Positions 1-57,190 of a DNA stretch of 57,190 bases are shown here, piece by piece (the stretch's first letter is position 1; each line of letters starts with the position of its first letter). The DNA is taken from NCBI GenBank assembly GCA_025929585.1, contig JAICPY010000018.1, forward strand, positions 1 to 57,190, in the 5' to 3' direction. Origin of the DNA: Steroidobacter sp. (lineage in GTDB: Bacteria > Pseudomonadota > Gammaproteobacteria > Steroidobacterales > Steroidobacteraceae). The position numbers were made by a program, and so were the translations under genes. The notes under the pieces were generated by a model. The model had not been told where the DNA came from, did not search any database, and saw only the letters and a list, made by a program, of their open reading frames with translations.

Positions 1-4
1 CCTA

Positions 5-703
5 ATGCGCCTCAATAAGTACATCAGCGAAACAGGCATTTGCTCACGACGCGAGGCCGACGCGTGGATCGAAGCTGGGCGTGTCACCGTCAATGGCGAG
101 ACGGCGAGCCTTGGAACGAAAGTGGGTGAAAGTGATCTCGTCTGCGTGGATGGGCGTGAGCTCGGTCAGGCCCGGCGTCATGTCTATATCGCACTGAACA
201 AACCCGCAGGCATCACCTGTACGACGGAGCGTCAGGTCGCTGGCAATATCGTCGATTTCGTCAAGCATCGCGAACGAATCTTCCCGATCGGAAGATTAGA
301 CAAAGAATCCGAAGGCCTGATCCTGCTCACGAACAATGGCGATATCGTCAATGAGATTTTGCGGGCCGAAAATGAGCACGAAAAAGAGTACCTGGTCACC
401 GTCGATCGTCCAGTCACGCCGATCTTCTTGAACGGCATGGCAAGCGGAGTACGAATCTTAGGGACCGTGACGAAGCCCTGCCGCATAAAGCGTATCGGAC
501 CAGCCACCTTCAAGATTATTCTGACGCAAGGGCTGAACCGTCAGATCCGGCGCATGTGCTCCTTCTTTGGCTACAAAGTGGTGCGCTTGCAGCGGGTTCG
601 AATCATCAATGTGACGCTCGATGGCCTGAAGATCGGGCAGTGGCGTGAGCTGTCGGCGCCTGAAGTGCGCGGCCTGTTGCCCGGACGGACCGACCTGATT
701 TGA
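5..703 (+). CDS. rluF: 23S rRNA pseudouridine synthase, RluF type
   Basis: This 232-residue protein is probably the dual-specificity RluF enzyme that isomerises uridine to pseudouridine in 23S rRNA (U2604 in E. coli) and can act on a tyrosine tRNA. An S4 RNA-binding domain fills about residues 1-60. A pseudouridine synthase domain follows, with the GRLDKESEG signature and catalytic Asp99. Long stretches match my memory of E. coli RluF, including [10 protein letters not shown] and [11 protein letters not shown], which separates it from RluB and RluE. It is shorter than the E. coli protein (about 290 residues) because it lacks the basic C-terminal tail. The ATG lies 4 bases from the window edge, so its ribosome binding site and any upstream operon partner cannot be judged. 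Confidence 0.9.
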
Positions 704-770
704 TTTGCGCTGGTGCGGCCGGCGTATTGCCCGATAGTGCGGTAGACGCTCGTGCCGGAGCGCAGTACCC

Positions 771-1709
771 TTGCCCGGCGAACTCAAATCAAATTCGCGT
801 CTTTCTCAAGCGCACGTGGAAGCCGACTACGATAGCAACACCCGCATCACGGGTCTCGAGGAGCTCGGCGCCGGAATCTCGGGTCAGAGTTGCCTTGTCG
901 TATTGCATTCCCCCGTGCACAGCGATCTTGGCCGACGCCATGCGTTGGATCGGGAAATCACGACCATCGGGCGCGGCCGCGACAATGACATCGTACTGCC
1001 CAGCGACTGTGTGTCACGACGTCATGTTCGTCTGGAACGCCGAGGCGATGCCATCTACGTGGTCGATTTGGCTTCGACGAATGGGACCTTCATCAATGAC
1101 GAACGCAAGCCTGTGCGCGAACGCCGGCTTGCCCGCGGGGACCGCCTGAAAGTCGGCGACACGATCTTCAAGCATCTAACGGGAGCCGATGTCGAGCTGC
1201 AGTATCACGACATCATCTTTCGCATGGCTGTGACCGACGGTCTTACGAATCTAGCCAACCGTAAGCAACTCGATGCCATTCTCGGCGAGGAGATTCCGCG
1301 CGCACATCGATATGGGCGTGAGCTATCGCTGGTGATGATAGACATCGATCATTTCAAAACCATCAATGACACGTACGGACATCTCACCGGCGATTATGTG
1401 CTGAGCGGGCTCGCTGCCATGTTGCAGAAGCGTCTGCGTCCCAACGATAAGCTCGGCCGCTACGGAGGCGAGGAGTTCTGTGCAATCCTTCCGGAGACCT
1501 CGGCTCAGAGTGCCGTCATAATCGCCGAGGATTTGCGAGCGCTGGTGGAGTCGCACGCATTCGTTTCCGACGACAAGCGTATTAAGGTCACGATCTCGCT
1601 TGGGGTGGGTGCCCTTCAACCCGCAATGCAGTCGAGTGATCTGTATCGAAGCGCGGACCAAATGCTCTATCAAGCAAAGCGCACCGGACGCAATCGCGTC
1701 TGCGTCTGA
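771..1709 (+). CDS. FHA-domain diguanylate cyclase
   Basis: A 312-residue cytoplasmic signalling protein that should make cyclic di-GMP from two GTP. An N-terminal FHA domain (about residues 45-135, with IGRGRDND, SRRH and STNGTFIN) would recognise a phosphothreonine partner. A GGDEF domain fills about 150-312. The active-site loop is GGEEF (232-236), an accepted active variant, and RPND (223-226) lies five residues before it, where the inhibitory I-site RxxD belongs. No membrane segment is visible. The start is a TTG; a GTG at 816 would remove 15 residues without touching a domain. Activity is therefore likely tied to a Ser/Thr kinase, which is not in this window. The family call is firm, but the input signal is unknown. 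Confidence 0.88.
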   Translation: MPGELKSNSRLSQAHVEADYDSNTRITGLEELGAGISGQSCLVVLHSPVHSDLGRRHALDREITTIGRGRDNDIVLPSDCVSRRHVRLERRGDAIYVVDLASTNGTFINDERKPVRERRLARGDRLKVGDTIFKHLTGADVELQYHDIIFRMAVTDGLTNLANRKQLDAILGEEIPRAHRYGRELSLVMIDIDHFKTINDTYGHLTGDYVLSGLAAMLQKRLRPNDKLGRYGGEEFCAILPETSAQSAVIIAEDLRALVESHAFVSDDKRIKVTISLGVGALQPAMQSSDLYRSADQMLYQAKRTGRNRVCV

Positions 1710-1732
1710 GTCGCAGCCGGACCTCGCTTGAG

Positions 1733-2110
1733 TTATCCCTCGTTACGATTCAGATAGAGGTAGATGTATCCGGTGACGAGCAGCACGCACAAACTGCCGA
1801 CAAAAGCGACGGCGCCCGCGCCAGCCAGCCAGTTGAACAGATGCCAGGAATCGCTAATCGCCGCGATGGCATCCGCCGCACTCAGGAATGCATACGCGAC
1901 AGCACTGCTGAACATCCACTTCAGCATGTAGCCTGGCAAATAGAAACGCATGCTGCGGTTGTGACGGTATGCTGCCGCGCGCGTCATGCGATCACCGGAG
2001 CTTGCGTCTTTGAACAGCCAGAACGGCCACAGATACCGGAACAGGACCAACGAAAGAGGCATCTCCTCATAGCGGGAGCTTACGGTCCTTAAGTCAGCGC
2101 GCTGGATCAT
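1733..2110 (-). CDS. Small inner-membrane protein, unknown function
   Basis: This 125-residue protein is not recognised. The N-terminal half is polar and aromatic (RYLWPFWLFKDAS, then the basic YRHNRSMRFY). Two hydrophobic segments follow, around residues 60-82 (MLKWMFSSAVAYAFLSAADA) and 95-120 (WLAGAGAVAFVGSLCVLLVT), so a two-pass inner-membrane protein with a short LNRNEG tail is likely. I chose the ATG at 2110 because AAGGTGAG lies just upstream at good spacing; the frame stays open for another 28 codons but has no comparable site there. It is downstream of the phzF-like gene on the same strand, separated by repeat element A. It may be only weakly linked to that gene. Confidence 0.6.
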   Translation of the reverse strand: MIQRADLRTVSSRYEEMPLSLVLFRYLWPFWLFKDASSGDRMTRAAAYRHNRSMRFYLPGYMLKWMFSSAVAYAFLSAADAIAAISDSWHLFNWLAGAGAVAFVGSLCVLLVTGYIYLYLNRNEG

Positions 2111-2210
2111 CTCGCTCACCTTCGATCGACTTCCTACGATAGATGAGCGGCGTGAGCAGATGGTTCCGTACTTGCCTCCTTGCAGACGTTGCATTGCGAA
2201 CTGGCGTGTT

Positions 2211-2270
2211 CGCGGTTGACGCTGACGGCAATAGAAGGAGTTTTCTCGCCGTCAACCGTCAACGGTTCCG
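2211..2270. repeat. Heptad inverted-repeat element A
   Basis: A G-rich arm at 2214-2229 (GTTGACG-like units) faces a C-rich arm at 2248-2269 (CGTCAACCGTCAAC) across about 18 bases. The right arm abuts the stop codon of the PhzF-family gene. The unit GTTGACG occurs about twice per arm with one imperfection on the left. This is the shortest member of the family found in this window. Confidence 0.7.
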
Positions 2271-3116
2271 CTACAACTCGATCGTGCCTCGCCCGATCTC
2301 GATGACCTCACCTCCGACGAAGATGTGGCGTTCCGCATTCAACTCGAGGAACAGTGTGGAAGGTCGTCCTACATACTCGCCTTGCGCAATCTCGAAGAGC
2401 TGCGGCACCGAACGCCCGTTTGCGAGAAACCATCCGCCGAGATTTGCGGTCGCGGAACCGGTTGCGGGATCTTCGAGAATGGCGCTTCCCTGCGGGAAGA
2501 AAAAGCGGCCGAGAATGCGACCGGGCTCGATTTCGGCGAACACGTACGCCATGCTGTGCCCATCCTCGCTTCTCACGATCGAGAACTTCGATGCGACTGG
2601 ATTCGCGGCTCGTACCGCATCGGCGCTTTTCAGGGGAACGACGAGTTGCTCTTTGCCGGACTTCACCCAAAGCGCTCGCGCATCGATATCGGATTCAGCA
2701 AGGCTGAGCATTGCGGCGAGTTGCGAGGCGCTCGCTTCGCACGGACGTGAAGTCGATGGATTCGCTTGCAACGTCCAGCGAGAACCGTCGGCGCGTACCG
2801 GGATGACTCCGGCTTGCATCTCGAGCGTCGCCTCATTGCCGCACTTTCCAAGCGCGCGGCACACGAATGCCGATCCAAGCGTCGGATGGCCGGCAAATGG
2901 CATCTCGTATGCAGGCGTGAAAATACGAACCCGCGCAGATGCTTTCGTCGACGGCAGCAAGAATGTGGTCTCGGACAAATTGAACTGTCCCGCAAGACGT
3001 TGCATCGTCTGCGTATCCAAGGACTGGCCATTCTCGAAGACGCACAAAGGGTTTCCCGACAAGGGATCGTTATTGCGCGTGAAAACGTTGACGATGCGAA
3101 AGTTCAGTGAAGCCAT
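2271..3116 (-). CDS. PhzF-family isomerase/epimerase
   Basis: A 281-residue cytoplasmic enzyme of the PhzF/diaminopimelate-epimerase fold. It carries the N-terminal GNP motif, a SETTF motif whose Glu49 aligns with the general acid/base of PhzF, and the DPATGSA loop near residue 220. The length is typical for the family. PhzF itself isomerises a dihydro-hydroxyanthranilate, but most homologues outside phenazine clusters have unknown substrates. No other phenazine genes are present. The kynurenine operon, which makes 3-hydroxyanthranilate, lies just upstream on the same strand, so action on a related aromatic amino acid is a possibility but only inference. The 268 bases between the two argue for a separate promoter. 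Confidence 0.85.
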   Translation of the reverse strand: MASLNFRIVNVFTRNNDPLSGNPLCVFENGQSLDTQTMQRLAGQFNLSETTFLLPSTKASARVRIFTPAYEMPFAGHPTLGSAFVCRALGKCGNEATLEMQAGVIPVRADGSRWTLQANPSTSRPCEASASQLAAMLSLAESDIDARALWVKSGKEQLVVPLKSADAVRAANPVASKFSIVRSEDGHSMAYVFAEIEPGRILGRFFFPQGSAILEDPATGSATANLGGWFLANGRSVPQLFEIAQGEYVGRPSTLFLELNAERHIFVGGEVIEIGRGTIEL

Positions 3117-3384
3117 GCGGTGCTACTCGGCCAGTTTGGTTGATTTCTACCTGCCAGCAGCGGATAGGTAAATGCACAGTCTGCGTGCTCGCTTGCGGGA
3201 CAGTTGCGAAGGAGATATTCCGAACCTTGAGGGGCCGCGGGCGTGCGGCTGCGATCCGGAGTGAGAACGGCTGGCCAACCCACGGACAGGGACAATCACA
3301 GATTGATTCAGCTCTCCCTTCAAGGAAAGGCCGCAACCACAGCGGCGGGTGAGGGTCCGATCACGCAACCTCGTTTTCTCGTCA
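3117..3384. other. Intergenic gap between kmo and the PhzF gene
   Basis: These 268 bases hold no convincing gene. On the minus strand a small hairpin (GCCGC and GCGGC arms at about 3330-3346) is followed by CTTTCCTT and could be a weak terminator for the kynurenine operon. No heptad repeat arms are visible. The promoter of the PhzF-family gene should lie near the 3117 end, but I cannot pick out a consensus. Confidence 0.35.
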
Positions 3385-4755
3385 TCACCTCTCTACTCGC
3401 AACGGCCGAAGTTTCGCTTTGACTAGCATGGCGGCCGCTTCGAAATCCACGTCGGAAAGGCTCTGCGCGTTACGCGTGAGCTCATCCAAAATTTGGCTCT
3501 GTATTTTGCCGCGTTGGAAAGCGACCGCGTACGGAATCTCGTCATGGAACATCACCATCGAGTAACGAGGCACAAAGTGATCGGGAAAGCGCTTCTCGAG
3601 CTCCAATGAGAGGGCTTTCTGCAGCATGAATTTCGGGTCGCGCACCGCATCGCGCATTTCGACATAGTTTTCCAGCGCCATGTCGGCGATCGCCTCGGTG
3701 TTGGGCTTGCGAACATCCTGGAATTCTTTGAACACGTCGTGCCAGTCATCGACTTTGTCCACCCAGGCATCCAGTTCCGCACAGTCTTCGAATGCGCAGT
3801 TCATTCCCTGACCATGGAAAGGCGTGATCGCGTGAGCGGCATCGCCGATCAGCAAGATTTCGCCGTCCACAGCCCAGCGTCCGCAACGAATGGTCCCCAT
3901 GACTCCGGCCGGATTCTCAGAGAACTCTTTGACCAAGTCGGGCATGAGCTCGCGAACATCCGAGAAATGTTTTGCGAAGAAGGCGTCGACCGAACCGGGT
4001 TGCATGAGAGATTCGAAGCTGTCGTCGCCCTGAACGGGCAAGAACAATGTCACGGTAAAGCTGCCGTCGATGTTCGGTAGGGCGATGAGCATAAAGCCGC
4101 CGCGAGGCCAGATGTGCAAGGCATTCTTCTCGATCCGATGCCGTCCGTCGGCTCGGGGAGGCAATGTCAGCTCCTTGTAACGATGGGGTAACAACTGCTC
4201 GGAACATGCGAACCCGAGCTGTTCCACCAGGGCGTGCCGTAACACGGATCCTGCGCCGTCGGCGCCAATCGTGAGCAGCGTCGATACCTCATGATGAGTG
4301 CCCGAGCTGACTTCCTCGAACAAGAATTTACGGCTGGGAATATCGGCGTTCACCAGCGCGTTCCCGAAATGCAAATCCACTCCTGCAGCTTCGGCAGCAT
4401 CGAGCAATACGCGATTCAATCCTGGACGAGAGACCGAGTAGATCACTTCGTGGTCGAGCTGCCCATAGGGCATGAAAGACAGCGACCCATCGACGGCGTG
4501 CAGCATCCGTCCGCGCATTGGAATGAGTAGAGGCAACACATCGGGCATGACGCCTGCAAGCTCGAGCGCGCGAATACCGCGCGCGGCCAGTGCGAGATTG
4601 ATAGAACGTCCGGCTGGAATGGTAGTCCGTCGCATATCGCCAAGGCGTTCGAACATCTGCACACGATGTCCGCGGCGCGCGAGCAAGATGGATATCAAGC
4701 TGCCGGCCAACCCTGCGCCGACTATCGTTACATCCGCGGGTGTTTCGATCGCCAT
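3385..4755 (-). CDS. kmo: Kynurenine 3-monooxygenase
   Basis: A 456-residue FAD-dependent hydroxylase that converts L-kynurenine to 3-hydroxykynurenine with NADPH and O2. The N-terminal GAGLAG at 13-18 is the Rossmann FAD motif. GDAAHAITPFHGQGMNCAFE is the second FAD motif with the KMO-specific context. A hydrophobic C-terminal stretch typical of eukaryotic KMO is absent, as in bacterial forms. I chose the ATG at 4755 because the extra 18 upstream residues overlap the kynureninase end and look non-homologous. It is the last gene of the leftward kynurenine operon, starting 5 bases after the kynU stop. Context and motifs agree well. Confidence 0.92.
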   Translation of the reverse strand: MAIETPADVTIVGAGLAGSLISILLARRGHRVQMFERLGDMRRTTIPAGRSINLALAARGIRALELAGVMPDVLPLLIPMRGRMLHAVDGSLSFMPYGQLDHEVIYSVSRPGLNRVLLDAAEAAGVDLHFGNALVNADIPSRKFLFEEVSSGTHHEVSTLLTIGADGAGSVLRHALVEQLGFACSEQLLPHRYKELTLPPRADGRHRIEKNALHIWPRGGFMLIALPNIDGSFTVTLFLPVQGDDSFESLMQPGSVDAFFAKHFSDVRELMPDLVKEFSENPAGVMGTIRCGRWAVDGEILLIGDAAHAITPFHGQGMNCAFEDCAELDAWVDKVDDWHDVFKEFQDVRKPNTEAIADMALENYVEMRDAVRDPKFMLQKALSLELEKRFPDHFVPRYSMVMFHDEIPYAVAFQRGKIQSQILDELTRNAQSLSDVDFEAAAMLVKAKLRPLRVER

Positions 4756-4760
4756 GATGC

Positions 4761-6044
4761 TCAAGGCGAGCCGATGCAAAGCGAATGCAATGCAGCGACA
4801 AAGTCCCAAACGTCCCTGAAAGAGTTGTAAAGCGGCGTAGGCGCGACGCGCACGACGTCGGGCTCACGCCAGTCGCAAATAAATCCTTGGTGGGTGAGTT
4901 GCTGATGTATCGCTCTTGCTTCGTCGGGAGCTCGCGCGATGCGGATCGAGAGCTGGCAACCGCGAGCTTCGATCAGATTGGGCGTGAGAATCGCCACATG
5001 ATCGCCGAGCGATGCCTGCAGTAGCAGTTCAAGATAGCCAGTCAGCCGGATCGACTTCGCTCGCAGCGCTTCCATGCCAGCTTGATCGAAGATTTCCAGT
5101 GAGGCGAGCAAGGGTGCGGCCGCGAAGATGGAAGGATTCGACAGTTGCCATCCTTCAGCGCCGCGAAGCGGGACGAACTGCTCAGGCATTGCGAATCGGC
5201 TTGTCTTGTCATGTCCCCACCATCCCGCGAAGCGCGGCATATCTAGCGCAATGCCGTGACGCTCATGGACGAAGCAGCCTCCGATCGCTCCGGGTCCTGC
5301 GTTGAGATATTTGTAGCCGCACCAGACTGCAAAATCGATGTCCCAGTCGTGCAGCCGCAGCGGCACGTTGCCAATGGCGTGGGCCAAGTCGTAACCGATC
5401 ACGCAACCATGCTTGCGGGCGCATGCTGCGATCTTCGCCATATCGAAGCATTGACCACTTAGGTACTGCACGCCGGGCAATACGATGGCGGCGATCTCGC
5501 GGGCATGACGTTCTATGGACTCACAAATGTCTTCGGTCGCAAAAATGTATTCACCGAATCGCGGTTCGATCTCCATCAATGTCATTGCAGGATCGAAGCC
5601 TCGTTGCTCGAGGTGCGAGTGAACGGCGTATCGGTCCGAGGAAAATGCGCGCTTCTCGATGAGTATTTTGTTGCGTTCGCCTTCGGGCCGATAGAAGCTC
5701 GCCAGCATCAAATGCAAATTGACTGTGAGCGAGTTCATTGCGATGACTTCGCTCGGGCGTGCGCCAGTGAGTCGTGCCAATCCTGGCGTGAGCTGTTCGT
5801 GGTACGAAACCCAAGGCCGCTTTGAGTCGAAGTGGCCATCTACTGCGAGCTCGGCCCATGCCGCGAGCTCCTCGTTGATCGCGCTCGCGGCGGACTTTGG
5901 CTGCAATCCCAGAGAGTGCCCGCACAAGTAGATGCTGCGCGTTCCACCTTTGCGCGCAGGCAAATGAAATCGATCGCGCAGCGGCGCGAGAACATCTTCC
6001 TCGTCCTGCTGTTGCGCGTAGGTTCGATCGAGCGACGGATTCAT
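4761..6044 (-). CDS. kynU: Kynureninase
   Basis: A 427-residue PLP enzyme that cleaves 3-hydroxykynurenine (or kynurenine) to 3-hydroxyanthranilate (or anthranilate) and alanine. YLCGHSLGLQP near the N terminus, the cofactor-side DLAHAIGNVPL, and WCGYKYLNAGPG with the Schiff-base Lys are all present. Length matches bacterial KynU. The frame stays open upstream, but ATG 6044 is chosen because it overlaps the stop of the preceding hydrolase gene in a TGATG arrangement and the first residues (MNPSLDRTYAQQQDEEDVLAPLRD) fit the family. This tight overlap implies translational coupling. The KMO gene follows 5 bases later, so 3-hydroxykynurenine is the probable physiological substrate. Confidence 0.93.
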   Translation of the reverse strand: MNPSLDRTYAQQQDEEDVLAPLRDRFHLPARKGGTRSIYLCGHSLGLQPKSAASAINEELAAWAELAVDGHFDSKRPWVSYHEQLTPGLARLTGARPSEVIAMNSLTVNLHLMLASFYRPEGERNKILIEKRAFSSDRYAVHSHLEQRGFDPAMTLMEIEPRFGEYIFATEDICESIERHAREIAAIVLPGVQYLSGQCFDMAKIAACARKHGCVIGYDLAHAIGNVPLRLHDWDIDFAVWCGYKYLNAGPGAIGGCFVHERHGIALDMPRFAGWWGHDKTSRFAMPEQFVPLRGAEGWQLSNPSIFAAAPLLASLEIFDQAGMEALRAKSIRLTGYLELLLQASLGDHVAILTPNLIEARGCQLSIRIARAPDEARAIHQQLTHQGFICDWREPDVVRVAPTPLYNSFRDVWDFVAALHSLCIGSP

Positions 6045-6859
6045 CAGCCTCTCAGCGCCATGAGTATCGGCCTGCTGGGCGCCGCATCGGAAGCGAAAGG
6101 CGCAATCTGCAAGTTCAGCAAATAAAACCCATCCGGGATGCTGCTGTGGATGTACGCCAACTCGGTAATCGTGGCCGTCCTTCGTGTTGCTGCCTCTAAC
6201 GCAGTAGAGCCGCGTGGCATGCCCCAAAAAATGCGATGGGCCGTGAGGATTCCTTCATCCTCCGCCCGATCCACCGAGGGCAAGTCGACAACGAGGTGCT
6301 GGATGCCACGTTGAACGATCCATTCCATCGCTGCAGCGCTGAAGTAGGGGGCAGGACAGCTTCCATAATCGCGAGTTCGCTTCGAATCATCGTTGGGTAA
6401 CGTGCGAATCACGAGCGCCTCGAACTGCCCTGCGTCTGTCGCCTGTACGGCGGCTTCGATAGCTGAACGACTGACCAGAAAGTCGCCCGGCTGGGGCGCC
6501 GGGTGACTGTGCTCGGTAGTGGAGCTTGCGGATTGCGGCTCGACGCTGATCAACAACGCGCTCAGGAGCGCATCTCGGCAGAGTTCATGAATGCTGAGGC
6601 GTTCACCAGTGATGTGACCTACACATTCGGTGTGCGTGCCATTGCAATGCGGCGTTAACGTGTACGTTGCACAGTTGCAGCTGCCGCCGCGGCGGACATC
6701 GCCGGTAAATGAGCCTGCGACGTAGGTGCGTTCTTGTGCCGGCGGCGCGCCGAAGCAGCGAAGCTGAGAGCCGCCAAAGCTCAGTGGGATCGACAGATCG
6801 TAGTGGTCCGGTGTTACGCGGTAGCTGCGCTCACCCACCTGCACCGTCAATGTGACCAT
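6044..6859 (-). CDS. Cyclase-family hydrolase, probable kynurenine formamidase
   Basis: A 271-residue protein of the metal-dependent cyclase/formamidase superfamily. The diagnostic region HCNGTHTECVGHI (residues 71-83) resembles the HxGTHxDxxxH metal site of KynB but has one extra residue and Glu in place of Asp. It is about 60 residues longer than typical KynB (about 210) and has a Cys-rich patch (GGSCNCATYTL) just before the motif. Lying between the 3-hydroxyanthranilate dioxygenase and kynU genes, it most plausibly hydrolyses N-formylkynurenine. The start is the ATG four bases after the dioxygenase stop; an open frame upstream merely overlaps that gene. Family is likely and substrate is inferred from context only. 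Confidence 0.7.
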   Translation of the reverse strand: MVTLTVQVGERSYRVTPDHYDLSIPLSFGGSQLRCFGAPPAQERTYVAGSFTGDVRRGGSCNCATYTLTPHCNGTHTECVGHITGERLSIHELCRDALLSALLISVEPQSASSTTEHSHPAPQPGDFLVSRSAIEAAVQATDAGQFEALVIRTLPNDDSKRTRDYGSCPAPYFSAAAMEWIVQRGIQHLVVDLPSVDRAEDEGILTAHRIFWGMPRGSTALEAATRRTATITELAYIHSSIPDGFYLLNLQIAPFASDAAPSRPILMALRG

Positions 6860-6863
6860 CGCT

Positions 6864-7379
6864 TCAGGTTCTACGATGTGCGACAGCGCCACAAGCTTGG
6901 CATGTGCGGTTGGCGGGGGTTTGGTAGAAACGCTCGAAGATTGGCGGCAATTGCTTCTCGATGTCGGAGACGTGCAGATACTCAGCGTATAGCGGGTATT
7001 GGCAATGCTCGCAGTACCACAGAAACCCATCCTGTTCTTCGGGCCGTCGCTGTCTTTCGATGACCAAGCCGACGGTGTTCGCGAAACGCTGCGGCGAGTG
7101 TGGAATTCGCGCGGGCAGCAGGAAAATCTCACCTTCCCGGATTGGAATATCCACTCGCGCACCGTCTTGCATGGTGCGCAGGATCATGTCTCCTTCGAGC
7201 TGGTAGAAAAACTCTTCACCCGGATCATCATGAAAATCGGCGCGGGCGTTTGGCCCACCCACCACCATGATGATGAATTCCGAATCGCGAAAAACCTGCC
7301 GGTTGCATACTGGGGGCTGGAGAAACTCGCGATGTTCCTCGATCCACTGACGGAAGTTGAACGGCTTGAGTACGCTCAT
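6864..7379 (-). CDS. nbaC: 3-hydroxyanthranilate 3,4-dioxygenase
   Basis: A 171-residue Fe(II) cupin dioxygenase that opens 3-hydroxyanthranilate; the product cyclises to quinolinate, the NAD precursor. The metal-binding region ADFHDDPGEEFFYQ and a later IPHSPQR supply His/Glu/His ligands. The C terminus has CEHC and CQAC, the rubredoxin-like second iron site of bacterial enzymes. Length matches the family. The ATG at 7379 is preceded by TTGGAG at good spacing, better than the TTG four codons upstream. It is first in the operon dioxygenase-hydrolase-kynU-kmo; tryptophan 2,3-dioxygenase is not in the window and must be elsewhere if the route starts from tryptophan. Confidence 0.93.
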   Translation of the reverse strand: MSVLKPFNFRQWIEEHREFLQPPVCNRQVFRDSEFIIMVVGGPNARADFHDDPGEEFFYQLEGDMILRTMQDGARVDIPIREGEIFLLPARIPHSPQRFANTVGLVIERQRRPEEQDGFLWYCEHCQYPLYAEYLHVSDIEKQLPPIFERFYQTPANRTCQACGAVAHRRT

Positions 7380-7506
7380 GTAGGTCTCCAATTACGTGCA
7401 GTATATCGCTGGGAAGCGTTCCGGCCAGTCTGTGCAAGTCTTTGGCGCTGCGGCTTGCATTTTGGCGCGCCGGCCCGAGAATTTCCGCATGCTCCTCGAG
7501 GTGTCT

Positions 7507-8151
7507 ATGCGCTCAGCAATTCGCTATCTCATCTGTTTGGCAGGCTGCACTGTCGCCGGCGTGGTTGCGGCGGCTCAATCTTCGGAACCGGTGCAAGCCA
7601 TTTGGAAGCCGCAGGAGTTCACTTTTCACTACCAAAGCTTCACGACTTTCTATTCGTGCGACAGCTTGGAGAGCAAGCTGGAACAGATCCTCAAGCAGGT
7701 CGGCGCTGAGGCCGTGGTGAAGGTGCGCTCGCCCGATTGTGGCCGCGGACCGGTGCGCCAGCCCAGTGCCGATATCCAGCTCATCTCACCGGTGGAGGCC
7801 ACACCCGATGCGCTCGCGGAATTGAAGCGCGGCGACACCAGGCGCGAGCTCGCGGCGCGAGTCGCTGGGAAGACCAAAGAGCTGGAAGAAATGGAAAAGC
7901 CCTTCGCCGCGCAATGGCAGCGCGTGACCGTCGGCCGAAGCCGGAAGGCCGCGGGCTTGGAGAACGGCGATTGCGAACTGCTCGATCAAGTTCGCAAGAA
8001 AATCCTTCCCAAACTTGCCGTACGAGTCGTGAAGGAGAACTCACCTTGTCCTCCGAACTCTCCGTCACTCACTCGGCCGACGTTGATCGTCGATGCGCTC
8101 ACGCAGATGCCCAAGCCCGACGACGCGATGAAAGAAACCCAGACGCCGTGA
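7507..8151 (+). CDS. Secreted or periplasmic protein, unknown
   Basis: A 214-residue protein I do not recognise. It begins with a clear Sec signal peptide (MRSAIRYLICLAGCTVAGVVAAAQ, cleavage likely after AAA or AAQ). The mature part has several cysteines (YSCDSLES, SPDCGRG, NGDCELL, SPCPP), which may form disulfides in the periplasm, and a charged helical stretch around RRELAARVAGKTKELEEMEK. I chose ATG 7507, preceded by CGAGGTG; an in-frame ATG at 7489 is the alternative. It diverges from the kynurenine operon across about 127 bases. The end is proline-rich and carries no anchor. No function is proposed. Confidence 0.7.
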   Translation: MRSAIRYLICLAGCTVAGVVAAAQSSEPVQAIWKPQEFTFHYQSFTTFYSCDSLESKLEQILKQVGAEAVVKVRSPDCGRGPVRQPSADIQLISPVEATPDALAELKRGDTRRELAARVAGKTKELEEMEKPFAAQWQRVTVGRSRKAAGLENGDCELLDQVRKKILPKLAVRVVKENSPCPPNSPSLTRPTLIVDALTQMPKPDDAMKETQTP

Positions 8152-8172
8152 AGCCGGCGCGGGATTGTTGGA

Positions 8173-9018
8173 CTAGCCGCTCTCGATCTCTGGCTTGAGT
8201 CCAGAAGAAGAGCAGGGCACGCAGATCGGGTTTGCCTCCTCGTCCAGACGGACAGCGCAAAGCGTCTGTCCCCACACGCATCCTGTATCGATCGAAAGCA
8301 CATTTTGCTCGCGATGCAGCCCGAGAGCGGACCAATGACCACAAACGATGCGTAAGTCTTTGGAACGACGGTTCGGAGCTCTGAACCACGGATAGACATC
8401 GCGCGGCGCCTGCTCGATCGTGCCTTTGTATTTCAATTCGAGCGTTCCATCGGCGCGGCAGAAGCGCAGACGAGTGAAACTGTTGGTGATGAATCTTAGT
8501 CGCTCGAAGCCTCGCAACTCATCGGACCAACGATTAGGACGGTCGCCGTACATGTTTTGAAACAGCGCTTTGCAGACATCATCCTGCCGCAGAGCGGCTT
8601 CCAACTCTCGCGCGCATTGCTGAGCCAGCGCTAGATCCCATTGCGGCGGCAAACCGGCATGGATCATGGTGTAGTTGAGCTGTGGATCATGATGCATGAT
8701 CGGTTGATGTCGCAGCCAATCGAGGATCTCCTCTCGGTCGGGTGCGCTCAGCACGTCCTGGAGGGTGTCTTTGGACTTAACTTGCTCTTCCGAATAAGCC
8801 AGAGCGAGCAAATGCAGGTCGTGGTTGCCAAGCACGATCGCTGCGGAATCGCCTAGGGCACGCACCCGGCGTAGCACTTCGAGGGATTTCGGACCACGAT
8901 TGACGAGATCGCCGACGAGCCAAATCCGGTCGCGGCCCGGGTCGAACTTCAACACGTCGACTAAACGTGCGAGCTCCTCGTCACATCCCTGGATATCGCC
9001 AATCGCGTAGGTCGCCAT
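8173..9018 (-). CDS. apaH: Symmetrical diadenosine tetraphosphatase
   Basis: A 281-residue metallophosphatase that splits Ap4A into two ADP and, in E. coli, also decaps NpN-capped RNA. The three metal-binding blocks GDIQG (7-11), GDLVNRGP and GNHD are all present, followed by the later GHW block. Length is close to E. coli ApaH (280). The start MATYAIGDIQG is standard; an open frame extends 23 codons upstream into repeat element B but has no support. It is last of the lptD-surA-pdxA-rsmA-apaG-apaH series, and is separated from apaG by element B. Confidence 0.95.
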   Translation of the reverse strand: MATYAIGDIQGCDEELARLVDVLKFDPGRDRIWLVGDLVNRGPKSLEVLRRVRALGDSAAIVLGNHDLHLLALAYSEEQVKSKDTLQDVLSAPDREEILDWLRHQPIMHHDPQLNYTMIHAGLPPQWDLALAQQCARELEAALRQDDVCKALFQNMYGDRPNRWSDELRGFERLRFITNSFTRLRFCRADGTLELKYKGTIEQAPRDVYPWFRAPNRRSKDLRIVCGHWSALGLHREQNVLSIDTGCVWGQTLCAVRLDEEANPICVPCSSSGLKPEIESG

Positions 9019-9045
9019 GTATGCCGAGGCTGTGCTGTTTGGGGG

Positions 9046-9107
9046 GTTGACCGTTGACGGTCGGAGAAGCGCTACTCCGGCTGTCAACCGACAACAGTCA
9101 ACTGCCG
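9046..9107. repeat. Heptad inverted-repeat element B
   Basis: The left arm (9046-9064: GTTGACC, GTTGACG, then GTCGG) faces a right arm at 9077-9107 that reads, on the minus strand, GTTGACT, GTTGTCG, GTTGACA. Between them CGGAG and CTCCG (9062-9066, 9075-9079) extend the pairing into the loop, so the whole intergenic RNA could fold into one hairpin. It lies in the 113-base gap between apaG and apaH. The unit is the same GTTGACG type as element A, 7 kb away. Confidence 0.75.
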
Positions 9108-9131
9108 CTCAAGTAAGCGGCATTGGTCTCG

Positions 9132-9587
9132 CTAGTGCAAGAGTCCTGGCACGGCCAGTGTGAACGGCGCGATATGCGCATCGAATTGTGCGCCGTCGTC
9201 GCCGAGCATTTGGTAGCTGCCTTGCATGGCACCGACCGGCGTTTCGAGTACCGCGCCGCTCGAATATCGAAAGCCTTGTCCCGGCAGCAGATAAGGTTGT
9301 TCTCCGACCACGCCTTCCCCGCGTACTTCCTTGACCTTGCCGTTCGCATCGGTGATCACCCAATGACGCGTCAGGAGGCGAGCGGGACATTTACCCTCGT
9401 TACGAATCGTGATCGTGTACGAGAACACGTAGTGGCTTTCCTCGGGCTTGGATTGCTCACCGACGTAGCTCGCGCTTACATCGACGCGAATCGAATGGCT
9501 ATTCGCAGCTTCGGCGTGCGTGGATTCCGCGATGGAAAACTTTCCGACCAGTTCGGTGCGCGACTTGGGGGGGGTGCTTTCTGCCAT
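9132..9587 (-). CDS. apaG: ApaG domain protein
   Basis: A 151-residue protein of the ApaG/DUF525 family, an all-beta fibronectin-like fold. Annotated as a cobalt/magnesium efflux-linked protein in enterobacteria, its biochemical role is not settled. The family blocks are clear: YTITIRNEG, LLTRHWVITDANGKV, VVGEQPYLLPGQGFRYSSG and GSYQM. It is about 25 residues longer than E. coli ApaG because of a polar N-terminal extension. The ATG at 9587 is chosen; 15 more open codons upstream lack support. Position directly before apaH is the conserved gammaproteobacterial order. Confidence 0.93.
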   Translation of the reverse strand: MAESTPPKSRTELVGKFSIAESTHAEAANSHSIRVDVSASYVGEQSKPEESHYVFSYTITIRNEGKCPARLLTRHWVITDANGKVKEVRGEGVVGEQPYLLPGQGFRYSSGAVLETPVGAMQGSYQMLGDDGAQFDAHIAPFTLAVPGLLH

Positions 9588-9674
9588 AAATCGTGTTTTC
9601 GTTGGAGGCAGGCATTCTAGCAGCGGCCGCACTCAGTGCTTACCTGAAAGCGTTCGCGCGCGCGAAGAATAGTG

Positions 9675-10106
9675 TCAGTGCAATCGTACCGCCAGCACGT
9701 CGCACGGCGCGGCGTGCAGAACCGCGTCTTCCGTGAAGTTCAGCAGAATCGCGAGCCCGTGTCGCTCGCGGCTGCCGAGCACGATCAAATCGCTCTTCAA
9801 GCGTTGTGCCACGCGAATGATCTCGGTCTTGATTCCACCAGTTTCAACGAGTTGTGGGCGCTCGCTGAGGTCAAGCTTAGCTGCCAGTTCCTTCAATCGA
9901 AGGCGCGCACGGTCGACCAACTCCGTTTCGATTTGGATGGTGGGTAGCAGGGCTTCGCCCATGGGCTCGACCGGAACGTATTCGACGACATGCAGGAACG
10001 TGATTTCGCCGCCATAACGAGCGGCAATGGACTTGGCCCGCTCCGCGATGATCTCACTATCTTCGGAAAGATCCACGACGAGCAAGATATTCCGATAGTC
10101 GGCCAT
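9675..10106 (-). CDS. Universal stress protein, UspA family
   Basis: A 143-residue single-domain Usp protein (YRNILLVVDLSEDSEIIAERA at the start, PCDVLAVRL at the end). The usual nucleotide motif G-2x-G-9x-G(S/T) is only partly kept: GSRERHGLAILLNFTED lacks the final G(S/T). It may therefore be a non-ATP-binding member like E. coli UspA. ATG 10106 follows GGGGAGG at ideal spacing, and a TATACT hexamer on the minus strand at 10145-10150 could be its own promoter. It stands between rsmA and apaG, which are usually adjacent, so it looks like an insertion into the conserved cluster. Confidence 0.88.
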   Translation of the reverse strand: MADYRNILLVVDLSEDSEIIAERAKSIAARYGGEITFLHVVEYVPVEPMGEALLPTIQIETELVDRARLRLKELAAKLDLSERPQLVETGGIKTEIIRVAQRLKSDLIVLGSRERHGLAILLNFTEDAVLHAAPCDVLAVRLH

Positions 10107-10290
10107 GGCGCCTCCCCAAGGTCGATAAACCTGGTGCGCAGATGAGTATATAGGAGAAAGCCGTGAGCCCTTCATGTGGGCTGGAGCTGCACCTGCGGTC
10201 AAGGAGAGGATGAAACCTGTGCGAAACATCGAACAACGCCAAAACCCAGATGGAGTCGGAGCGGGTAGCACCAGATGCAGTTTTTTTGAC

Positions 10291-11094
10291 TTACGTGATC
10301 TCTGTGGCCGTATTTGCCGCGGCTTGCGCCAGCTTCGCTGCAAGAGCCGCGTATTGTTGCGGCGAAATCGTCTCCGCGCGCGCACTAGGATCCACTTCCA
10401 CAGATCGAATCTGCGCCTCGGAGAGCAGCGCCTTCAGCGCGTTGCGCAGTGTCTTTCGGCGCTGAGAGAAGGCGGCTGCGACCACCGCTGCATATTGGCG
10501 CGGGTTCTCAGTCGAGATAGGAGGGATGGCATGGGGTGTCAAACGGGCGAAGTTTGAAACGACCCGTGGGGCTGGCCGGAAGGCACCAGGGCCGATGTCG
10601 AAAAGCGGTTCGACCTTCAACCAAGGCGCCAACATAACGCTCAAGCGGCCGTAGTGCTCGGTGCTCGGCCCCGCCGCCATGCGCTCGATGACTTCCTTCT
10701 GCAGCATGACGTGCAGATCCAGTAGATGTTCGCGCTGTTCGATCAACCGAAACAGCAACGGCGTAGAGATATTGTAGGGTAGGTTGCCCACCACCCGCAG
10801 GCGCCGATCATCGCTCCGCAGGGAACCTAAATCGAAGTTCAACACATCGCCTTCGTGGACGTGCAAACGGTCAGCCTCAGGCAAAGCGCGCAGATGACGA
10901 ATTGCGTCGCGATCGATCTCGACCGCGTGCAACGAATCCAGGCGGGCAAGCAACGGAATCGTGATCGCACCCAATCCCGGTCCAATCTCAACCATCCGGT
11001 CCGAAGGTTTAGGATCGATGGCCGCGACAATCCTTCGAATCACGTTTGGGTCGTGCAAAAAGTGCTGGCCGAAACGCTTCCGGGCTATGTGCAT
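10291..11094 (-). CDS. rsmA: 16S rRNA dimethyladenosine transferase
   Basis: The 267-residue KsgA/RsmA enzyme dimethylates two adjacent adenines in the 3' hairpin of 16S rRNA late in small-subunit assembly. Visible motifs are KRFGQHFL at the N terminus, VEIGPGLG (SAM-binding motif I), and the catalytic NLPYN at 104-108. The C-terminal domain has FSQRRKTLRNAL, a family hallmark. Start MHIARKRFGQHFL is standard. It follows pdxA by about 50 bases, which is the conserved order. An A-rich tract on the minus strand just past the stop is not a clear terminator. Confidence 0.96.
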   Translation of the reverse strand: MHIARKRFGQHFLHDPNVIRRIVAAIDPKPSDRMVEIGPGLGAITIPLLARLDSLHAVEIDRDAIRHLRALPEADRLHVHEGDVLNFDLGSLRSDDRRLRVVGNLPYNISTPLLFRLIEQREHLLDLHVMLQKEVIERMAAGPSTEHYGRLSVMLAPWLKVEPLFDIGPGAFRPAPRVVSNFARLTPHAIPPISTENPRQYAAVVAAAFSQRRKTLRNALKALLSEAQIRSVEVDPSARAETISPQQYAALAAKLAQAAANTATEIT

Positions 11095-11146
11095 ATGACT
11101 TAGCTACGCGACGTGGGAAGCTCGAGAATGGATGCGGGCAGGCCGA

Positions 11147-12136
11147 TCACTGCAGGCGTGTCTTGCAAAGTTGAATTGCCATCTCGATTGCAGCTATCAA
11201 ACTTCCCGCGTCGGCCTTTCCAGTTCCCGCCAAATCTAGTGCTGTGCCGTGGTCGACGGAGGTTCGCACGATGGGCAAACCCAGCGTCACATTCACCACA
11301 TCGCCGAAGCCAGCATACTTGATCACCGGCAGACCTTGATCGTGATACATAGCCAGAACCGCATCGACGCCGTTCAACATGTGCGCAGTGAACGCAGTAT
11401 CGGCTGGCGCCGGCCCAATCAAGTCCAGTCCCTTCCTGCGCAAATCGGCAAGAGTGGGCGCGATGATGTCGATCTCTTCTCGACCAAGATGACCGCTTTC
11501 GCCCGCATGGGGATTGAGCCCGCAGACGAGGATTCGCGGTGTAGCGATGCCAAATTTGTCGCGTAGATCGGCGTGCAAGATTTCAGCGACCTCGCGAATG
11601 CGATCGGCAGTGATGGCCGCAGGCACGGCATGCAGGGGCAAGTGAGTCGTTACAAGGGCGACGCGCAATGTGTCGCGGGCGAGCAGCATGACAGGATGTA
11701 CGCCGCCGCAACGCTCCGCCAGGTACTCGGTATGGCCGGAGAAGGACACACCGGCGTCATTGATCACGCTCTTCTGAACGGGCGCAGTGACCATTGCATC
11801 GTATTCATGTGACAGGCAGCCATCGCTCGCCACATCGAGCAAATCCAAAACATAGCCCGCGTTCGCAGAGTCAAGTTTGCCTGCTTCGACCTTCTTGGCT
11901 GTGGACCTATGTAATACGCGCAGCGTGCCTGGTCGATGCGCGCTGCGATCGCTTCGGGATCCCACTCGCTCGATGCGAACACTCGCTCCAAGTGCCTGCG
12001 CGCGCTGCGCGAACAGGTCCGCATCGCCCGCAATCACGAGATCGCACGGCCAGGATCGGGCGGCGATGGCGATACACAAATCCGGCCCAATACCGGCAGG
12101 CTCACCGGAGGTGAGGATGAGGCGGGGGAGCGTCAT
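11147..12136 (-). CDS. pdxA: 4-hydroxythreonine-4-phosphate dehydrogenase
   Basis: A 329-residue NAD-dependent enzyme of the DXP-dependent vitamin B6 pathway; it oxidises 4-phosphohydroxy-L-threonine, whose product feeds PdxJ. The N-terminal TSGEPAGIGPD and the metal-binding histidines in FSGHTEYLA, NPHAGE and TSVDHGTALDLAG are all present. Length is normal for PdxA. The ATG 12136 start is standard, and the C-rich arm complement of element C lies immediately upstream, where a ribosome binding site would be expected; none is obvious. The gene sits between surA and rsmA in conserved order. Confidence 0.95.
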   Translation of the reverse strand: MTLPRLILTSGEPAGIGPDLCIAIAARSWPCDLVIAGDADLFAQRAQALGASVRIERVGSRSDRSAHRPGTLRVLHRSTAKKVEAGKLDSANAGYVLDLLDVASDGCLSHEYDAMVTAPVQKSVINDAGVSFSGHTEYLAERCGGVHPVMLLARDTLRVALVTTHLPLHAVPAAITADRIREVAEILHADLRDKFGIATPRILVCGLNPHAGESGHLGREEIDIIAPTLADLRRKGLDLIGPAPADTAFTAHMLNGVDAVLAMYHDQGLPVIKYAGFGDVVNVTLGLPIVRTSVDHGTALDLAGTGKADAGSLIAAIEMAIQLCKTRLQ

Positions 12137-12147
12137 CGCTGTGGGGG

Positions 12148-12296
12148 GTGACGAGTGACGGGTGACGGGCAGGAGTTAGGGTTCGAGCGAATCTGAGCGA
12201 TATGCCAAGTCAGTCCAGGCAATCGTCGCTTTGTTACTGGACTCTCGCCCAATGTTCCGACGTCTTGCGCGTCACTCGTCACCCGTCACCCGTCAC
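12148..12296. repeat. Heptad inverted-repeat element C
   Basis: The left arm holds three phased heptads, GTGACGA, GTGACGG, GTGACGG (12148-12168). The right arm (12269-12296) gives the complement: GTCAC, TCGTCAC, CCGTCAC, CCGTCAC. About 100 unrelated bases separate them. Together they occupy nearly all of the 167-base surA-pdxA gap, with the right arm ending 8 bases from the surA stop. The arms can pair over about 21 bases with no interruption. Confidence 0.85.
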
Positions 12297-12303
12297 TTAA
12301 GGC

Positions 12304-13611
12304 TCACATTCTGTAATCCACGAACGCCTCATCCCTCAAGCGCCGGATCCATAATTCGGTTTCTTCTTCGGCCTTCGCTTCGCGCAACTGGGCAAATGCC
12401 TGTTGGCGGCGCATGTCATCGGTGACGTCGTGCATTCTGCGGCCCAAGAGCTGGATGATGTGCCAGCCATACTGGGTTTTGAACGGTTCACTGATCTCGT
12501 TCTCGCTGAGCGCTTGGAGCTGCTGTTCGAACTCGCCGACGAATGTGCCGGGCCCTGCCCAGCCCAAGTCGCCGCCGTCGGCCGCCGATCCGGGATCCTG
12601 CGAGGTGACCGCGGCGATAGCTGCGAAGTCTTCGCCCTTCAATACTCGCTCGCGAATGTCTGCCAGCCGTTGGCGAACGGTCTGGTCATCTTCGAGCTCG
12701 TTCGTTTGCAGCAGGATGTGGCGCGCGTGAACCTGAGATTGGACGGATTGTTGAACGCCGCCGCGCATCTCGTTCAGCCGGAAGATGTGAAAGCCGCTGG
12801 GCGTGCGAATCGGTTCCGACACTTCGCCCGGCTTCATCTTGGCGACTTGCTCGGCCACGATCGAGGGCAACTGCGCGCCGCGGCGCCAGCCTAGGGAGCC
12901 GCCTTCGATGTTCGTGCTGCTGTCGGAATAGGTGACGGCGAGCTGCGCAAAATCCTCTCCGGCACTCGCCTTCTCATAGACTTCGCGAGCGCGTGCGTCG
13001 CGCGACTCGATCTGTTCCGGAGTGGCGGTGACCGGTACCGAAACCAGAATGTGCGAGACGTTGTATTCGGCGTTGCGATCGGGTGCGCTTTGCTGCCGAG
13101 CGAGGAACGTATCGAGCTCGCGTGGGGAAATATTGATGCGGGCGATCACATCGCGCTGACGCAGTAGCTGAAGCGTCATCTGTCTGCGGATGTCATCACG
13201 GAAGTCTCGATAGTCCATGCCTTGCTCGGCGAGCGTCTGCGGGAGCTGATCGAACGGGATGTTGTTGCGCTTGGCCACATCGTCCAACGTGCCGTTGACC
13301 ATTTCATCCGTAACTTGGATTCCCAAGCGGTCGGCTCGTTGCATCTGGATTTCTTCGATCACCAAACGTTCGAGAATCTGTCTGCGCAGCACGTTGCGCG
13401 GGGGTAGTTCGGTTTTCTGCTCGCGCAGCCGCTGAATGACGTTTTCAGTTTGCTGATCCAACTCGCTCGCTAGCACCACGCCTTCGTTCACGATGGCGGC
13501 GATGCGATCGAGCAACGCTCCTTCACTGGACAGCTCGCGAGTTTGTGCAAGCGCGTGAGAAGCGGTGAAGGTGAGGCACAGCGCAAGGGCGCACAGACGT
13601 AGGAGTTTCAT
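12304..13611 (-). CDS. surA: Periplasmic chaperone and prolyl isomerase SurA
   Basis: A 435-residue periplasmic protein that escorts outer-membrane proteins, including LptD, to the BAM complex. A Sec signal peptide ends near ASHALA (about residue 22). An N-terminal SurA chaperone domain follows (DRIAAIVNEGVVLASELD), then two parvulin PPIase domains, each with the VSHILV or ARHILLQ strand and a GGDLGW or GGSLGW loop (about 180-285 and 290-395). Length fits E. coli SurA (428). It lies 77 bases downstream of lptD, the conserved arrangement. Start and family are secure. Confidence 0.96.
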   Translation of the reverse strand: MKLLRLCALALCLTFTASHALAQTRELSSEGALLDRIAAIVNEGVVLASELDQQTENVIQRLREQKTELPPRNVLRRQILERLVIEEIQMQRADRLGIQVTDEMVNGTLDDVAKRNNIPFDQLPQTLAEQGMDYRDFRDDIRRQMTLQLLRQRDVIARINISPRELDTFLARQQSAPDRNAEYNVSHILVSVPVTATPEQIESRDARAREVYEKASAGEDFAQLAVTYSDSSTNIEGGSLGWRRGAQLPSIVAEQVAKMKPGEVSEPIRTPSGFHIFRLNEMRGGVQQSVQSQVHARHILLQTNELEDDQTVRQRLADIRERVLKGEDFAAIAAVTSQDPGSAADGGDLGWAGPGTFVGEFEQQLQALSENEISEPFKTQYGWHIIQLLGRRMHDVTDDMRRQQAFAQLREAKAEEETELWIRRLRDEAFVDYRM

Positions 13612-13688
13612 AGCGGCTTTAAGTCGCAGATCAAATAGTGTTCGACGAATCGTCCAGCCCCGCGAGCACTAGACCCGTTGGTGGCTTG

Positions 13689-15929
13689 TCACAGCTCTTC
13701 GGAGCGCGGCGAGTATCCGCGAATGGAGCGCTCCAGGAAAGTGTCGGCTTCGTCTCCGACACTAGACAGGCCGTTAAGTTCAAGCTGGAGTAGCACGCTG
13801 GTGTCGATATCTCCTGTGCGATCCGTGACATAGCGCCGCGCGACCAACCGGAAGCGCCAGCAACAGGAGCGATATTCCAGCCCTGCAAACTGATCCAGCT
13901 CCTGCTTGTCCTCGAGGGAGTAGACGAGCCGAGCGTACGCGCTCCAACTCTCACCGACCGGCCAGGCCACCGAACCTTCAACCTGCTCGATATTGCCTCG
14001 CCGAAACCGGTAGCCCAGATTCGCAACTCGATCGGGGGCCGGGCGGTACATCAGATGAACGTCACCTTTTTCCGATCGAGTATCGCCGGGGTCCCACTGA
14101 ACACCCATTCCGATGTTCCAGTCGCCATAGGCTCGCAAGTCGAATTCCGCAATGATGTCCGAGGACTCGGTGTCATCCTGAATTTCGCCAGGTAACAGTA
14201 CTCGAGGCGCGTCGAAATAGTAGGCCTGTCCGACGGTGGCGGAAATGAATTCCTCGCCCGTATCTGCATCGAGCAACCGCGATGTGACTCCTAAGCTGAT
14301 TTGATTCGCATCGGAGAGCCGATCGGCGCCGACATATCGGTTGGTCCGAAACAGCTGGACTAGATTCAAGTCGGCCAATCCCGTGTCGAAATTGGGTAAG
14401 TCGCTCTGATCTCGGTAAGGCACATAGAGGTAGAGCAACCGCGGCTCGATCGTGTGCAGACGCTGTTGCTTGGAACCTGCCAACCGCTCGAACACCAAGC
14501 CGCTGTCGACACTGAAGATGGGGGCCGAGCGTGATGGCGAGTCCTCGATCGCTCCGTCCTCTCTGAGTTTGTAAGCCGTGTACCTAAAGCTCGCCGCAGG
14601 CTCCAGATAGATACCCGCTCCGCGCAGCGGCATTCGCACCTCGGGTGCTGCATCGAAACGCCAGCCGGTTTGCTTGTTGAACGGCGCACGGTCGAAGTTA
14701 TGAGTGAAGTTTCCGACTTCCATGTCCATCCCGAACGTTAAACCAAACGCTTGTTCCGGCCACCATCCGCTCAGCGCGAGCTGCGGCAGAAGGGTGTAAG
14801 GCCGGTCGCTTTGCGCAATCGAATCGTCGATGACCTGGAAGTTCTGCGTTCGCAATATCGCGCGCCAGTTTTCGCCCAGATACGTCAGATTGGCGAAGCG
14901 ATCGAGGAACGTCATGCTGGTGCCTTCGGGGCCGAGTGCGAAGTCCTCGAACCACTCGCTGTCGCTCACGTTTGTGGCTTCGACATCCAAGCGTAGGTTA
15001 TCGGTGAAGTCGGACTGATCGATGAATCGAACTAACGAACGCTCATCCCCATACTGGGAATCGTTGGGCAAGAACTCGGCTTCGAAAGTGCCTCGTCCGA
15101 GATCCGTCAGATAGCGGAACTGAGTGTCGAGTCTGGCGCCGCGCTTGGAGTAATAGGTTGGCGTGAATGTCGCGTCATAGTTCGGCGCTATGTTCCAATA
15201 CCAGGGCACGGCGAGCGATGCGCCGCTGCGGCCTGAGCTGCCCGGCGTGGGAAACAAAAATCCGCTCTTGCGTTCATCGCCGACCGGAAAAGAGATGAAA
15301 GGTGTGTAAAGCAGCGGAATGCCCTTGAAGTCCAGGCGCGCATTGCGGCCCGTTCCGAACCCTTGCTGCTGATCGATGTCGATATCGGACGCTCGAATCA
15401 CCCAGTCCTCTCGGCCGAGGGGACAAGAGGTGTAACGAACATTCTCGAGTGAGATCGAGCCTTGAGCATCGGCTCGAATGCGATCCGCCGAGCCGCGCGA
15501 TTTTTGCTCGCGAAGCTGAAATTCTGCGCCTTGAAAGACCGCGCCGCCTGCCTCGTCCACATGCGCCGATTCACCGCGGACGGTGAGATTGGGATCCGAC
15601 AGCTCGACAGGGCGATGTGAGGTGAATCGACGCGATACGCTATCGAAGGTGGCTTCTTCAGTCCTGATGGTTCGCTCGCCCTGCTTGATCTCAACATCGC
15701 CTTGCAGTGTCAGAAGGCCATCCTTCTGCGCTTCCACCGTGGCTGCTTCCAAGTGCACGACTTCTGGATCGGCATCGATCTCGCTGGAGGGTGGCGGAGG
15801 ATTGTATTCCGCCGGTGTCGGGCAATCGGCAAAAGCCAGCGTGCCGGCCAGCAGCCCCGTAGTCATCACGCTGACGCAGGTGGACATTCGCGAGCTTGAT
15901 CTGCGACAAGTGAGCAATGGGCCCTTCAT
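13689..15929 (-). CDS. lptD: LPS-assembly outer-membrane protein LptD
   Basis: A 746-residue outer-membrane beta-barrel that, plugged by LptE, inserts lipopolysaccharide into the outer leaflet. The signal peptide has a basic start (CRRSSSR) and a hydrophobic core ending LAGTLAFA. An OstA/LptA-like jellyroll fills about 50-200 (LEAATVEAQKDGLLTLQGDVEIKQG), followed by the barrel. Cysteines include one at the mature N terminus, one in RYTSCPLG, and an adjacent pair in YRSCCWRF; this matches the pattern that makes the nested disulfides in E. coli LptD. I kept ATG 15929 because only this start gives the signal a basic n-region. It heads the leftward cluster. Confidence 0.94.
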   Translation of the reverse strand: MKGPLLTCRRSSSRMSTCVSVMTTGLLAGTLAFADCPTPAEYNPPPPSSEIDADPEVVHLEAATVEAQKDGLLTLQGDVEIKQGERTIRTEEATFDSVSRRFTSHRPVELSDPNLTVRGESAHVDEAGGAVFQGAEFQLREQKSRGSADRIRADAQGSISLENVRYTSCPLGREDWVIRASDIDIDQQQGFGTGRNARLDFKGIPLLYTPFISFPVGDERKSGFLFPTPGSSGRSGASLAVPWYWNIAPNYDATFTPTYYSKRGARLDTQFRYLTDLGRGTFEAEFLPNDSQYGDERSLVRFIDQSDFTDNLRLDVEATNVSDSEWFEDFALGPEGTSMTFLDRFANLTYLGENWRAILRTQNFQVIDDSIAQSDRPYTLLPQLALSGWWPEQAFGLTFGMDMEVGNFTHNFDRAPFNKQTGWRFDAAPEVRMPLRGAGIYLEPAASFRYTAYKLREDGAIEDSPSRSAPIFSVDSGLVFERLAGSKQQRLHTIEPRLLYLYVPYRDQSDLPNFDTGLADLNLVQLFRTNRYVGADRLSDANQISLGVTSRLLDADTGEEFISATVGQAYYFDAPRVLLPGEIQDDTESSDIIAEFDLRAYGDWNIGMGVQWDPGDTRSEKGDVHLMYRPAPDRVANLGYRFRRGNIEQVEGSVAWPVGESWSAYARLVYSLEDKQELDQFAGLEYRSCCWRFRLVARRYVTDRTGDIDTSVLLQLELNGLSSVGDEADTFLERSIRGYSPRSEEL

Positions 15930-15937
15930 TGCTCGTG

Positions 15938-15945
15938 ATTATAAT
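15938..15945. promoter_or_regulatory. Palindromic ATTATAAT, possible divergent promoter
   Basis: The octamer ATTATAAT places a perfect TATAAT -10 hexamer on both strands in the gap between lptD and amgK. Neither strand has a good -35 box at 17 bases. On the minus strand transcription from it would start almost at the lptD ATG and give a leaderless message, so it may serve the plus strand only, or a shorter lptD start. Evidence is limited to the match. Confidence 0.35.
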
Positions 15946-16010
15946 GGCCGCGAACCTGTTTGAAGGCTGAATTGCATCATCTGATTGCGAATTTCGGAGC
16001 ACACATCCGC

Positions 16011-17066
16011 GTGTCGTCCTCAATCATCGAACCTGCATCCACACACGATCCTCGCCTAGAGCAGCTTGCGCAGTGGCTGCGTTCAGTGCTCGATGCAAGC
16101 GATTTCGACCTGCGCCCGGCATCGGCGGACGCGAGCTTTCGCCGCTACTTTCGCGTGACTCGGGGCGATGAGAGTTGGATTGCGATGGACGCTCCGCCAG
16201 ACAAAGAAGATCTGGGCCCGTATGTCCATGTCGCTCGGATCCTCACCGATGTCGGAGTGAACGCGCCGCGAGTGCTAGCGAGAGACGATGCTCAAGGGTT
16301 CTTGTTGAACACGGATCTCGGTTCGCGCACTTATCTCGCCGAGCTCGAAGCGCAAGGTGACCCCGAAAAGCTGTATGGAGATGCCATGCACGCGTTGGTA
16401 CGCGTTCAAGCGCGCGGGCAATCGCATAGCGAGACTCTACCGCCCTACGATGAGCCGTTGCTCCGACGCGAGATGAAGTTATTTCCGGACTGGTTTTGCG
16501 AGCGGCATCTCGGCCTGAAGCTCGCGAGCGAGGCGCAAGCATTGAATGATGTCTACGATGCTTTGGTGGACGCGGCTTTGCGTCAGCCCAAAGTGTTCGT
16601 GCATCGCGACTATCACTCTCGCAATCTGATGGTCGGGGATGGCGCTCGCTTCGGTCCCAATCCAGGGATCCTGGACTTCCAGGACGCGGTGCATGGGCCT
16701 TTAACGTATGACCTCGTATCTTTATTGCGCGACTGCTACATCGCCTGGCCGCTGGAGCGAGTACATAAATGGCTTGGCGATTTTGAGCAGTGCGCGCGCG
16801 ACAGCGGCGTACCTGTGGCAGGTAGCTCCGAGGAGCTGCTGCGATGGTTCGATTTGATGGGTGTGCAGCGACATCTAAAAGCGATCGGAATCTTCGCTCG
16901 CTTGTGGCATCGAGATGGCAAACCGGGTTATTTAAAAGACATCCCTCGCACAGTAGCGTACGTTTTCCAGGTCAGCGCCGCTTATCCGGAGCTGCGGCCG
17001 CTGCGATCGCTGATCGAACATCAGGTGCTACCTGCGATGGATCGGTTGAACGCCGAATCCCAGTAG
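16011..17066 (+). CDS. amgK: Anomeric N-acetylmuramate/N-acetylglucosamine kinase
   Basis: About 351 residues of an aminoglycoside-phosphotransferase-fold kinase. With MurU next door it should phosphorylate recycled MurNAc at C1, bypassing de novo UDP-MurNAc synthesis and reducing fosfomycin sensitivity in Pseudomonas-type recycling. The Brenner motif VHRDYHSRNLM and metal-binding ILDFQDAVHG are both present, as is ASFRRYFRV near the N terminus. The start is uncertain: no ATG suits. GTG 16011 leaves an N terminus like Pseudomonas AmgK, while a TTG at 15960 would add 17 residues. It diverges from lptD and precedes murU by about 50 bases. Confidence 0.9.
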   Translation: MSSSIIEPASTHDPRLEQLAQWLRSVLDASDFDLRPASADASFRRYFRVTRGDESWIAMDAPPDKEDLGPYVHVARILTDVGVNAPRVLARDDAQGFLLNTDLGSRTYLAELEAQGDPEKLYGDAMHALVRVQARGQSHSETLPPYDEPLLRREMKLFPDWFCERHLGLKLASEAQALNDVYDALVDAALRQPKVFVHRDYHSRNLMVGDGARFGPNPGILDFQDAVHGPLTYDLVSLLRDCYIAWPLERVHKWLGDFEQCARDSGVPVAGSSEELLRWFDLMGVQRHLKAIGIFARLWHRDGKPGYLKDIPRTVAYVFQVSAAYPELRPLRSLIEHQVLPAMDRLNAESQ

Positions 17067-17115
17067 TAAGGTAGATGGGCAGCACGCCGTCGTGCATGCA
17101 TCGAGAGCAAAATCC

Positions 17116-17799
17116 ATGCGGGCAATGATCTTGGCAGCGGGACGGGGCGAGCGAATGCGGCCGCTGACCGATACGATGCCCAAGCCGCTGTTGAAGGCGG
17201 GCGACAGATCCCTGATCGAATATCACGTGCTTGCCCTGGCTGCGGCCGGAGTGCGAGACGTCGTCATCAATCTGGCGTGGCAGGGATCTTTGTTGCGTGC
17301 AGCGCTCGGCGAAGGCGAGCGCTACGGCGTCCGTCTGCATTACAGCGATGAAGGCAGCGAAGCTCTCGAAACGGGCGGCGGTGTATTCAAGGCGCTGCCA
17401 CTGCTCGGTGATGATCCCTTTATCGTGGTCAGCGGGGATATTTGGAGCGATTTTCCATTCGCGGGGCTGAGCTCGCGGCTCTCTCGAACCGATACCGCAC
17501 ACTTCGTCCTGGTACCGAACCCCAGCTTCCATCCGCGTGGAGACTTCGGGCTGCGAGAAGGTCGCGTCACGGAAGTAGATGGCGCTTCTTACACATACGC
17601 GAATATCGGTGTTTTCGCACCGAGCTTTTTCGCCGAGTGCGAGCCTGGTCGCTTTCCACTCGTCCCCATCATGCGCCGTTGGATTCGTGAGAATCGAGTG
17701 AGTGGCGAGCTCTACGAAGGCGCATGGCGCAATGTCGGAACCCCTGCACAGCTCGCGCAGCTAGATCAATACTTGAAGAGCCAGGAACAGAAGCGCTAA
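17116..17799 (+). CDS. murU: MurNAc-1-phosphate uridylyltransferase
   Basis: A 227-residue nucleotidyltransferase with the LAAGRGERMRPLTD signature at the N terminus and a KPLL Lys. It should convert MurNAc-1-phosphate and UTP into UDP-MurNAc, directly after AmgK. VVSGDIWSDF supplies the metal-binding Asp, and ALETGGGVFKALP and YTYANIGVF match the family. Size is typical of MurU rather than longer sugar nucleotidyltransferases. ATG 17116 places the AAG loop at the usual distance from the N terminus. Stop is 12 bases from the convergent piuC-like gene. Confidence 0.92.
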   Translation: MRAMILAAGRGERMRPLTDTMPKPLLKAGDRSLIEYHVLALAAAGVRDVVINLAWQGSLLRAALGEGERYGVRLHYSDEGSEALETGGGVFKALPLLGDDPFIVVSGDIWSDFPFAGLSSRLSRTDTAHFVLVPNPSFHPRGDFGLREGRVTEVDGASYTYANIGVFAPSFFAECEPGRFPLVPIMRRWIRENRVSGELYEGAWRNVGTPAQLAQLDQYLKSQEQKR

Positions 17800-17811
17800 G
17801 CAGTCAGGACT

Positions 17812-18492
17812 TTAGAGGTCTGCCCATTGTCTGAGCAGGTTGTGATAGACGCCGGTGAGCTGAATGACCGAAGGGTGCTGTGGGACATCGCGAGCGACCC
17901 GTTGGATAGCGTTGTCTAGATCAAAGAGCAACGTGCGCTGGGTATCATCACGCACCATGCTTTGAATCCAGAAAAATGAAGCTACTCTGGCACCGCGGGT
18001 CACCGCCTCCACGCGATGCAAGCTGGTCGCCGGATACAAGACCATGTCACCCGCAGGAAGCTTGACCCGCTGCGTGCCGTAAGTGTCTTCGACGACCAAC
18101 TCACCGCCGTGGTACTCCTCCGGCGCGCTCAAGAACAACGTAGCTGAAATATCGGTGCGCACGCGATGCGCAGTGTTGCGCACCTGTCGAATCGCATTGT
18201 CGACGTGCACCCCGAACGCTTGTCCGCCGCTGTAGCGATTGAACAGAGGCGGGAAGATCTTGTGCGGCAAAGCGGCCGAGATGAACAAAGGATGAGCCTC
18301 CAACGCCGCGAGGACGAGCTGACCGAGCTGCTTGGCGAGCGGCGCGTCTTCTGGCAATTGCTCGTTGTTCTTCGCTTTTGCCGACTGATGGCCTGCGGTG
18401 ACCCGGCCATCGATCCAGTTCGACGCATCGAGCTGCCTGCGGCACTCGACCACTTGGTCGCGCGTGAGCACATTGGGAATGTGAAGCAGCAT
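17812..18492 (-). CDS. piuC: PKHD-type Fe(II)/2-oxoglutarate hydroxylase
   Basis: A 226-residue dioxygenase of the YbiX/PiuC family. The 2-His-1-Asp iron site is visible as FGVHVDNAI and later SLHRVEAV, with [13 protein letters not shown] supplying the 2-oxoglutarate Arg. Length matches the family (about 225). The true substrate is unknown. The gene is regularly found next to TonB-dependent siderophore receptors and is iron-regulated in Pseudomonas, where loss alters uptake of catechol-siderophore drug conjugates. Here it lies 58 bases downstream of such a receptor, on the same strand, with a strong hairpin between them. Confidence 0.9.
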
Positions 18493-18512
18493 GCGAGCGA
18501 CCCTATGCCGAG

Positions 18513-18543
18513 GAGCGCTGCCGGTGCAAGGCCGGCAGCGCTC
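18513..18543. terminator. 12-bp stem hairpin between receptor and piuC
   Basis: GAGCGCTGCCGG and its exact complement CCGGCAGCGCTC enclose a 7-base loop. On the minus strand it follows the receptor stop by 8 bases. There is no T-run after the stem, so it could be a transcript-stabilising or attenuating structure rather than a Rho-independent terminator; it could let receptor mRNA exceed piuC mRNA. Confidence 0.6.
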
Positions 18544-18550
18544 GTATACC

Positions 18551-20746
18551 TCAGAAGCTTAGGTTCGCGGTCAGCGAGACAGTGCGTCCCGCCCCCGGAA
18601 CGTAGTGACCGCCACCGAAGCGATCGACGTACTCTTCATCCGTGAGATTGGTGGCGTTCAAACGCAGCGCTACCGTATCGGTCAGCTGATAAGCGCCCAT
18701 CGCGCTGAGCAGCCAATAGTCCGGCGTAGTGATCTGCACATCGGCCGTTCGCCGTCCCAGAACGTCGTCGGTGTATTGAATGCCGGCGCCAAGCGTCAGC
18801 CCGATCGGAAGCGCATAGGTCGTCCACGCGGAAAATGCGACGTCCGGGGTGACCAGGAGCTCTTGTCCTTGCTCTAGCGGATTGCGCGAACGTTCGTACT
18901 CGCTGTCGAGATAGACGATGCCGCCGAAGATAGACCAGGCGTCCGTGATGCTGCCAGCGGCGCTCAACTCGATACCTTGCACTTGTTGCTCGCCGCTCAA
19001 CACGTACGTTTCGGTGTTGTCGGTGCCTGATCGAGTTCTGACGTTCTTCTTCTGCGTACGAAACAAAGCTGCGCTCAACGATAGGCGTTCGTCCAGCAGA
19101 TCCCATTTCGTACCCAGCTCGAGATTTGAGCTTTCTTCCGGGTCGAAGTTGATGTTCGCGACGTTGTTGCCATTTTCGTTGAGCGTGGGTCCTACGGCGC
19201 CCGCGTCCACTGTCGGGTCGAAACCGGTGCCGTATGCCAAATAAATGGATCCCGTTTCGGCCGGCTTGAAAACCACGGCTCCATGCCAAGTGATCTCGGA
19301 TTCCGACTTCCCTAATTCAGTCCTCTCGCCCGTGCTCAGCGTGAGCAAGTCGTAGTCCACGTCGGCATCGTCCCACCTCAAGCCGGCCGATACGTGCCAC
19401 TGATCGGTGAATGAGATCGTGTCGAAGGCATACACCGCGAGCGTGTCGATCTGTGCTTCGGATGGATTCCCGGTGTTGGCGGGCAGCGGACCGAGGGGTC
19501 GATCGTTCGGATTCGGTCGGAAGAAATCCGCATATGTCGGTTGCGTGACGTTGTCCGCACTGTTGCGGTTATTGGTCTTCTCGCGTGAGATTTCCACACC
19601 CGTAACAAGCGCGTGGGTAATTGAACCGGTTGCGAAGCGAACGGAAAGATCAGTGAGATTCGTCAGGTTCTCGGTGCCCATCGTGCGTCGATGCAGCTGC
19701 CGACGCGGCGGGCGAGGGGCTGTTATCGCAGAGTCACGATCGACATCCAAATAGCGCGTAACATTCCGAAGCGCGAGCGTCTCGCTGAAGGAGTGATCGA
19801 ACTGCGCGGTCACGATCTGCGTGTCTACGTCTTCATAATCGTAGTCACGCAAGCCGTAGAAGATACTTTGATCGGCATCATCGTATGCGCCGGTCGGGAA
19901 CACGCCATTGTGCGAGGGATCCTCTGCGGTCGTCTGTTCGACGCTTAACCAAGGCAAGCCGTAGTCCGGAACATTGTCTTCCTCGACACGCAGGTAGCTG
20001 AGCGTGAAGCGGGTGTCATCGGACAATCCAAGTGCGATCGAAGGTGCAATGCCCCAGCGCTGATTCTCCACGACGTCGCGATTGGAGACGTCGGCGTCGT
20101 GATACATCGCGTTCAAGCGCATCGAGAAGCGATCGTTCACGGCAATATTCGTGTCCGCGGTGATTCGCTTGTAGTCATCGCTTCCGTAGCCCAACGAATA
20201 ATCCTGGGAATCGCGAGCGTTCGGCGTCTTGGATATTTGATTGACGGCACCGGAAGTCGCGCTGCGGCCCGCCACCGCCCCGGTCGGCCCCTTGATCACT
20301 TCGACTCGCTCGAGATTGAACGAGTCGCGCGTGTAAGCGCCGGTGTCGCGCACGCCGTCGATGAATAGACTGTTGCGGGCGCTGAAGCCGCGCATGGTGA
20401 AATTTTGATCACCCGGAAGGCCGCCGCCTCCTTCTCCTGCCTGGAAGGTGATGCCAGGCGAGTTGCGCAGCACATCGCGCAGACTGGCAGCACCTTGTTC
20501 TTTGATGACGCTCTGTGGAATGACCGCGATGGTCTGCGGCGTATCACGCAGCGGCTGCGTGAATTTCGGGGAGGCAGCCTTATCGGTCTTATAGGTGTCC
20601 TCCTCGACATCCGCGCCCACGGAAATTTTCGGTAGCTGTTGGGGCGAGTTTGACGAGGGGGTTTGTGCTTGCGCAGAAGCAGCTTGCAGGGTCGCAAAGA
20701 CAGCCGCCGCCAGCGGGCGGAGATGTCGGGCGTTCGTAGCCGGCAT
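18551..20746 (-). CDS. TonB-dependent siderophore receptor
   Basis: A 731-residue outer-membrane receptor. [27 protein letters not shown] is a Sec signal peptide. LPKISVGAD may be the TonB box. The plug domain runs to about residue 190 with [30 protein letters not shown] and [13 protein letters not shown], which are siderophore-receptor features. The C-terminal barrel ends in [10 protein letters not shown], with terminal Phe as BAM expects. I chose ATG 20746, preceded by GGAGAA, over an ATG 33 bases upstream that would put charged and aromatic residues in front of the signal. PiuC next door suggests a PiuA/Fiu-type catecholate receptor, but the ligand is inferred. Confidence 0.9.
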
Positions 20747-20897
20747 GGCCAGGGTTCTCCAGTCGAAGTAGCAGAGCATGGCTGACGAGTCGGAGAATCC
20801 GACTCGTTGGCTGGTCCGCGAGAGTTGTTGTCAACGCGACTATAAGTGAGAAGCGTTCGCATTTGCAACGAGGCTCGAGTGGGGGCATCATCTACGC

Positions 20898-21542
20898 GTG
20901 GCCACTCTCCAACTGTCATCCTTGAACTTGCCGCACGCGTTTCAGCGTGCGTTGGTTGCAGCGACGATCCTCGTCGGGCATGCGGCGGTTCTATATCTAG
21001 GGATCACCTTTGCTCCTGCGGCTTCGCGGGTAATCACCGGCACGCTCAGCGCGCATTTTGTGCAAGCCTCAATCGAGCCGCGTCCCGAATGGCAGCCTCC
21101 GAAAGCACAACCATTGAATATCGAGTTGAACGTGCCGGCACCGGTCGCTCCACCCATCGAGGTTGCGATCGAAGCGCCTTCCGCTGTGCGTCAAACCGCT
21201 CCCCTATATGTCGCCAGGTCCACGCCGCCTCCGGCGGAAGCGGGCAACAGGCCGCGTCTCATATCCGCCGTTGAGTACGTGCGCGAACCTGTACCGCGCT
21301 ACCCGCCTCAGTCACGAAGACTCAAGGAGCAGGGCCTGGTCGTGCTGCGCGTCTTGATCGATGAGAAAGGTCAAGCATGCGATATTGAAATCGAGAGCTC
21401 GAGCGGGCACGTGCGCTTGGACCACGCGGCCAAAGATGCAGTGGCACGCGCTATGTTCAGGCCTTATGTAGAAGACGGCGCGCCTCGCAGAGCGCTGGTA
21501 CTCATCCCCATTGAGTTCTCACTGAATAGCGGCAGTGCGTAA
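20898..21542 (+). CDS. TonB-like energy transducer
   Basis: A 214-residue protein with one N-terminal membrane anchor (residues about 17-40, ALVAATILVGHAAVLYLGITFAP), a linker with short proline stretches, and a TonB C-terminal domain (VPRYPPQSRRLKEQGLVVLRVLIDEKG). It should span the periplasm and contact receptor TonB boxes. The start codon is GTG. It is divergent from the siderophore receptor, with about 150 bases between. It shares domain order, but little linker sequence, with the next TonB gene, so the locus carries two transducers for one ExbB-ExbD motor. Confidence 0.88.
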   Translation: MATLQLSSLNLPHAFQRALVAATILVGHAAVLYLGITFAPAASRVITGTLSAHFVQASIEPRPEWQPPKAQPLNIELNVPAPVAPPIEVAIEAPSAVRQTAPLYVARSTPPPAEAGNRPRLISAVEYVREPVPRYPPQSRRLKEQGLVVLRVLIDEKGQACDIEIESSSGHVRLDHAAKDAVARAMFRPYVEDGAPRRALVLIPIEFSLNSGSA

Positions 21543-22025
21543 CAATTCGGTTTTCAGGCTGCAATACAGCGATTGTGCGACCATGTGCCGCAGCCGGAAT
21601 AGGAACAAAATTCCAATATGAGCCGTTGCGCAACGATTGTTCGCGCGTGAAGTTTCGTGGTGCAAACTGGGAACTCGAGCACACGATCGGCACACGATTG
21701 GTGCGGACCACACTATTGGTGCGAACTATGAATCGAGATTGCGGTCTGTATGCAGATATCGCGCGTTAGGCATGAGATTCTGTTTCGCAGTGCTTGCCTT
21801 CCGCGTGGAAACTTTATACCTTGCGCGGCGTTTCTGCGGTCTATGTGACTGTGACGTCAATCCGGAATCTACGGATATGCTTCTACTGACGTTACTCGTT
21901 CGGCCCGGGGAAACGGGGGGTTGTATGCCGCTACGAGCATACTGAGTCGAACGAAGATACAGGTTACGCACTAAATCCAGCGGGTCTGCTCCTGGCCCTG
22001 CATTTACATTGTTGAGCTGCAAAGC
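21543..22025. promoter_or_regulatory. 483-base intergenic region with repeated 13-14 mer
   Basis: No gene is supported here. Four related motifs lie in the same direction: CGATTGTGCGACC at 21570, CGATTGTTCGCGCG at 21634, CGATTGGTGCGGAC at 21695 and CTATTGGTGCGAAC at 21713. The last two form an 18-base direct repeat (21691-21726). A separate palindrome, GTATGC and GCATAC around 8 bases, lies at 21923-21942. These are candidate operators for the tonB-exbB-exbD-exbD operon downstream. I see no clear Fur box; promoter hexamers are not distinct. Confidence 0.45.
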
Positions 22026-22664
22026 ATGCCTTACGCACCAGCAGATGGTTCTTTTCTTACTCGCCGTACGCTCGTATTCCTTCTGATCGTGCTATTGCAC
22101 GTCGGAATGGTTTGGGCCCTGAACTCCGGCCTGTCGCAACGCGTTGTGCAGGTCGTGCTGGGACCGATCGAGACTCGCATGATCGATGAGGCACCCAAGG
22201 TCGACGAACCTCCGCCGCCGCCACCGCCGAAGATCGAGACGCCGCCTCCCTTCGTACCACCGCCTGAGGTTGCCATCGACATTCCGATGGATGCACCACC
22301 CGCAACGGCAATCACGCAGACGACAACCGTCAAACCGACCGCCCAGCCGCCGATTCAGCCGAAGGCGCCGGCCGTACCGTCTACTTCTCCCAAAGTCGAT
22401 CCAAGACGTCCTCCCACGAAGCCCGATTATCCCGCGTCCTCGCGACGCGCCGGCGAGGCAGGGACCGTGGTTTTGGATCTGTATATCCTCCCGAACGGTC
22501 GCGTAGGCGACGCACGTGTGCAGAAATCCAGCGGGTTTCCGCGGCTCGATGAAGCCGCCGTGAAGGAGGCGAAACGTTCGTGGCGGTTCCAACCGGGTAC
22601 CGAAAACGGTCAACCTGTCGCGATGTGGCATTCGACGAAGGTCACGTTCAATTTGACGGACTGA
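22026..22664 (+). CDS. tonB: TonB energy transducer
   Basis: A 212-residue TonB with the usual plan: N-terminal anchor (about residues 15-33, TLVFLLIVLLHVGMVWALN, with the conserved His after a leucine run), a rigid proline-rich linker (VDEPPPPPPPKIETPPPFVPPPEV), and a C-terminal domain (KPDYPASSRRAGEAGTVVLDLYILPNG). It transmits proton-motive force from ExbB-ExbD to outer-membrane receptors. It heads the tonB-exbB-exbD-exbD operon, a gene order also known in Xanthomonas. The start is ATG after a weak ribosome site. Confidence 0.93.
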   Translation: MPYAPADGSFLTRRTLVFLLIVLLHVGMVWALNSGLSQRVVQVVLGPIETRMIDEAPKVDEPPPPPPPKIETPPPFVPPPEVAIDIPMDAPPATAITQTTTVKPTAQPPIQPKAPAVPSTSPKVDPRRPPTKPDYPASSRRAGEAGTVVLDLYILPNGRVGDARVQKSSGFPRLDEAAVKEAKRSWRFQPGTENGQPVAMWHSTKVTFNLTD

Positions 22665-22728
22665 TCGCCGCTTCAGAACTCACTGGCTACTTTCAGGTCA
22701 TAGCTTTAATAGTAGAGGACATCGTTCC

Positions 22729-23472
22729 ATGGCTCCGAATACCGAAAATGTTGAAAATCCGTTTGGTCTAGCTCAGTTGTGGGCAACGAGCGGCGTGGTC
22801 ATCAAGGCAACCTTGGTGGTCCTCATTATTATGTCGCTCGCTTCCTGGTATGTGATTTTGACGAAGCTGTGGGACCAGCGTCGTATTCGCAAGTCCTATA
22901 AGGAAGTGGAAAAGAACTTCTGGATTGCCGGCAACCTGCGTGACGGCATTGCGAAGCTCACGGGCAAAGACAACGCGTTTCGCATGATCGCTGAAGACGG
23001 CGTGCGCGCGGCTCAACACCACGAAGGACGCCTGACCGATCAGATCCCACTTCACGAGTGGATCACTGCATCCCTGTATCGCTCGGTCGATAGCGTGAGC
23101 AACCGTTTGCAGAATGGCTTGGCTATTCTCGCGACCACCGGTTCGGTGTCGCCGTTCATCGGTCTGTTCGGCACGGTGTGGGGCATCTACAACGCGCTGA
23201 TCGCGATCAGCATGGAAGGACAGGCGAGCTTGGACAAGACCGCCGGCCCAATCGGTGAAGCCTTGATCATGACCGCGATCGGCCTGTTCGTCGCCGTGCC
23301 CGCCGTCATGGGATACAACTGGCTCCTGCGTCGCAACAAAGACATCAACGAAAAGCTTCGCTACTTCGCTGCGGATATGCATTCGTATCTGGTCAGCGGC
23401 GCGCGCGTTGATTCCGGTGGTGCGCCAGCTGCTCGCCCGGCTCCTGCTGCTGGCTCGGCGGCTCGCAAGTAA
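22729..23472 (+). CDS. exbB: TonB-system motor protein ExbB
   Basis: A 247-residue MotA/TolQ/ExbB proton-channel protein. Three membrane segments are visible: about 20-42 (VVIKATLVVLIIMSLASWYV), about 130-155 (LAILATTGSVSPFIGLFGTVWGI) and about 175-200 (GEALIMTAIGLFVAVPAVMGYNWL). Conserved TGSVSPFIGLFGTVWGI and GPIGEALIMTAIGLFVAVPA are diagnostic. The C-terminal tail is Ala/Pro-rich (GGAPAARPAPAAGSAARK), probably unstructured. It pentamerises around ExbD and works with the adjacent TonB. GAGGACA lies before the ATG. Confidence 0.94.
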   Translation: MAPNTENVENPFGLAQLWATSGVVIKATLVVLIIMSLASWYVILTKLWDQRRIRKSYKEVEKNFWIAGNLRDGIAKLTGKDNAFRMIAEDGVRAAQHHEGRLTDQIPLHEWITASLYRSVDSVSNRLQNGLAILATTGSVSPFIGLFGTVWGIYNALIAISMEGQASLDKTAGPIGEALIMTAIGLFVAVPAVMGYNWLLRRNKDINEKLRYFAADMHSYLVSGARVDSGGAPAARPAPAAGSAARK

Positions 23473-23502
23473 CCCCGCGTCGTATAACGGGAGCGCACAC
23501 GC

Positions 23503-23943
23503 ATGGCGATGAGTGTTCAACAACCGGGCGGTGATGATGACGGCGCCCCCATGTCAGAGATCAACACGACGCCGCTCGTCGACGTCATGTTGGTGCTGCT
23601 GATCGTGTTCATGATCACCATTCCGGTGATCACTCACACGGTGCCGGTCGAGCTGCCGAAGGTTCACAACGTGGCGACGGAAACGAAGCCCGAAAACGTG
23701 AACCTCTCCGTAAACAAGGAAGGTCAGGTGTTCTGGAATCAGTCACTGATTCCAGACTCTGATGCTCTCCTGGAAAGGCTCAAAGCTGTCGCTGTCCTGA
23801 AGCCTCAGCCGGAGGTGCATGTGCGCGCCGATCAGAACACTCGCTACGAGCACGTCGGTCGCACGATCTTGACGGCGCAACGTGCGGGTATTCAGAAGAT
23901 CGGCTTCATTACTGAACCCGGCGGCCGTGGCGCCGGAACGTAA
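23503..23943 (+). CDS. exbD: TonB-system proton-channel protein ExbD (first copy)
   Basis: A 146-residue ExbD/TolR protein. One membrane span (about residues 25-45) begins with the functional Asp in LVDVMLVLLIVFMIT, which sits in the ExbB pore and carries protons. The periplasmic domain (VPVELPKVHNVATETKPENVNLSVNKEG) follows. GGGAG is well placed before the ATG, 30 bases after exbB. A second ExbD follows within 20 bases, so both can join the same complex. Confidence 0.94.
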   Translation: MAMSVQQPGGDDDGAPMSEINTTPLVDVMLVLLIVFMITIPVITHTVPVELPKVHNVATETKPENVNLSVNKEGQVFWNQSLIPDSDALLERLKAVAVLKPQPEVHVRADQNTRYEHVGRTILTAQRAGIQKIGFITEPGGRGAGT

Positions 23944-23961
23944 GTCAAGAGGTAAGCATCC

Positions 23962-24381
23962 ATGGCAATGCAAGTAGGTGGGGCGGAAGGCGAACCGATG
24001 GTCGACATGAACACGACGCCGTTGATCGACGTCATGTTGGTGTTGCTCATTCTCTTCATCATCACCTTGCCCATCACGACACACGCAGTGAAGTTGGACA
24101 TGCCGCGTCCGACCAGTGCGCCGCCGCCGCCCGTTCGCGTCGAGCCGATCAGATTGGATATCGACTGGGATGGAGCGATCATTTGGAATGGCTCGCTGGT
24201 GAAACTCGATGATCTCGAGGGCTACTTCCAGTCAGCTTCGGCCCAGAGTCCTCAACCTGAACTGCACGTGCGTCCTGACCGACGCGCGGATTACGATACG
24301 GTCGCTAAGGTCCTTGCGCTTGCTCAGCGCAATGGCATGCAGCGAATCGGATTCGTAGGCAACGAACAGTTCATGGATTGA
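23962..24381 (+). CDS. exbD: TonB-system proton-channel protein ExbD (second copy)
   Basis: A 139-residue ExbD paralogue with the same LIDVMLVLLILFIIT membrane span and proton-carrying Asp. Its periplasmic part is diverged and has a proline run (PRPTSAPPPPVRVEPIRLD). In Xanthomonas campestris the equivalent exbD2 is dispensable for iron uptake but matters in other TonB functions, so this copy may specialise too; that is inference. AGAGG precedes the ATG. The operon seems to end here, since an 11-bp hairpin follows 9 bases after the stop. Confidence 0.93.
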   Translation: MAMQVGGAEGEPMVDMNTTPLIDVMLVLLILFIITLPITTHAVKLDMPRPTSAPPPPVRVEPIRLDIDWDGAIIWNGSLVKLDDLEGYFQSASAQSPQPELHVRPDRRADYDTVAKVLALAQRNGMQRIGFVGNEQFMD

Positions 24382-24390
24382 TTAGTCCGT

Positions 24391-24418
24391 AAACTGCCGG
24401 GTATCTGCCCGGCAGTTT
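24391..24418 (+). terminator. 11-bp hairpin after exbD, likely terminator
   Basis: AAACTGCCGGG and CCCGGCAGTTT form a perfect stem with a 6-base loop (TATCTG). The trailing TTTCCTCTC is only partly T-rich. It lies between the second exbD and the TPR gene, so it should end or reduce read-through. Confidence 0.7.
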
Positions 24419-24492
24419 CCTCTCACGAATGTGAACAAAAAGCGCTGCCGTGAGTTTCCTGCTAAGTCCTGTTTTTGGAGTCTAGGATCCAC

Positions 24493-25752
24493 ATGATTCG
24501 AGTCAGAAACCTTGCTCTCGCGTCGGCGCTAGCCCTGGGTCTCTTATCCGGCGTCACCACCCTAGTCCCCGTTGCAGTCCATGCGGCGGAGTCTGGGAAA
24601 TCAGCCAACAAGATCACGACCAAAGCAGTCGCTGAGCCGATGAAGAAGGCCCAGGAAGCGATCGCGGCGAAGAAGTGGGATGTCGCCTTAGGCGAAATCA
24701 AGAAGGCCCAGGCGGTCGAGAAGAAGACGCCGTTCGAGGCTTATCAGATCGACGAATTTCTGGGCTATGTGCTCATCCAGCAGAAGAAGTACCCGGAAGC
24801 TGCAGTCGTTTATGAGCGCACTCTAAGTTCCGGATTCTTGCCCGATGCGCAGGCCGACGAACGTACGAAGACCCTAGCCTCGTTGTTTTTCCAGACCAAG
24901 GACTACAAAAAGTCTTTGGAATGGGCGAAGAAGTCACTGGAGAAGCGGCCCGGGCAAGATGACATGGGCCAGATGGTGGCCCAGTCCTACTACCTGCTGA
25001 ACGACTTCCCGAACGCGGCAGCCTCGATGTCCAAGCTCATCGACAGTGCTAAGCGTGCCGGCAGGACTCCGGACGAGAATTGGCTGCAGATCGTCCTGAG
25101 CTCACATTTCAAAGCGAACAACAAGGATGGCATCGCGACTGCGTTGAAGGACGTCGTTCGCTATTACCCGAACGAAGAGTATTGGGAGAACTTGCTCGAC
25201 ATCTATCGCCGCAAGACGAACGATGACCGCGTTATTCTTGGCTACTACCGATTGATGAACGACGTTGGTGCTCTCAAAGACAAGGGCGACATCGTGGAGA
25301 TGGCCCAGCTCGCGATGGACGCAGGCGTTCCGGGTGAAGCGGAGCAGGTCGTCGAGCGCAACATTCAAAATGGCGTGCTGAAGAGCGACGATAAGACGGA
25401 ACAGGGTCGATTCGATCGCTTGCTCGGCGGCGCGAAAAAGCAAGCTGCCGCCGACCGGGCCTCGCTCGATCAGCTAGCTAAAGAGGCAGAGAAAGCATCA
25501 CAGGGGCAAGCGGACGTGGCACTCGGTCATGCTTACCTGACCTACGGCAAATACGACGAAGCGATTGCTGCGCTGGAGCGCGGTATCAAGAAAGGTGGCA
25601 TCGCCGATGTTGATGAGGCGCAGGTCCTTCTAGGCATCGCTCAACTCAAGAAGGGTCAAAAGGACCAGGCTCGGGAAGCTTTCCGGACCGTGAAGGATGG
25701 TTCCAAGTGGGACGAGCTATCGGAGCTTTGGGTCCTTCGCACGCAAGCGTGA
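24493..25752 (+). CDS. Exported TPR-repeat protein of the TonB locus
   Basis: A 419-residue protein with a Sec signal peptide (MIRVRNLALASALALGLLSGVTTLVPVAVHAAES) and a helical, Lys-rich mature part with several TPR-like units: KYPEAAVVYERTL, DYKKSLEWAKKSLEKRPG, and near the end GKYDEAIAALERGIKKG and KKGQKDQAREAFRTV. It is probably periplasmic. TPR proteins accompany some TonB systems (for example TonB2 in Vibrio), so a scaffold role for the adjacent TonB-ExbB-ExbD complex is plausible but inferred. ATG 24493 follows a GGAG/TAGGA site. The upstream hairpin suggests partly independent expression. Confidence 0.8.
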   Translation: MIRVRNLALASALALGLLSGVTTLVPVAVHAAESGKSANKITTKAVAEPMKKAQEAIAAKKWDVALGEIKKAQAVEKKTPFEAYQIDEFLGYVLIQQKKYPEAAVVYERTLSSGFLPDAQADERTKTLASLFFQTKDYKKSLEWAKKSLEKRPGQDDMGQMVAQSYYLLNDFPNAAASMSKLIDSAKRAGRTPDENWLQIVLSSHFKANNKDGIATALKDVVRYYPNEEYWENLLDIYRRKTNDDRVILGYYRLMNDVGALKDKGDIVEMAQLAMDAGVPGEAEQVVERNIQNGVLKSDDKTEQGRFDRLLGGAKKQAAADRASLDQLAKEAEKASQGQADVALGHAYLTYGKYDEAIAALERGIKKGGIADVDEAQVLLGIAQLKKGQKDQAREAFRTVKDGSKWDELSELWVLRTQA

Positions 25753-25777
25753 TCGCAGCGTAATGAGAACCACGGAG

Positions 25778-25797
25778 ACCCGGCCTAAGTGCCGGGT
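25778..25797 (+). terminator. Hairpin after the TPR gene, likely terminator
   Basis: ACCCGGC and GCCGGGT form a 7-bp stem with loop CTAAGT, followed by TTTCGCGTTT. It lies 25 bases after the TPR gene stop and 115 bases before lipA, in the position expected for the end of the tonB/TPR transcription unit. Confidence 0.65.
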
Positions 25798-25911
25798 TTC
25801 GCGTTTCTGGGGCCGGGGAATTAAGATATGCCCTAGGCGAACCGAGTCGGCGATGGCTCGGCGCACCTTCGTATTCCACCACCCACATCGCTGCCACTAC
25901 GGACTATCGAA

Positions 25912-26949
25912 TTGACGACCTTCAAAGGCATTCCCATCGTTCCAACCGAGGCGCGCAGCGGAGGCAAGTACGTTACACCTCAGGGGTTCACGGCCATTAA
26001 GGATGGTATCAAGGCTACTGCGAATGCTCAGGCGTTGAACGTGGGTCGCAAGCCGCAGTGGCTGCGTGCGCCGATGCCAGCCGGTCACGCTTTCGATGCA
26101 GTCAGAGCCACTGTGAAGGAGCACCGTCTCGCAACGGTGTGCGAAGAGGCTAAATGCCCGAACATCGGCGAGTGCTGGAACGCAGGCACCGCCACGCTCA
26201 TGCTGATGGGTGCCGTGTGCACCCGAGCGTGTCGTTTTTGTTCTGTCGACACTGGAAATCCGCGCGGCTGGCTCGATGCTGAAGAACCCGCGAACAGCGC
26301 ACGTACGGTTCAGTTGATGAAGTTGAAATACGTCGTGTTGACCTCGGTGAATCGCGACGATTTGCCTGACGGCGGAGCGGCGCACTTTGCGGCTTGCGTT
26401 CGAGAGATCAAGCGTCTGAATCCCGAGACGGCCGTCGAGGCTCTCACCCCGGACTTCCAGGGCAATCTCAGTGATGTGGAGACAGTCGTTGCGAGCGGTT
26501 TGGAAGTGTTCGCCCAAAATGTTGAAACGGTGCGCCGCCTGACGCATCCGGTTCGCGACGCTCGAGCGGGCTACGAACAGACTTTAGCTGTGCTAGCACA
26601 TTCGAAGCGATTCATGCCGCATGTCTTGACGAAAACCAGCCTCATGTTAGGACTCGGCGAGAGCGACGAAGAGATCTTCGAGGCGATGCGAGACATTCGT
26701 GGCGCTGGTGTAGATATTCTGACGTTGGGTCAGTATCTACGTCCGACGCTCAATCATTTGCCTATCGAGCGCTGGGTATCCCCTGAGGAATTCGCGAGCT
26801 ATCGCGAGCACGCACTGGAGTTGGGGTTCCTCGAATGTGTATCCGGGCCACTGGTGCGCTCGAGCTATCGTGCCGAGCGCGCTCTGGAACGCAACAATGC
26901 AGGACTGAACGCAGCCGGTGAGCGGCGGACGGCGGACGGCGGACGGTGA
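25912..26949 (+). CDS. lipA: Lipoyl synthase
   Basis: A 345-residue radical-SAM enzyme that inserts two sulfurs into the octanoyl group on lipoate-dependent proteins. The auxiliary-cluster cysteines ([12 protein letters not shown]) and the radical-SAM CTRACRFC motif are intact, as is the RSSYRAE region near the C terminus whose Ser ligates the auxiliary cluster. The start appears to be TTG 25912; there is no ATG nearby and no obvious ribosome site. The last residues, [10 protein letters not shown], are encoded by repeat element D rather than by conserved lipA sequence, so the tail is a repeat-derived extension. lipB follows. Confidence 0.93.
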
Positions 26950-27117
26950 AGAATGCCGGAGCGGACTCGACTTCCGTTCTGATTACCTTCCCGCCAACAA
27001 CGTCCTTCTTAGTTCGCACGCACTCAACTCTGACGTCGTCACCTCGTCACTACGTCATCCCGTCACGCCTCTTTCCATGTCTTTTCACCATCCGCCGTCC
27101 GCCGTCCCCCATTCACC
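26925..27117. repeat. Heptad inverted-repeat element D
   Basis: The left arm has three exact heptads GCGGACG (26925-26945) then GTGAAGA and runs over the lipA stop. The right arm (about 27084-27117) gives, on the minus strand, GTGAATG, GGGGACG, GCGGACG, GCGGATG, GTGAAAA, and lies inside the lipB N-terminal codons. About 130 bases separate the arms. Inside the loop, 27037-27066 is a second C-rich array with period 8 (CGTCACCT, CGTCACTA, CGTCATCC, CGTCACGC) that lacks an obvious G-rich partner nearby. Confidence 0.8.
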
Positions 27118-27742
27118 AATCCTGAAGTGGTTGGGTCAAGTCGACTACGAGCCTACTTGGCGGGCGATGCAAGCATTCACGGATAGCAGAGACGCGCAGA
27201 GCGACGATCAGATCTGGTTCCTAGAACATCCTCCCGTCTTCACACTTGGACTGAATGCAGCGCGAGAGCACGTGCTTGCGCCGGGCACTATTCCAGTCGT
27301 GCAGATCGATCGAGGCGGGCAGGTGACGTATCACGGACCTGGACAACTCGTGGTGTACCCTTTGTTGAACGTGAAGCGTCTTGGCTTGGGCGTCAGAGAG
27401 CTGGTGATGGCGCTCGAGAATGCCGTCATACAATGGGTGGCGACTAGGAACGTCGTTGCGGAAGGCCGACGCGACGCGCCCGGAATCTATGTGGAAGGCC
27501 GCAAACTTGCGAGTATCGGTCTGCGCATTCGACGCGGTTGCAGCTATCACGGGCTCGCATTCAACATCGCGATGGACTTGGGGCCGTTCTTACGCATCAA
27601 CCCTTGCGGCTATCAAGGTCTGCAAGTCGTCGATCTCAAATCATTGGGCATCGAAACCGACGTTGCCTCGGTCGCCAAAGGGCTTGCTCCACATTTGCTC
27701 CATGCATTGAATTGTGCGACCGATCCTCGTTGGATCGAGTAG
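27077..27742 (+). CDS. lipB: Octanoyl-[ACP]:protein octanoyltransferase
   Basis: A 221-residue enzyme that moves octanoate from acyl carrier protein to lipoyl domains, the substrate for LipA. The conserved GGQVTYHGPGQLVVYPLL and the active-site Lys in RKLASIGLRIRRG are present, as is the catalytic Cys in NPCGYQG. The ATG at 27077 has no Shine-Dalgarno, because the sequence before and after it is the pyrimidine-rich arm of element D; residues 3-13 (FHHPPSAVPHS) are repeat-encoded and not conserved. A shorter start cannot be excluded. It pairs with lipA, and faces a convergent DUF493 gene. Confidence 0.92.
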   Translation: MSFHHPPSAVPHSPILKWLGQVDYEPTWRAMQAFTDSRDAQSDDQIWFLEHPPVFTLGLNAAREHVLAPGTIPVVQIDRGGQVTYHGPGQLVVYPLLNVKRLGLGVRELVMALENAVIQWVATRNVVAEGRRDAPGIYVEGRKLASIGLRIRRGCSYHGLAFNIAMDLGPFLRINPCGYQGLQVVDLKSLGIETDVASVAKGLAPHLLHALNCATDPRWIE

Positions 27743-27848
27743 AGCGACAAGACGTTCTGGTTCCGAGATGCTGTAGCACGAGTTGGCAGCGGCGGCGTAC
27801 CAGAGGAGACCAGGAGGGCCGACGCGAGCCGAGTGTCGTTCGCGAGAT

Positions 27849-28109
27849 CTACAGCACGATCAACACACGCTCACACGAGGTGAGCTCGCGATAGAGCGCA
27901 TCCAACTGTTCTCGGCTTTGAGCCTGGAACGTGCAGGTGAGACTCAAGTAGTTGCCATCCTTGCTTGGGCGTTCTTCGATATCGCGCGGTTCGATAGTGC
28001 CGGCGTGCTTCTGAACGATGCCAACCACAATGCTACGAAAATCATCGGTCTTGCGGCCCATGACCTTGAGTGGAAACTCGCACGGAAATTCAAACAAGGT
28101 ATCGGACAT
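27849..28109 (-). CDS. DUF493 (YbeD-like) protein
   Basis: An 86-residue DUF493/YbeD protein, a small ACT-like fold, here with FEFPCEFPLKVMGRKTDDF and NYLSLTCTFQAQSREQLDALYREL. In E. coli ybeD lies between dacA and lipB; here the order is kept, with an aminotransferase inserted next to it. Function is not established, although the context suggests lipoate metabolism or regulation. The ATG at 28109 follows GGCAGGAA. A TTG start 7 codons upstream would overlap the aminotransferase stop region. Confidence 0.88.
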   Translation of the reverse strand: MSDTLFEFPCEFPLKVMGRKTDDFRSIVVGIVQKHAGTIEPRDIEERPSKDGNYLSLTCTFQAQSREQLDALYRELTSCERVLIVL

Positions 28110-28133
28110 GTTCCTGCCGTTGAATGACAAAGC

Positions 28134-29012
28134 TCAAGGTTCAAACGATGGCGTATCGGCAAGCTCCGCACGTAGCATCATGAATCGTTGTGCGTTGTTT
28201 CGCCAATAATCACCGGGCTTGCCCGCTCCGATTTTCTCGTCATCGATCGACGTGACAGGCAGAACATCGCGAGTGGCGGCCGCAATCCACACTTCGTCCG
28301 CGGCAAACAATTCCTTCACTGTCACGGGTCGAATTTCGATCGGCATATTCGATCGAGCAAGCTCCAATGCGGCGTCGCGGGTCGTGCCGGGAAGAATGCG
28401 CTGCGAATTCGGGGGAGTAATCAAAACTCCGTCGCGTACGATGAGGACGCTCGTGGAGGAACCTTCCATTACCTCGCCACCACGGACGATGATGGCTTCC
28501 TGAGCACCTGCATCGATCGCGCGTTGTTTCATGAGTACGTTCGCCAGCAGGGCTGTCGCCTTGATGTCGCAGCGGCCCCACCGGAAATCCTCGACGGTGA
28601 TCGCGCTGAGCCCAAGCTCGCGATGCTCCGCCGATAGGACCGGGAGAGGCGATGCCATCGCAAACACGGTGGGTGTTACCGCGGCGGGAAACGCATGGTT
28701 GCGGCCATACTCGGTGCCGCGCGTAACTTGCACATACAGGTACATATCGACGTTGCCATTACGTCGGATCAGCTCCTGCAGCAACGCGAACCATTGCGCA
28801 TGCTGGTGCGGAGAGGGAAGTTGAATCTCGCGCAGGCTGCGAGCGAGACGATCGAAGTGTTCGCGGAAGCGAAACATTCTTCCACCGAACGCCGGCAGCA
28901 CCTCGTACACGCTATCTGCAAACAAGAACCCGCGGTCCAGCGGCGAGATACGGGCCTCGTGCAATGGCAAATACGTCCCGTTCAAATAACAGATGGGTAG
29001 AGGATCTGCCAT
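28134..29012 (-). CDS. dat: D-amino acid aminotransferase
   Basis: A 292-residue class IV PLP aminotransferase. The N-terminal YLNGTYLPLHEARISPLDRGFLFADSVYEV is typical of D-amino acid transaminase, and the Schiff-base Lys lies in DIKATALLANVL. EAIIVRGGEVMEGSSTSVLIV and ILPGTTR bind the cofactor phosphate. It should interconvert D-Ala and D-Glu with their oxo-acids, feeding peptidoglycan precursors, which fits its place downstream of dacA. A branched-chain transaminase or 4-amino-4-deoxychorismate lyase reading is less likely. It starts 18 bases after dacA stops, so the two are probably co-transcribed. Confidence 0.87.
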   Translation of the reverse strand: MADPLPICYLNGTYLPLHEARISPLDRGFLFADSVYEVLPAFGGRMFRFREHFDRLARSLREIQLPSPHQHAQWFALLQELIRRNGNVDMYLYVQVTRGTEYGRNHAFPAAVTPTVFAMASPLPVLSAEHRELGLSAITVEDFRWGRCDIKATALLANVLMKQRAIDAGAQEAIIVRGGEVMEGSSTSVLIVRDGVLITPPNSQRILPGTTRDAALELARSNMPIEIRPVTVKELFAADEVWIAAATRDVLPVTSIDDEKIGAGKPGDYWRNNAQRFMMLRAELADTPSFEP

Positions 29013-29030
29013 GAATGCCTTGCCCGAGCC

Positions 29031-30263
29031 TTACTCCATCCAGAGCATCACGTCATCGAAGAGCTTGCCGAAGAAACCTGCTTCTGGGATTTCTTGTGTC
29101 ACGTGTAACGGATAGGTGCCTAGCGGAGCACCGCCGAGGATCACGCGTAATTTGCCTATCGGCGCAGCTGAGTCGATCGGCGCGATCAATGGCTCTGCGA
29201 CATCTGCCGCTACGCTGAGCGAGCTCTCCTGACCTCGCGGAATGGTGGCGTAAACATCGTGGGGCACGCTCAATGTCGCCTGATCCGACTCACCTTTCCA
29301 TACACGAAGCTGCAACAACGGTTGGTTCGCGGAATACAGTTTGCGAGTCTGATAGAAGCCAAAGCCATAGTTCAACAATGCGGCACTGGCATCCTCGCGC
29401 GCACGCATGCTCGGTGAGCCCATCACGACCGATACGAGGCGCATGTCATCGCGCTTCGCCGATGACACGAGGCAGTAGCCTGCGGATTCGGTGTGACCCG
29501 TCTTCAAGCCATCGACCGTGGGGTCTCGATACAGCAAGCCATTGCGATTGGGCTGGGTGATCTTGTTCCAAGTGAATTCGTGCTGCGAGTACCACTTGTA
29601 GTACTCGGGGTAGTCGCGAATCAAAGCCGCGGCTAACACGCCGATATCGCGAGCCGTCGTGTAATGCTCCGGCGCGGGCATACCCGGTGAATTTTGGAAA
29701 TGCGTGCTCGTCATGCCGAGTTGCTGCGCGTATTGATTCATCAAATCCACGAATACTGGCTCACTACCGGCCACGTGCTCCGCAAGCGCGACCGTTGCGT
29801 CATTGCCGGATTGCACGATCACGCCCTGAAGCAAATCCTCGACACTGACGCGAGATCCAACCTCTACGAACATGCGCGAGCCGTCTTGGCTACGGGCATA
29901 CGGACTGATGTTGACCATGTCGTCCAGCTTGATGCGTCCATCCTTCAGCGCATGGAATACCGCATACGCCGACATGAGCTTCGTGAGGCTCGCAGGTTCA
30001 AGGCGCTCGTTCTCGTTGGCCGCTGCGAGAACTTGGCCGGTCAAATAGTCGATCAGATAATAACCACGGGCCTGAACTTTCGGCGCCGCCGGGATGGGCG
30101 GTGGCTTGATGGTCGAATCGAGCGCAGCCGGACTGACGCCGGCAATGGGGGGCGGAAGCGTCGCAGCTGCGGCTGGATCGCTCGAGGTCGAAGAATCGGA
30201 ACATGCTCCAAGCGAGAACAGGAGAATGCCGAGAGGAAGATAGCGAAGAAGACGTGAAAACAT
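29031..30263 (-). CDS. dacA: Lipoprotein D-alanyl-D-alanine carboxypeptidase (PBP5/6 type)
   Basis: A 410-residue murein DD-carboxypeptidase that trims the terminal D-Ala of pentapeptides. Catalytic motifs are SLTK (92-95), SGN (152-154) and KTG (254-256). The C-terminal PBP5 domain ends in an amphipathic helix (FFGKLFDDVMLWME), the usual inner-membrane anchor. Unusually, the signal peptide is a lipoprotein one: MFSRLLRYLPLGILLFSLGAC, with Cys21 in an LGAC lipobox, followed by a Ser/Ala/Pro-rich linker of about 45 residues. The enzyme may be anchored at both ends. It lies downstream of rlpA in the rod/murein cluster. Confidence 0.93.
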   Translation of the reverse strand: MFSRLLRYLPLGILLFSLGACSDSSTSSDPAAAATLPPPIAGVSPAALDSTIKPPPIPAAPKVQARGYYLIDYLTGQVLAAANENERLEPASLTKLMSAYAVFHALKDGRIKLDDMVNISPYARSQDGSRMFVEVGSRVSVEDLLQGVIVQSGNDATVALAEHVAGSEPVFVDLMNQYAQQLGMTSTHFQNSPGMPAPEHYTTARDIGVLAAALIRDYPEYYKWYSQHEFTWNKITQPNRNGLLYRDPTVDGLKTGHTESAGYCLVSSAKRDDMRLVSVVMGSPSMRAREDASAALLNYGFGFYQTRKLYSANQPLLQLRVWKGESDQATLSVPHDVYATIPRGQESSLSVAADVAEPLIAPIDSAAPIGKLRVILGGAPLGTYPLHVTQEIPEAGFFGKLFDDVMLWME

Positions 30264-30344
30264 GGTGCGTCGATCAACTATAGGTAAAGGCGCGCCGATT
30301 CTAACGGCACAACTGCGCGGCGGAAAACAAAGCCTTGAGGATTC

Positions 30345-31163
30345 CTAGTCGGCGGCGAGCCGCGCGTCCGGGATTCCAAGCGACTTCAGTCGCTGCACGA
30401 TCCGGTCGAACTCCCTGACGTTCGGAATCGGACCGATGCGCACGCGATATAGCGCACGTCCATCGACTTGATCTTGGCGTACGAATCCTTTTTCGACGCC
30501 CTCCAAGCGTAATCGTTCCAGCAGGTCGGCCGCATTGCGTTCAGTGCTGAAGGCACCGGCCTGCACGAAGATCGCAGAGCCTGCGGCAGGTGCGGCAGGT
30601 GTTGCAAGGGATGTCAGCGCCCGCACTTCAACGAATGCGGTGCCATCACGCAAAATATCCAATTTCGATGCTGCCGTGTAGGACAGATCGATAATGCGGC
30701 CATCCTTGAACGGCCCGCGATCGTTCACTCGCACGACGATGCTTTTGCCGTTCTTCAGGTTCGTCACTTGGACGTAGGTCGGCAGCGGCAACGTTTTGTG
30801 CGCCGCTGTCATCGCGTACATATCGTAGCGCTCGCCGTTGGACGTCGACGCTTCGTGAAAGCCTGGACCATACCAAGACGCAATGCCGCGCTCCACATAA
30901 CCGGCGGCATCGGCCATCACGAAGTAGCGTTTGCCCAGTACATCGTAGAAGGCAGGATTGCCTCGGGCCGAGCGAGGCTCCTGACGCGGAATGGCATCAG
31001 GGATCTTTTCGACTTCTTCTGGAAGCGGAGCTGGACTCGAGGAGGGTGAGGACGGCTGCCGAGCGGGCGGCGCATGCACACATGCACTAAGCAGAGCACT
31101 CAGTACAATCGCGCCCCAAAGGTTTGGCGAGATCACCAGCGTCGTAGCGTTACTTGCCGGCAT
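30345..31163 (-). CDS. rlpA: RlpA, SPOR-domain lytic transglycosylase lipoprotein
   Basis: A 272-residue lipoprotein (lipobox LSAC at Cys28) with a double-psi beta-barrel catalytic domain (about 95-180) and a C-terminal SPOR domain (about 195-270). The GIASWYGPGFHEASTSNGERYDM block and the catalytic His (TAAHKTLP) and Asp (VNDRGPF) of RlpA transglycosylases are conserved. SPOR would bring it to denuded glycan at the septum. In Pseudomonas RlpA cleaves naked glycan strands and helps daughter-cell separation. Its ATG lies inside the end of mltB, overlapping by 14 bases, so translation is coupled. Confidence 0.93.
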   Translation of the reverse strand: MPASNATTLVISPNLWGAIVLSALLSACVHAPPARQPSSPSSSPAPLPEEVEKIPDAIPRQEPRSARGNPAFYDVLGKRYFVMADAAGYVERGIASWYGPGFHEASTSNGERYDMYAMTAAHKTLPLPTYVQVTNLKNGKSIVVRVNDRGPFKDGRIIDLSYTAASKLDILRDGTAFVEVRALTSLATPAAPAAGSAIFVQAGAFSTERNAADLLERLRLEGVEKGFVRQDQVDGRALYRVRIGPIPNVREFDRIVQRLKSLGIPDARLAAD

Positions 31164-32127
31164 CGCGCATGAAGCCTTGGATGGCGAGACCCAGATCGTT
31201 CACTGCCATCGCATACATCGTGCTGCGGTTGTAGCGAGTGATCACATAGAAGTTGTTGAAGCCGACGCGGTACTCCGGCCCCTTTTTCCCTTGCGCGACG
31301 ATCAGCATGGCGGGCGCATCGTCCGGCAGTGAGGTTTCGAAGGTCACACCCTTGTCCCGCAGCGATTGCACGGTTTCGTTCAACGCTATTTTGGAAACAT
31401 CGAAGGCGCTGATATCGTCGTTCTCGAGCTGTGCATTCGCGAGAATAGGCTGTTCATCCTGCCAGCCATATCCGCGCAGATAATTTGCAACCGAACCGAC
31501 TACATCATCCCAGCTGTTCCAAAGGTCGCGCTTGCCGTCGGCATCCGCATCGACGGCATACTTTCGATAACTGGACGCGATAAATTGCGGTGCTCCCATC
31601 GCGCCTGCGTACGAACCCAAAGCGGCGGTAGTGTCGACCGATTCTTCGCGGGAGAGCAGCAGGAACTGGACGAGCTCGCCCCTGAAGAATGCCGAGCGGG
31701 GCGGATAGTCGAACGCAAGCGTAGCCAACGCGTCGATCACACGATAGCGACCTGTAATACGACCGAACGAAGTTTCGACCCCGAGAATTCCAACCACCGC
31801 CGCCGACAAGCGCGAATCATCGATCTTCTCGAGCCTTTCATGATGAACCGTCCAAAAATCGGCGCCCTGTTGGATACGCGTTTCCGTCAGGAAGCGCTCG
31901 CGGTATTCATGCCAGGGAACGACACGCTCGGCAGGGCGGCTGATCGCATCCAAAATCGGTTGTTTGGTCTCGGCCTGTTTGAGCAATGCTTCGACGTTCG
32001 GACGCGAGAAGCCATGCGTGCGGGTCATTTCATCGACGAACGAACGCACTTCGGGCCGAGCCACGTCGAGTGCGAATGCGGGAAGGGTGAGGCAGCTTGC
32101 CAATAGCGCGAGATATAGTCTCAACAC
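31150..32127 (-). CDS. mltB: Lytic murein transglycosylase B
   Basis: A 325-residue lytic transglycosylase of family GH103. Catalytic Glu118 sits in GILGVETSFGRITGRY, and AMGAPQFIASSYRKYAVDADADGKRDLW matches the family. The start is GTG. The signal peptide is ambiguous: LASC at residues 9-12 resembles a lipobox, but with only 11 residues before Cys12 it is very short; ordinary cleavage after PAFA (about residue 19) is equally possible. Position between rodA and rlpA is the conserved murein cluster order. Confidence 0.93.
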   Translation of the reverse strand: MLRLYLALLASCLTLPAFALDVARPEVRSFVDEMTRTHGFSRPNVEALLKQAETKQPILDAISRPAERVVPWHEYRERFLTETRIQQGADFWTVHHERLEKIDDSRLSAAVVGILGVETSFGRITGRYRVIDALATLAFDYPPRSAFFRGELVQFLLLSREESVDTTAALGSYAGAMGAPQFIASSYRKYAVDADADGKRDLWNSWDDVVGSVANYLRGYGWQDEQPILANAQLENDDISAFDVSKIALNETVQSLRDKGVTFETSLPDDAPAMLIVAQGKKGPEYRVGFNNFYVITRYNRSTMYAMAVNDLGLAIQGFMRDAGK

Positions 32128-32170
32128 GAACTCTCTGTAACGGGTGGGTCGGCGATTGCCGATGCTGTGA

Positions 32171-33310
32171 TCAGCGGCTCACGAGCTTACGTTTCGCACA
32201 CAGCGACATGAGAATACCGAAACCTGCCATGAGGGTCACCATTGCCGTGCCTCCGTAGCTGACGAAAGGCAGTGGCACGCCTACGACGGGCAGCAATCCG
32301 GTCACCATCCCGGTGTTGACGAACACATACACGCAGAACGTGAGGCTGAGGCTCCCGGCCGCAAGACGAGCGAACGTATCCTGTGCCGTTGCCGCCATAT
32401 ATAGAGCTCGGCCGATGACGAACATGTAGAGAACGATCACGGTGATCAAACCGATCAAGCCCCATTCCTCGCCGATGACGGCGAAGATGAAGTCGGTCGA
32501 GCGTTCGGGCAGAAACTCGAGCTGCGCCTGGCTGCCATTCAAGTAGCCTTTGCCGAACACGCCACCTGAGCCGATGGCGATCTGCGACTGGATGATGTGG
32601 TAGCCCGAGCCCAGCGGATCGCTCTGCGGATCGAGGAAAGTCAGCACTCGCTGCTTCTGATAGTCATGCAAAAGAAATTGCCAGGCTACGAGGGCAGTCG
32701 GTACCAGCAATGCGATGACTGCAACGATATAGCGCATCTGCAAGCCCGCGAGCAGCAACACCATCGCACCTGAAGATGCGACTAATAACGAGGTTCCGAG
32801 GTCCGGTTGCTCCGCGATCAACAAAGTGGGTACACCGATCGCGAGGAACAGTACGAGGAGCGAAAGCGGGCTGGGCGGCAAAGGCCGCTCGTGCAGATAC
32901 CACGCACAGGCCAACGGTACGGCCAGCTTCATCATCTCCGAGGGTTGAAACCGTACGAAGCCCAAGTCGAGCCAGCGCTGCGCACCCATGGCAATATCGC
33001 CCGTGATCATGACCAACACCAGCAAGATCAGGCCAAGCAAAAAGGCCCAAGGTGTTGCTGCTCGAATCAAGCGTGGGGGCACTTGCGCGAGCAGGATCAT
33101 CGCAATCAGGCCCAATCCAAAACGCATCAATTGAGCCTCGAGAAAACCGAAGCTTCGACCGGAAGCGCTGAAAACGATGATGGTGCCCACGGCGCCGACG
33201 AGGCACAGCCCAACGAACAGCGGCCCATCCAAATGCAGCGCCAGCAGCAAGCGCGTTCCACCTGTGAGCGTGCGCTGTGCGCGCGAAGCATCTAGACCCT
33301 CGTAGCTCAT
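32171..33310 (-). CDS. rodA: Rod-shape SEDS glycosyltransferase RodA
   Basis: A 379-residue polytopic SEDS protein that polymerises lipid II during elongation, paired with PBP2. About ten membrane segments are visible. The conserved LDLGFVRFQPSEMMKLA, EQPDLGTSLL, GQ-like loop (GSQAQLEFLPERSTDFIFAVIGEEWG) and PFVSYGGTAMV are all present. The ATG overlaps the mrdA stop by 4 bases (ATGA), so translation is coupled. It sits in mreC-mreD-mrdA-rodA-mltB-rlpA-dacA order. Confidence 0.95.
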   Translation of the reverse strand: MSYEGLDASRAQRTLTGGTRLLLALHLDGPLFVGLCLVGAVGTIIVFSASGRSFGFLEAQLMRFGLGLIAMILLAQVPPRLIRAATPWAFLLGLILLVLVMITGDIAMGAQRWLDLGFVRFQPSEMMKLAVPLACAWYLHERPLPPSPLSLLVLFLAIGVPTLLIAEQPDLGTSLLVASSGAMVLLLAGLQMRYIVAVIALLVPTALVAWQFLLHDYQKQRVLTFLDPQSDPLGSGYHIIQSQIAIGSGGVFGKGYLNGSQAQLEFLPERSTDFIFAVIGEEWGLIGLITVIVLYMFVIGRALYMAATAQDTFARLAAGSLSLTFCVYVFVNTGMVTGLLPVVGVPLPFVSYGGTAMVTLMAGFGILMSLCAKRKLVSR

Positions 33311-35259
33311 TCGGTGTTTCCTGGCGAGGGGAGGGCGGGCACAGGTTTGCGTTTCGCATCCTGCTCAGCCAATTGCTCGGGTGTGAGTAGATACACATCC
33401 AAAACTCGTCGCGCGATCGGTGCTGCGAATCCTGAGCCGCCCGCAGGCGCATTCTCCACGATGACCGCGACGGCGAGCTTCGGCGCATCCACGGGTGCAA
33501 AGGCGACGAACAGCGCGTGGTCTCGCAAGTGCTCGGCAAGCTCGCTGGCTTTTCGCATACGCTCGTTTGCCGCTACGGTGAAGACTTGAGCTGTGCCGCT
33601 CTTGCCCGCCATTTTGTACAGCGTGCCAGCGGCCGCGGCTCGAGCGCTGCCGTACGACGCATTGGCTACGTCGTACATTCCACCGACCGCGTATTCCCAT
33701 GCGCCTGGATCTTTGGTCTTTGCATCGGGTAATGGTGCCGGCGGAATTTCGCGAGTCTCTCCCGTCGCCGCGTCCCGAATCGCGCGAACCAGCCGAGGCT
33801 TGAAGCGCTTCCCACGAGCGGCGAGCGTCGCCGTCGCGTGAGCCAATTGGAGCGGCGTTGCGGTCATATAGCCCTGTCCGATGCCGACACTGACCGTATC
33901 GCCAGGAAACCACATCTTCGCTTCGGGACGCTTGAACGCCGTGCGTTTCCATTCGGTTGATGGCAGTAGTCCGTCGCGTTCGCCGCTGATGTCGATGCCG
34001 GTAGCTTTGCCCAATCCGAACTGCGCCAAGTAATCGTGGATCCGATCGATGCCCATCAAGTTGGCGATGTCATAGAAGTAGACATCGCAGGAGGTCGCGA
34101 GGGCCTTGCGCATATCCACGCTGCCGTGTCCGCCTGGCTTCCAGTCGCGCCAAGGCCGCCGCACGCCAGGCATACGATACTGACCACGGCAAAAACGCGT
34201 CTCATGTGGTCCCACGATCCCGTACTCTAGCGCTGCCAACGCCATCAGCGGTTTCACGGTCGAGCCGGGCGGATAAACGCCACGCAGAGCCCGGTCGTAC
34301 ATCGGCCGTCTTGGGTCTTCCGTAAGCGCCAGATATTCCGGACGTGTCAGTCCGCGCGCGAATAGATTCGGATCGAATCCAGGCGTACTGACGAAGGCGA
34401 TGACATCGCCATTGTTGGGGTCGATCGCCACGACCGACGCGCGCTGACCACGCAATGCTTCCTCGGCAGCTCGCTGCACGCGCTGATCGATCGTGAGATA
34501 TAGGTCGTTCCCTGCAAGCGGTTCCTGGCGCTCGAGCGTGGCGGTTTCGGTGCCGATGCGTTCGACACTGCGCCCTTGAGCATTGACGAGCAATTGTTGA
34601 TAGCCGGTGCGACCGTGCAGCTGATCTTCATACGCGCGCTCGACGCCGCTTTTGCCTGTGAGCGTCGTGCCTGCATATTCATCGAGGTTCAACCGCTTCT
34701 TATCGTCCTCGCTGATCGCTCCTACATAGCCGATCGCGTGTACGCCCGTGTCGGCCAGTGGATAGTAACGAGTGAGACGCGGTCGAATCTCGACGCCGGG
34801 AAATTGATGGCGGCGGGCTGCGAAGATTGCGAGCTCCTCTTCGGTGAGCTGCAACTTCACCGGAACCGCATCGAAACTGCGCCGGCTGCGAATGTCCTTC
34901 TTGAGCTCCACGATGTCTGCAGTCGCGACCAAGCCGAGTTGCGACAAGCCTGCGAGCGTTGCATCGATGTCTTCGACTTGTTCGCGCGTCAACTCCAGCT
35001 GATAGGAAGGCGCATTCGTGGCGAGCGGCAGACCGTTGCGGTCCAGAATCAATCCGCGGTTAGGCGGGATCGGTTCGATCTTGATTCGATTGCCTTGCGA
35101 TAACTCGACGAAGTAGTCGTACTGAACGACTTGCAGCCACACCAGCCGAATGATCACCGCTCCGAGTGCCACCACCATGAGGATAGCCGCCACGATAGCG
35201 CGCTGTTCGAACAGCCGCTGTTCAGTATGGTGGTCCTTGATGCGTGAGGAGGAAGACAT
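33307..35259 (-). CDS. mrdA: Penicillin-binding protein 2
   Basis: A 650-residue class B transpeptidase that crosslinks elongation murein with RodA. One N-terminal membrane span (AIVAAILMVVALGAVIIRLVWL) is followed by the pedestal/dimerisation domain (about 60-240) and the transpeptidase domain. Motifs: STVK with the acylated Ser near residue 335, SCD in ATSCDVYFYD, and KSG in GKSGTAQV. The ATG 35259 is chosen since GAGGAGGAAG lies before it; the longer frame adds 18 residues with no support. beta-Lactams such as mecillinam would target it. Confidence 0.95.
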   Translation of the reverse strand: MSSSSRIKDHHTEQRLFEQRAIVAAILMVVALGAVIIRLVWLQVVQYDYFVELSQGNRIKIEPIPPNRGLILDRNGLPLATNAPSYQLELTREQVEDIDATLAGLSQLGLVATADIVELKKDIRSRRSFDAVPVKLQLTEEELAIFAARRHQFPGVEIRPRLTRYYPLADTGVHAIGYVGAISEDDKKRLNLDEYAGTTLTGKSGVERAYEDQLHGRTGYQQLLVNAQGRSVERIGTETATLERQEPLAGNDLYLTIDQRVQRAAEEALRGQRASVVAIDPNNGDVIAFVSTPGFDPNLFARGLTRPEYLALTEDPRRPMYDRALRGVYPPGSTVKPLMALAALEYGIVGPHETRFCRGQYRMPGVRRPWRDWKPGGHGSVDMRKALATSCDVYFYDIANLMGIDRIHDYLAQFGLGKATGIDISGERDGLLPSTEWKRTAFKRPEAKMWFPGDTVSVGIGQGYMTATPLQLAHATATLAARGKRFKPRLVRAIRDAATGETREIPPAPLPDAKTKDPGAWEYAVGGMYDVANASYGSARAAAAGTLYKMAGKSGTAQVFTVAANERMRKASELAEHLRDHALFVAFAPVDAPKLAVAVIVENAPAGGSGFAAPIARRVLDVYLLTPEQLAEQDAKRKPVPALPSPGNTE

Positions 35260-35313
35260 GTGAAGGAATGAATTGATCGTCGCTGTAGACGCGCCAGGCG
35301 CATCAAGCAGCAA

Positions 35314-35796
35314 TCATCGACGCCTGCGATTCAAAGTATCCAATACGGCGACGAGCACCGGCCAAAGCAGCGCGCTCGTAAATACCGGCAGCCATCGCAT
35401 CCACGAAGTGATTGCCGGACCGATGATGCCATCGATCCAGAAAACCAAGAATTCGTACAGTGCGAGCAGCATGAAGACCGTCAACGTTTGATGCCAGATG
35501 GGGAAGATCCGCATCCGCAGCTGAAACTTGTGCGTAAGGAATGCAACCAGCAAGAAGGCAATCGCATGTTGACCCAGTATTGGCCCGGCCAACAGATCGA
35601 CTGCCAGACCGCACAACCAAGCAAACGTCAGACCGGCAAGACGAGGTGCGCTCAAAGACCAATAGATCACGAGCAGCAGCAGCAGCTCAGGCCTGGCCGG
35701 TTCGATCGCATCGGGCAACTGCACGATGGCGAAGATCAGCGCGAGTGCCACGCTGATCGTGACTCTCAATGAGCCGATACGTCCGTCGCTCACCAT
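35314..35796 (-). CDS. mreD: Rod-shape determining protein MreD
   Basis: A 160-residue hydrophobic protein with about five membrane segments, fitting MreD of the elongasome. ELLLLLVIYWSLSAPRLAGLTFAWLCGLAVDLL contains the family's acidic and aromatic signature in the second and third spans (the conserved Asp in AVDLLAG). It starts 84 bases after mreC and 54 before mrdA. MreD links MreC to RodA/PBP2. Identification rests on hydropathy, position and the AVDLLAGPILGQHA block. Confidence 0.9.
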   Translation of the reverse strand: MVSDGRIGSLRVTISVALALIFAIVQLPDAIEPARPELLLLLVIYWSLSAPRLAGLTFAWLCGLAVDLLAGPILGQHAIAFLLVAFLTHKFQLRMRIFPIWHQTLTVFMLLALYEFLVFWIDGIIGPAITSWMRWLPVFTSALLWPVLVAVLDTLNRRRR

Positions 35797-35880
35797 GACC
35801 TTGGCTCCTGAGCGTGCGGGTCCGTCGTTGCGGCCCTCGCGGTCGTAGCGATCCGTTCAACATGCAGATCGGGCTCGTAT

Positions 35881-36882
35881 TCAGTTCGGCAGTTCCGCAT
35901 CGGAGCGTCTCCCTGTTTGCGTTGGTACCGAACTTTCCACGGAAGAGCTTTCGGTGGACGGATTGTTCACGGGCGATTTTTCGGCCGGCGCCTTGTCAGC
36001 GGCGTTGGGCGCATTGGATTGCGCTGCAGGGGAGTCGGCAGGCGTGCTCGGCCACAACAGCAAGACCTCGCGGTCGCGATCTAACTGTGCGAGCGGCTTT
36101 GCCTCCACGGTGGCAAACGTGTCTGCAGAGCTCCTCTCCACCTTTGTGACGGTGGCGACGGGATACCCAGCAGGAAAGATTCCATCCAGGCCTGAGGAGA
36201 CCAGAAGATCGCCGACACGAATGTCGGATTCCGCCGTCATGAACGGCAGCGACAGGGTTGCAAGGCTGCCAGTTCCCATGGCGATGGTACGAATGCCATT
36301 GCGATTCACTTGCACGGGCGTCGCGTGCTCGGCATCGCTGATCAGGATCACTTGCGAGGTGAACTTATCGAGGCGAGCCACTTGGCCGACGACGCCAAAC
36401 GTGTCGAGCACCGGCTGGCTTTCGTAGACGGCATCATCGGCGCCTTTGTTGATCCGAACCCGATGGCGGAATGTATCGACCGTGACATGCAGAATTTCCG
36501 CGATCAGCGTGCGATCGCCGATGCCTTGAGAAGCCTTGCGCAGCTCTCGCAAGCGGCGGTTCTCTTCCACGAGCGATTCATGTTGCAGCAGCTTAGTACG
36601 CGCGATGCGCAGCGCCTCTGACAATTCCGCGTTTTCCTCGCGTAAACGCGCCCGATCCGCAAAGCTACCGGTAAGCCAATCCCACAGCGAGTGAGGGGCA
36701 TCGACGATCACGTTCAAGGGGTGCAATACCGCGCTCATCCACAGCCGAGCGGTATCCAAGTACCCGCCGCGGTGATCCATGACCATCACCGTGATCGATA
36801 GCACTGCGAGGAAAAAGAAGCGTGCTCCGAGAGGGGGGCCTCGGCCAATGATCGGGCGAGTATCGGAGCTTAAGGTAACCAT
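35881..36882 (-). CDS. mreC: Rod-shape determining protein MreC
   Basis: A 333-residue periplasmic scaffold anchored by one N-terminal span (FFFLAVLSITVMVMDHRGGYL). A coiled coil (about 75-115, LREENAELSEALRIARTKLLQHESLVEENRRLRELR) precedes the MreC beta domains (GIGDRTLIAEILHVTVDTFRHRVRINKG and the TVTKVERSSADTFATVEAKPLAQLDRDREVLLLWP end). The Ser/Pro/Ala-rich C-terminal tail of about 55 residues is longer than in E. coli and likely disordered. It activates PBP2-RodA. It follows mreB by 194 bases. Confidence 0.95.
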   Translation of the reverse strand: MVTLSSDTRPIIGRGPPLGARFFFLAVLSITVMVMDHRGGYLDTARLWMSAVLHPLNVIVDAPHSLWDWLTGSFADRARLREENAELSEALRIARTKLLQHESLVEENRRLRELRKASQGIGDRTLIAEILHVTVDTFRHRVRINKGADDAVYESQPVLDTFGVVGQVARLDKFTSQVILISDAEHATPVQVNRNGIRTIAMGTGSLATLSLPFMTAESDIRVGDLLVSSGLDGIFPAGYPVATVTKVERSSADTFATVEAKPLAQLDRDREVLLLWPSTPADSPAAQSNAPNAADKAPAEKSPVNNPSTESSSVESSVPTQTGRRSDAELPN

Positions 36883-37076
36883 GGAAGCGGGCGGTTAGTG
36901 CGAGGGCAGAGCGAGTGGTGCCTGGGCACTGTACGCGATGCTCAAGATACGCCCAGTGAAGCTGCGCACAAGTCCGCTAATGATCGTGTTCAACGATGCA
37001 ACGGATAGGCAGAGGGTGTGTCGCAAGGCGGTGAGATCACGGCAATCGCACCTATGCGCAGTAGGGCTCGGGAAGG

Positions 37077-38165
<1,089 letters not shown>

Positions 38166-38269
38166 CTAGCAACGGGTAGGACTTTGCACAAGCGGAGGTG
38201 TATGATTGCGCGCGCTTTTTTCAGGCTTTTTTCAACGGTTTTCTCAACCCTTCGCGGACAGCTAACTGC

Positions 38270-38560
38270 ATGAGTCTCACCCGTCACGACGTCGAGAACA
38301 TCGCCATGCTCGCGCGCCTCGCAATTAACGAAGCCGAGCTGCCAGTGTACGTCGATAGTCTTTCCAAGATCCTGAACTTCGTCGAACAGCTCAATCAAGC
38401 GGAAACCGACAACGTTGAACCGATGGCGCATCCGCTTGCTGATCAAGTGCAGCGAATGCGAGCGGACGAGGTACTCGAGCAAGACCACCACGAGAAGTAC
38501 CAGCGCAACGCAGCTCGCGTGGAAGCTGGGCTGTATCTTGTGCCAAAGGTCATCGAATGA
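38270..38560 (+). CDS. gatC: Glu-tRNA(Gln)/Asp-tRNA(Asn) amidotransferase subunit C
   Basis: A 96-residue GatC, the small belt subunit that stabilises the GatA-GatB pair. LTRHDVENIAMLARLAINEAEL and ILNFVEQLNQAETDNVEPMAHPL are family hallmarks, and the end (NAARVEAGLYLVPKVIE) is the conserved PKV tail. The frame is open for 24 codons upstream, but ATG 38270 gives the standard N terminus. It heads gatCAB, which indicates indirect charging of Gln-tRNA and/or Asn-tRNA. Confidence 0.95.
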   Translation: MSLTRHDVENIAMLARLAINEAELPVYVDSLSKILNFVEQLNQAETDNVEPMAHPLADQVQRMRADEVLEQDHHEKYQRNAARVEAGLYLVPKVIE

Positions 38561-38649
38561 GTCGCAGGCACCCGCCGCTCGCGGCCTCAGTCCGAAGCTG
38601 AATCGCCGTCGTCTCGACCCTGTAGTCAACGCAAGTCACAGCCATCCTC

Positions 38650-40113
38650 ATGACCGAACTGCACCACCAAACCTTGTCCGAGCTGCGCGCCGGTTTGCGC
38701 GCGCGCCGATTTTCGAGTGTCGAGCTCACCAAGCATTATCTGGCTCGTATCGAGCGCTTCGACTCGCAGTTGAATGCCTTCATAACGGTCACCGCCGAGT
38801 CGGCGGTACGAGCGGCCGAAGCTGCCGATCGGGAACTGGAAACTTCAAATGCTCCGGCGCTGACCGGTATACCGCTCGTGCACAAAGACATCTTTTGCAC
38901 GGACGGGGTTTTGACCACCTGCGGCTCCAAGATGCTTTCGAACTTCATCGCTCCCTACGACGCCACTGTCGTGGAGCGTTTGGCTCGAGCGGGTGTCGTG
39001 ACGCTAGGTAAAGCGAATATGGATGAGTTCGCAATGGGCTCCTCGAACGAGACGAGTTTTTACGGTCCGGTAAAAAACCCTTGGGACCTGAAAAAGGTAC
39101 CTGGAGGGTCCTCGGGCGGCTCGGCGGCGGCGGTAGCCGCCAGACTGACACCGGCGGCTACGGGCACGGATACGGGTGGCTCGATTAGGCAGCCGGCCGC
39201 ATTGACAGGTTTGACAGGCTTGAAGCCCACGTACGGGCGCGTATCACGCTACGGCATGATCGCCTTTGCATCGAGCTTGGATCAGGCAGGAACGCTGACG
39301 CTCACGGCCGAGGATGCGGCGCTTCTGATGTCTGCAATGGCCGGATTCGATGCTCGCGATTCGACCAGCGTCGATGTGCCGGTACCGGATTATCTATCGG
39401 CGTTGGATCAGCCGTTGAGCGGTTTGAAGATTGGTTTGCTCAAGGAGTTCTTCGAGAAGGGATTGGATGAGCAGAGCGCAAAGCTGGTGCGCGAAGCGTT
39501 GAGCCTGTACGAAAGGCTCGGGGCCAAGCTCATAGAGGTCAGTTTGCCGAACCTGCCATTGTCTGTGCCGACCTACTACGTCGTTGCGCCAGCGGAGTGT
39601 TCCTCCAACTTGTCGCGATTCGATGGCGTGCGATTCGGACATCGTTGCGATAATCCCAGCGATCTGCTCGATCTATACCGTCGCTCGCGAGGCGAAGGAT
39701 TCGGCCCCGAAGTTAAACGCCGCATCATGACCGGCACTTACGTTTTGTCCGCCGGCTATTACGATGCTTACTATTTGCGAGCTCAGAAAGTACGCCGCTT
39801 GATTGCCGATGACTTCGCGCGCGCGTTCAGCAACGTGGATGTGCTCATGGGTCCCACCTCGCCCACGCCGGCATTCGACATCGGTGCCAAAGTGGATGAC
39901 CCGATCACGATGTATTTGAACGATATCTATACGATCGGTGCCAACTTGGCTGGTCTGCCCGCGATGTCTATCCCCTGCGGCTTCGCGGGAGAGTTGCCTG
40001 TCGGCTTGCAAATTATCGGCCCGCACTTCTCCGAAGCGAAGCTCCTCAACGTCGCCCACGGGTATCAGCGAGAGACACAGTGGCACAGGCGAATCCCGAA
40101 GGGGTTTATTTGA
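38650..40113 (+). CDS. gatA: Glu-tRNA(Gln)/Asp-tRNA(Asn) amidotransferase subunit A
   Basis: A 487-residue amidase-signature glutaminase that supplies ammonia to GatB. The catalytic triad is in place: Lys79 (LVHKDIF), cis-Ser154 (GGSSGGS) and Ser178 ([11 protein letters not shown]). Length matches bacterial GatA. The stop codon directly abuts repeat element E. Between gatC and gatA there are 89 bases with no element. The gene belongs to the gatCAB unit. Confidence 0.97.
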
Positions 40114-40288
40114 GAAGCGGTTAGCGGTTGGCGGTTAGCGGTTAGTCAGAATCGCCTGCGCCGATCGGAATCGAACTTATCATCGGAGTACACATGTCTT
40201 CATGCCTACTTCTTCATCGCTTTCCATACTGTCACGACGAGTTTTCGGGCTCATTTCCACTAACCGCTAACCGCTAACCGCTTCTTCT
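40113..40288. repeat. Heptad inverted-repeat element E
   Basis: The left arm has four phased heptads, GCGGTTA, GCGGTTG, GCGGTTA, GCGGTTA (40117-40144). The right arm has three, each TAACCGC (40261-40281). Flanking AGAA (left) and TTCT (right) extend the match. About 110 bases lie between them. The right arm ends 5-10 bases before the gatB ATG, so a hairpin would press on the gatB start. This is the clearest member of the family. Confidence 0.9.
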
Positions 40289-40292
40289 CCAT

Positions 40293-41729
40293 ATGAATTG
40301 GGAAACCGTCATCGGTCTTGAAATCCATGCCCAGCTGGCAACGAAGAGCAAGATCTTCTCCAGCTCTGCGACGGCATACGGTGCCGCGCCAAATGCACAA
40401 GCGAACCTGGTCGACCTTGGGTATCCGGGCGTGCTGCCGGTGTTGAATCGCGAGGCTGTGCGTATGGCGGTGAAGTTCGGGTTGGCGGTGGGAGCTGGCA
40501 TCTCGCGCCGTTCGATATTCGCTCGCAAGAATTACTTCTATCCCGATTTGCCGAAGGGTTATCAGATCAGCCAGTACGAGAAGCCCATCGTCGAGAAGGG
40601 CACGTTGGAGATCCTTCTTGAAGACGGCTCGCGCAAGACAATCGGTATCACACGCGCTCATCTGGAGGAAGACGCGGGCAAATCGCTGCACGAGGATTTC
40701 CAAGGTCTATCCGGCATCGATCTGAATCGCGCCGGTACGCCACTTCTGGAAATCGTCTCCGAGCCCGATATGCGCTCGGCGAAAGAAGCCGTCGCGTACA
40801 TGAAGAAGATTCACACGCTGGTGCGCTATCTGGAGATCTGCGATGGCAACATGCAGGAAGGCTCGTTCCGCTGCGATGCCAACGTCTCGGTTCGCCCTTT
40901 CGGTCAAGAGAAGTTCGGTACGCGTTGCGAGATCAAGAACCTGAATTCGTTCCGCTTCATCGAAAAGGCGATCAACTATGAATTGGCTCGCCAAATCGAG
41001 TTGATCGAGGGTGGCGGCAAGGTTCGCCAGGAGACTCGCCTCTACGATCCGGACAAGGGTGAGACGCGTGCGCTTCGTTCGAAGGAAGAGGCGAATGACT
41101 ATCGCTATTTTCCCGATCCCGATCTGCTGCCGGTCGCGCTAGACGATGCGTTCATCGAGAGCGCCCGAGCAAGCCTGCCTGAGCTGCCGGATCAGAAGGC
41201 GGCGCGCTATGTGAAAGAGTTCGGATTGTCCGACTACGATGCCGGCTTGCTCACGGCGAGCCGTGAGATGGGCGACTACTACGAGAGCGTCGTCGCGAAG
41301 TTGCAAGGTCAGGAGAAGCTGGCGGCGAACTGGGTCATGGGCGAGCTGTCGGGTGCATTGAACAAGGATGGCTTGGATATCACTGCGTCGCGAATCAATC
41401 CGGCACAACTCGCCGGATTGTTGGCGCGCATCGCAGATGAGACCATTTCCGGCAAGATCGCCAAAGAGGTCTTCGAGCAGATGTGGATCGAAGGCAAAGA
41501 TGCCGATGCGATCATCGAATCGAAGGGGTTGAAGCAGATAACCGATACTGGCGCGATCGAGAAAGTCATCGATGAAGTGATGGCCGCGAACCCAAAGCAG
41601 CTTGCCGATTACCGCTCGGGCAAAGACAAGTTATTCGGCTTCTTCGTAGGCCAGGTCATGAAAGTCACTGGCGGAAAAGCGAATCCAGCTCAGGTAAATG
41701 AGCTTCTCAAGCAGAAGCTCGCGGGCTAA
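40293..41729 (+). CDS. gatB: Glu-tRNA(Gln)/Asp-tRNA(Asn) amidotransferase subunit B
   Basis: A 478-residue GatB, the kinase-like subunit that activates and transamidates Glu-tRNA(Gln) (or Asp-tRNA(Asn)). The start [25 protein letters not shown], the [14 protein letters not shown] block, and the C-terminal YqeY-like domain (about 330-478) are as expected. The region before ATG 40293 is pyrimidine-rich and has no Shine-Dalgarno because it is the right arm of element E. Repeat elements also follow the stop, so gatB is bracketed by E and F. Confidence 0.97.
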
Positions 41730-41743
41730 TGTGCTGCAAGAAA

Positions 41744-41817
41744 GTGACTCGTGACTGGCGGGTAGGCAGAAGAGGAATTTCACAACCCTCTCTTACTACC
41801 CGCGACCCGCTAATCAC
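41744..41817. repeat. Heptad inverted-repeat element F
   Basis: The left arm reads GTGACTC, GTGACTG, GCGGGTA, then GGCAGAAGAGG (41744-41775). The right arm (41787-41817) on the minus strand reads GTGATTA, GCGGGTC, GCGGGTA, GTAAGAGAGG. Only about 11 bases separate the arms. It lies between gatB and hslO. The inner AGAGG ends also recur in elements G and I. Confidence 0.8.
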
Positions 41818-41912
41818 GACGCTGCGGCTACGCGCCGACAGTCTGCCGCTGCTTGAAGAGGGACGTTCTTCCCCAACTATCCTTCTTCCTTTTGCGAGAA
41901 CTTCGCCCTGTC

Positions 41913-42833
41913 ATGCACGACCGCGACTGCCTTCACAGATTTCTTTTCGAGCACTACCCGATTCGCGGGCATCTGGTGCATCTCGATGCGTCCTGGAAAG
42001 CGCTGCTCGAGCATCGAGAGTATCCGAATGCCATTCGCGACACGCTCGGTGAGGCGGTTGCGGCTTCAGTGCTGCTCGCCGCCACGCTCAAGTTCGATGG
42101 AACGTTGAGCCTGCAGTTGCAGGGACAAGGACCCATGCACTTGATGCTTGCGCAGTGTTCCAGCGAGCTGGGCGTGCGAGCGGTAGCGCGTTATCGGGAA
42201 AGCTCGGAGGTGCGCGACCTGTCAGCGTTGTCGGGCGAAGGCAATCTGAGCGTCACCCTCGAAAACGAGGATCTCTCGCAACGCTACCAAGGCGTGGTGC
42301 CGCTGAGCGGTGAGCGCTTGGCTGCTTGTTTACAAGGCTACTTCGAAAATTCGGAGCAGTTACCCACTCGGCTCTGGCTGCATGCGACCGAGAAGGGCGC
42401 TTCCGGAATGTTGCTGCAGCGCCTTCCTGTCAGCTCCTTGGATCAGCGAGGCGGCGGCGCAGGGCGGCGCGCGCCCCCGACAACAGCCGAAATCGAGGAC
42501 GCCTGGCAGCGAGTCCAGCTGCTCGGTGACACATTGAAGCCCGAGGAACTCGAGACTTTGAGTGATCTCACGATTCTGCGGCGCCTGTTCGCCGAGGACG
42601 ACGTCCGCTTGTTCGAGCCGGCGCCGGTGTTTTTCCGATGCCGCTGCTCTCGAGATCGCGTCGTGAGCATGTTGCGCGCCTTGGGGGCGGAGGAGATCCG
42701 CTCGATCGTCGCGGAGCGGGGCAAGATCGAAGTCCACTGCGATTTCTGCAACCGCGTATACGAGTTCGACGCCGTCGACGCGGAACATCTCCTTGCGGAA
42801 ACCGCTGCTGGTCCGTCGGAGGCAAGACACTGA
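41913..42833 (+). CDS. hslO: Redox-regulated chaperone Hsp33
   Basis: A 306-residue Hsp33 holdase that is switched on by oxidation plus unfolding. Four zinc-ligand cysteines are visible: Cys243 and Cys245 (FRCRCS) and Cys276 and Cys279 (HCDFC), the CxC-X30-CxxC pattern. The substrate-binding half is at the N terminus, with TLKFDGTLSLQLQGQGP and GEGNLSVTLENE. ATG 41913 (MHDRDCLHRFLFEHYPIRG) fits the family; the longer frame adds 20 residues encoded by non-conserved sequence. It stands between elements F and G. Confidence 0.95.
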   Translation: MHDRDCLHRFLFEHYPIRGHLVHLDASWKALLEHREYPNAIRDTLGEAVAASVLLAATLKFDGTLSLQLQGQGPMHLMLAQCSSELGVRAVARYRESSEVRDLSALSGEGNLSVTLENEDLSQRYQGVVPLSGERLAACLQGYFENSEQLPTRLWLHATEKGASGMLLQRLPVSSLDQRGGGAGRRAPPTTAEIEDAWQRVQLLGDTLKPEELETLSDLTILRRLFAEDDVRLFEPAPVFFRCRCSRDRVVSMLRALGAEEIRSIVAERGKIEVHCDFCNRVYEFDAVDAEHLLAETAAGPSEARH

Positions 42834-43015
42834 GGAGGAAAGGGGGTAACGGTTGGGGGGTAGGGGATAGTAAACGAAGCAGAGCCAAACAGTGCGCTTC
42901 GGTGCGGCCATAAGCTTGCACAAACAATGGCTTAGAAGGCATATCGCACGACCAGCTGAGTCTTTTTCCTCTCTTGCTACCCCCTACCCCCTAGTCATTA
43001 CCCCCTTCCCTCCTC
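42833..43015. repeat. Heptad inverted-repeat element G
   Basis: The left arm (42833-42870) is AGGAGGAAAGGGGGTAA, then GGTTGG, GGGGTAG, GGGATAG. The right arm (42976-43015) on the minus strand gives GAGGAGGGAAGGGGGTAA, then GACTAG, GGGGTAG, GGGGTAG, CAAGAGAGG. About 105 bases lie between. The outer 17 bases match best. G-runs are long enough that the left arm might also form a G-quadruplex. It starts at the last base of the hslO stop. Confidence 0.8.
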
Positions 43016-43051
43016 TATATTCGCCCTCTCACATAAACAAATGCTTATATA

Positions 43052-43969
43052 TTGATCTTGGGCGCGTCCTTCTTATCCACCGTTTCCGTGTTGCGTGCTG
43101 CGGGTGAACCCACGCGGCTGCGGCTGCTTGCGCTCTTGGCGCGAGCGGAACTGACCGTGGGCGAAATTTGCGAGGTGTTGGGACAGAGCCAACCGCGAGT
43201 GTCACGGCATCTCAAAGTCTTATCGGCCGCCGGTTTGCTCGATCGATTTCGAGAAGAGCACTGGGTGTACTACCGCGTGCCGACACAAGGTCATGCAAAT
43301 GCAGTGGCTCGCCAAGTGCTCGCGCTCGCGTCGTCCGAGGACGAAGTGTTCGTCCGCGATCAGAAGCGCATGGAAGCTGTGATCGCGGAGCGGGCGCGCC
43401 GCGCCGCCGCCGACTCTCTCCCAGTAGTGGCTGCGAGACCTCCAGAGTGGATTGCATCGGTGCTTTCACAAGAGATACTTGGGCGGCCTGTGGGGGCGCT
43501 ACTCGATGTAGGAACGGGGAGCGGTCAGCTCTTGGAAGCATTGGCGCCTCACGCGACTCGCGCGGTGGGCGTCGACATTTCCAGCAATGCGCTGCGGCTA
43601 GCGCGCACGAACGTGCATACCGCTGGCTTTAGCCATTGTGAGTTGCAGCAAGGAAGCATGTACGACTTGCCATTTGCCTCCGCGACGTTCGACACGGCGA
43701 CCGTCGATCGCATGCTGGCCGCCGCCGAGCGGCCGCTGCTCGCGTTGTCGGAACTTGCCCGAACGCTGAAGCCCGGTGGACGGCTCGTAGTCATCGAAGA
43801 TTTCGACGCCTTGCACGAAGCGCTCGATGAAAATCCGATCATGGCCTTGAGGCAGTGGCTTTCAAATGCAGGATTCGAGTGCAAGCGGTTTCATCCCCTC
43901 GATACCGAATCGAAACATTTGCTGATCGCGGTCGCCGAGCGTGCAAGCGCGGCCAGCGAAGCAGCTTGA
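43052..43969 (+). CDS. ArsR-type HTH fused to a SAM-methyltransferase, SahR-like
   Basis: A protein of up to 305 residues. An ArsR/SmtB winged helix fills about 10-95 (GEPTRLRLLALLARAELTVGEICEVLGQSQPRVSRHLKVLSAAGLLDRFREEHWVYY). A class I SAM-methyltransferase fold follows (about 120-300, LLDVGTGSGQLLEAL and VGVDISSNALRLARTN). The ArsR metal cysteines are absent. Such fusions occur beside metF/metH, and SahR regulators of this type sense S-adenosylhomocysteine, so control of the methionine genes downstream is likely. The start is unclear: TTG 43052 is used here, but TTG 43058 or GTG 43088 are possible and none has a Shine-Dalgarno. Confidence 0.85.
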   Translation: MILGASFLSTVSVLRAAGEPTRLRLLALLARAELTVGEICEVLGQSQPRVSRHLKVLSAAGLLDRFREEHWVYYRVPTQGHANAVARQVLALASSEDEVFVRDQKRMEAVIAERARRAAADSLPVVAARPPEWIASVLSQEILGRPVGALLDVGTGSGQLLEALAPHATRAVGVDISSNALRLARTNVHTAGFSHCELQQGSMYDLPFASATFDTATVDRMLAAAERPLLALSELARTLKPGGRLVVIEDFDALHEALDENPIMALRQWLSNAGFECKRFHPLDTESKHLLIAVAERASAASEAA

Positions 43970-43983
43970 GCTTGAGCAAATAA

Positions 43984-44922
<939 letters not shown>

Positions 44923-44964
44923 TCCGCTTTCGGATCGCTACATCAACGAAGCACTGAGAAAACC

Positions 44965-47900
44965 ATGTCATCTCTCGATCGAATTGCCCAGTTCAAACAA
45001 TTCCTCACCGAGCGCATCCTGGTGCTCGACGGGGGCATGGGCACGATGATTCAAGGCTATCACTTGACCGAAGCCGATTATCGCGGCGAGCGCTTCAAGT
45101 CCTGGCACTGCGATTTGAAGGGCAACAGTGACATCCTCGTGCTGACGCGCCCCGATGTCATCGGTGCGATCCATCGCGCTTACATGGAAGCCGGCGCCGA
45201 TATCATCGAGACGAACACGTTCACCGCGAACTATCCCTCGCAGGCCGACTACGGCGCGGAAGAGCTCGTCGCCGAGATCAATCTCGAGGCGGCGCGGATT
45301 GCGCGTCGCGCAGCCGATGAGTTCGCAGCCGAAACAGGACAGGTCAGATTTGTCGCGGGTGCCTTGGGTCCGACGAATCGCACCGCCTCGTTGTCACCGA
45401 ACGTCAATGATCCTGCGTTCCGAAACATCGACTTCGATCAGCTCGCACAGACATATCTGGTTGCAGCACGAGCTCTCATCGAGGGCGGTGCGGATCTTTT
45501 CTTGATCGAGACCATCTTCGATACGCTCAATGCGAAGGCGGCGATCTTCGCGGTGCGCAGGGCGATCGAAGAAACCTGTGTCGACCTGCCGATCATCATC
45601 TCGGGCACGATCACCGACGCTTCTGGCCGCACGCTGTCCGGCCAAACCACGGAAGCATTCTGGAATTCAGTGCGTCACGCGCAACCGATCGCAATCGGAT
45701 TGAACTGTGCACTCGGCGCGAAGCAGCTGCGTCCTTACGTCGAAGAGCTGTCGCGAATTGCGGATGTCTATGTCAGCGCCTATCCGAATGCAGGGTTACC
45801 CAACGCTTTCGGAGAATACGACGAAGAGCCGTGTCAGACAGCAGAGCTCGTGCGCGAGTTCGCGACCAGCGGCTTCGTCAACCTGGTCGGTGGTTGCTGC
45901 GGGACGACGCCAGATCACATCCGGCACATCCGAGATGCCGTAACCGGCGTCACTCCTCGAAAGCCGCCGAAGCTCGAACCGCGCTGCCGCCTTTCCGGCC
46001 TGGAACCGTTGAACATCGGTCCGGACAGTTTGTTCGTCAACGTCGGTGAGCGTACGAACGTGACCGGCTCGGCGAAGTTCCGCCGCTTGATCGAGGCGGA
46101 TGACTACAACGCCGCGCTGGACATTGCGCGTCAACAAGTTGCCAGTGGCGCGCAGGTCATCGACATCAATATGGATGAAGGGATGCTGGATTCAGAAGCG
46201 GCAATGGTGCGCTTCTTGAACCTGGTTGCCTCCGAGCCTGACATCTCGCGCGTGCCGATCATGATCGACTCATCCAAATGGACGATCATCGAAGCTGGAC
46301 TCAAGCGCATTCAGGGAAAGGGGATCGTCAATTCGATCAGCATGAAGGAAGGCGAGGCCGCGTTCTTGGAGCAAGCTCGCAAGGTGCGCGCGTACGGCGC
46401 AGCGGTAGTCGTGATGGCCTTCGATGAGAAAGGACAAGCCGACACTGTGCAGCGCAAGGTCGAGATCTGTCAGCGCTCGTACAAGCTGCTCACCGAGCAG
46501 GTCGGTTTTCCGGCCGAAGACATTATCTTCGATCCGAATATTTTTGCGGTTGCCACCGGAATCGAAGAGCACAACAACTATTCGCTCGATTTCATCGAGG
46601 CGACAGCCGAGATCAAACGCACCTGTCCGCACGCCCACGTGAGCGGCGGCGTCAGCAACGTGTCGTTCTCGTTCCGCGGCAACGAGCGGGTTCGCGAAGC
46701 GATGCATTCGGTATTCCTGTATCACGCGATCAAAGCAGGCATGACGATGGGCATCGTCAATGCCGGGCAGCTCGCGATCTACGAAGATATTGCACCGGAT
46801 CTTCGTGAGCGCGTCGAGGATGTCATCTTGAATCGGCGCGCGGATAGCACCGAGCGCTTGCTCGAGATCGCTGAGCGCTACAAGGGAGAGGCGGGGGCGA
46901 AGAAGGCCGAGGATCTCGCTTGGCGCAGCTGGCCGGTCGCAAAGCGACTGGAACACGCGCTGGTGAAGGGTATCGACGAGTTCGTCGTGCAGGATACCGA
47001 GGAGGCGCGTCCCTTGTTCGAGCGCCCCATACAAGTGATTGAAGGTCCCTTGATGGACGGAATGAACGTCGTCGGGGATTTGTTCGGCGCCGGGAAGATG
47101 TTCTTACCGCAGGTCGTCAAGTCGGCGCGCGTGATGAAGAAGGCCGTTGCCCATTTGATTCCTTATATCGAACAGGAGAAGGCGCGAGGTGGCGCATCGC
47201 GTTCGAACGGCAAGGTCGTGCTGGCGACAGTCAAGGGCGACGTACATGACATTGGCAAGAACATCGTCGGTGTCGTTCTTCAGTGCAACAACTTCGAGGT
47301 CATCGACCTCGGGGTGATGGTGCCTTGCGAGCGCATTCTGGAAACGGCAACTCGAGAAGGTGCGGACATGATTGGGCTGTCCGGACTCATCACGCCATCG
47401 TTGGATGAAATGGTTCATGTCGCAAGGGAGATGCAGCGCCAGGGCTTCGAGAAACCATTGCTGATTGGTGGCGCAACCACCTCGCCGGCGCATACTGCGG
47501 TGAAGATCGATCCGCAGTACAAAGGACCGGTGGTGTACGTAAAAGATGCCTCACGCTCGGTGGGTATCTGCCAGCAACTCGTTACCCCGGCAACGCGTGC
47601 CGAGTTCGTTTCGAAGATGAAATCGGACAACGCTCTGCGCCGTGAGCAGCATCGCGGCAAGAAAGTGAAAAGTCCGCAGCTCACGCTGGCCCAGGCGCGA
47701 GCCAATCGCTTCAAAGGCGGCTGGGATAATTACGTGCCTCCCGCGCCCAAACTTCTAGGTGTGCGCGTGTTCGAGGACTACTCTCTCGAGGATCTCACTC
47801 GTTACATCGATTGGATGCCGTTCTTCAATGCTTGGGAATTCGGCGGCAAGTTTCCGGACATCCTCACCGATCCGATCGTGGGCGAACAGGCCAGCAATTT

Positions 47901-48681
47901 GTACGCGGATGCTCGCCGCATGCTCAAGCAAATCATTCGCGAGCGCTGGTTGACCGCAAAGGGCGTGATCGGGTTGTTCCCGGCGAACAGTGTCGATGAC
48001 GATGATGTCGAGCTCTATGCGGACGAGGCACGCACGAAGGTGCTCGAACGTCTACATTTCCTGCGTCAGCAAAAGAGCAAGCCGGACGGCCAGTCGCACG
48101 ATGCGTTAGCGGACTACATTGCTCCGAAGGGCTCGGGCCGCAAAGATTACATCGGCGCATTCGCAGTCACTGCGGGAATCGGCATCGAGGCGCATCTCGA
48201 ACGCTTCCATCAAGCGCACGATGACTACTCGAGCATCATTCTGAAGGCGTTGGCAGATCGCTTTGCAGAGGCATTCGCGGAGCGTTTGCACGAGCGTGTA
48301 CGGCGTGAATTCTGGGGCTATGCGCCGGAAGAGAGATTCTCGAACGATGATCTCATCAAGGAAACGTACCAAGGTATACGTCCAGCTCCCGGATATCCCG
48401 CGTGCCCGGACCATACCGAGAAGGCGACGCTTTGGCGCTTGTTGCGTCCGCAGGTCAATGCAGGCATTCAGCTAACTGAATCTTTCGCGATGTATCCAAC
48501 GGCCGCGGTGAGCGGTTGGTATTTCTCACACCCAGGATCGCGCTACTTCGCGGTCGGAAAAATTGCCTTGGATCAGGTGCAGAACTACGCCGCACGCAAA
48601 AAGATCTCGCTAGAGGAAGCGCAGCGATGGCTGTCACCGAATCTGGGTTACGACCCCGATGCGGATGCGGATGCAGCGTGA
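44965..48681 (+). CDS. metH: Cobalamin-dependent methionine synthase
   Basis: A 1238-residue full-length MetH that methylates homocysteine using 5-methyl-THF through methylcobalamin. Domains in order: homocysteine-binding barrel with zinc cysteines near 248, 310 and 311 ([15 protein letters not shown]); the pterin-binding barrel (about 355-620, [18 protein letters not shown]); the helical cap (about 660-745); the B12 domain with DVHDIG near residue 759 and [11 protein letters not shown]; and the SAM-dependent reactivation domain (about 910-1238, [12 protein letters not shown]). No cobalamin riboswitch fits in the 42-base gap before it. The operon context makes MetF the methyl supplier. Confidence 0.97.
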
Positions 48682-48702
48682 AGGCGCAGGCCATTCAGGC
48701 CG

Positions 48703-48798
48703 GTGATTACGTGATAGGGTGATAAGGACAGAAGGGTAGTGAGGCTTCGCTCTGTCGTCATCACTTCATCACTTCATCACCTTATCACCTCATCACGC
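48703..48798. repeat. Octad inverted-repeat element H
   Basis: Here the unit is eight bases. The left arm runs GTGATTAC, GTGATAGG, GTGATAAG, GACAGAAG, GGTAGTGA (48703-48742). The right arm is five octads, CATCACTT, CATCACTT, CATCACCT, TATCACCT, CATCACGC (48759-48798). The loop is about 16 bases. The right array is nearly perfect in period, and its complement is GTGATGAN, like the left units. It lies between metH and scoA. Confidence 0.88.
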
Positions 48799-48877
48799 AG
48801 TCCTTGCGTGGTATACAGCTGGCCTCGTCGGCAGCCACGCGTACAATTAAAGCGAACATGGTTGTACCGGTGTTGAA

Positions 48878-49594
48878 ATGGCGAGCGCATCGAAGCTTTT
48901 CGCGGACGCAAGGTCCGCTCTGGAAGGTGTGGTCCAGGACGGGATCACGATCATGTCCGGCGGCTTTGGTCTCTGTGGTATTCCCGAGAACCTGATTTTG
49001 GCGTTGCGCGAATCAGGCGCACGCAATCTCACTGTCATCTCCAATAATGCCGGCGTGGACGGCCAGGGTCTCGGTTTGTTGCTCGAATCGCGGCAGATCG
49101 CCAAGATGATTTCTTCTTACGTAGGCGAGAATCGTGAGTTCGAGCGGCAGTATCTGGCCGGCGAGCTCAAACTCGAATTCAATCCACAGGGAACGTTAGC
49201 CGAGCGCATTCGCGCGGGCGGTGCAGGCATCTATGGTTTCTATACGAAGACAGGTGCGGGCACCCTCGTTGCGGAGGGCAAGGAACAACGTGTAGTCGAC
49301 GGACAAACCTTCATTCTGGAAACAGGACTCGTTGCCGACGTGGCCCTGGTGAAAGCCTGGAAAGGCGATACGGAAGGCAATCTCGTCTATCGCAAGACCG
49401 CGCGGAATTTCAATCCGATGATGGCCACAGCGGGGCGTATCACGGTCGCGGAGGTCGAAGAGTTAGTCGAGCCGGGCGCGCTCGATCCGGACTGCATTCA
49501 CACTCCAGGCATCTACGTGCAGCGCATCGTAAAGGGCGAGAAATATATCAAAGCGATCGAACAGCGCACCGTACGCAAGCGCACGGCTGCTTAA
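48878..49594 (+). CDS. scoA: 3-oxoacid CoA-transferase subunit A
   Basis: A 238-residue alpha subunit of a class I CoA-transferase that exchanges CoA between succinyl-CoA and acetoacetate or other 3-oxoacids. [17 protein letters not shown] is the family start, with [13 protein letters not shown] and [17 protein letters not shown] behind it. Length fits ScoA. A TACAAT hexamer at 48842-48847 could be a -10 box. It is followed 35 bases later by the beta subunit, and both stand between repeat elements H and I. The chain could serve ketone-body or polyhydroxybutyrate turnover, but no such gene is near. Confidence 0.93.
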
Positions 49595-49629
49595 CTCTCA
49601 GAATTCCATTTGGAGGCGCAATCGAAGCT

Positions 49630-50277
49630 ATGCCTTGGACACGCGATCAACTTGCTCAGCGCGCTGCGCGTGAGCTGCAGGATGGGTTCTATGTGAACCT
49701 AGGCATCGGCATACCAACGCTGGTTGCGAACTTCATTCCGAAGAACATGAAAGTCGTTCTGCAGTCGGAGAACGGTATGTTGGGCATGGGGCCGTTTCCG
49801 TTCGAAGGCGAGGAAGACCCGGATTTGATCAACGCAGGTAAGCAGACCATTACCGAATTGCCGATCTCTTCTTATTTCTCCTCTTCCGATAGCTTCGCGA
49901 TGATCCGCGGCGGTCACATCGATTTGTCTATTTTGGGTGCCATGGAAGTCTCCGAAGGAGGCGACCTCGCTAACTGGATGGTGCCTGGCAAGATGGTCAA
50001 AGGCATGGGTGGCGCGATGGACCTGGTGGCGGGTGTCAAGCGAGTCGTCGTCGTGATGGAGCACACATCCAAAGACGGATCACCGAAGTTCAAGGAGCGC
50101 TGTGATCTTCCGCTCACCGGCGCAAATGTCGTAGACATGATCATTACGGATCTCGCGGTATTCGCGCGTGCCACACGTCAGTCGGGTTTCAAGCTCGTCG
50201 AGCTAGCTCCGGACGTGACAGCAGAGCAGGTGAGGCAGAAGACGGCCGCAAAATATGAGGCTTTGGGGTCGGAGTGA
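49630..50277 (+). CDS. scoB: 3-oxoacid CoA-transferase subunit B
   Basis: A 215-residue beta subunit. The catalytic glutamate that forms the gamma-glutamyl-CoA intermediate is Glu47 in [27 protein letters not shown] and the [26 protein letters not shown] block are typical. It completes the CoA-transferase with ScoA. GGAGGC sits before the ATG at a slightly long spacing. The stop codon is embedded in the left arm of element I (GTGATTC), so the element begins inside the gene. Confidence 0.93.
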
Positions 50278-50364
50278 TTCGTGACTCGCGGTGGCAAGAG
50301 GAAGCGAAGAGGCTTGCCGAGGTTTTGTTCTGACGGCCCGCGAATCACCAATCCAGGACCCGCG
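50274..50364. repeat. Heptad inverted-repeat element I (degenerate)
   Basis: The left arm is GTGATTC, GTGACTC, GCGGTGG, CAAGAGG (50274-50301), overlapping the scoB stop. The right arm (50335-50364) has GAATCAC and GGACCCGCG, so on the minus strand it reads GCGGGTC, then GTGATTC. The pairing is weaker than in other elements, but the units match element F. It lies between convergent scoB and the SARP regulator. Confidence 0.6.
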
Positions 50365-50412
50365 TTTTTGACGTGGCGTACGCGCCGATACGCAGCCGCA
50401 CGCCGCACGCCA

Positions 50413-53400
50413 TCACACCGCCCCCAGCGCTTCCTCCACTGCCTTCAGCGCCGCTCGTGCATTCATCTTCACGCACTCACTGCGCACATCTTCGAGTTGC
50501 GCACTGAGATCTTTCGAGTGCGATCCTTCGGCGAAGTCCGCTAGCAGGCGGGTGCGCCTGATAAAGAGGCTGATTAGAGGCAAAGGTTCTCGAGATGTAT
50601 ACGACTCGAGGGCCTCAGCGTAGCGCCGCGCTTCCTCCCATTGGTGCTCTTGCAGGCTAACTTCGATCGCGTTGGTGTAGAAGTCCAGGTAACTGTGGCT
50701 CACGCAGCCGGAGGCGAGCAATGCTTCGCCTTCCTGCAAGGCCTTTTCACGTTCGATCGGGTTGCTCGTGGCTCTGGCGACAATGCTGAGTAGCACGGGT
50801 CCGCAGTACGACATGCCCGTCTCACGGCCGAGCTCGACACTGTCACGCGCGAGTTGGAGCGCTTCGGCCTTCTTTTCGTCAGCCAACTTTATGATCGCCA
50901 AGATTCCCATGCATTCAGCTTGAAAACGCCGAGCTCCCAATCGCTTCGCTAGCTCCAATGCCTTGATGGCGCGCAAATGTGCATCCTGGTACTGAGCCTG
51001 AATCAAAAATCCCGGAGCAAAGCAGAGGTGGATGAGAAGCTCGCTGCGCAGATCACCGACGCGCTTGGCGAGATCCAACGCCTCCTTCAAGCTCTCTCGC
51101 CCAGCCGTCGGTAAACCATAGTAGGCCTCCGTCAAACCTAGCATCGGCAAGTTCGCGAGCAGCACGCTTGCAAGATTGTGCTTGCGAGCCTCTTGCACGC
51201 ATTGCGCGAAATGCTTGCGTGCAGTGATCAGCTCGCCTCGCTGGTAGTACGCATCGCCCAGGCCCCCGAGCGCTCGAGCTATTTCGAGTGGCGAATCGGC
51301 CTCCAACGCAAACTGATGCGCTTGTCGATGCGCTTCGAGGCACGCATCGAAATGCCCCAGCGGGAAACAAAGATTGCCGCGCATCGTTTGCAGCTGGGCT
51401 TTGGTGCGCACATCGGCAATATCTCGAAGTTGTATCTCGGCGCGATCCAACGCATCCAACGCTTCTTCATGGCGGTCCATCACCCTGAGTACCGAAGCGA
51501 TGCCCAACAAACCGCGACCGCGACCCTCTGGATCCACGGCGAAGTCCAGCGACTCCCGGTACGCGGCTAGCGCATCGTGAGTGCGGCCAAGTTGCAGCAA
51601 GAGCTCACCCATGAGTGCGCTGGTCGAATGCAGCAGTGCCGGTTCGTGAGCAAGCGCCGCCGCTTTGACTGCTAGACTGAGGGCGCGTTCGAATCGCAGC
51701 GCCTGCTGTTCGGCACGTGCTGCGTCCGCATACGCCGCCGCGGCCCCTTCGTCTTGGGCCGCCGACAGGTGATCCGCGTACAAAGCGATATCGCGGCGCG
51801 CGAACCAACTTGCGGCTCGTCGATGCCAATCGCGACGTTGCGATTTCAAAGTCGATTCGTACACGGCATCGCGAAACAACGCATGAGCGAACTGAAATTC
51901 GTGACCGTCGCCTCGAACGAAGCCCGTATCGAGTAGTGCCGTCGCTTCGTAATCGGCTTCTTCCAACATGTGGCGCAGAGCATCCAACCGGAATTGCTGC
52001 CCCAATACCGCGCCCGCTTGCAGCGCTCGATTGTCGAGATCGCAGAGGCGATCGGCGCGCGTCAGCACCAATGCTCGTACCGAGCCGGGAAGCGACTCGT
52101 TGCCTGCATTTGCCGCACGCAAGAGTTGATCGAGGAACAACGGATAGCCTTCAGCACGAACGATGCAAGCATCGACAGTCTCGCGGGGAAGCTCAGGGAA
52201 GTACGCGGCCAGTTCTTCCGCTTCGTCCGGCGCCAGCGGCGCCAGATCCAATGTCGTGACCGGGCATCCACGCGCGCGGGCGCGCCACGAAGCATTAATC
52301 GGGTCACCTTCGGGACGCGTCGTCATGATCAACAAGATCGGGCAGTTCGCAACGATCGCGGCGATTTCCCCGAGTCGGGCGAGCTCATCCGTATCGGCCC
52401 AATGCACATCTTCTGCGATGAGCAACTGTGCGCAACGTTGAGCGGCGGATTCGACGATATAAGTAAGCGCCGAGGTGCGTCCACGCTGGCGGGTCGCTGC
52501 GTCCATGGCTTGCTCGAGCGCCGCAAGCTCGGGCTCCAAGGGTGCGTCGACCAAATCACTCAGAAAGATCGCTTGATCGATGCTGCCACCTCGCGCCGCC
52601 AGGAGCCGTCTAACAGCGGCAGCGCGGTCTGCCTCGCTGGCATTCACATTCGTACCCATGAGGCTGAGCGCCAATGTTTGAATGGGTCCTCGACCTGCGG
52701 ATTGGCCGAAATCGAATATTTGTGCACAGTGCACTTCGACGGCGCGATCGCGAGCGGCGCTCGAAACGGCTTCGACGAGACGGGATTTGCCGATGCCTGC
52801 TTCCCCACGCACGACAATCGAGCGGCCGTGCCGGCTTGCAACACAGCGATCGAGTGCCGCGAGAATCATCGCTAGCTCAGGACGCCGACCGACGAACGGC
52901 CGAGCCGAGGCGTCGTCGTCTGCTCGCAACGACTGCAGAGTCCAGGCTGGCATCGAGGCGCCATTCAGATCGTCCGCGACATGGCGCTTGCAACTGGCGC
53001 GGTCACCCAACGATTGGCGTACCTCTTCGGACATGAGAATTTCGCCCGCGCCAGCACGGCTGGCCAGCGCATGCGCGATGTGTGTCGGCCGACCGCTCAA
53101 TGGAAAGAGTGCCGATGTAGCGAGCACTTGCCCCTGGGCCAAGCCGATCTGCAGCCTCAAAGGCGCAGCAATCGGCCAGCTCTCATGTGCGGTCGAGTCC
53201 TTGAGCAGGAGCGCAGCGCGTGCACCACACTCGGCCTCGTTGCCGTAAGCATTTGGAATCCCAAATACCCCCAGAACATTGGAGCCGACGCGCCGATCGG
53301 CGACGCCGCCGAACTCTTGTACGATTCGATGGACTCGTTGTTGAAACGCACTTGCAAGTTGCAAAGCTTCTTCCGGATCCAAAGTCGCTTCGAGCTCGAG

Positions 53401-54270
53401 CAAGCCATCCAGCTTCGCGACCAACACGACTGCATCACGCAACTGCGGCCTGATCTCGATCCGTGCCGATTCGGTGGAATCGCTCGTCTCTTCTTCGACA
53501 GCGAGATCGGTAGTCTGCGCACTGGCACTATCGGGACTCGCCCGTCGTCGCTTCATTAGATCGCGGTAGAGTTGCTCCGTAGCAGGTTCCGGAGCAACGT
53601 CGAGTTCACGGCGCAATAAATCCTTGCACAGCCTGAATTGCCTCAAAGCCTCGGAGTACGCGCCGCGCCTAGCGTGCAAATCCATCATCGTGCGATGAGT
53701 GGTTTCGTTCAGCGGCTCCAATGCCAGCAGACGGTTGCAGGCGGTCGCCGCCCCGTCGAGCTCTTGGCTCGCGATACATAGCTGAATCAGCTTTTGAAAG
53801 GCATCGCACGCTTGTCTGCGCAACAGAACGCGCTCGGTAGTGAGCCATTCATCGAATGCGGCCGAACGCGCGTCAAACCCCTCCAGGAGATCGCCCCGAT
53901 ACAGCTCGACGATTTGCTGCAGACCGGTTCGAGTGGCCGTGTTCAGGCATTCTCGAAATCGCGACAGATCGCTGTCGAATGCATCCGCATCGAGCGCCAC
54001 CGAATCGGTGGCGGTAATCAGAGCGTTTTGACACCCTTCCGGCAGCGATTTTCGTAGCGCGGCAATCGCTTGTCTCAGGCTGGTTCGCGCAAGCTCATCG
54101 TCGGCGTCCTCCCAGAGGAGCGATGCAAGGCGCTCGCGGTCATGCGACTCGGAGGGTCGAAGAGCGAGATAGGCAAGGAGGGCCCGACTCTTTCGCGAGG
54201 CGATCTTGATCTCAGCGCCGGAGTTCAGCACTCGTAGCGGCCCGAGCAATTGCAGAAAGAGATGCTTCAC
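50413..54270 (-). CDS. SARP-type regulator with pseudo-cyclase, ATPase and TPR domains
   Basis: A 1285-residue putative signal-integrating regulator. Residues about 1-90 are a winged helix of the SARP type, followed by a BTAD domain to about 250. A class III nucleotidyl cyclase-like domain follows (about 280-440) but lacks both metal aspartates: the first site reads VAKLDG near 285 and the second GSNVLGVFG near 332. A STAND-like ATPase starts near 465 with Walker A GEAGIGKSR (about 490) and LLIAEDVHWAD as Walker B. The C-terminal half is TPR-rich. The start is GTG. It diverges from a TTC38-like gene and may control it. What it senses is unknown. Confidence 0.82.
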   Translation of the reverse strand: MKHLFLQLLGPLRVLNSGAEIKIASRKSRALLAYLALRPSESHDRERLASLLWEDADDELARTSLRQAIAALRKSLPEGCQNALITATDSVALDADAFDSDLSRFRECLNTATRTGLQQIVELYRGDLLEGFDARSAAFDEWLTTERVLLRRQACDAFQKLIQLCIASQELDGAATACNRLLALEPLNETTHRTMMDLHARRGAYSEALRQFRLCKDLLRRELDVAPEPATEQLYRDLMKRRRASPDSASAQTTDLAVEEETSDSTESARIEIRPQLRDAVVLVAKLDGLLELEATLDPEEALQLASAFQQRVHRIVQEFGGVADRRVGSNVLGVFGIPNAYGNEAECGARAALLLKDSTAHESWPIAAPLRLQIGLAQGQVLATSALFPLSGRPTHIAHALASRAGAGEILMSEEVRQSLGDRASCKRHVADDLNGASMPAWTLQSLRADDDASARPFVGRRPELAMILAALDRCVASRHGRSIVVRGEAGIGKSRLVEAVSSAARDRAVEVHCAQIFDFGQSAGRGPIQTLALSLMGTNVNASEADRAAAVRRLLAARGGSIDQAIFLSDLVDAPLEPELAALEQAMDAATRQRGRTSALTYIVESAAQRCAQLLIAEDVHWADTDELARLGEIAAIVANCPILLIMTTRPEGDPINASWRARARGCPVTTLDLAPLAPDEAEELAAYFPELPRETVDACIVRAEGYPLFLDQLLRAANAGNESLPGSVRALVLTRADRLCDLDNRALQAGAVLGQQFRLDALRHMLEEADYEATALLDTGFVRGDGHEFQFAHALFRDAVYESTLKSQRRDWHRRAASWFARRDIALYADHLSAAQDEGAAAAYADAARAEQQALRFERALSLAVKAAALAHEPALLHSTSALMGELLLQLGRTHDALAAYRESLDFAVDPEGRGRGLLGIASVLRVMDRHEEALDALDRAEIQLRDIADVRTKAQLQTMRGNLCFPLGHFDACLEAHRQAHQFALEADSPLEIARALGGLGDAYYQRGELITARKHFAQCVQEARKHNLASVLLANLPMLGLTEAYYGLPTAGRESLKEALDLAKRVGDLRSELLIHLCFAPGFLIQAQYQDAHLRAIKALELAKRLGARRFQAECMGILAIIKLADEKKAEALQLARDSVELGRETGMSYCGPVLLSIVARATSNPIEREKALQEGEALLASGCVSHSYLDFYTNAIEVSLQEHQWEEARRYAEALESYTSREPLPLISLFIRRTRLLADFAEGSHSKDLSAQLEDVRSECVKMNARAALKAVEEALGAV

Positions 54271-54385
54271 AGTGCCATCCGTTCGGTAAGTCGATGTTGT
54301 TGCTTGAGTGTCGCGCGGGTCGTGAATGGGTTCGCACTAGGGCTTTAGGCCAAGCGCCGCTCGATGTGTATGCAACGATGTCGGT

Positions 54386-54405
54386 GGGGTGAACACTAGC
54401 ACCCC
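54386..54405. promoter_or_regulatory. Palindrome in the SARP/TTC38 divergent region
   Basis: GGGGTG and CACCCC face each other across 8 bases (AACACTAG). It lies in the 225-base gap between the two divergent genes, 115 bases from the regulator start and 90 from the other. A dimeric or tandem operator for the SARP-type regulator is one possible reading. No promoter hexamers are distinct. Confidence 0.4.
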
Positions 54406-54495
54406 ATTAGGGAGCTTCACGTATTTTTCACGCATCGGGCGACTTTGTCATCACGGAGGTGGGCTAAAAAGTATCTAACTTGTATGGAGATACCT

Positions 54496-55917
54496 ATGTC
54501 TTTGTCAGATTGCCGTGGCGTTCCGTGCTCGACCGCCAACAGAAGCTCTTTGGATTCTTACGAAAGAGCGGTGGAATTGTCCGCCAGTTATTTCGTCGAC
54601 CCGCTGGCGGTGATCGATTCCGCATTGGAACGGGATCCGGAGTTTGCGAGCGGCCACTGCTTGCGAGCGGGTCTGATGGTGATGGCCGCGGACAAGAGCG
54701 TACTGCCGATGCTCGCGGAAAGCATCGCAGCGATCGAGGCGCTGGGGCGTCGAGCAAACGAGCGAGAGCGCGCCCATGCCGCTGCCGCGCGAGCCTGGAT
54801 GAACGGTGATTTCGCCACTTCTATCCGACGATACGGGGAGATTCTCCTGGAATATCCCCATGATCTTTTAGCCCTGCAAATCGCCCACGTCGGAGATTTC
54901 TATCTTGGGGCGACCAGCTTGTTGCGAGACCGCGTTGCACAAGTGCTGCCTCTTTGGGACATCAGCATTCCGGGATTTCACTACGTACTAGGCATGTACG
55001 CCTTTGGATTGGAGGAAACGGCCTTGTATGCGCGAGCCGAAGACGTAGGTCGGCGTGCTGTGGAAATCCAAGGACGCGATGTTTGGGCTATCCACGCGGT
55101 CGCCCACGTGATGGAGATGCAGGGCAGACTGCGCCACGGCATCGATTGGTTGACCGAACGGGAGAAGGATTGGTCCGTCGATAACGGTTTCGCCTTCCAC
55201 AATTGGTGGCATCTGGCTCTGTATCACCTGGATCTGGGCGATACCAATCAGGTCCTATCGTTGTACGACCAGAAGATCAGGCCATCCAGGGTACCGCTCG
55301 AGATGGTGGATGCATCCGCCTTGTTGTGGCGCCTGCACATTCGCGGTGTGGATGTGGGGCTGCGATGGCAGGGTCTGGCAGATTCGTGGACGCCCTTCGC
55401 GAGCGACGGATACTACGCGTTCAACGACGTGCACTCGCTGATGGCATTCGTCGGCGCACAGCGTTTCGATCTGGTGGAAAAGGTGCTGTCCGGTCTCGAG
55501 CGCAGTGCGGCAGGGTTCGGTACCAACGCGATGATGGCTCGCGAAGTGGGTTTGCCCGTAGGCCACGCAGTCGTCTCATTCGCGCTTGGGCACTACGCCG
55601 AATGCGTGGATTTATTACTGCCGGTGCGCACGCAAGCCCATCGGTTCGGAGGCAGTCATGCACAGCGCGATTTCATCCACCTGACACTGGTCGAAGCGGC
55701 TTTGCGCGCAGGCAAAGTGCGTCTAGCGCGAGCGTTGATCGCCGAACGCACGCAACTCAAGCCAGCAAGCCCATTCAACTGGCAATTGGCGGCTAGAGCG
55801 TGCGATTCGAGCGGCCAAGCAAGCGAGGCCGCAAAAGCGCGGGATAGTGCTGAATCTCGTCGCAAAACCCACGCCGACGCCTTGCGTGCCAATGATGATG
55901 CGGCGACTACGATGTGA
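54496..55917 (+). CDS. TTC38-like tetratricopeptide-repeat protein
   Basis: A 473-residue helical protein resembling the TTC38 family. Characteristic stretches are FASGHCLRAGLMVMAADK, RRANERERAHAAAARAWMNGDFATSIRRYGEILLEYPHDLLALQIAHVGDFYLGA, HYVLGMYAFGLEE, and HAVAHVMEMQGRLRHGIDWL with its His-rich context (FHNWWHLALYHLDLGD). No signal peptide or membrane span is visible, so it is probably cytoplasmic. The ATG at 54496 follows GGAGA; in-frame ATG 54484 is the alternative. Function is unknown in bacteria as far as I know. It ends in element J and diverges from the SARP-type regulator. Confidence 0.82.
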   Translation: MSLSDCRGVPCSTANRSSLDSYERAVELSASYFVDPLAVIDSALERDPEFASGHCLRAGLMVMAADKSVLPMLAESIAAIEALGRRANERERAHAAAARAWMNGDFATSIRRYGEILLEYPHDLLALQIAHVGDFYLGATSLLRDRVAQVLPLWDISIPGFHYVLGMYAFGLEETALYARAEDVGRRAVEIQGRDVWAIHAVAHVMEMQGRLRHGIDWLTEREKDWSVDNGFAFHNWWHLALYHLDLGDTNQVLSLYDQKIRPSRVPLEMVDASALLWRLHIRGVDVGLRWQGLADSWTPFASDGYYAFNDVHSLMAFVGAQRFDLVEKVLSGLERSAAGFGTNAMMAREVGLPVGHAVVSFALGHYAECVDLLLPVRTQAHRFGGSHAQRDFIHLTLVEAALRAGKVRLARALIAERTQLKPASPFNWQLAARACDSSGQASEAAKARDSAESRRKTHADALRANDDAATTM

Positions 55918-55969
55918 CGGAGGCAGTCTTTCTCTGTTCTGACTTCGTCACCCCGTCACCTCGTCACTG
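55914..55969. repeat. Octad inverted-repeat element J (one-sided)
   Basis: The right arm is three octads, CGTCACCC, CGTCACCT, CGTCACTG (55946-55969). The left arm is reduced to one unit, GTGACGG (55914-55920), which overlaps the stop of the TTC38-like gene. The right array resembles the orphan octads inside element D. It lies between convergent TTC38-like and zapE genes. Confidence 0.65.
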
Positions 55970-55975
55970 TTCTTC

Positions 55976-57088
55976 TCACGCTTTGTGCTCGCGTGCGAGG
56001 TACTGCTGCGACTGCATCTCGATCAAGCGACTTTGGGTACGTTCGAATTCGAACGTGAGCTTCTTGCCCCAGTACAGTTCGGTGATCGGTGCGGCCGCAG
56101 AAACGACCAGTTTGACCGCTCGATCGTAGAATTCATCGACCAAAGCGATGAAGCGTCGCGCCTGATTCTCATGCTCGGGCGTTAGCACCGGCACGTCGCT
56201 TAAAAACACGGTGTGGTAACACTTGGCCAACTCGATGTAATCGGCTTGCCCTCGCGGACCGTCGCAGAGCTCTTTGAATGTAAACCAAACGACATCGTCG
56301 GCCTGTCGATGGGTTCGTAATCGTCGATGATTCAAGGCGAGTATCGAATCTGGCGTGCCAGGCTCACCCGCAACTTCGTCGAACAATACCTCCAACGCTT
56401 TGCTCTGCTCCGGCGAGGCTGCATCGAACCATGTCTTCGCACGCTCGAGCAGGCGCAGGCGGTAATCCGTCCCCGGTGCCATGTGCACGATCTCGGTGTG
56501 CTCCTTGATCCGCCGAATCGCAGGTAGGAAGCGCGCTCGTTGCAGACCGTCCTTGTACAACTCATCCGGCGCCACATTGGAGGTCGCAACCAACGTGATA
56601 CCGCGATCGAAAAGCGCTCCCAACAAGGTGCCTAGAAGCATCGCGTCCGCGATGTCAGCGACGAACAGTTCATCGAAGCACAGGAGTCTGGTCCGCTTCG
56701 CAATCTTGTCTGCAACGAGATTCAAAGGGTCCGCTTCATTCTGATGCTTCTTGAGCTCGTCGTGGACGAACTGCATGAAACGATGGAAATGACTGCGTTG
56801 CTTGTCCTTGAACGGCAGGCTTTGGAAAAACAAATCCATCAGCCATGTCTTACCCCGTCCGACACCTCCATGGATGTACAAACCGCGTACTGCAGAACGA
56901 CTGCGCTTCTTAGGCAGCAACGATTCGAGTAAGCCTTGCTTGTTTGGCTGATGAAGGAGCCGATTGCGCAAGTCGTCGAGGCGGGCAACGACACGTTCCT
57001 GCTCCGGGTCGTGCGTATAACCCAGACGAGCGACCTCGTTGCGGTAGAGCGTGGTGAACGTAAGCGGTGGGGTGGGATGAGTAGTCAA
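55976..57088 (-). CDS. zapE: Cell-division ATPase ZapE (AFG1/LACE1 family)
   Basis: A 370-residue AAA-type ATPase. Walker A is GGVGRGKTWLMDLFF, Walker B is LLCFDELFVADIADA, and VATSNVAPDELYKDGLQRARFLPAI is the family's sensor region. ZapE in E. coli is needed for division under low oxygen or heat and destabilises FtsZ assemblies. The frame opens to near the window edge, but TTG 57088, preceded by AGGCGAG, is the best start; codons further upstream are repeat-derived (element K). No ATG lies before the Walker region. Confidence in family is high, in the start moderate. Confidence 0.92.
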   Translation of the reverse strand: MTTHPTPPLTFTTLYRNEVARLGYTHDPEQERVVARLDDLRNRLLHQPNKQGLLESLLPKKRSRSAVRGLYIHGGVGRGKTWLMDLFFQSLPFKDKQRSHFHRFMQFVHDELKKHQNEADPLNLVADKIAKRTRLLCFDELFVADIADAMLLGTLLGALFDRGITLVATSNVAPDELYKDGLQRARFLPAIRRIKEHTEIVHMAPGTDYRLRLLERAKTWFDAASPEQSKALEVLFDEVAGEPGTPDSILALNHRRLRTHRQADDVVWFTFKELCDGPRGQADYIELAKCYHTVFLSDVPVLTPEHENQARRFIALVDEFYDRAVKLVVSAAAPITELYWGKKLTFEFERTQSRLIEMQSQQYLAREHKA

Positions 57089-57115
57089 AGCTCGCCTGCG
57101 GATCGGGAAGTGAAC

Positions 57116-57148
57116 GGCGGGCGGGGGGCGGCGGGAGGGGGGGGACGC
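57116..57148. repeat. Heptad array K, partner arm outside the window
   Basis: Four phased G-rich heptads, GCGGGCG, GGGGGCG, GCGGGAG, GGGGGGG (57117-57144), end in ACGC. The C-rich partner is not present before the window end at 57190, so it would lie further right if it exists. It is upstream of zapE, and its G-runs could form a quadruplex. Confidence 0.55.
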
Positions 57149-57190
57149 ACAAACGAAGGGCGTGCGTGGAATAACCAAACCACACCCACC

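Follow-up and report, generated by a model that had tools for sequence, protein, structure and literature searches.

Facing arrays of 7- to 9-base repeats in a Steroidobacter-related genome, a likely arm-wise spreading repeat

Tandem heptads and related repeats in other bacteria

Tandem heptads and similar repeats have been described on at least three occasions, with three different explanations: quadruplexes, regulator sites and translation signals. Rehm et al. (2015; PMC4692102) described heptameric repeats of the type GGGAATC in Xanthomonas and GGGGA(T/C)T in Nostoc. In the relevant part of that account, the heptads are intergenic and chromosome-wide, prefer four units, often lie no more than 50 bp from a stop codon, and form two repeat sites in convergent orientation in 70 cases in Xcc and 75 in Xac. 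Such heptads had been mentioned for the Xanthomonadales in a preliminary description of the DNA studied here, and they are real. The genome of an uncultured Steroidobacter-related bacterium (G000) contains many facing arrays of 7-9-base repeats, paired between genes. As far as the heptads are described in the passages concerned, both systems have heptameric units (with periods of 8 and 9 also in G000), about four copies, an intergenic position, convergent pairs and frequent proximity to a stop codon. Unlike the heptads of Rehm et al., where one unit type was studied per organism, G000 has about ten families with periods of 7, 8 and 9; its arms mostly lack four GGG tracts, carry a recurrent inner motif and can enclose older DNA, and their units differ at orthologous sites.

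A similar layout was reported in Geobacter metallireducens, whose paired tandem-repeat sites (classes 1-3) were proposed to be IHF/HU regulator sites (Aklujkar et al. 2009; PMC2700814). According to the passages concerned, there too several classes of 3-5 tandem 7-9-mers occur, mostly in pairs on opposite strands at variable distance, and class 2 (TCTCCGTS) resembles units found in two relatives of G000 (G008 and G002). We compared arms, spacers and orthologous junctions, a comparison that does not appear in those passages. The TAACTGA repeats of the Beggiatoaceae (MacGregor 2015; PMC4679880) likewise form many intergenic arrays of a few heptads each; in the part of the account that describes them, however, they are direct repeats that mostly point one way relative to the start codon, with a single inverted case, unlike the facing pairs of G000. 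REPINs, associated with RAYT transposases, are inverted extragenic doublets with a short spacer, as are the G000 pairs, and singlets were taken as remnants (Bertels and Rainey 2011, in the sections concerned; PMC3116915). REPs are palindromes, whereas the arms of G000 are tandem heptads without RAYT association, and their spacers are mostly unrelated between copies. From the traits of MITEs, the G000 pairs have the terminal inverted repeats but not the shared internal body, the CGCAGCGG family excepted. Terminal inverted repeats made of internal subrepeats are also typical of the foldback elements (FB of Drosophila, Galileo), which are eukaryotic transposons, Galileo with its own transposase. 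G000 allows the three explanations of tandem heptads to be separated: arms with four GGG tracts are rare, the spacer mostly holds no mobile body, and the two arms of a pair agree in family yet scarcely beyond it.

Anatomy and placement of the arrays

In the window, the whole stretch of 57,190 nt that was analysed, arrays of period 7-9 numbered 14, whereas 60 dinucleotide shuffles averaged 0.62. Three pairs facing G to C (12148, 26923 and 40116) passed a strict automatic rule on both arms and none did in the shuffles, which confirms the facing G-rich and C-rich arrays of the preliminary description. That description had listed eleven sites. We found eight facing pairs, two weak pairs and a lone array at the contig end (Table 1); only the three pairs above were strict. 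Its examples, GTGACGG at 12148, four GCGGTTA units at 40117 and five octads at 48759, are all present with facing arms, that of the octads being degenerate; the GCGGTTA units span 40116-40145 and face 40257-40282. Rfam gave no match in the window at the gathering threshold.

Table 1. Repeat arrays of the window.
Position	Strand	Feature
2212..2229	+	left (G) arm, GTTGACG type, degenerate
2248..2265	-	right (C) arm facing 2212
9045..9066	+	left arm, GTTGAC type
9083..9104	-	right arm facing 9045
12148..12169	+	left arm, GTGACGG heptads
12270..12296	-	right arm facing 12148; spacer 100 bp
26917..26946	+	left arm, GCGGACG heptads, lipA 3' end
27038..27066	-	C-rich array, GTGACG octads, nested within lipA-lipB pair
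27095..27117	-	right arm, GCGGACG heptads, lipB 5' end
40113..40145	+	left arm, GCGGTTA heptads (x4), directly past gatA stop
40257..40285	-	right arm facing 40113, directly 5' of gatB start; spacer 111 bp
41744..41772	+	left arm GTGACTCGTGACTGGCGGGTAG with inner GCAGAAG
41796..41817	-	right arm facing 41744
42842..42870	+	left arm, GGGGGTA family, degenerate
42977..43005	-	right arm, GGGGGTA family, with irregular AATGAC unit, facing 42842
48703..48727	+	left arm, GTGAT octads, degenerate
48758..48796	-	right arm, five GTGATGAA-type octads, facing 48703
50276..50300	+	weak left arm GATTCGTGACTCGCGG
50338..50349	-	weak right arm facing 50276
55914..55926	+	weak left arm, one GTGACG unit
55946..55967	-	right arm, GTGACG octads, facing 55914 (weak pair)
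57115..57143	+	GGCGGGC-type array at contig end, no partner visible

The arrays are not confined to the window. Genome-wide, CTAACCGCTAACCG (at most one mismatch) gave 334 matches against 7 for the reversed control. The proposed genome scan, run over 974.5 kb, recovered ten named unit families and the expected polarity: 83 of 90 neighbouring array pairs within 200 bp had G left and C right, and only 2 ran from C to G. An inverted partner lay inward of 92 of the 131 non-edge arms and outward of 4. An arm consists of roughly four repeats of a core of 5-6 nt, joined by linkers of 1-3 nt (median length 28 nt, quartiles 24-30). An inner motif (TCAGAA, CAAGAA or TCGGAA, a list chosen after the arms had been inspected) was present in 160 of 260 arms, against 39 on the outside and 14 deeper inside. 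Facing arms were separated by 22-141 bp; at a lower threshold and a limit of 250 bp, two among 67 pairs stood farther apart, at 223 and 226 bp. With genes called by a home-made caller, the arm lay within 24 nt on the stop side in 61 of 82 cases and at 3-28 nt on the start side in 30 of 66. As to a possible bias against divergent junctions, 7 of the 74 placed elements lay at such junctions, compared with 82 of 506 junctions overall. In-frame pairs fell exactly in the inter-domain linkers of AceF and Lpd.

Arms, spacers and orthologous junctions

Units differ between sites and are yet common to both arms of one, as originally noticed: the named family was the same in 67 of 83 pairs, where 13.3 were expected. 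Beyond the family, the two arms were nearly independent. Within-site and between-site likeness showed no significant difference in any family (p 0.15-0.73); the former was slightly higher in five of six families and, over 64 pooled pairs, reached 0.795 against 0.783 (p 0.09). Within a family the excess is about one percentage point and not significant, and a slight excess is possible. Lengths of paired arms were uncorrelated (rho -0.01), and the type of inner motif was equal in 12 of 32 pairs (10.9 expected). Exact arms, on the other hand, are common to several sites. Two exact 30-mers, occurring 9 and 6 times, were distributed over 15 different sites and were never both arms of one, which argues that arms spread between sites; GGGGGTAATGAT was found 14 times at nine sites. 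The suggestion that an arm is regenerated in place from its partner is not supported by these likeness values, by the uncorrelated lengths and motifs or by the distribution of the exact 30-mers.

Most families have no common spacer body. Among 67 spacers, a single spacer-to-spacer match of 14 nt was found; 83 spacers compared with a genome sample gave 46 matches, namely 31 nested arms, 13 of 14-19 nt and 2 within the CGCAGCGG family. Since its spacers have 33-46 nt in common at three sites, the CGCAGCGG family may carry a body. With this exception, arms generally did not arrive with their spacer as one transposon body. The early argument against transposition of one sequence is thereby upheld, spacers being mostly unrelated and one of them being an older terminator. 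This terminator is enclosed by the desaturase-rpmG pair (C41:152814-152967) and is present without arms in four relatives; the score of the spacer against each relative was reached by none of 1000 shuffles. Weaker likeness to the ortholog was seen at C41:142564 (p 0.005) and C41:128814 (p 0.013), and none in five of the eight spacers tested; over 17 comparisons, desaturase-rpmG alone is firm. For the gatA-gatB spacer, homology with three relatives was not significant (0.10-0.35 of unrelated spacers scored as high), and in G012 and G010 this junction is 6 nt long and arm-free. A search for empty sites within G000 gave no clean case, the flank matches being arms or homologous sequences of the aceF/lpd region. 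Junctions occupied in G000 were more often occupied in relatives too (4/13 against 6/123, p 0.008, comparisons that are not independent), which could mean lasting sites instead of new insertions. At several orthologous junctions, sister species carry pairs in which both arms are built of a different unit, a pattern that the preliminary description had proposed to look for.

How the pairs may have arisen

We tentatively favour a dispersed multi-family repeat system in which the single arm is the unit of spread and facing arms stand around mostly unrelated DNA. Arms would spread by insertion, the inserted unit being an arm of about 30 nt (four core copies, usually followed by the inner motif), with a fixed polarity such that the inner end points away from the adjacent coding region; a putative sequence-specific factor may read the inner motif. 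Two arms of one family would come to lie face to face, with 22-141 bp of DNA between them that is mostly unrelated and, at least once, pre-existing. Insertions would be tolerated where they fall at the edge of a gene or keep the frame within a protein linker, and slippage would then shift the number of units. In a more specific and rather doubtful version, a putative machinery would draw two same-family arms of about 40 nt (four repeats plus a TCAGAA-type motif) nearly independently from the pool of the genome and write them, with opposite polarity, at the two edges of an existing stretch of linker or non-coding DNA; old DNA would then be bracketed, and the element would carry none of its own. 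Telomerase-like or unit-by-unit addition at break ends was rejected as the principal explanation, since arms of 30 nt are repeated exactly over their whole length and older DNA is enclosed by arms. None of the enzymes considered fits by its presence over 14 genomes: PF01797 (RAYT) and PF00078 (RT) did not track the arrays, and Ku was present in 13 of the 14.

An origin in place, in which hairpin (quasipalindrome) template switching copies a first arm to the far side of the spacer and slippage then tunes the two arms, would account for the common family, the facing polarity, the short spacer and the older DNA that stays between arms, and the likeness slightly above the same-family background in five of six families points the same way. 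We nevertheless consider it unlikely: the excess is not significant, arm length and inner-motif type are uncorrelated, the exact 30-mers never occupy both arms of a site, and copying would have to be masked by fast homogenisation between sites, with no source for the first arm. A selected mRNA hairpin (end protection, RNase site or bidirectional terminator) with sequence turnover would be consistent with arms close to stop and start codons, with junctions occupied in relatives by other units and with transcription of most Xac repeats, as stated in the relevant part of PMC4692102. At desaturase-rpmG, however, transcripts should stop before including both arms if the terminators work, in which case the idea that transcription from either side gives a similar hairpin fails at least there. 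Hairpins also have no need for G first, yet 83 pairs run G to C and 2 C to G; pairs occur inside coding linkers and at divergent junctions too, and the left-right match beyond family is hardly better than random, so that selection for a hairpin appears quite improbable.

By analogy with the Geobacter proposal, a global DNA-binding protein (IHF/HU-like) may bind the arms, given that the inner motif recurs across families, that the classes in Geobacter are laid out in the same way (PMC2700814, passages concerned) and that class-2-type units (CACGGAG) occur at junctions of relatives. About ten units in one genome would then require about ten specificities, and linker insertions and rapid turnover are unlike regulatory sites; we regard this as very unlikely. 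Less probable still is a MITE- or REPIN-like element whose spacer is the body, moved in trans by a RAYT or another transposase, even though the pairs are facing terminal repeats of about 80-200 bp, intergenic and in many copies, REPINs form inverted doublets whose spacer is less conserved (PMC3116915, sections concerned) and the CGCAGCGG spacers are partly shared. Outside that family, only nested arms and 14-19-nt matches link spacers, and one spacer is older DNA. No arms lie within 1.5 kb of the G000 RAYT, and PF01797 (Y1_Tnp) had no match in the array-bearing genomes G013 (99% complete), G012 and G007 (only 75% complete). For most families this reading is largely refuted. G-quadruplex-forming repeats kept for four G tracts would explain the typical four units, and GGGAATC and GGGGA(C/T)T oligonucleotides fold as G4 in vitro, according to the part of Rehm et al. 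(PMC4692102) concerned; four tracts of at least two Gs were present in 162 of 260 arms, but four of at least three in only 18. Even four GG tracts are lacking in most GTTGAC (23/32), GTGACG heptad (27/38) and GTGAYG octad (29/30) arms. As a general rule the quadruplex fails and is hardly probable at all, and two-tier quadruplexes may form in the GG-bearing families.

Because their arms belong to the same family but look like separate copies, around older DNA at at least one site, the G000 pairs are likely an arm-wise spreading repeat of a poorly understood kind. We know of no transposon that explains short repeats written around existing DNA; if arms are truly inserted in this way, bacteria would possess a route for writing short repeats. 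The arrays fill intergenic gaps and protein linkers and therefore shape operons and proteins.

No empty site at strain level and no target duplication came to light, the genome nearest to G000 standing at about 65-81% DNA identity. An impression from an 80-kb sample that G012 has no arrays was dropped after GCGGTTR gave 64 matches genome-wide, against 5 for the reversed control. The CACGGAG pattern was found in 2 of 120 genomes across the phylum. Three consecutive GGGAATC units had 15 matches in G000 (among the matches listed, nine in C111 and one in C136), and within the class this pattern occurred in 2 of 369 genomes, G000 and G394, the pairs of G394 having a different inner flank.

Arrays in the window and across the genome

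The repeats are most safely described as a multi-family repeat whose arms (tandem G- or C-rich arrays of 7-9-nt units) spread one at a time or together, stand in facing orientation, and enclose DNA that is not necessarily their own. The assembly of the host genome, G000, comprises 5.13 Mb in 297 contigs, of which C207 (57,190 bp) is the window. This contig is related to Steroidobacter, a genus of the Steroidobacteraceae (Gammaproteobacteria). Two MAG records carry GatB proteins with 90% and 85% identity to that of the window, and Pfam backs the genes gatA (amidase), gatB, lipA, lipB, mreB, mreD, class B PBP and hsp33. All three sites quoted as examples in the preliminary description were found in the window sequence. 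In total, 14 G- or C-rich arrays with a period of 7-9 were counted there against a mean of 0.62 in 60 dinucleotide shuffles, and three strict facing pairs against none; the count rises to about ten sites once weaker partner arms are included.

In a 552-kb sample of G000, arrays of period 7, 8 and 9 numbered 58, 11 and 8, against 1, 0 and 1 in one Markov shuffle. The sample held 40 facing pairs (7.2 per 100 kb), and we would extrapolate some 370 for the genome. We also classed 303 arrays in 974.5 kb of G000, part of it stretches picked because hits were already there: 260 belonged to ten families named by unit (GCGGTTA, GTGACG1, GTGAYG2, GTGAYG3, GSSGATA, GTTGAC, GGACTNN, GGGGGTA, GCGGACG and CGCAGCGG) and 43 were "other". 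The GTGA families have one common core, with linkers of 1, 2 or 3 nt as numbered. Within the 974.5 kb, 83/90 array neighbours at most 200 bp apart stood in G-then-C order. Among 131 arms not lying at the end of a stretch, 92 had an inverted partner on the inward and 4 on the outward side, at partner distances of 22 to 141 bp, though the search reached 300 bp.

Relative to gene edges from a simple codon-model gene caller, the stop-side distance was at most 24 nt in 61/82 cases (median 10), and the start-side distance 3-28 nt in 30/66 (median of all, 54). Pairs were co-directional (52), convergent (15), divergent (7), inside genes (2) or at edges (7). At one locus, facing arrays lie in frame in aceF and lpd. 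In AceF, array residues 76-132 come after the first lipoyl domain (4-75), and residues 209-276 lie between the second (Biotin_lipoyl_2 match, 182-206) and the E3-binding domain (282-316); in the lpd product, residues 89-152 lie between lipoyl (4-74) and Pyr_redox_2 (157-476). The repeats thus form protein linkers.

Sites in G000 and states of orthologous junctions (other G numbers, relatives' genomes; C, G000 contigs; L, examined stretches with their own coordinates)
Site	Position	In G000	In relatives
gatA-gatB		GCGGTTA	GCTGGC type in G002, G008; GTAGGCT-like in G013; no clear facing pair in G007; 6-nt gap in G012, G010
lipA-lipB		GCGGACG	GCGGACG in G007; GCGGTTG in G006, left arm one unit
Junction after gene	gene ends at 48,681	octads GTGATGAA	octads GACGTGTA in G007; GCAAAAGGC in G002, CACGGAGAT in G008, where the gap is ~700 nt and downstream context therefore differs
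mreD-PBP		no pair	occupied in G007, G008, G002
12.1-kb pair		pair	counterpart absent from G013, G002, G008, G012, G010
Window site	27736-27852		G002 (L165-L168): CACGGGG pair nested in spacer of CACGGAG pair
Window site	55872-55979		G008 (L171): spacer of GGATAGC pair holds different palindromic repeat (GTCATCCCCGC...)
Palindrome upstream of gene at ~43052	43015-43040	ATAAA...TTTAT-like, perhaps a regulator site	recurs in relatives compared
aceF, lpd	C10:19120-21262 (L044 19120-20000, L045 1-1262)	in-frame facing arrays	
Desaturase-rpmG	C41:152814-152967	GTTGAC arms	no heptad arms (by eye) in G013, G008, G002, G012, G011, G003, G009
CGCAGCGG-family sites	L183 5010-5143; L187 12760-12856; L046 10145-10246	33-46 nt common in spacer	
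Longest facing pair in sample	C111:48296-48534 (L270 8296-8534), near contig end	~12 GGGAATC units facing ~13 GGGAGTC units	
Nine-unit GTGAC arrays beside GTTGAC arms	L034 11741-11959; L183 11287-11406	common outer flank GCGCTCAGGG; perhaps a larger repeat in its own right	

Anatomy and likeness of the two arms

Arms have a median length of 28 nt (quartiles 24-30). The exact whole arms AGCGGTTAGCGGTTGGCGGTTAGCGGTTAG and AGGCGATAGGGGATAGCGGATAGGCGATAG recur at nine and six sites, respectively, but neither was seen as both arms of a single site. Of the irregular GGGGGTAATGAT there are 14 copies, spread over nine sites and facing each other at five of them. Directly inside the array, on the spacer side, stands a purine motif (TCAGA, TCGGA, CCAGA, CAAGA, TAAGA or CGGAA, a list drawn up only after the arms had been seen). 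It was present within -4..+16 in 160/260 arms, compared with 39/260 on the outer side and 14/260 deeper inside, and family values ran from 3/9 (GCGGACG) to 8/10 (GGGGGTA). By eye, several arms with other units in G002, G007 and G008 have CAGAA-type inner ends.

That both arms of a site mostly share a unit, as the preliminary description held, is borne out at the level of families: 67/83 sites share a named family against 13.3 expected, and shared 6-mers were 0.63 versus 0.14 (40 pairs). It further proposed that arms are regenerated in place, for example by hairpin template-switching plus slippage, so that arms of one site should be the more alike. This expectation stands strongly by family; within families the excess was at most slight and not significant, pooled likeness over 64 pairs being 0.795 within sites and 0.783 between sites (p 0.09). 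Five of six families lean that way, none significantly (all six: GSSGATA, n=17, p 0.15; GCGGTTA, n=15, p 0.73; GTGACG1, n=11, p 0.34; GTTGAC, n=9, p 0.27; GTGAYG3, n=7, p 0.22; GTGAYG2, n=5, p 0.20). Left and right arm lengths of a pair were uncorrelated (rho -0.008), and inner-motif types of the two arms were unrelated (12/32 equal, 10.9 expected). Because the within-family difference is small and lengths and inner-motif types are unrelated, each arm seems to have been drawn almost independently from the pool of its family, a pattern not expected after recent copying of one arm to the other; a weak trace of such copying may be present.

Orthologous junctions and spacers

Some G000 pairs, such as the one at 12.1 kb, lack a counterpart. 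Under a uniform rule, relatives were occupied in 4/13 comparisons at junctions occupied in G000 versus 6/123 elsewhere (p 0.008), and under a looser rule in 8/14 versus 13/122, comparisons being non-independent in both cases. Genome-wide, G008 holds 217 GCGGTTR triplets (reversed control, 18), yet its gatA-gatB pair is GCTGGC; a change of unit at a site is therefore not a genome-wide change of unit. Gene junctions of G002 and G008 (L053, L061) are also filled by separate REP-like elements of the CCGGCTTCAGCCGG type.

Comparison of 67 spacers with one another gave one 14-nt match. Against the sample, 83 spacers gave 46 hits (shuffled spacers, 6): 31 were arms nested in spacers, 21 of these from lipA-lipB; 13 were matches of 14-19 nt; and two (46 and 33 nt, 85-88%) connect three CGCAGCGG-family sites. 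These two matches set the CGCAGCGG sites apart from the other families: the sites may have a common body, and the family could represent a conventional small mobile element.

At desaturase-rpmG (FA_desaturase by Pfam; rpmG is our reading of a 51-aa ORF), the G000 arms enclose the desaturase-side terminator. In the seven arm-free relatives, by eye, this terminator is followed by rpmG, and in G002 the junction holds another palindromic repeat. The terminator alignment score was reached by 0/1000 shuffles in each of four relatives tested. Five of 18 C41 pairs have an orthologous junction in G013 stretches; the pair at 125010 was left out, its flanking matches ending far away. The spacer at C41:142564 matches an arm-free G013 junction directly beside the conserved flank (p 0.005); for C41:128814 p was 0.013, with a looser flank. 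Over all sites (17 comparisons), 5/8 had no spacer likeness to the orthologous junction. In its C-terminal part (residues 280-399), the desaturase (L184 11593-12801) also matches an ISL3 transposase DDE model.

Known repeats and candidate enzymes

In layout the G000 repeats work like foldback or REPIN repeats, but they did not pass the REPIN and MITE tests applied. They match the layout of the Rehm heptads (PMC4692102) and of the Geobacter paired sites (PMC2700814), and we file them with both, as a variant of that kind. No description of the combination seen here was found in the open-access library searched.

Among 14 genomes, PF01797 was matched in six, including G010, which has no GCGGTTR match, and was unmatched in array-bearing G013, G012 and G007 (75% complete). 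PF00078 was matched in 10/14 and unmatched in G013 and G008; Ku was present in 13/14. The sole Y1 transposase match of G000 (C175, L286), which heptad arms do not flank, has long, similar, palindrome-rich flanks on both sides.
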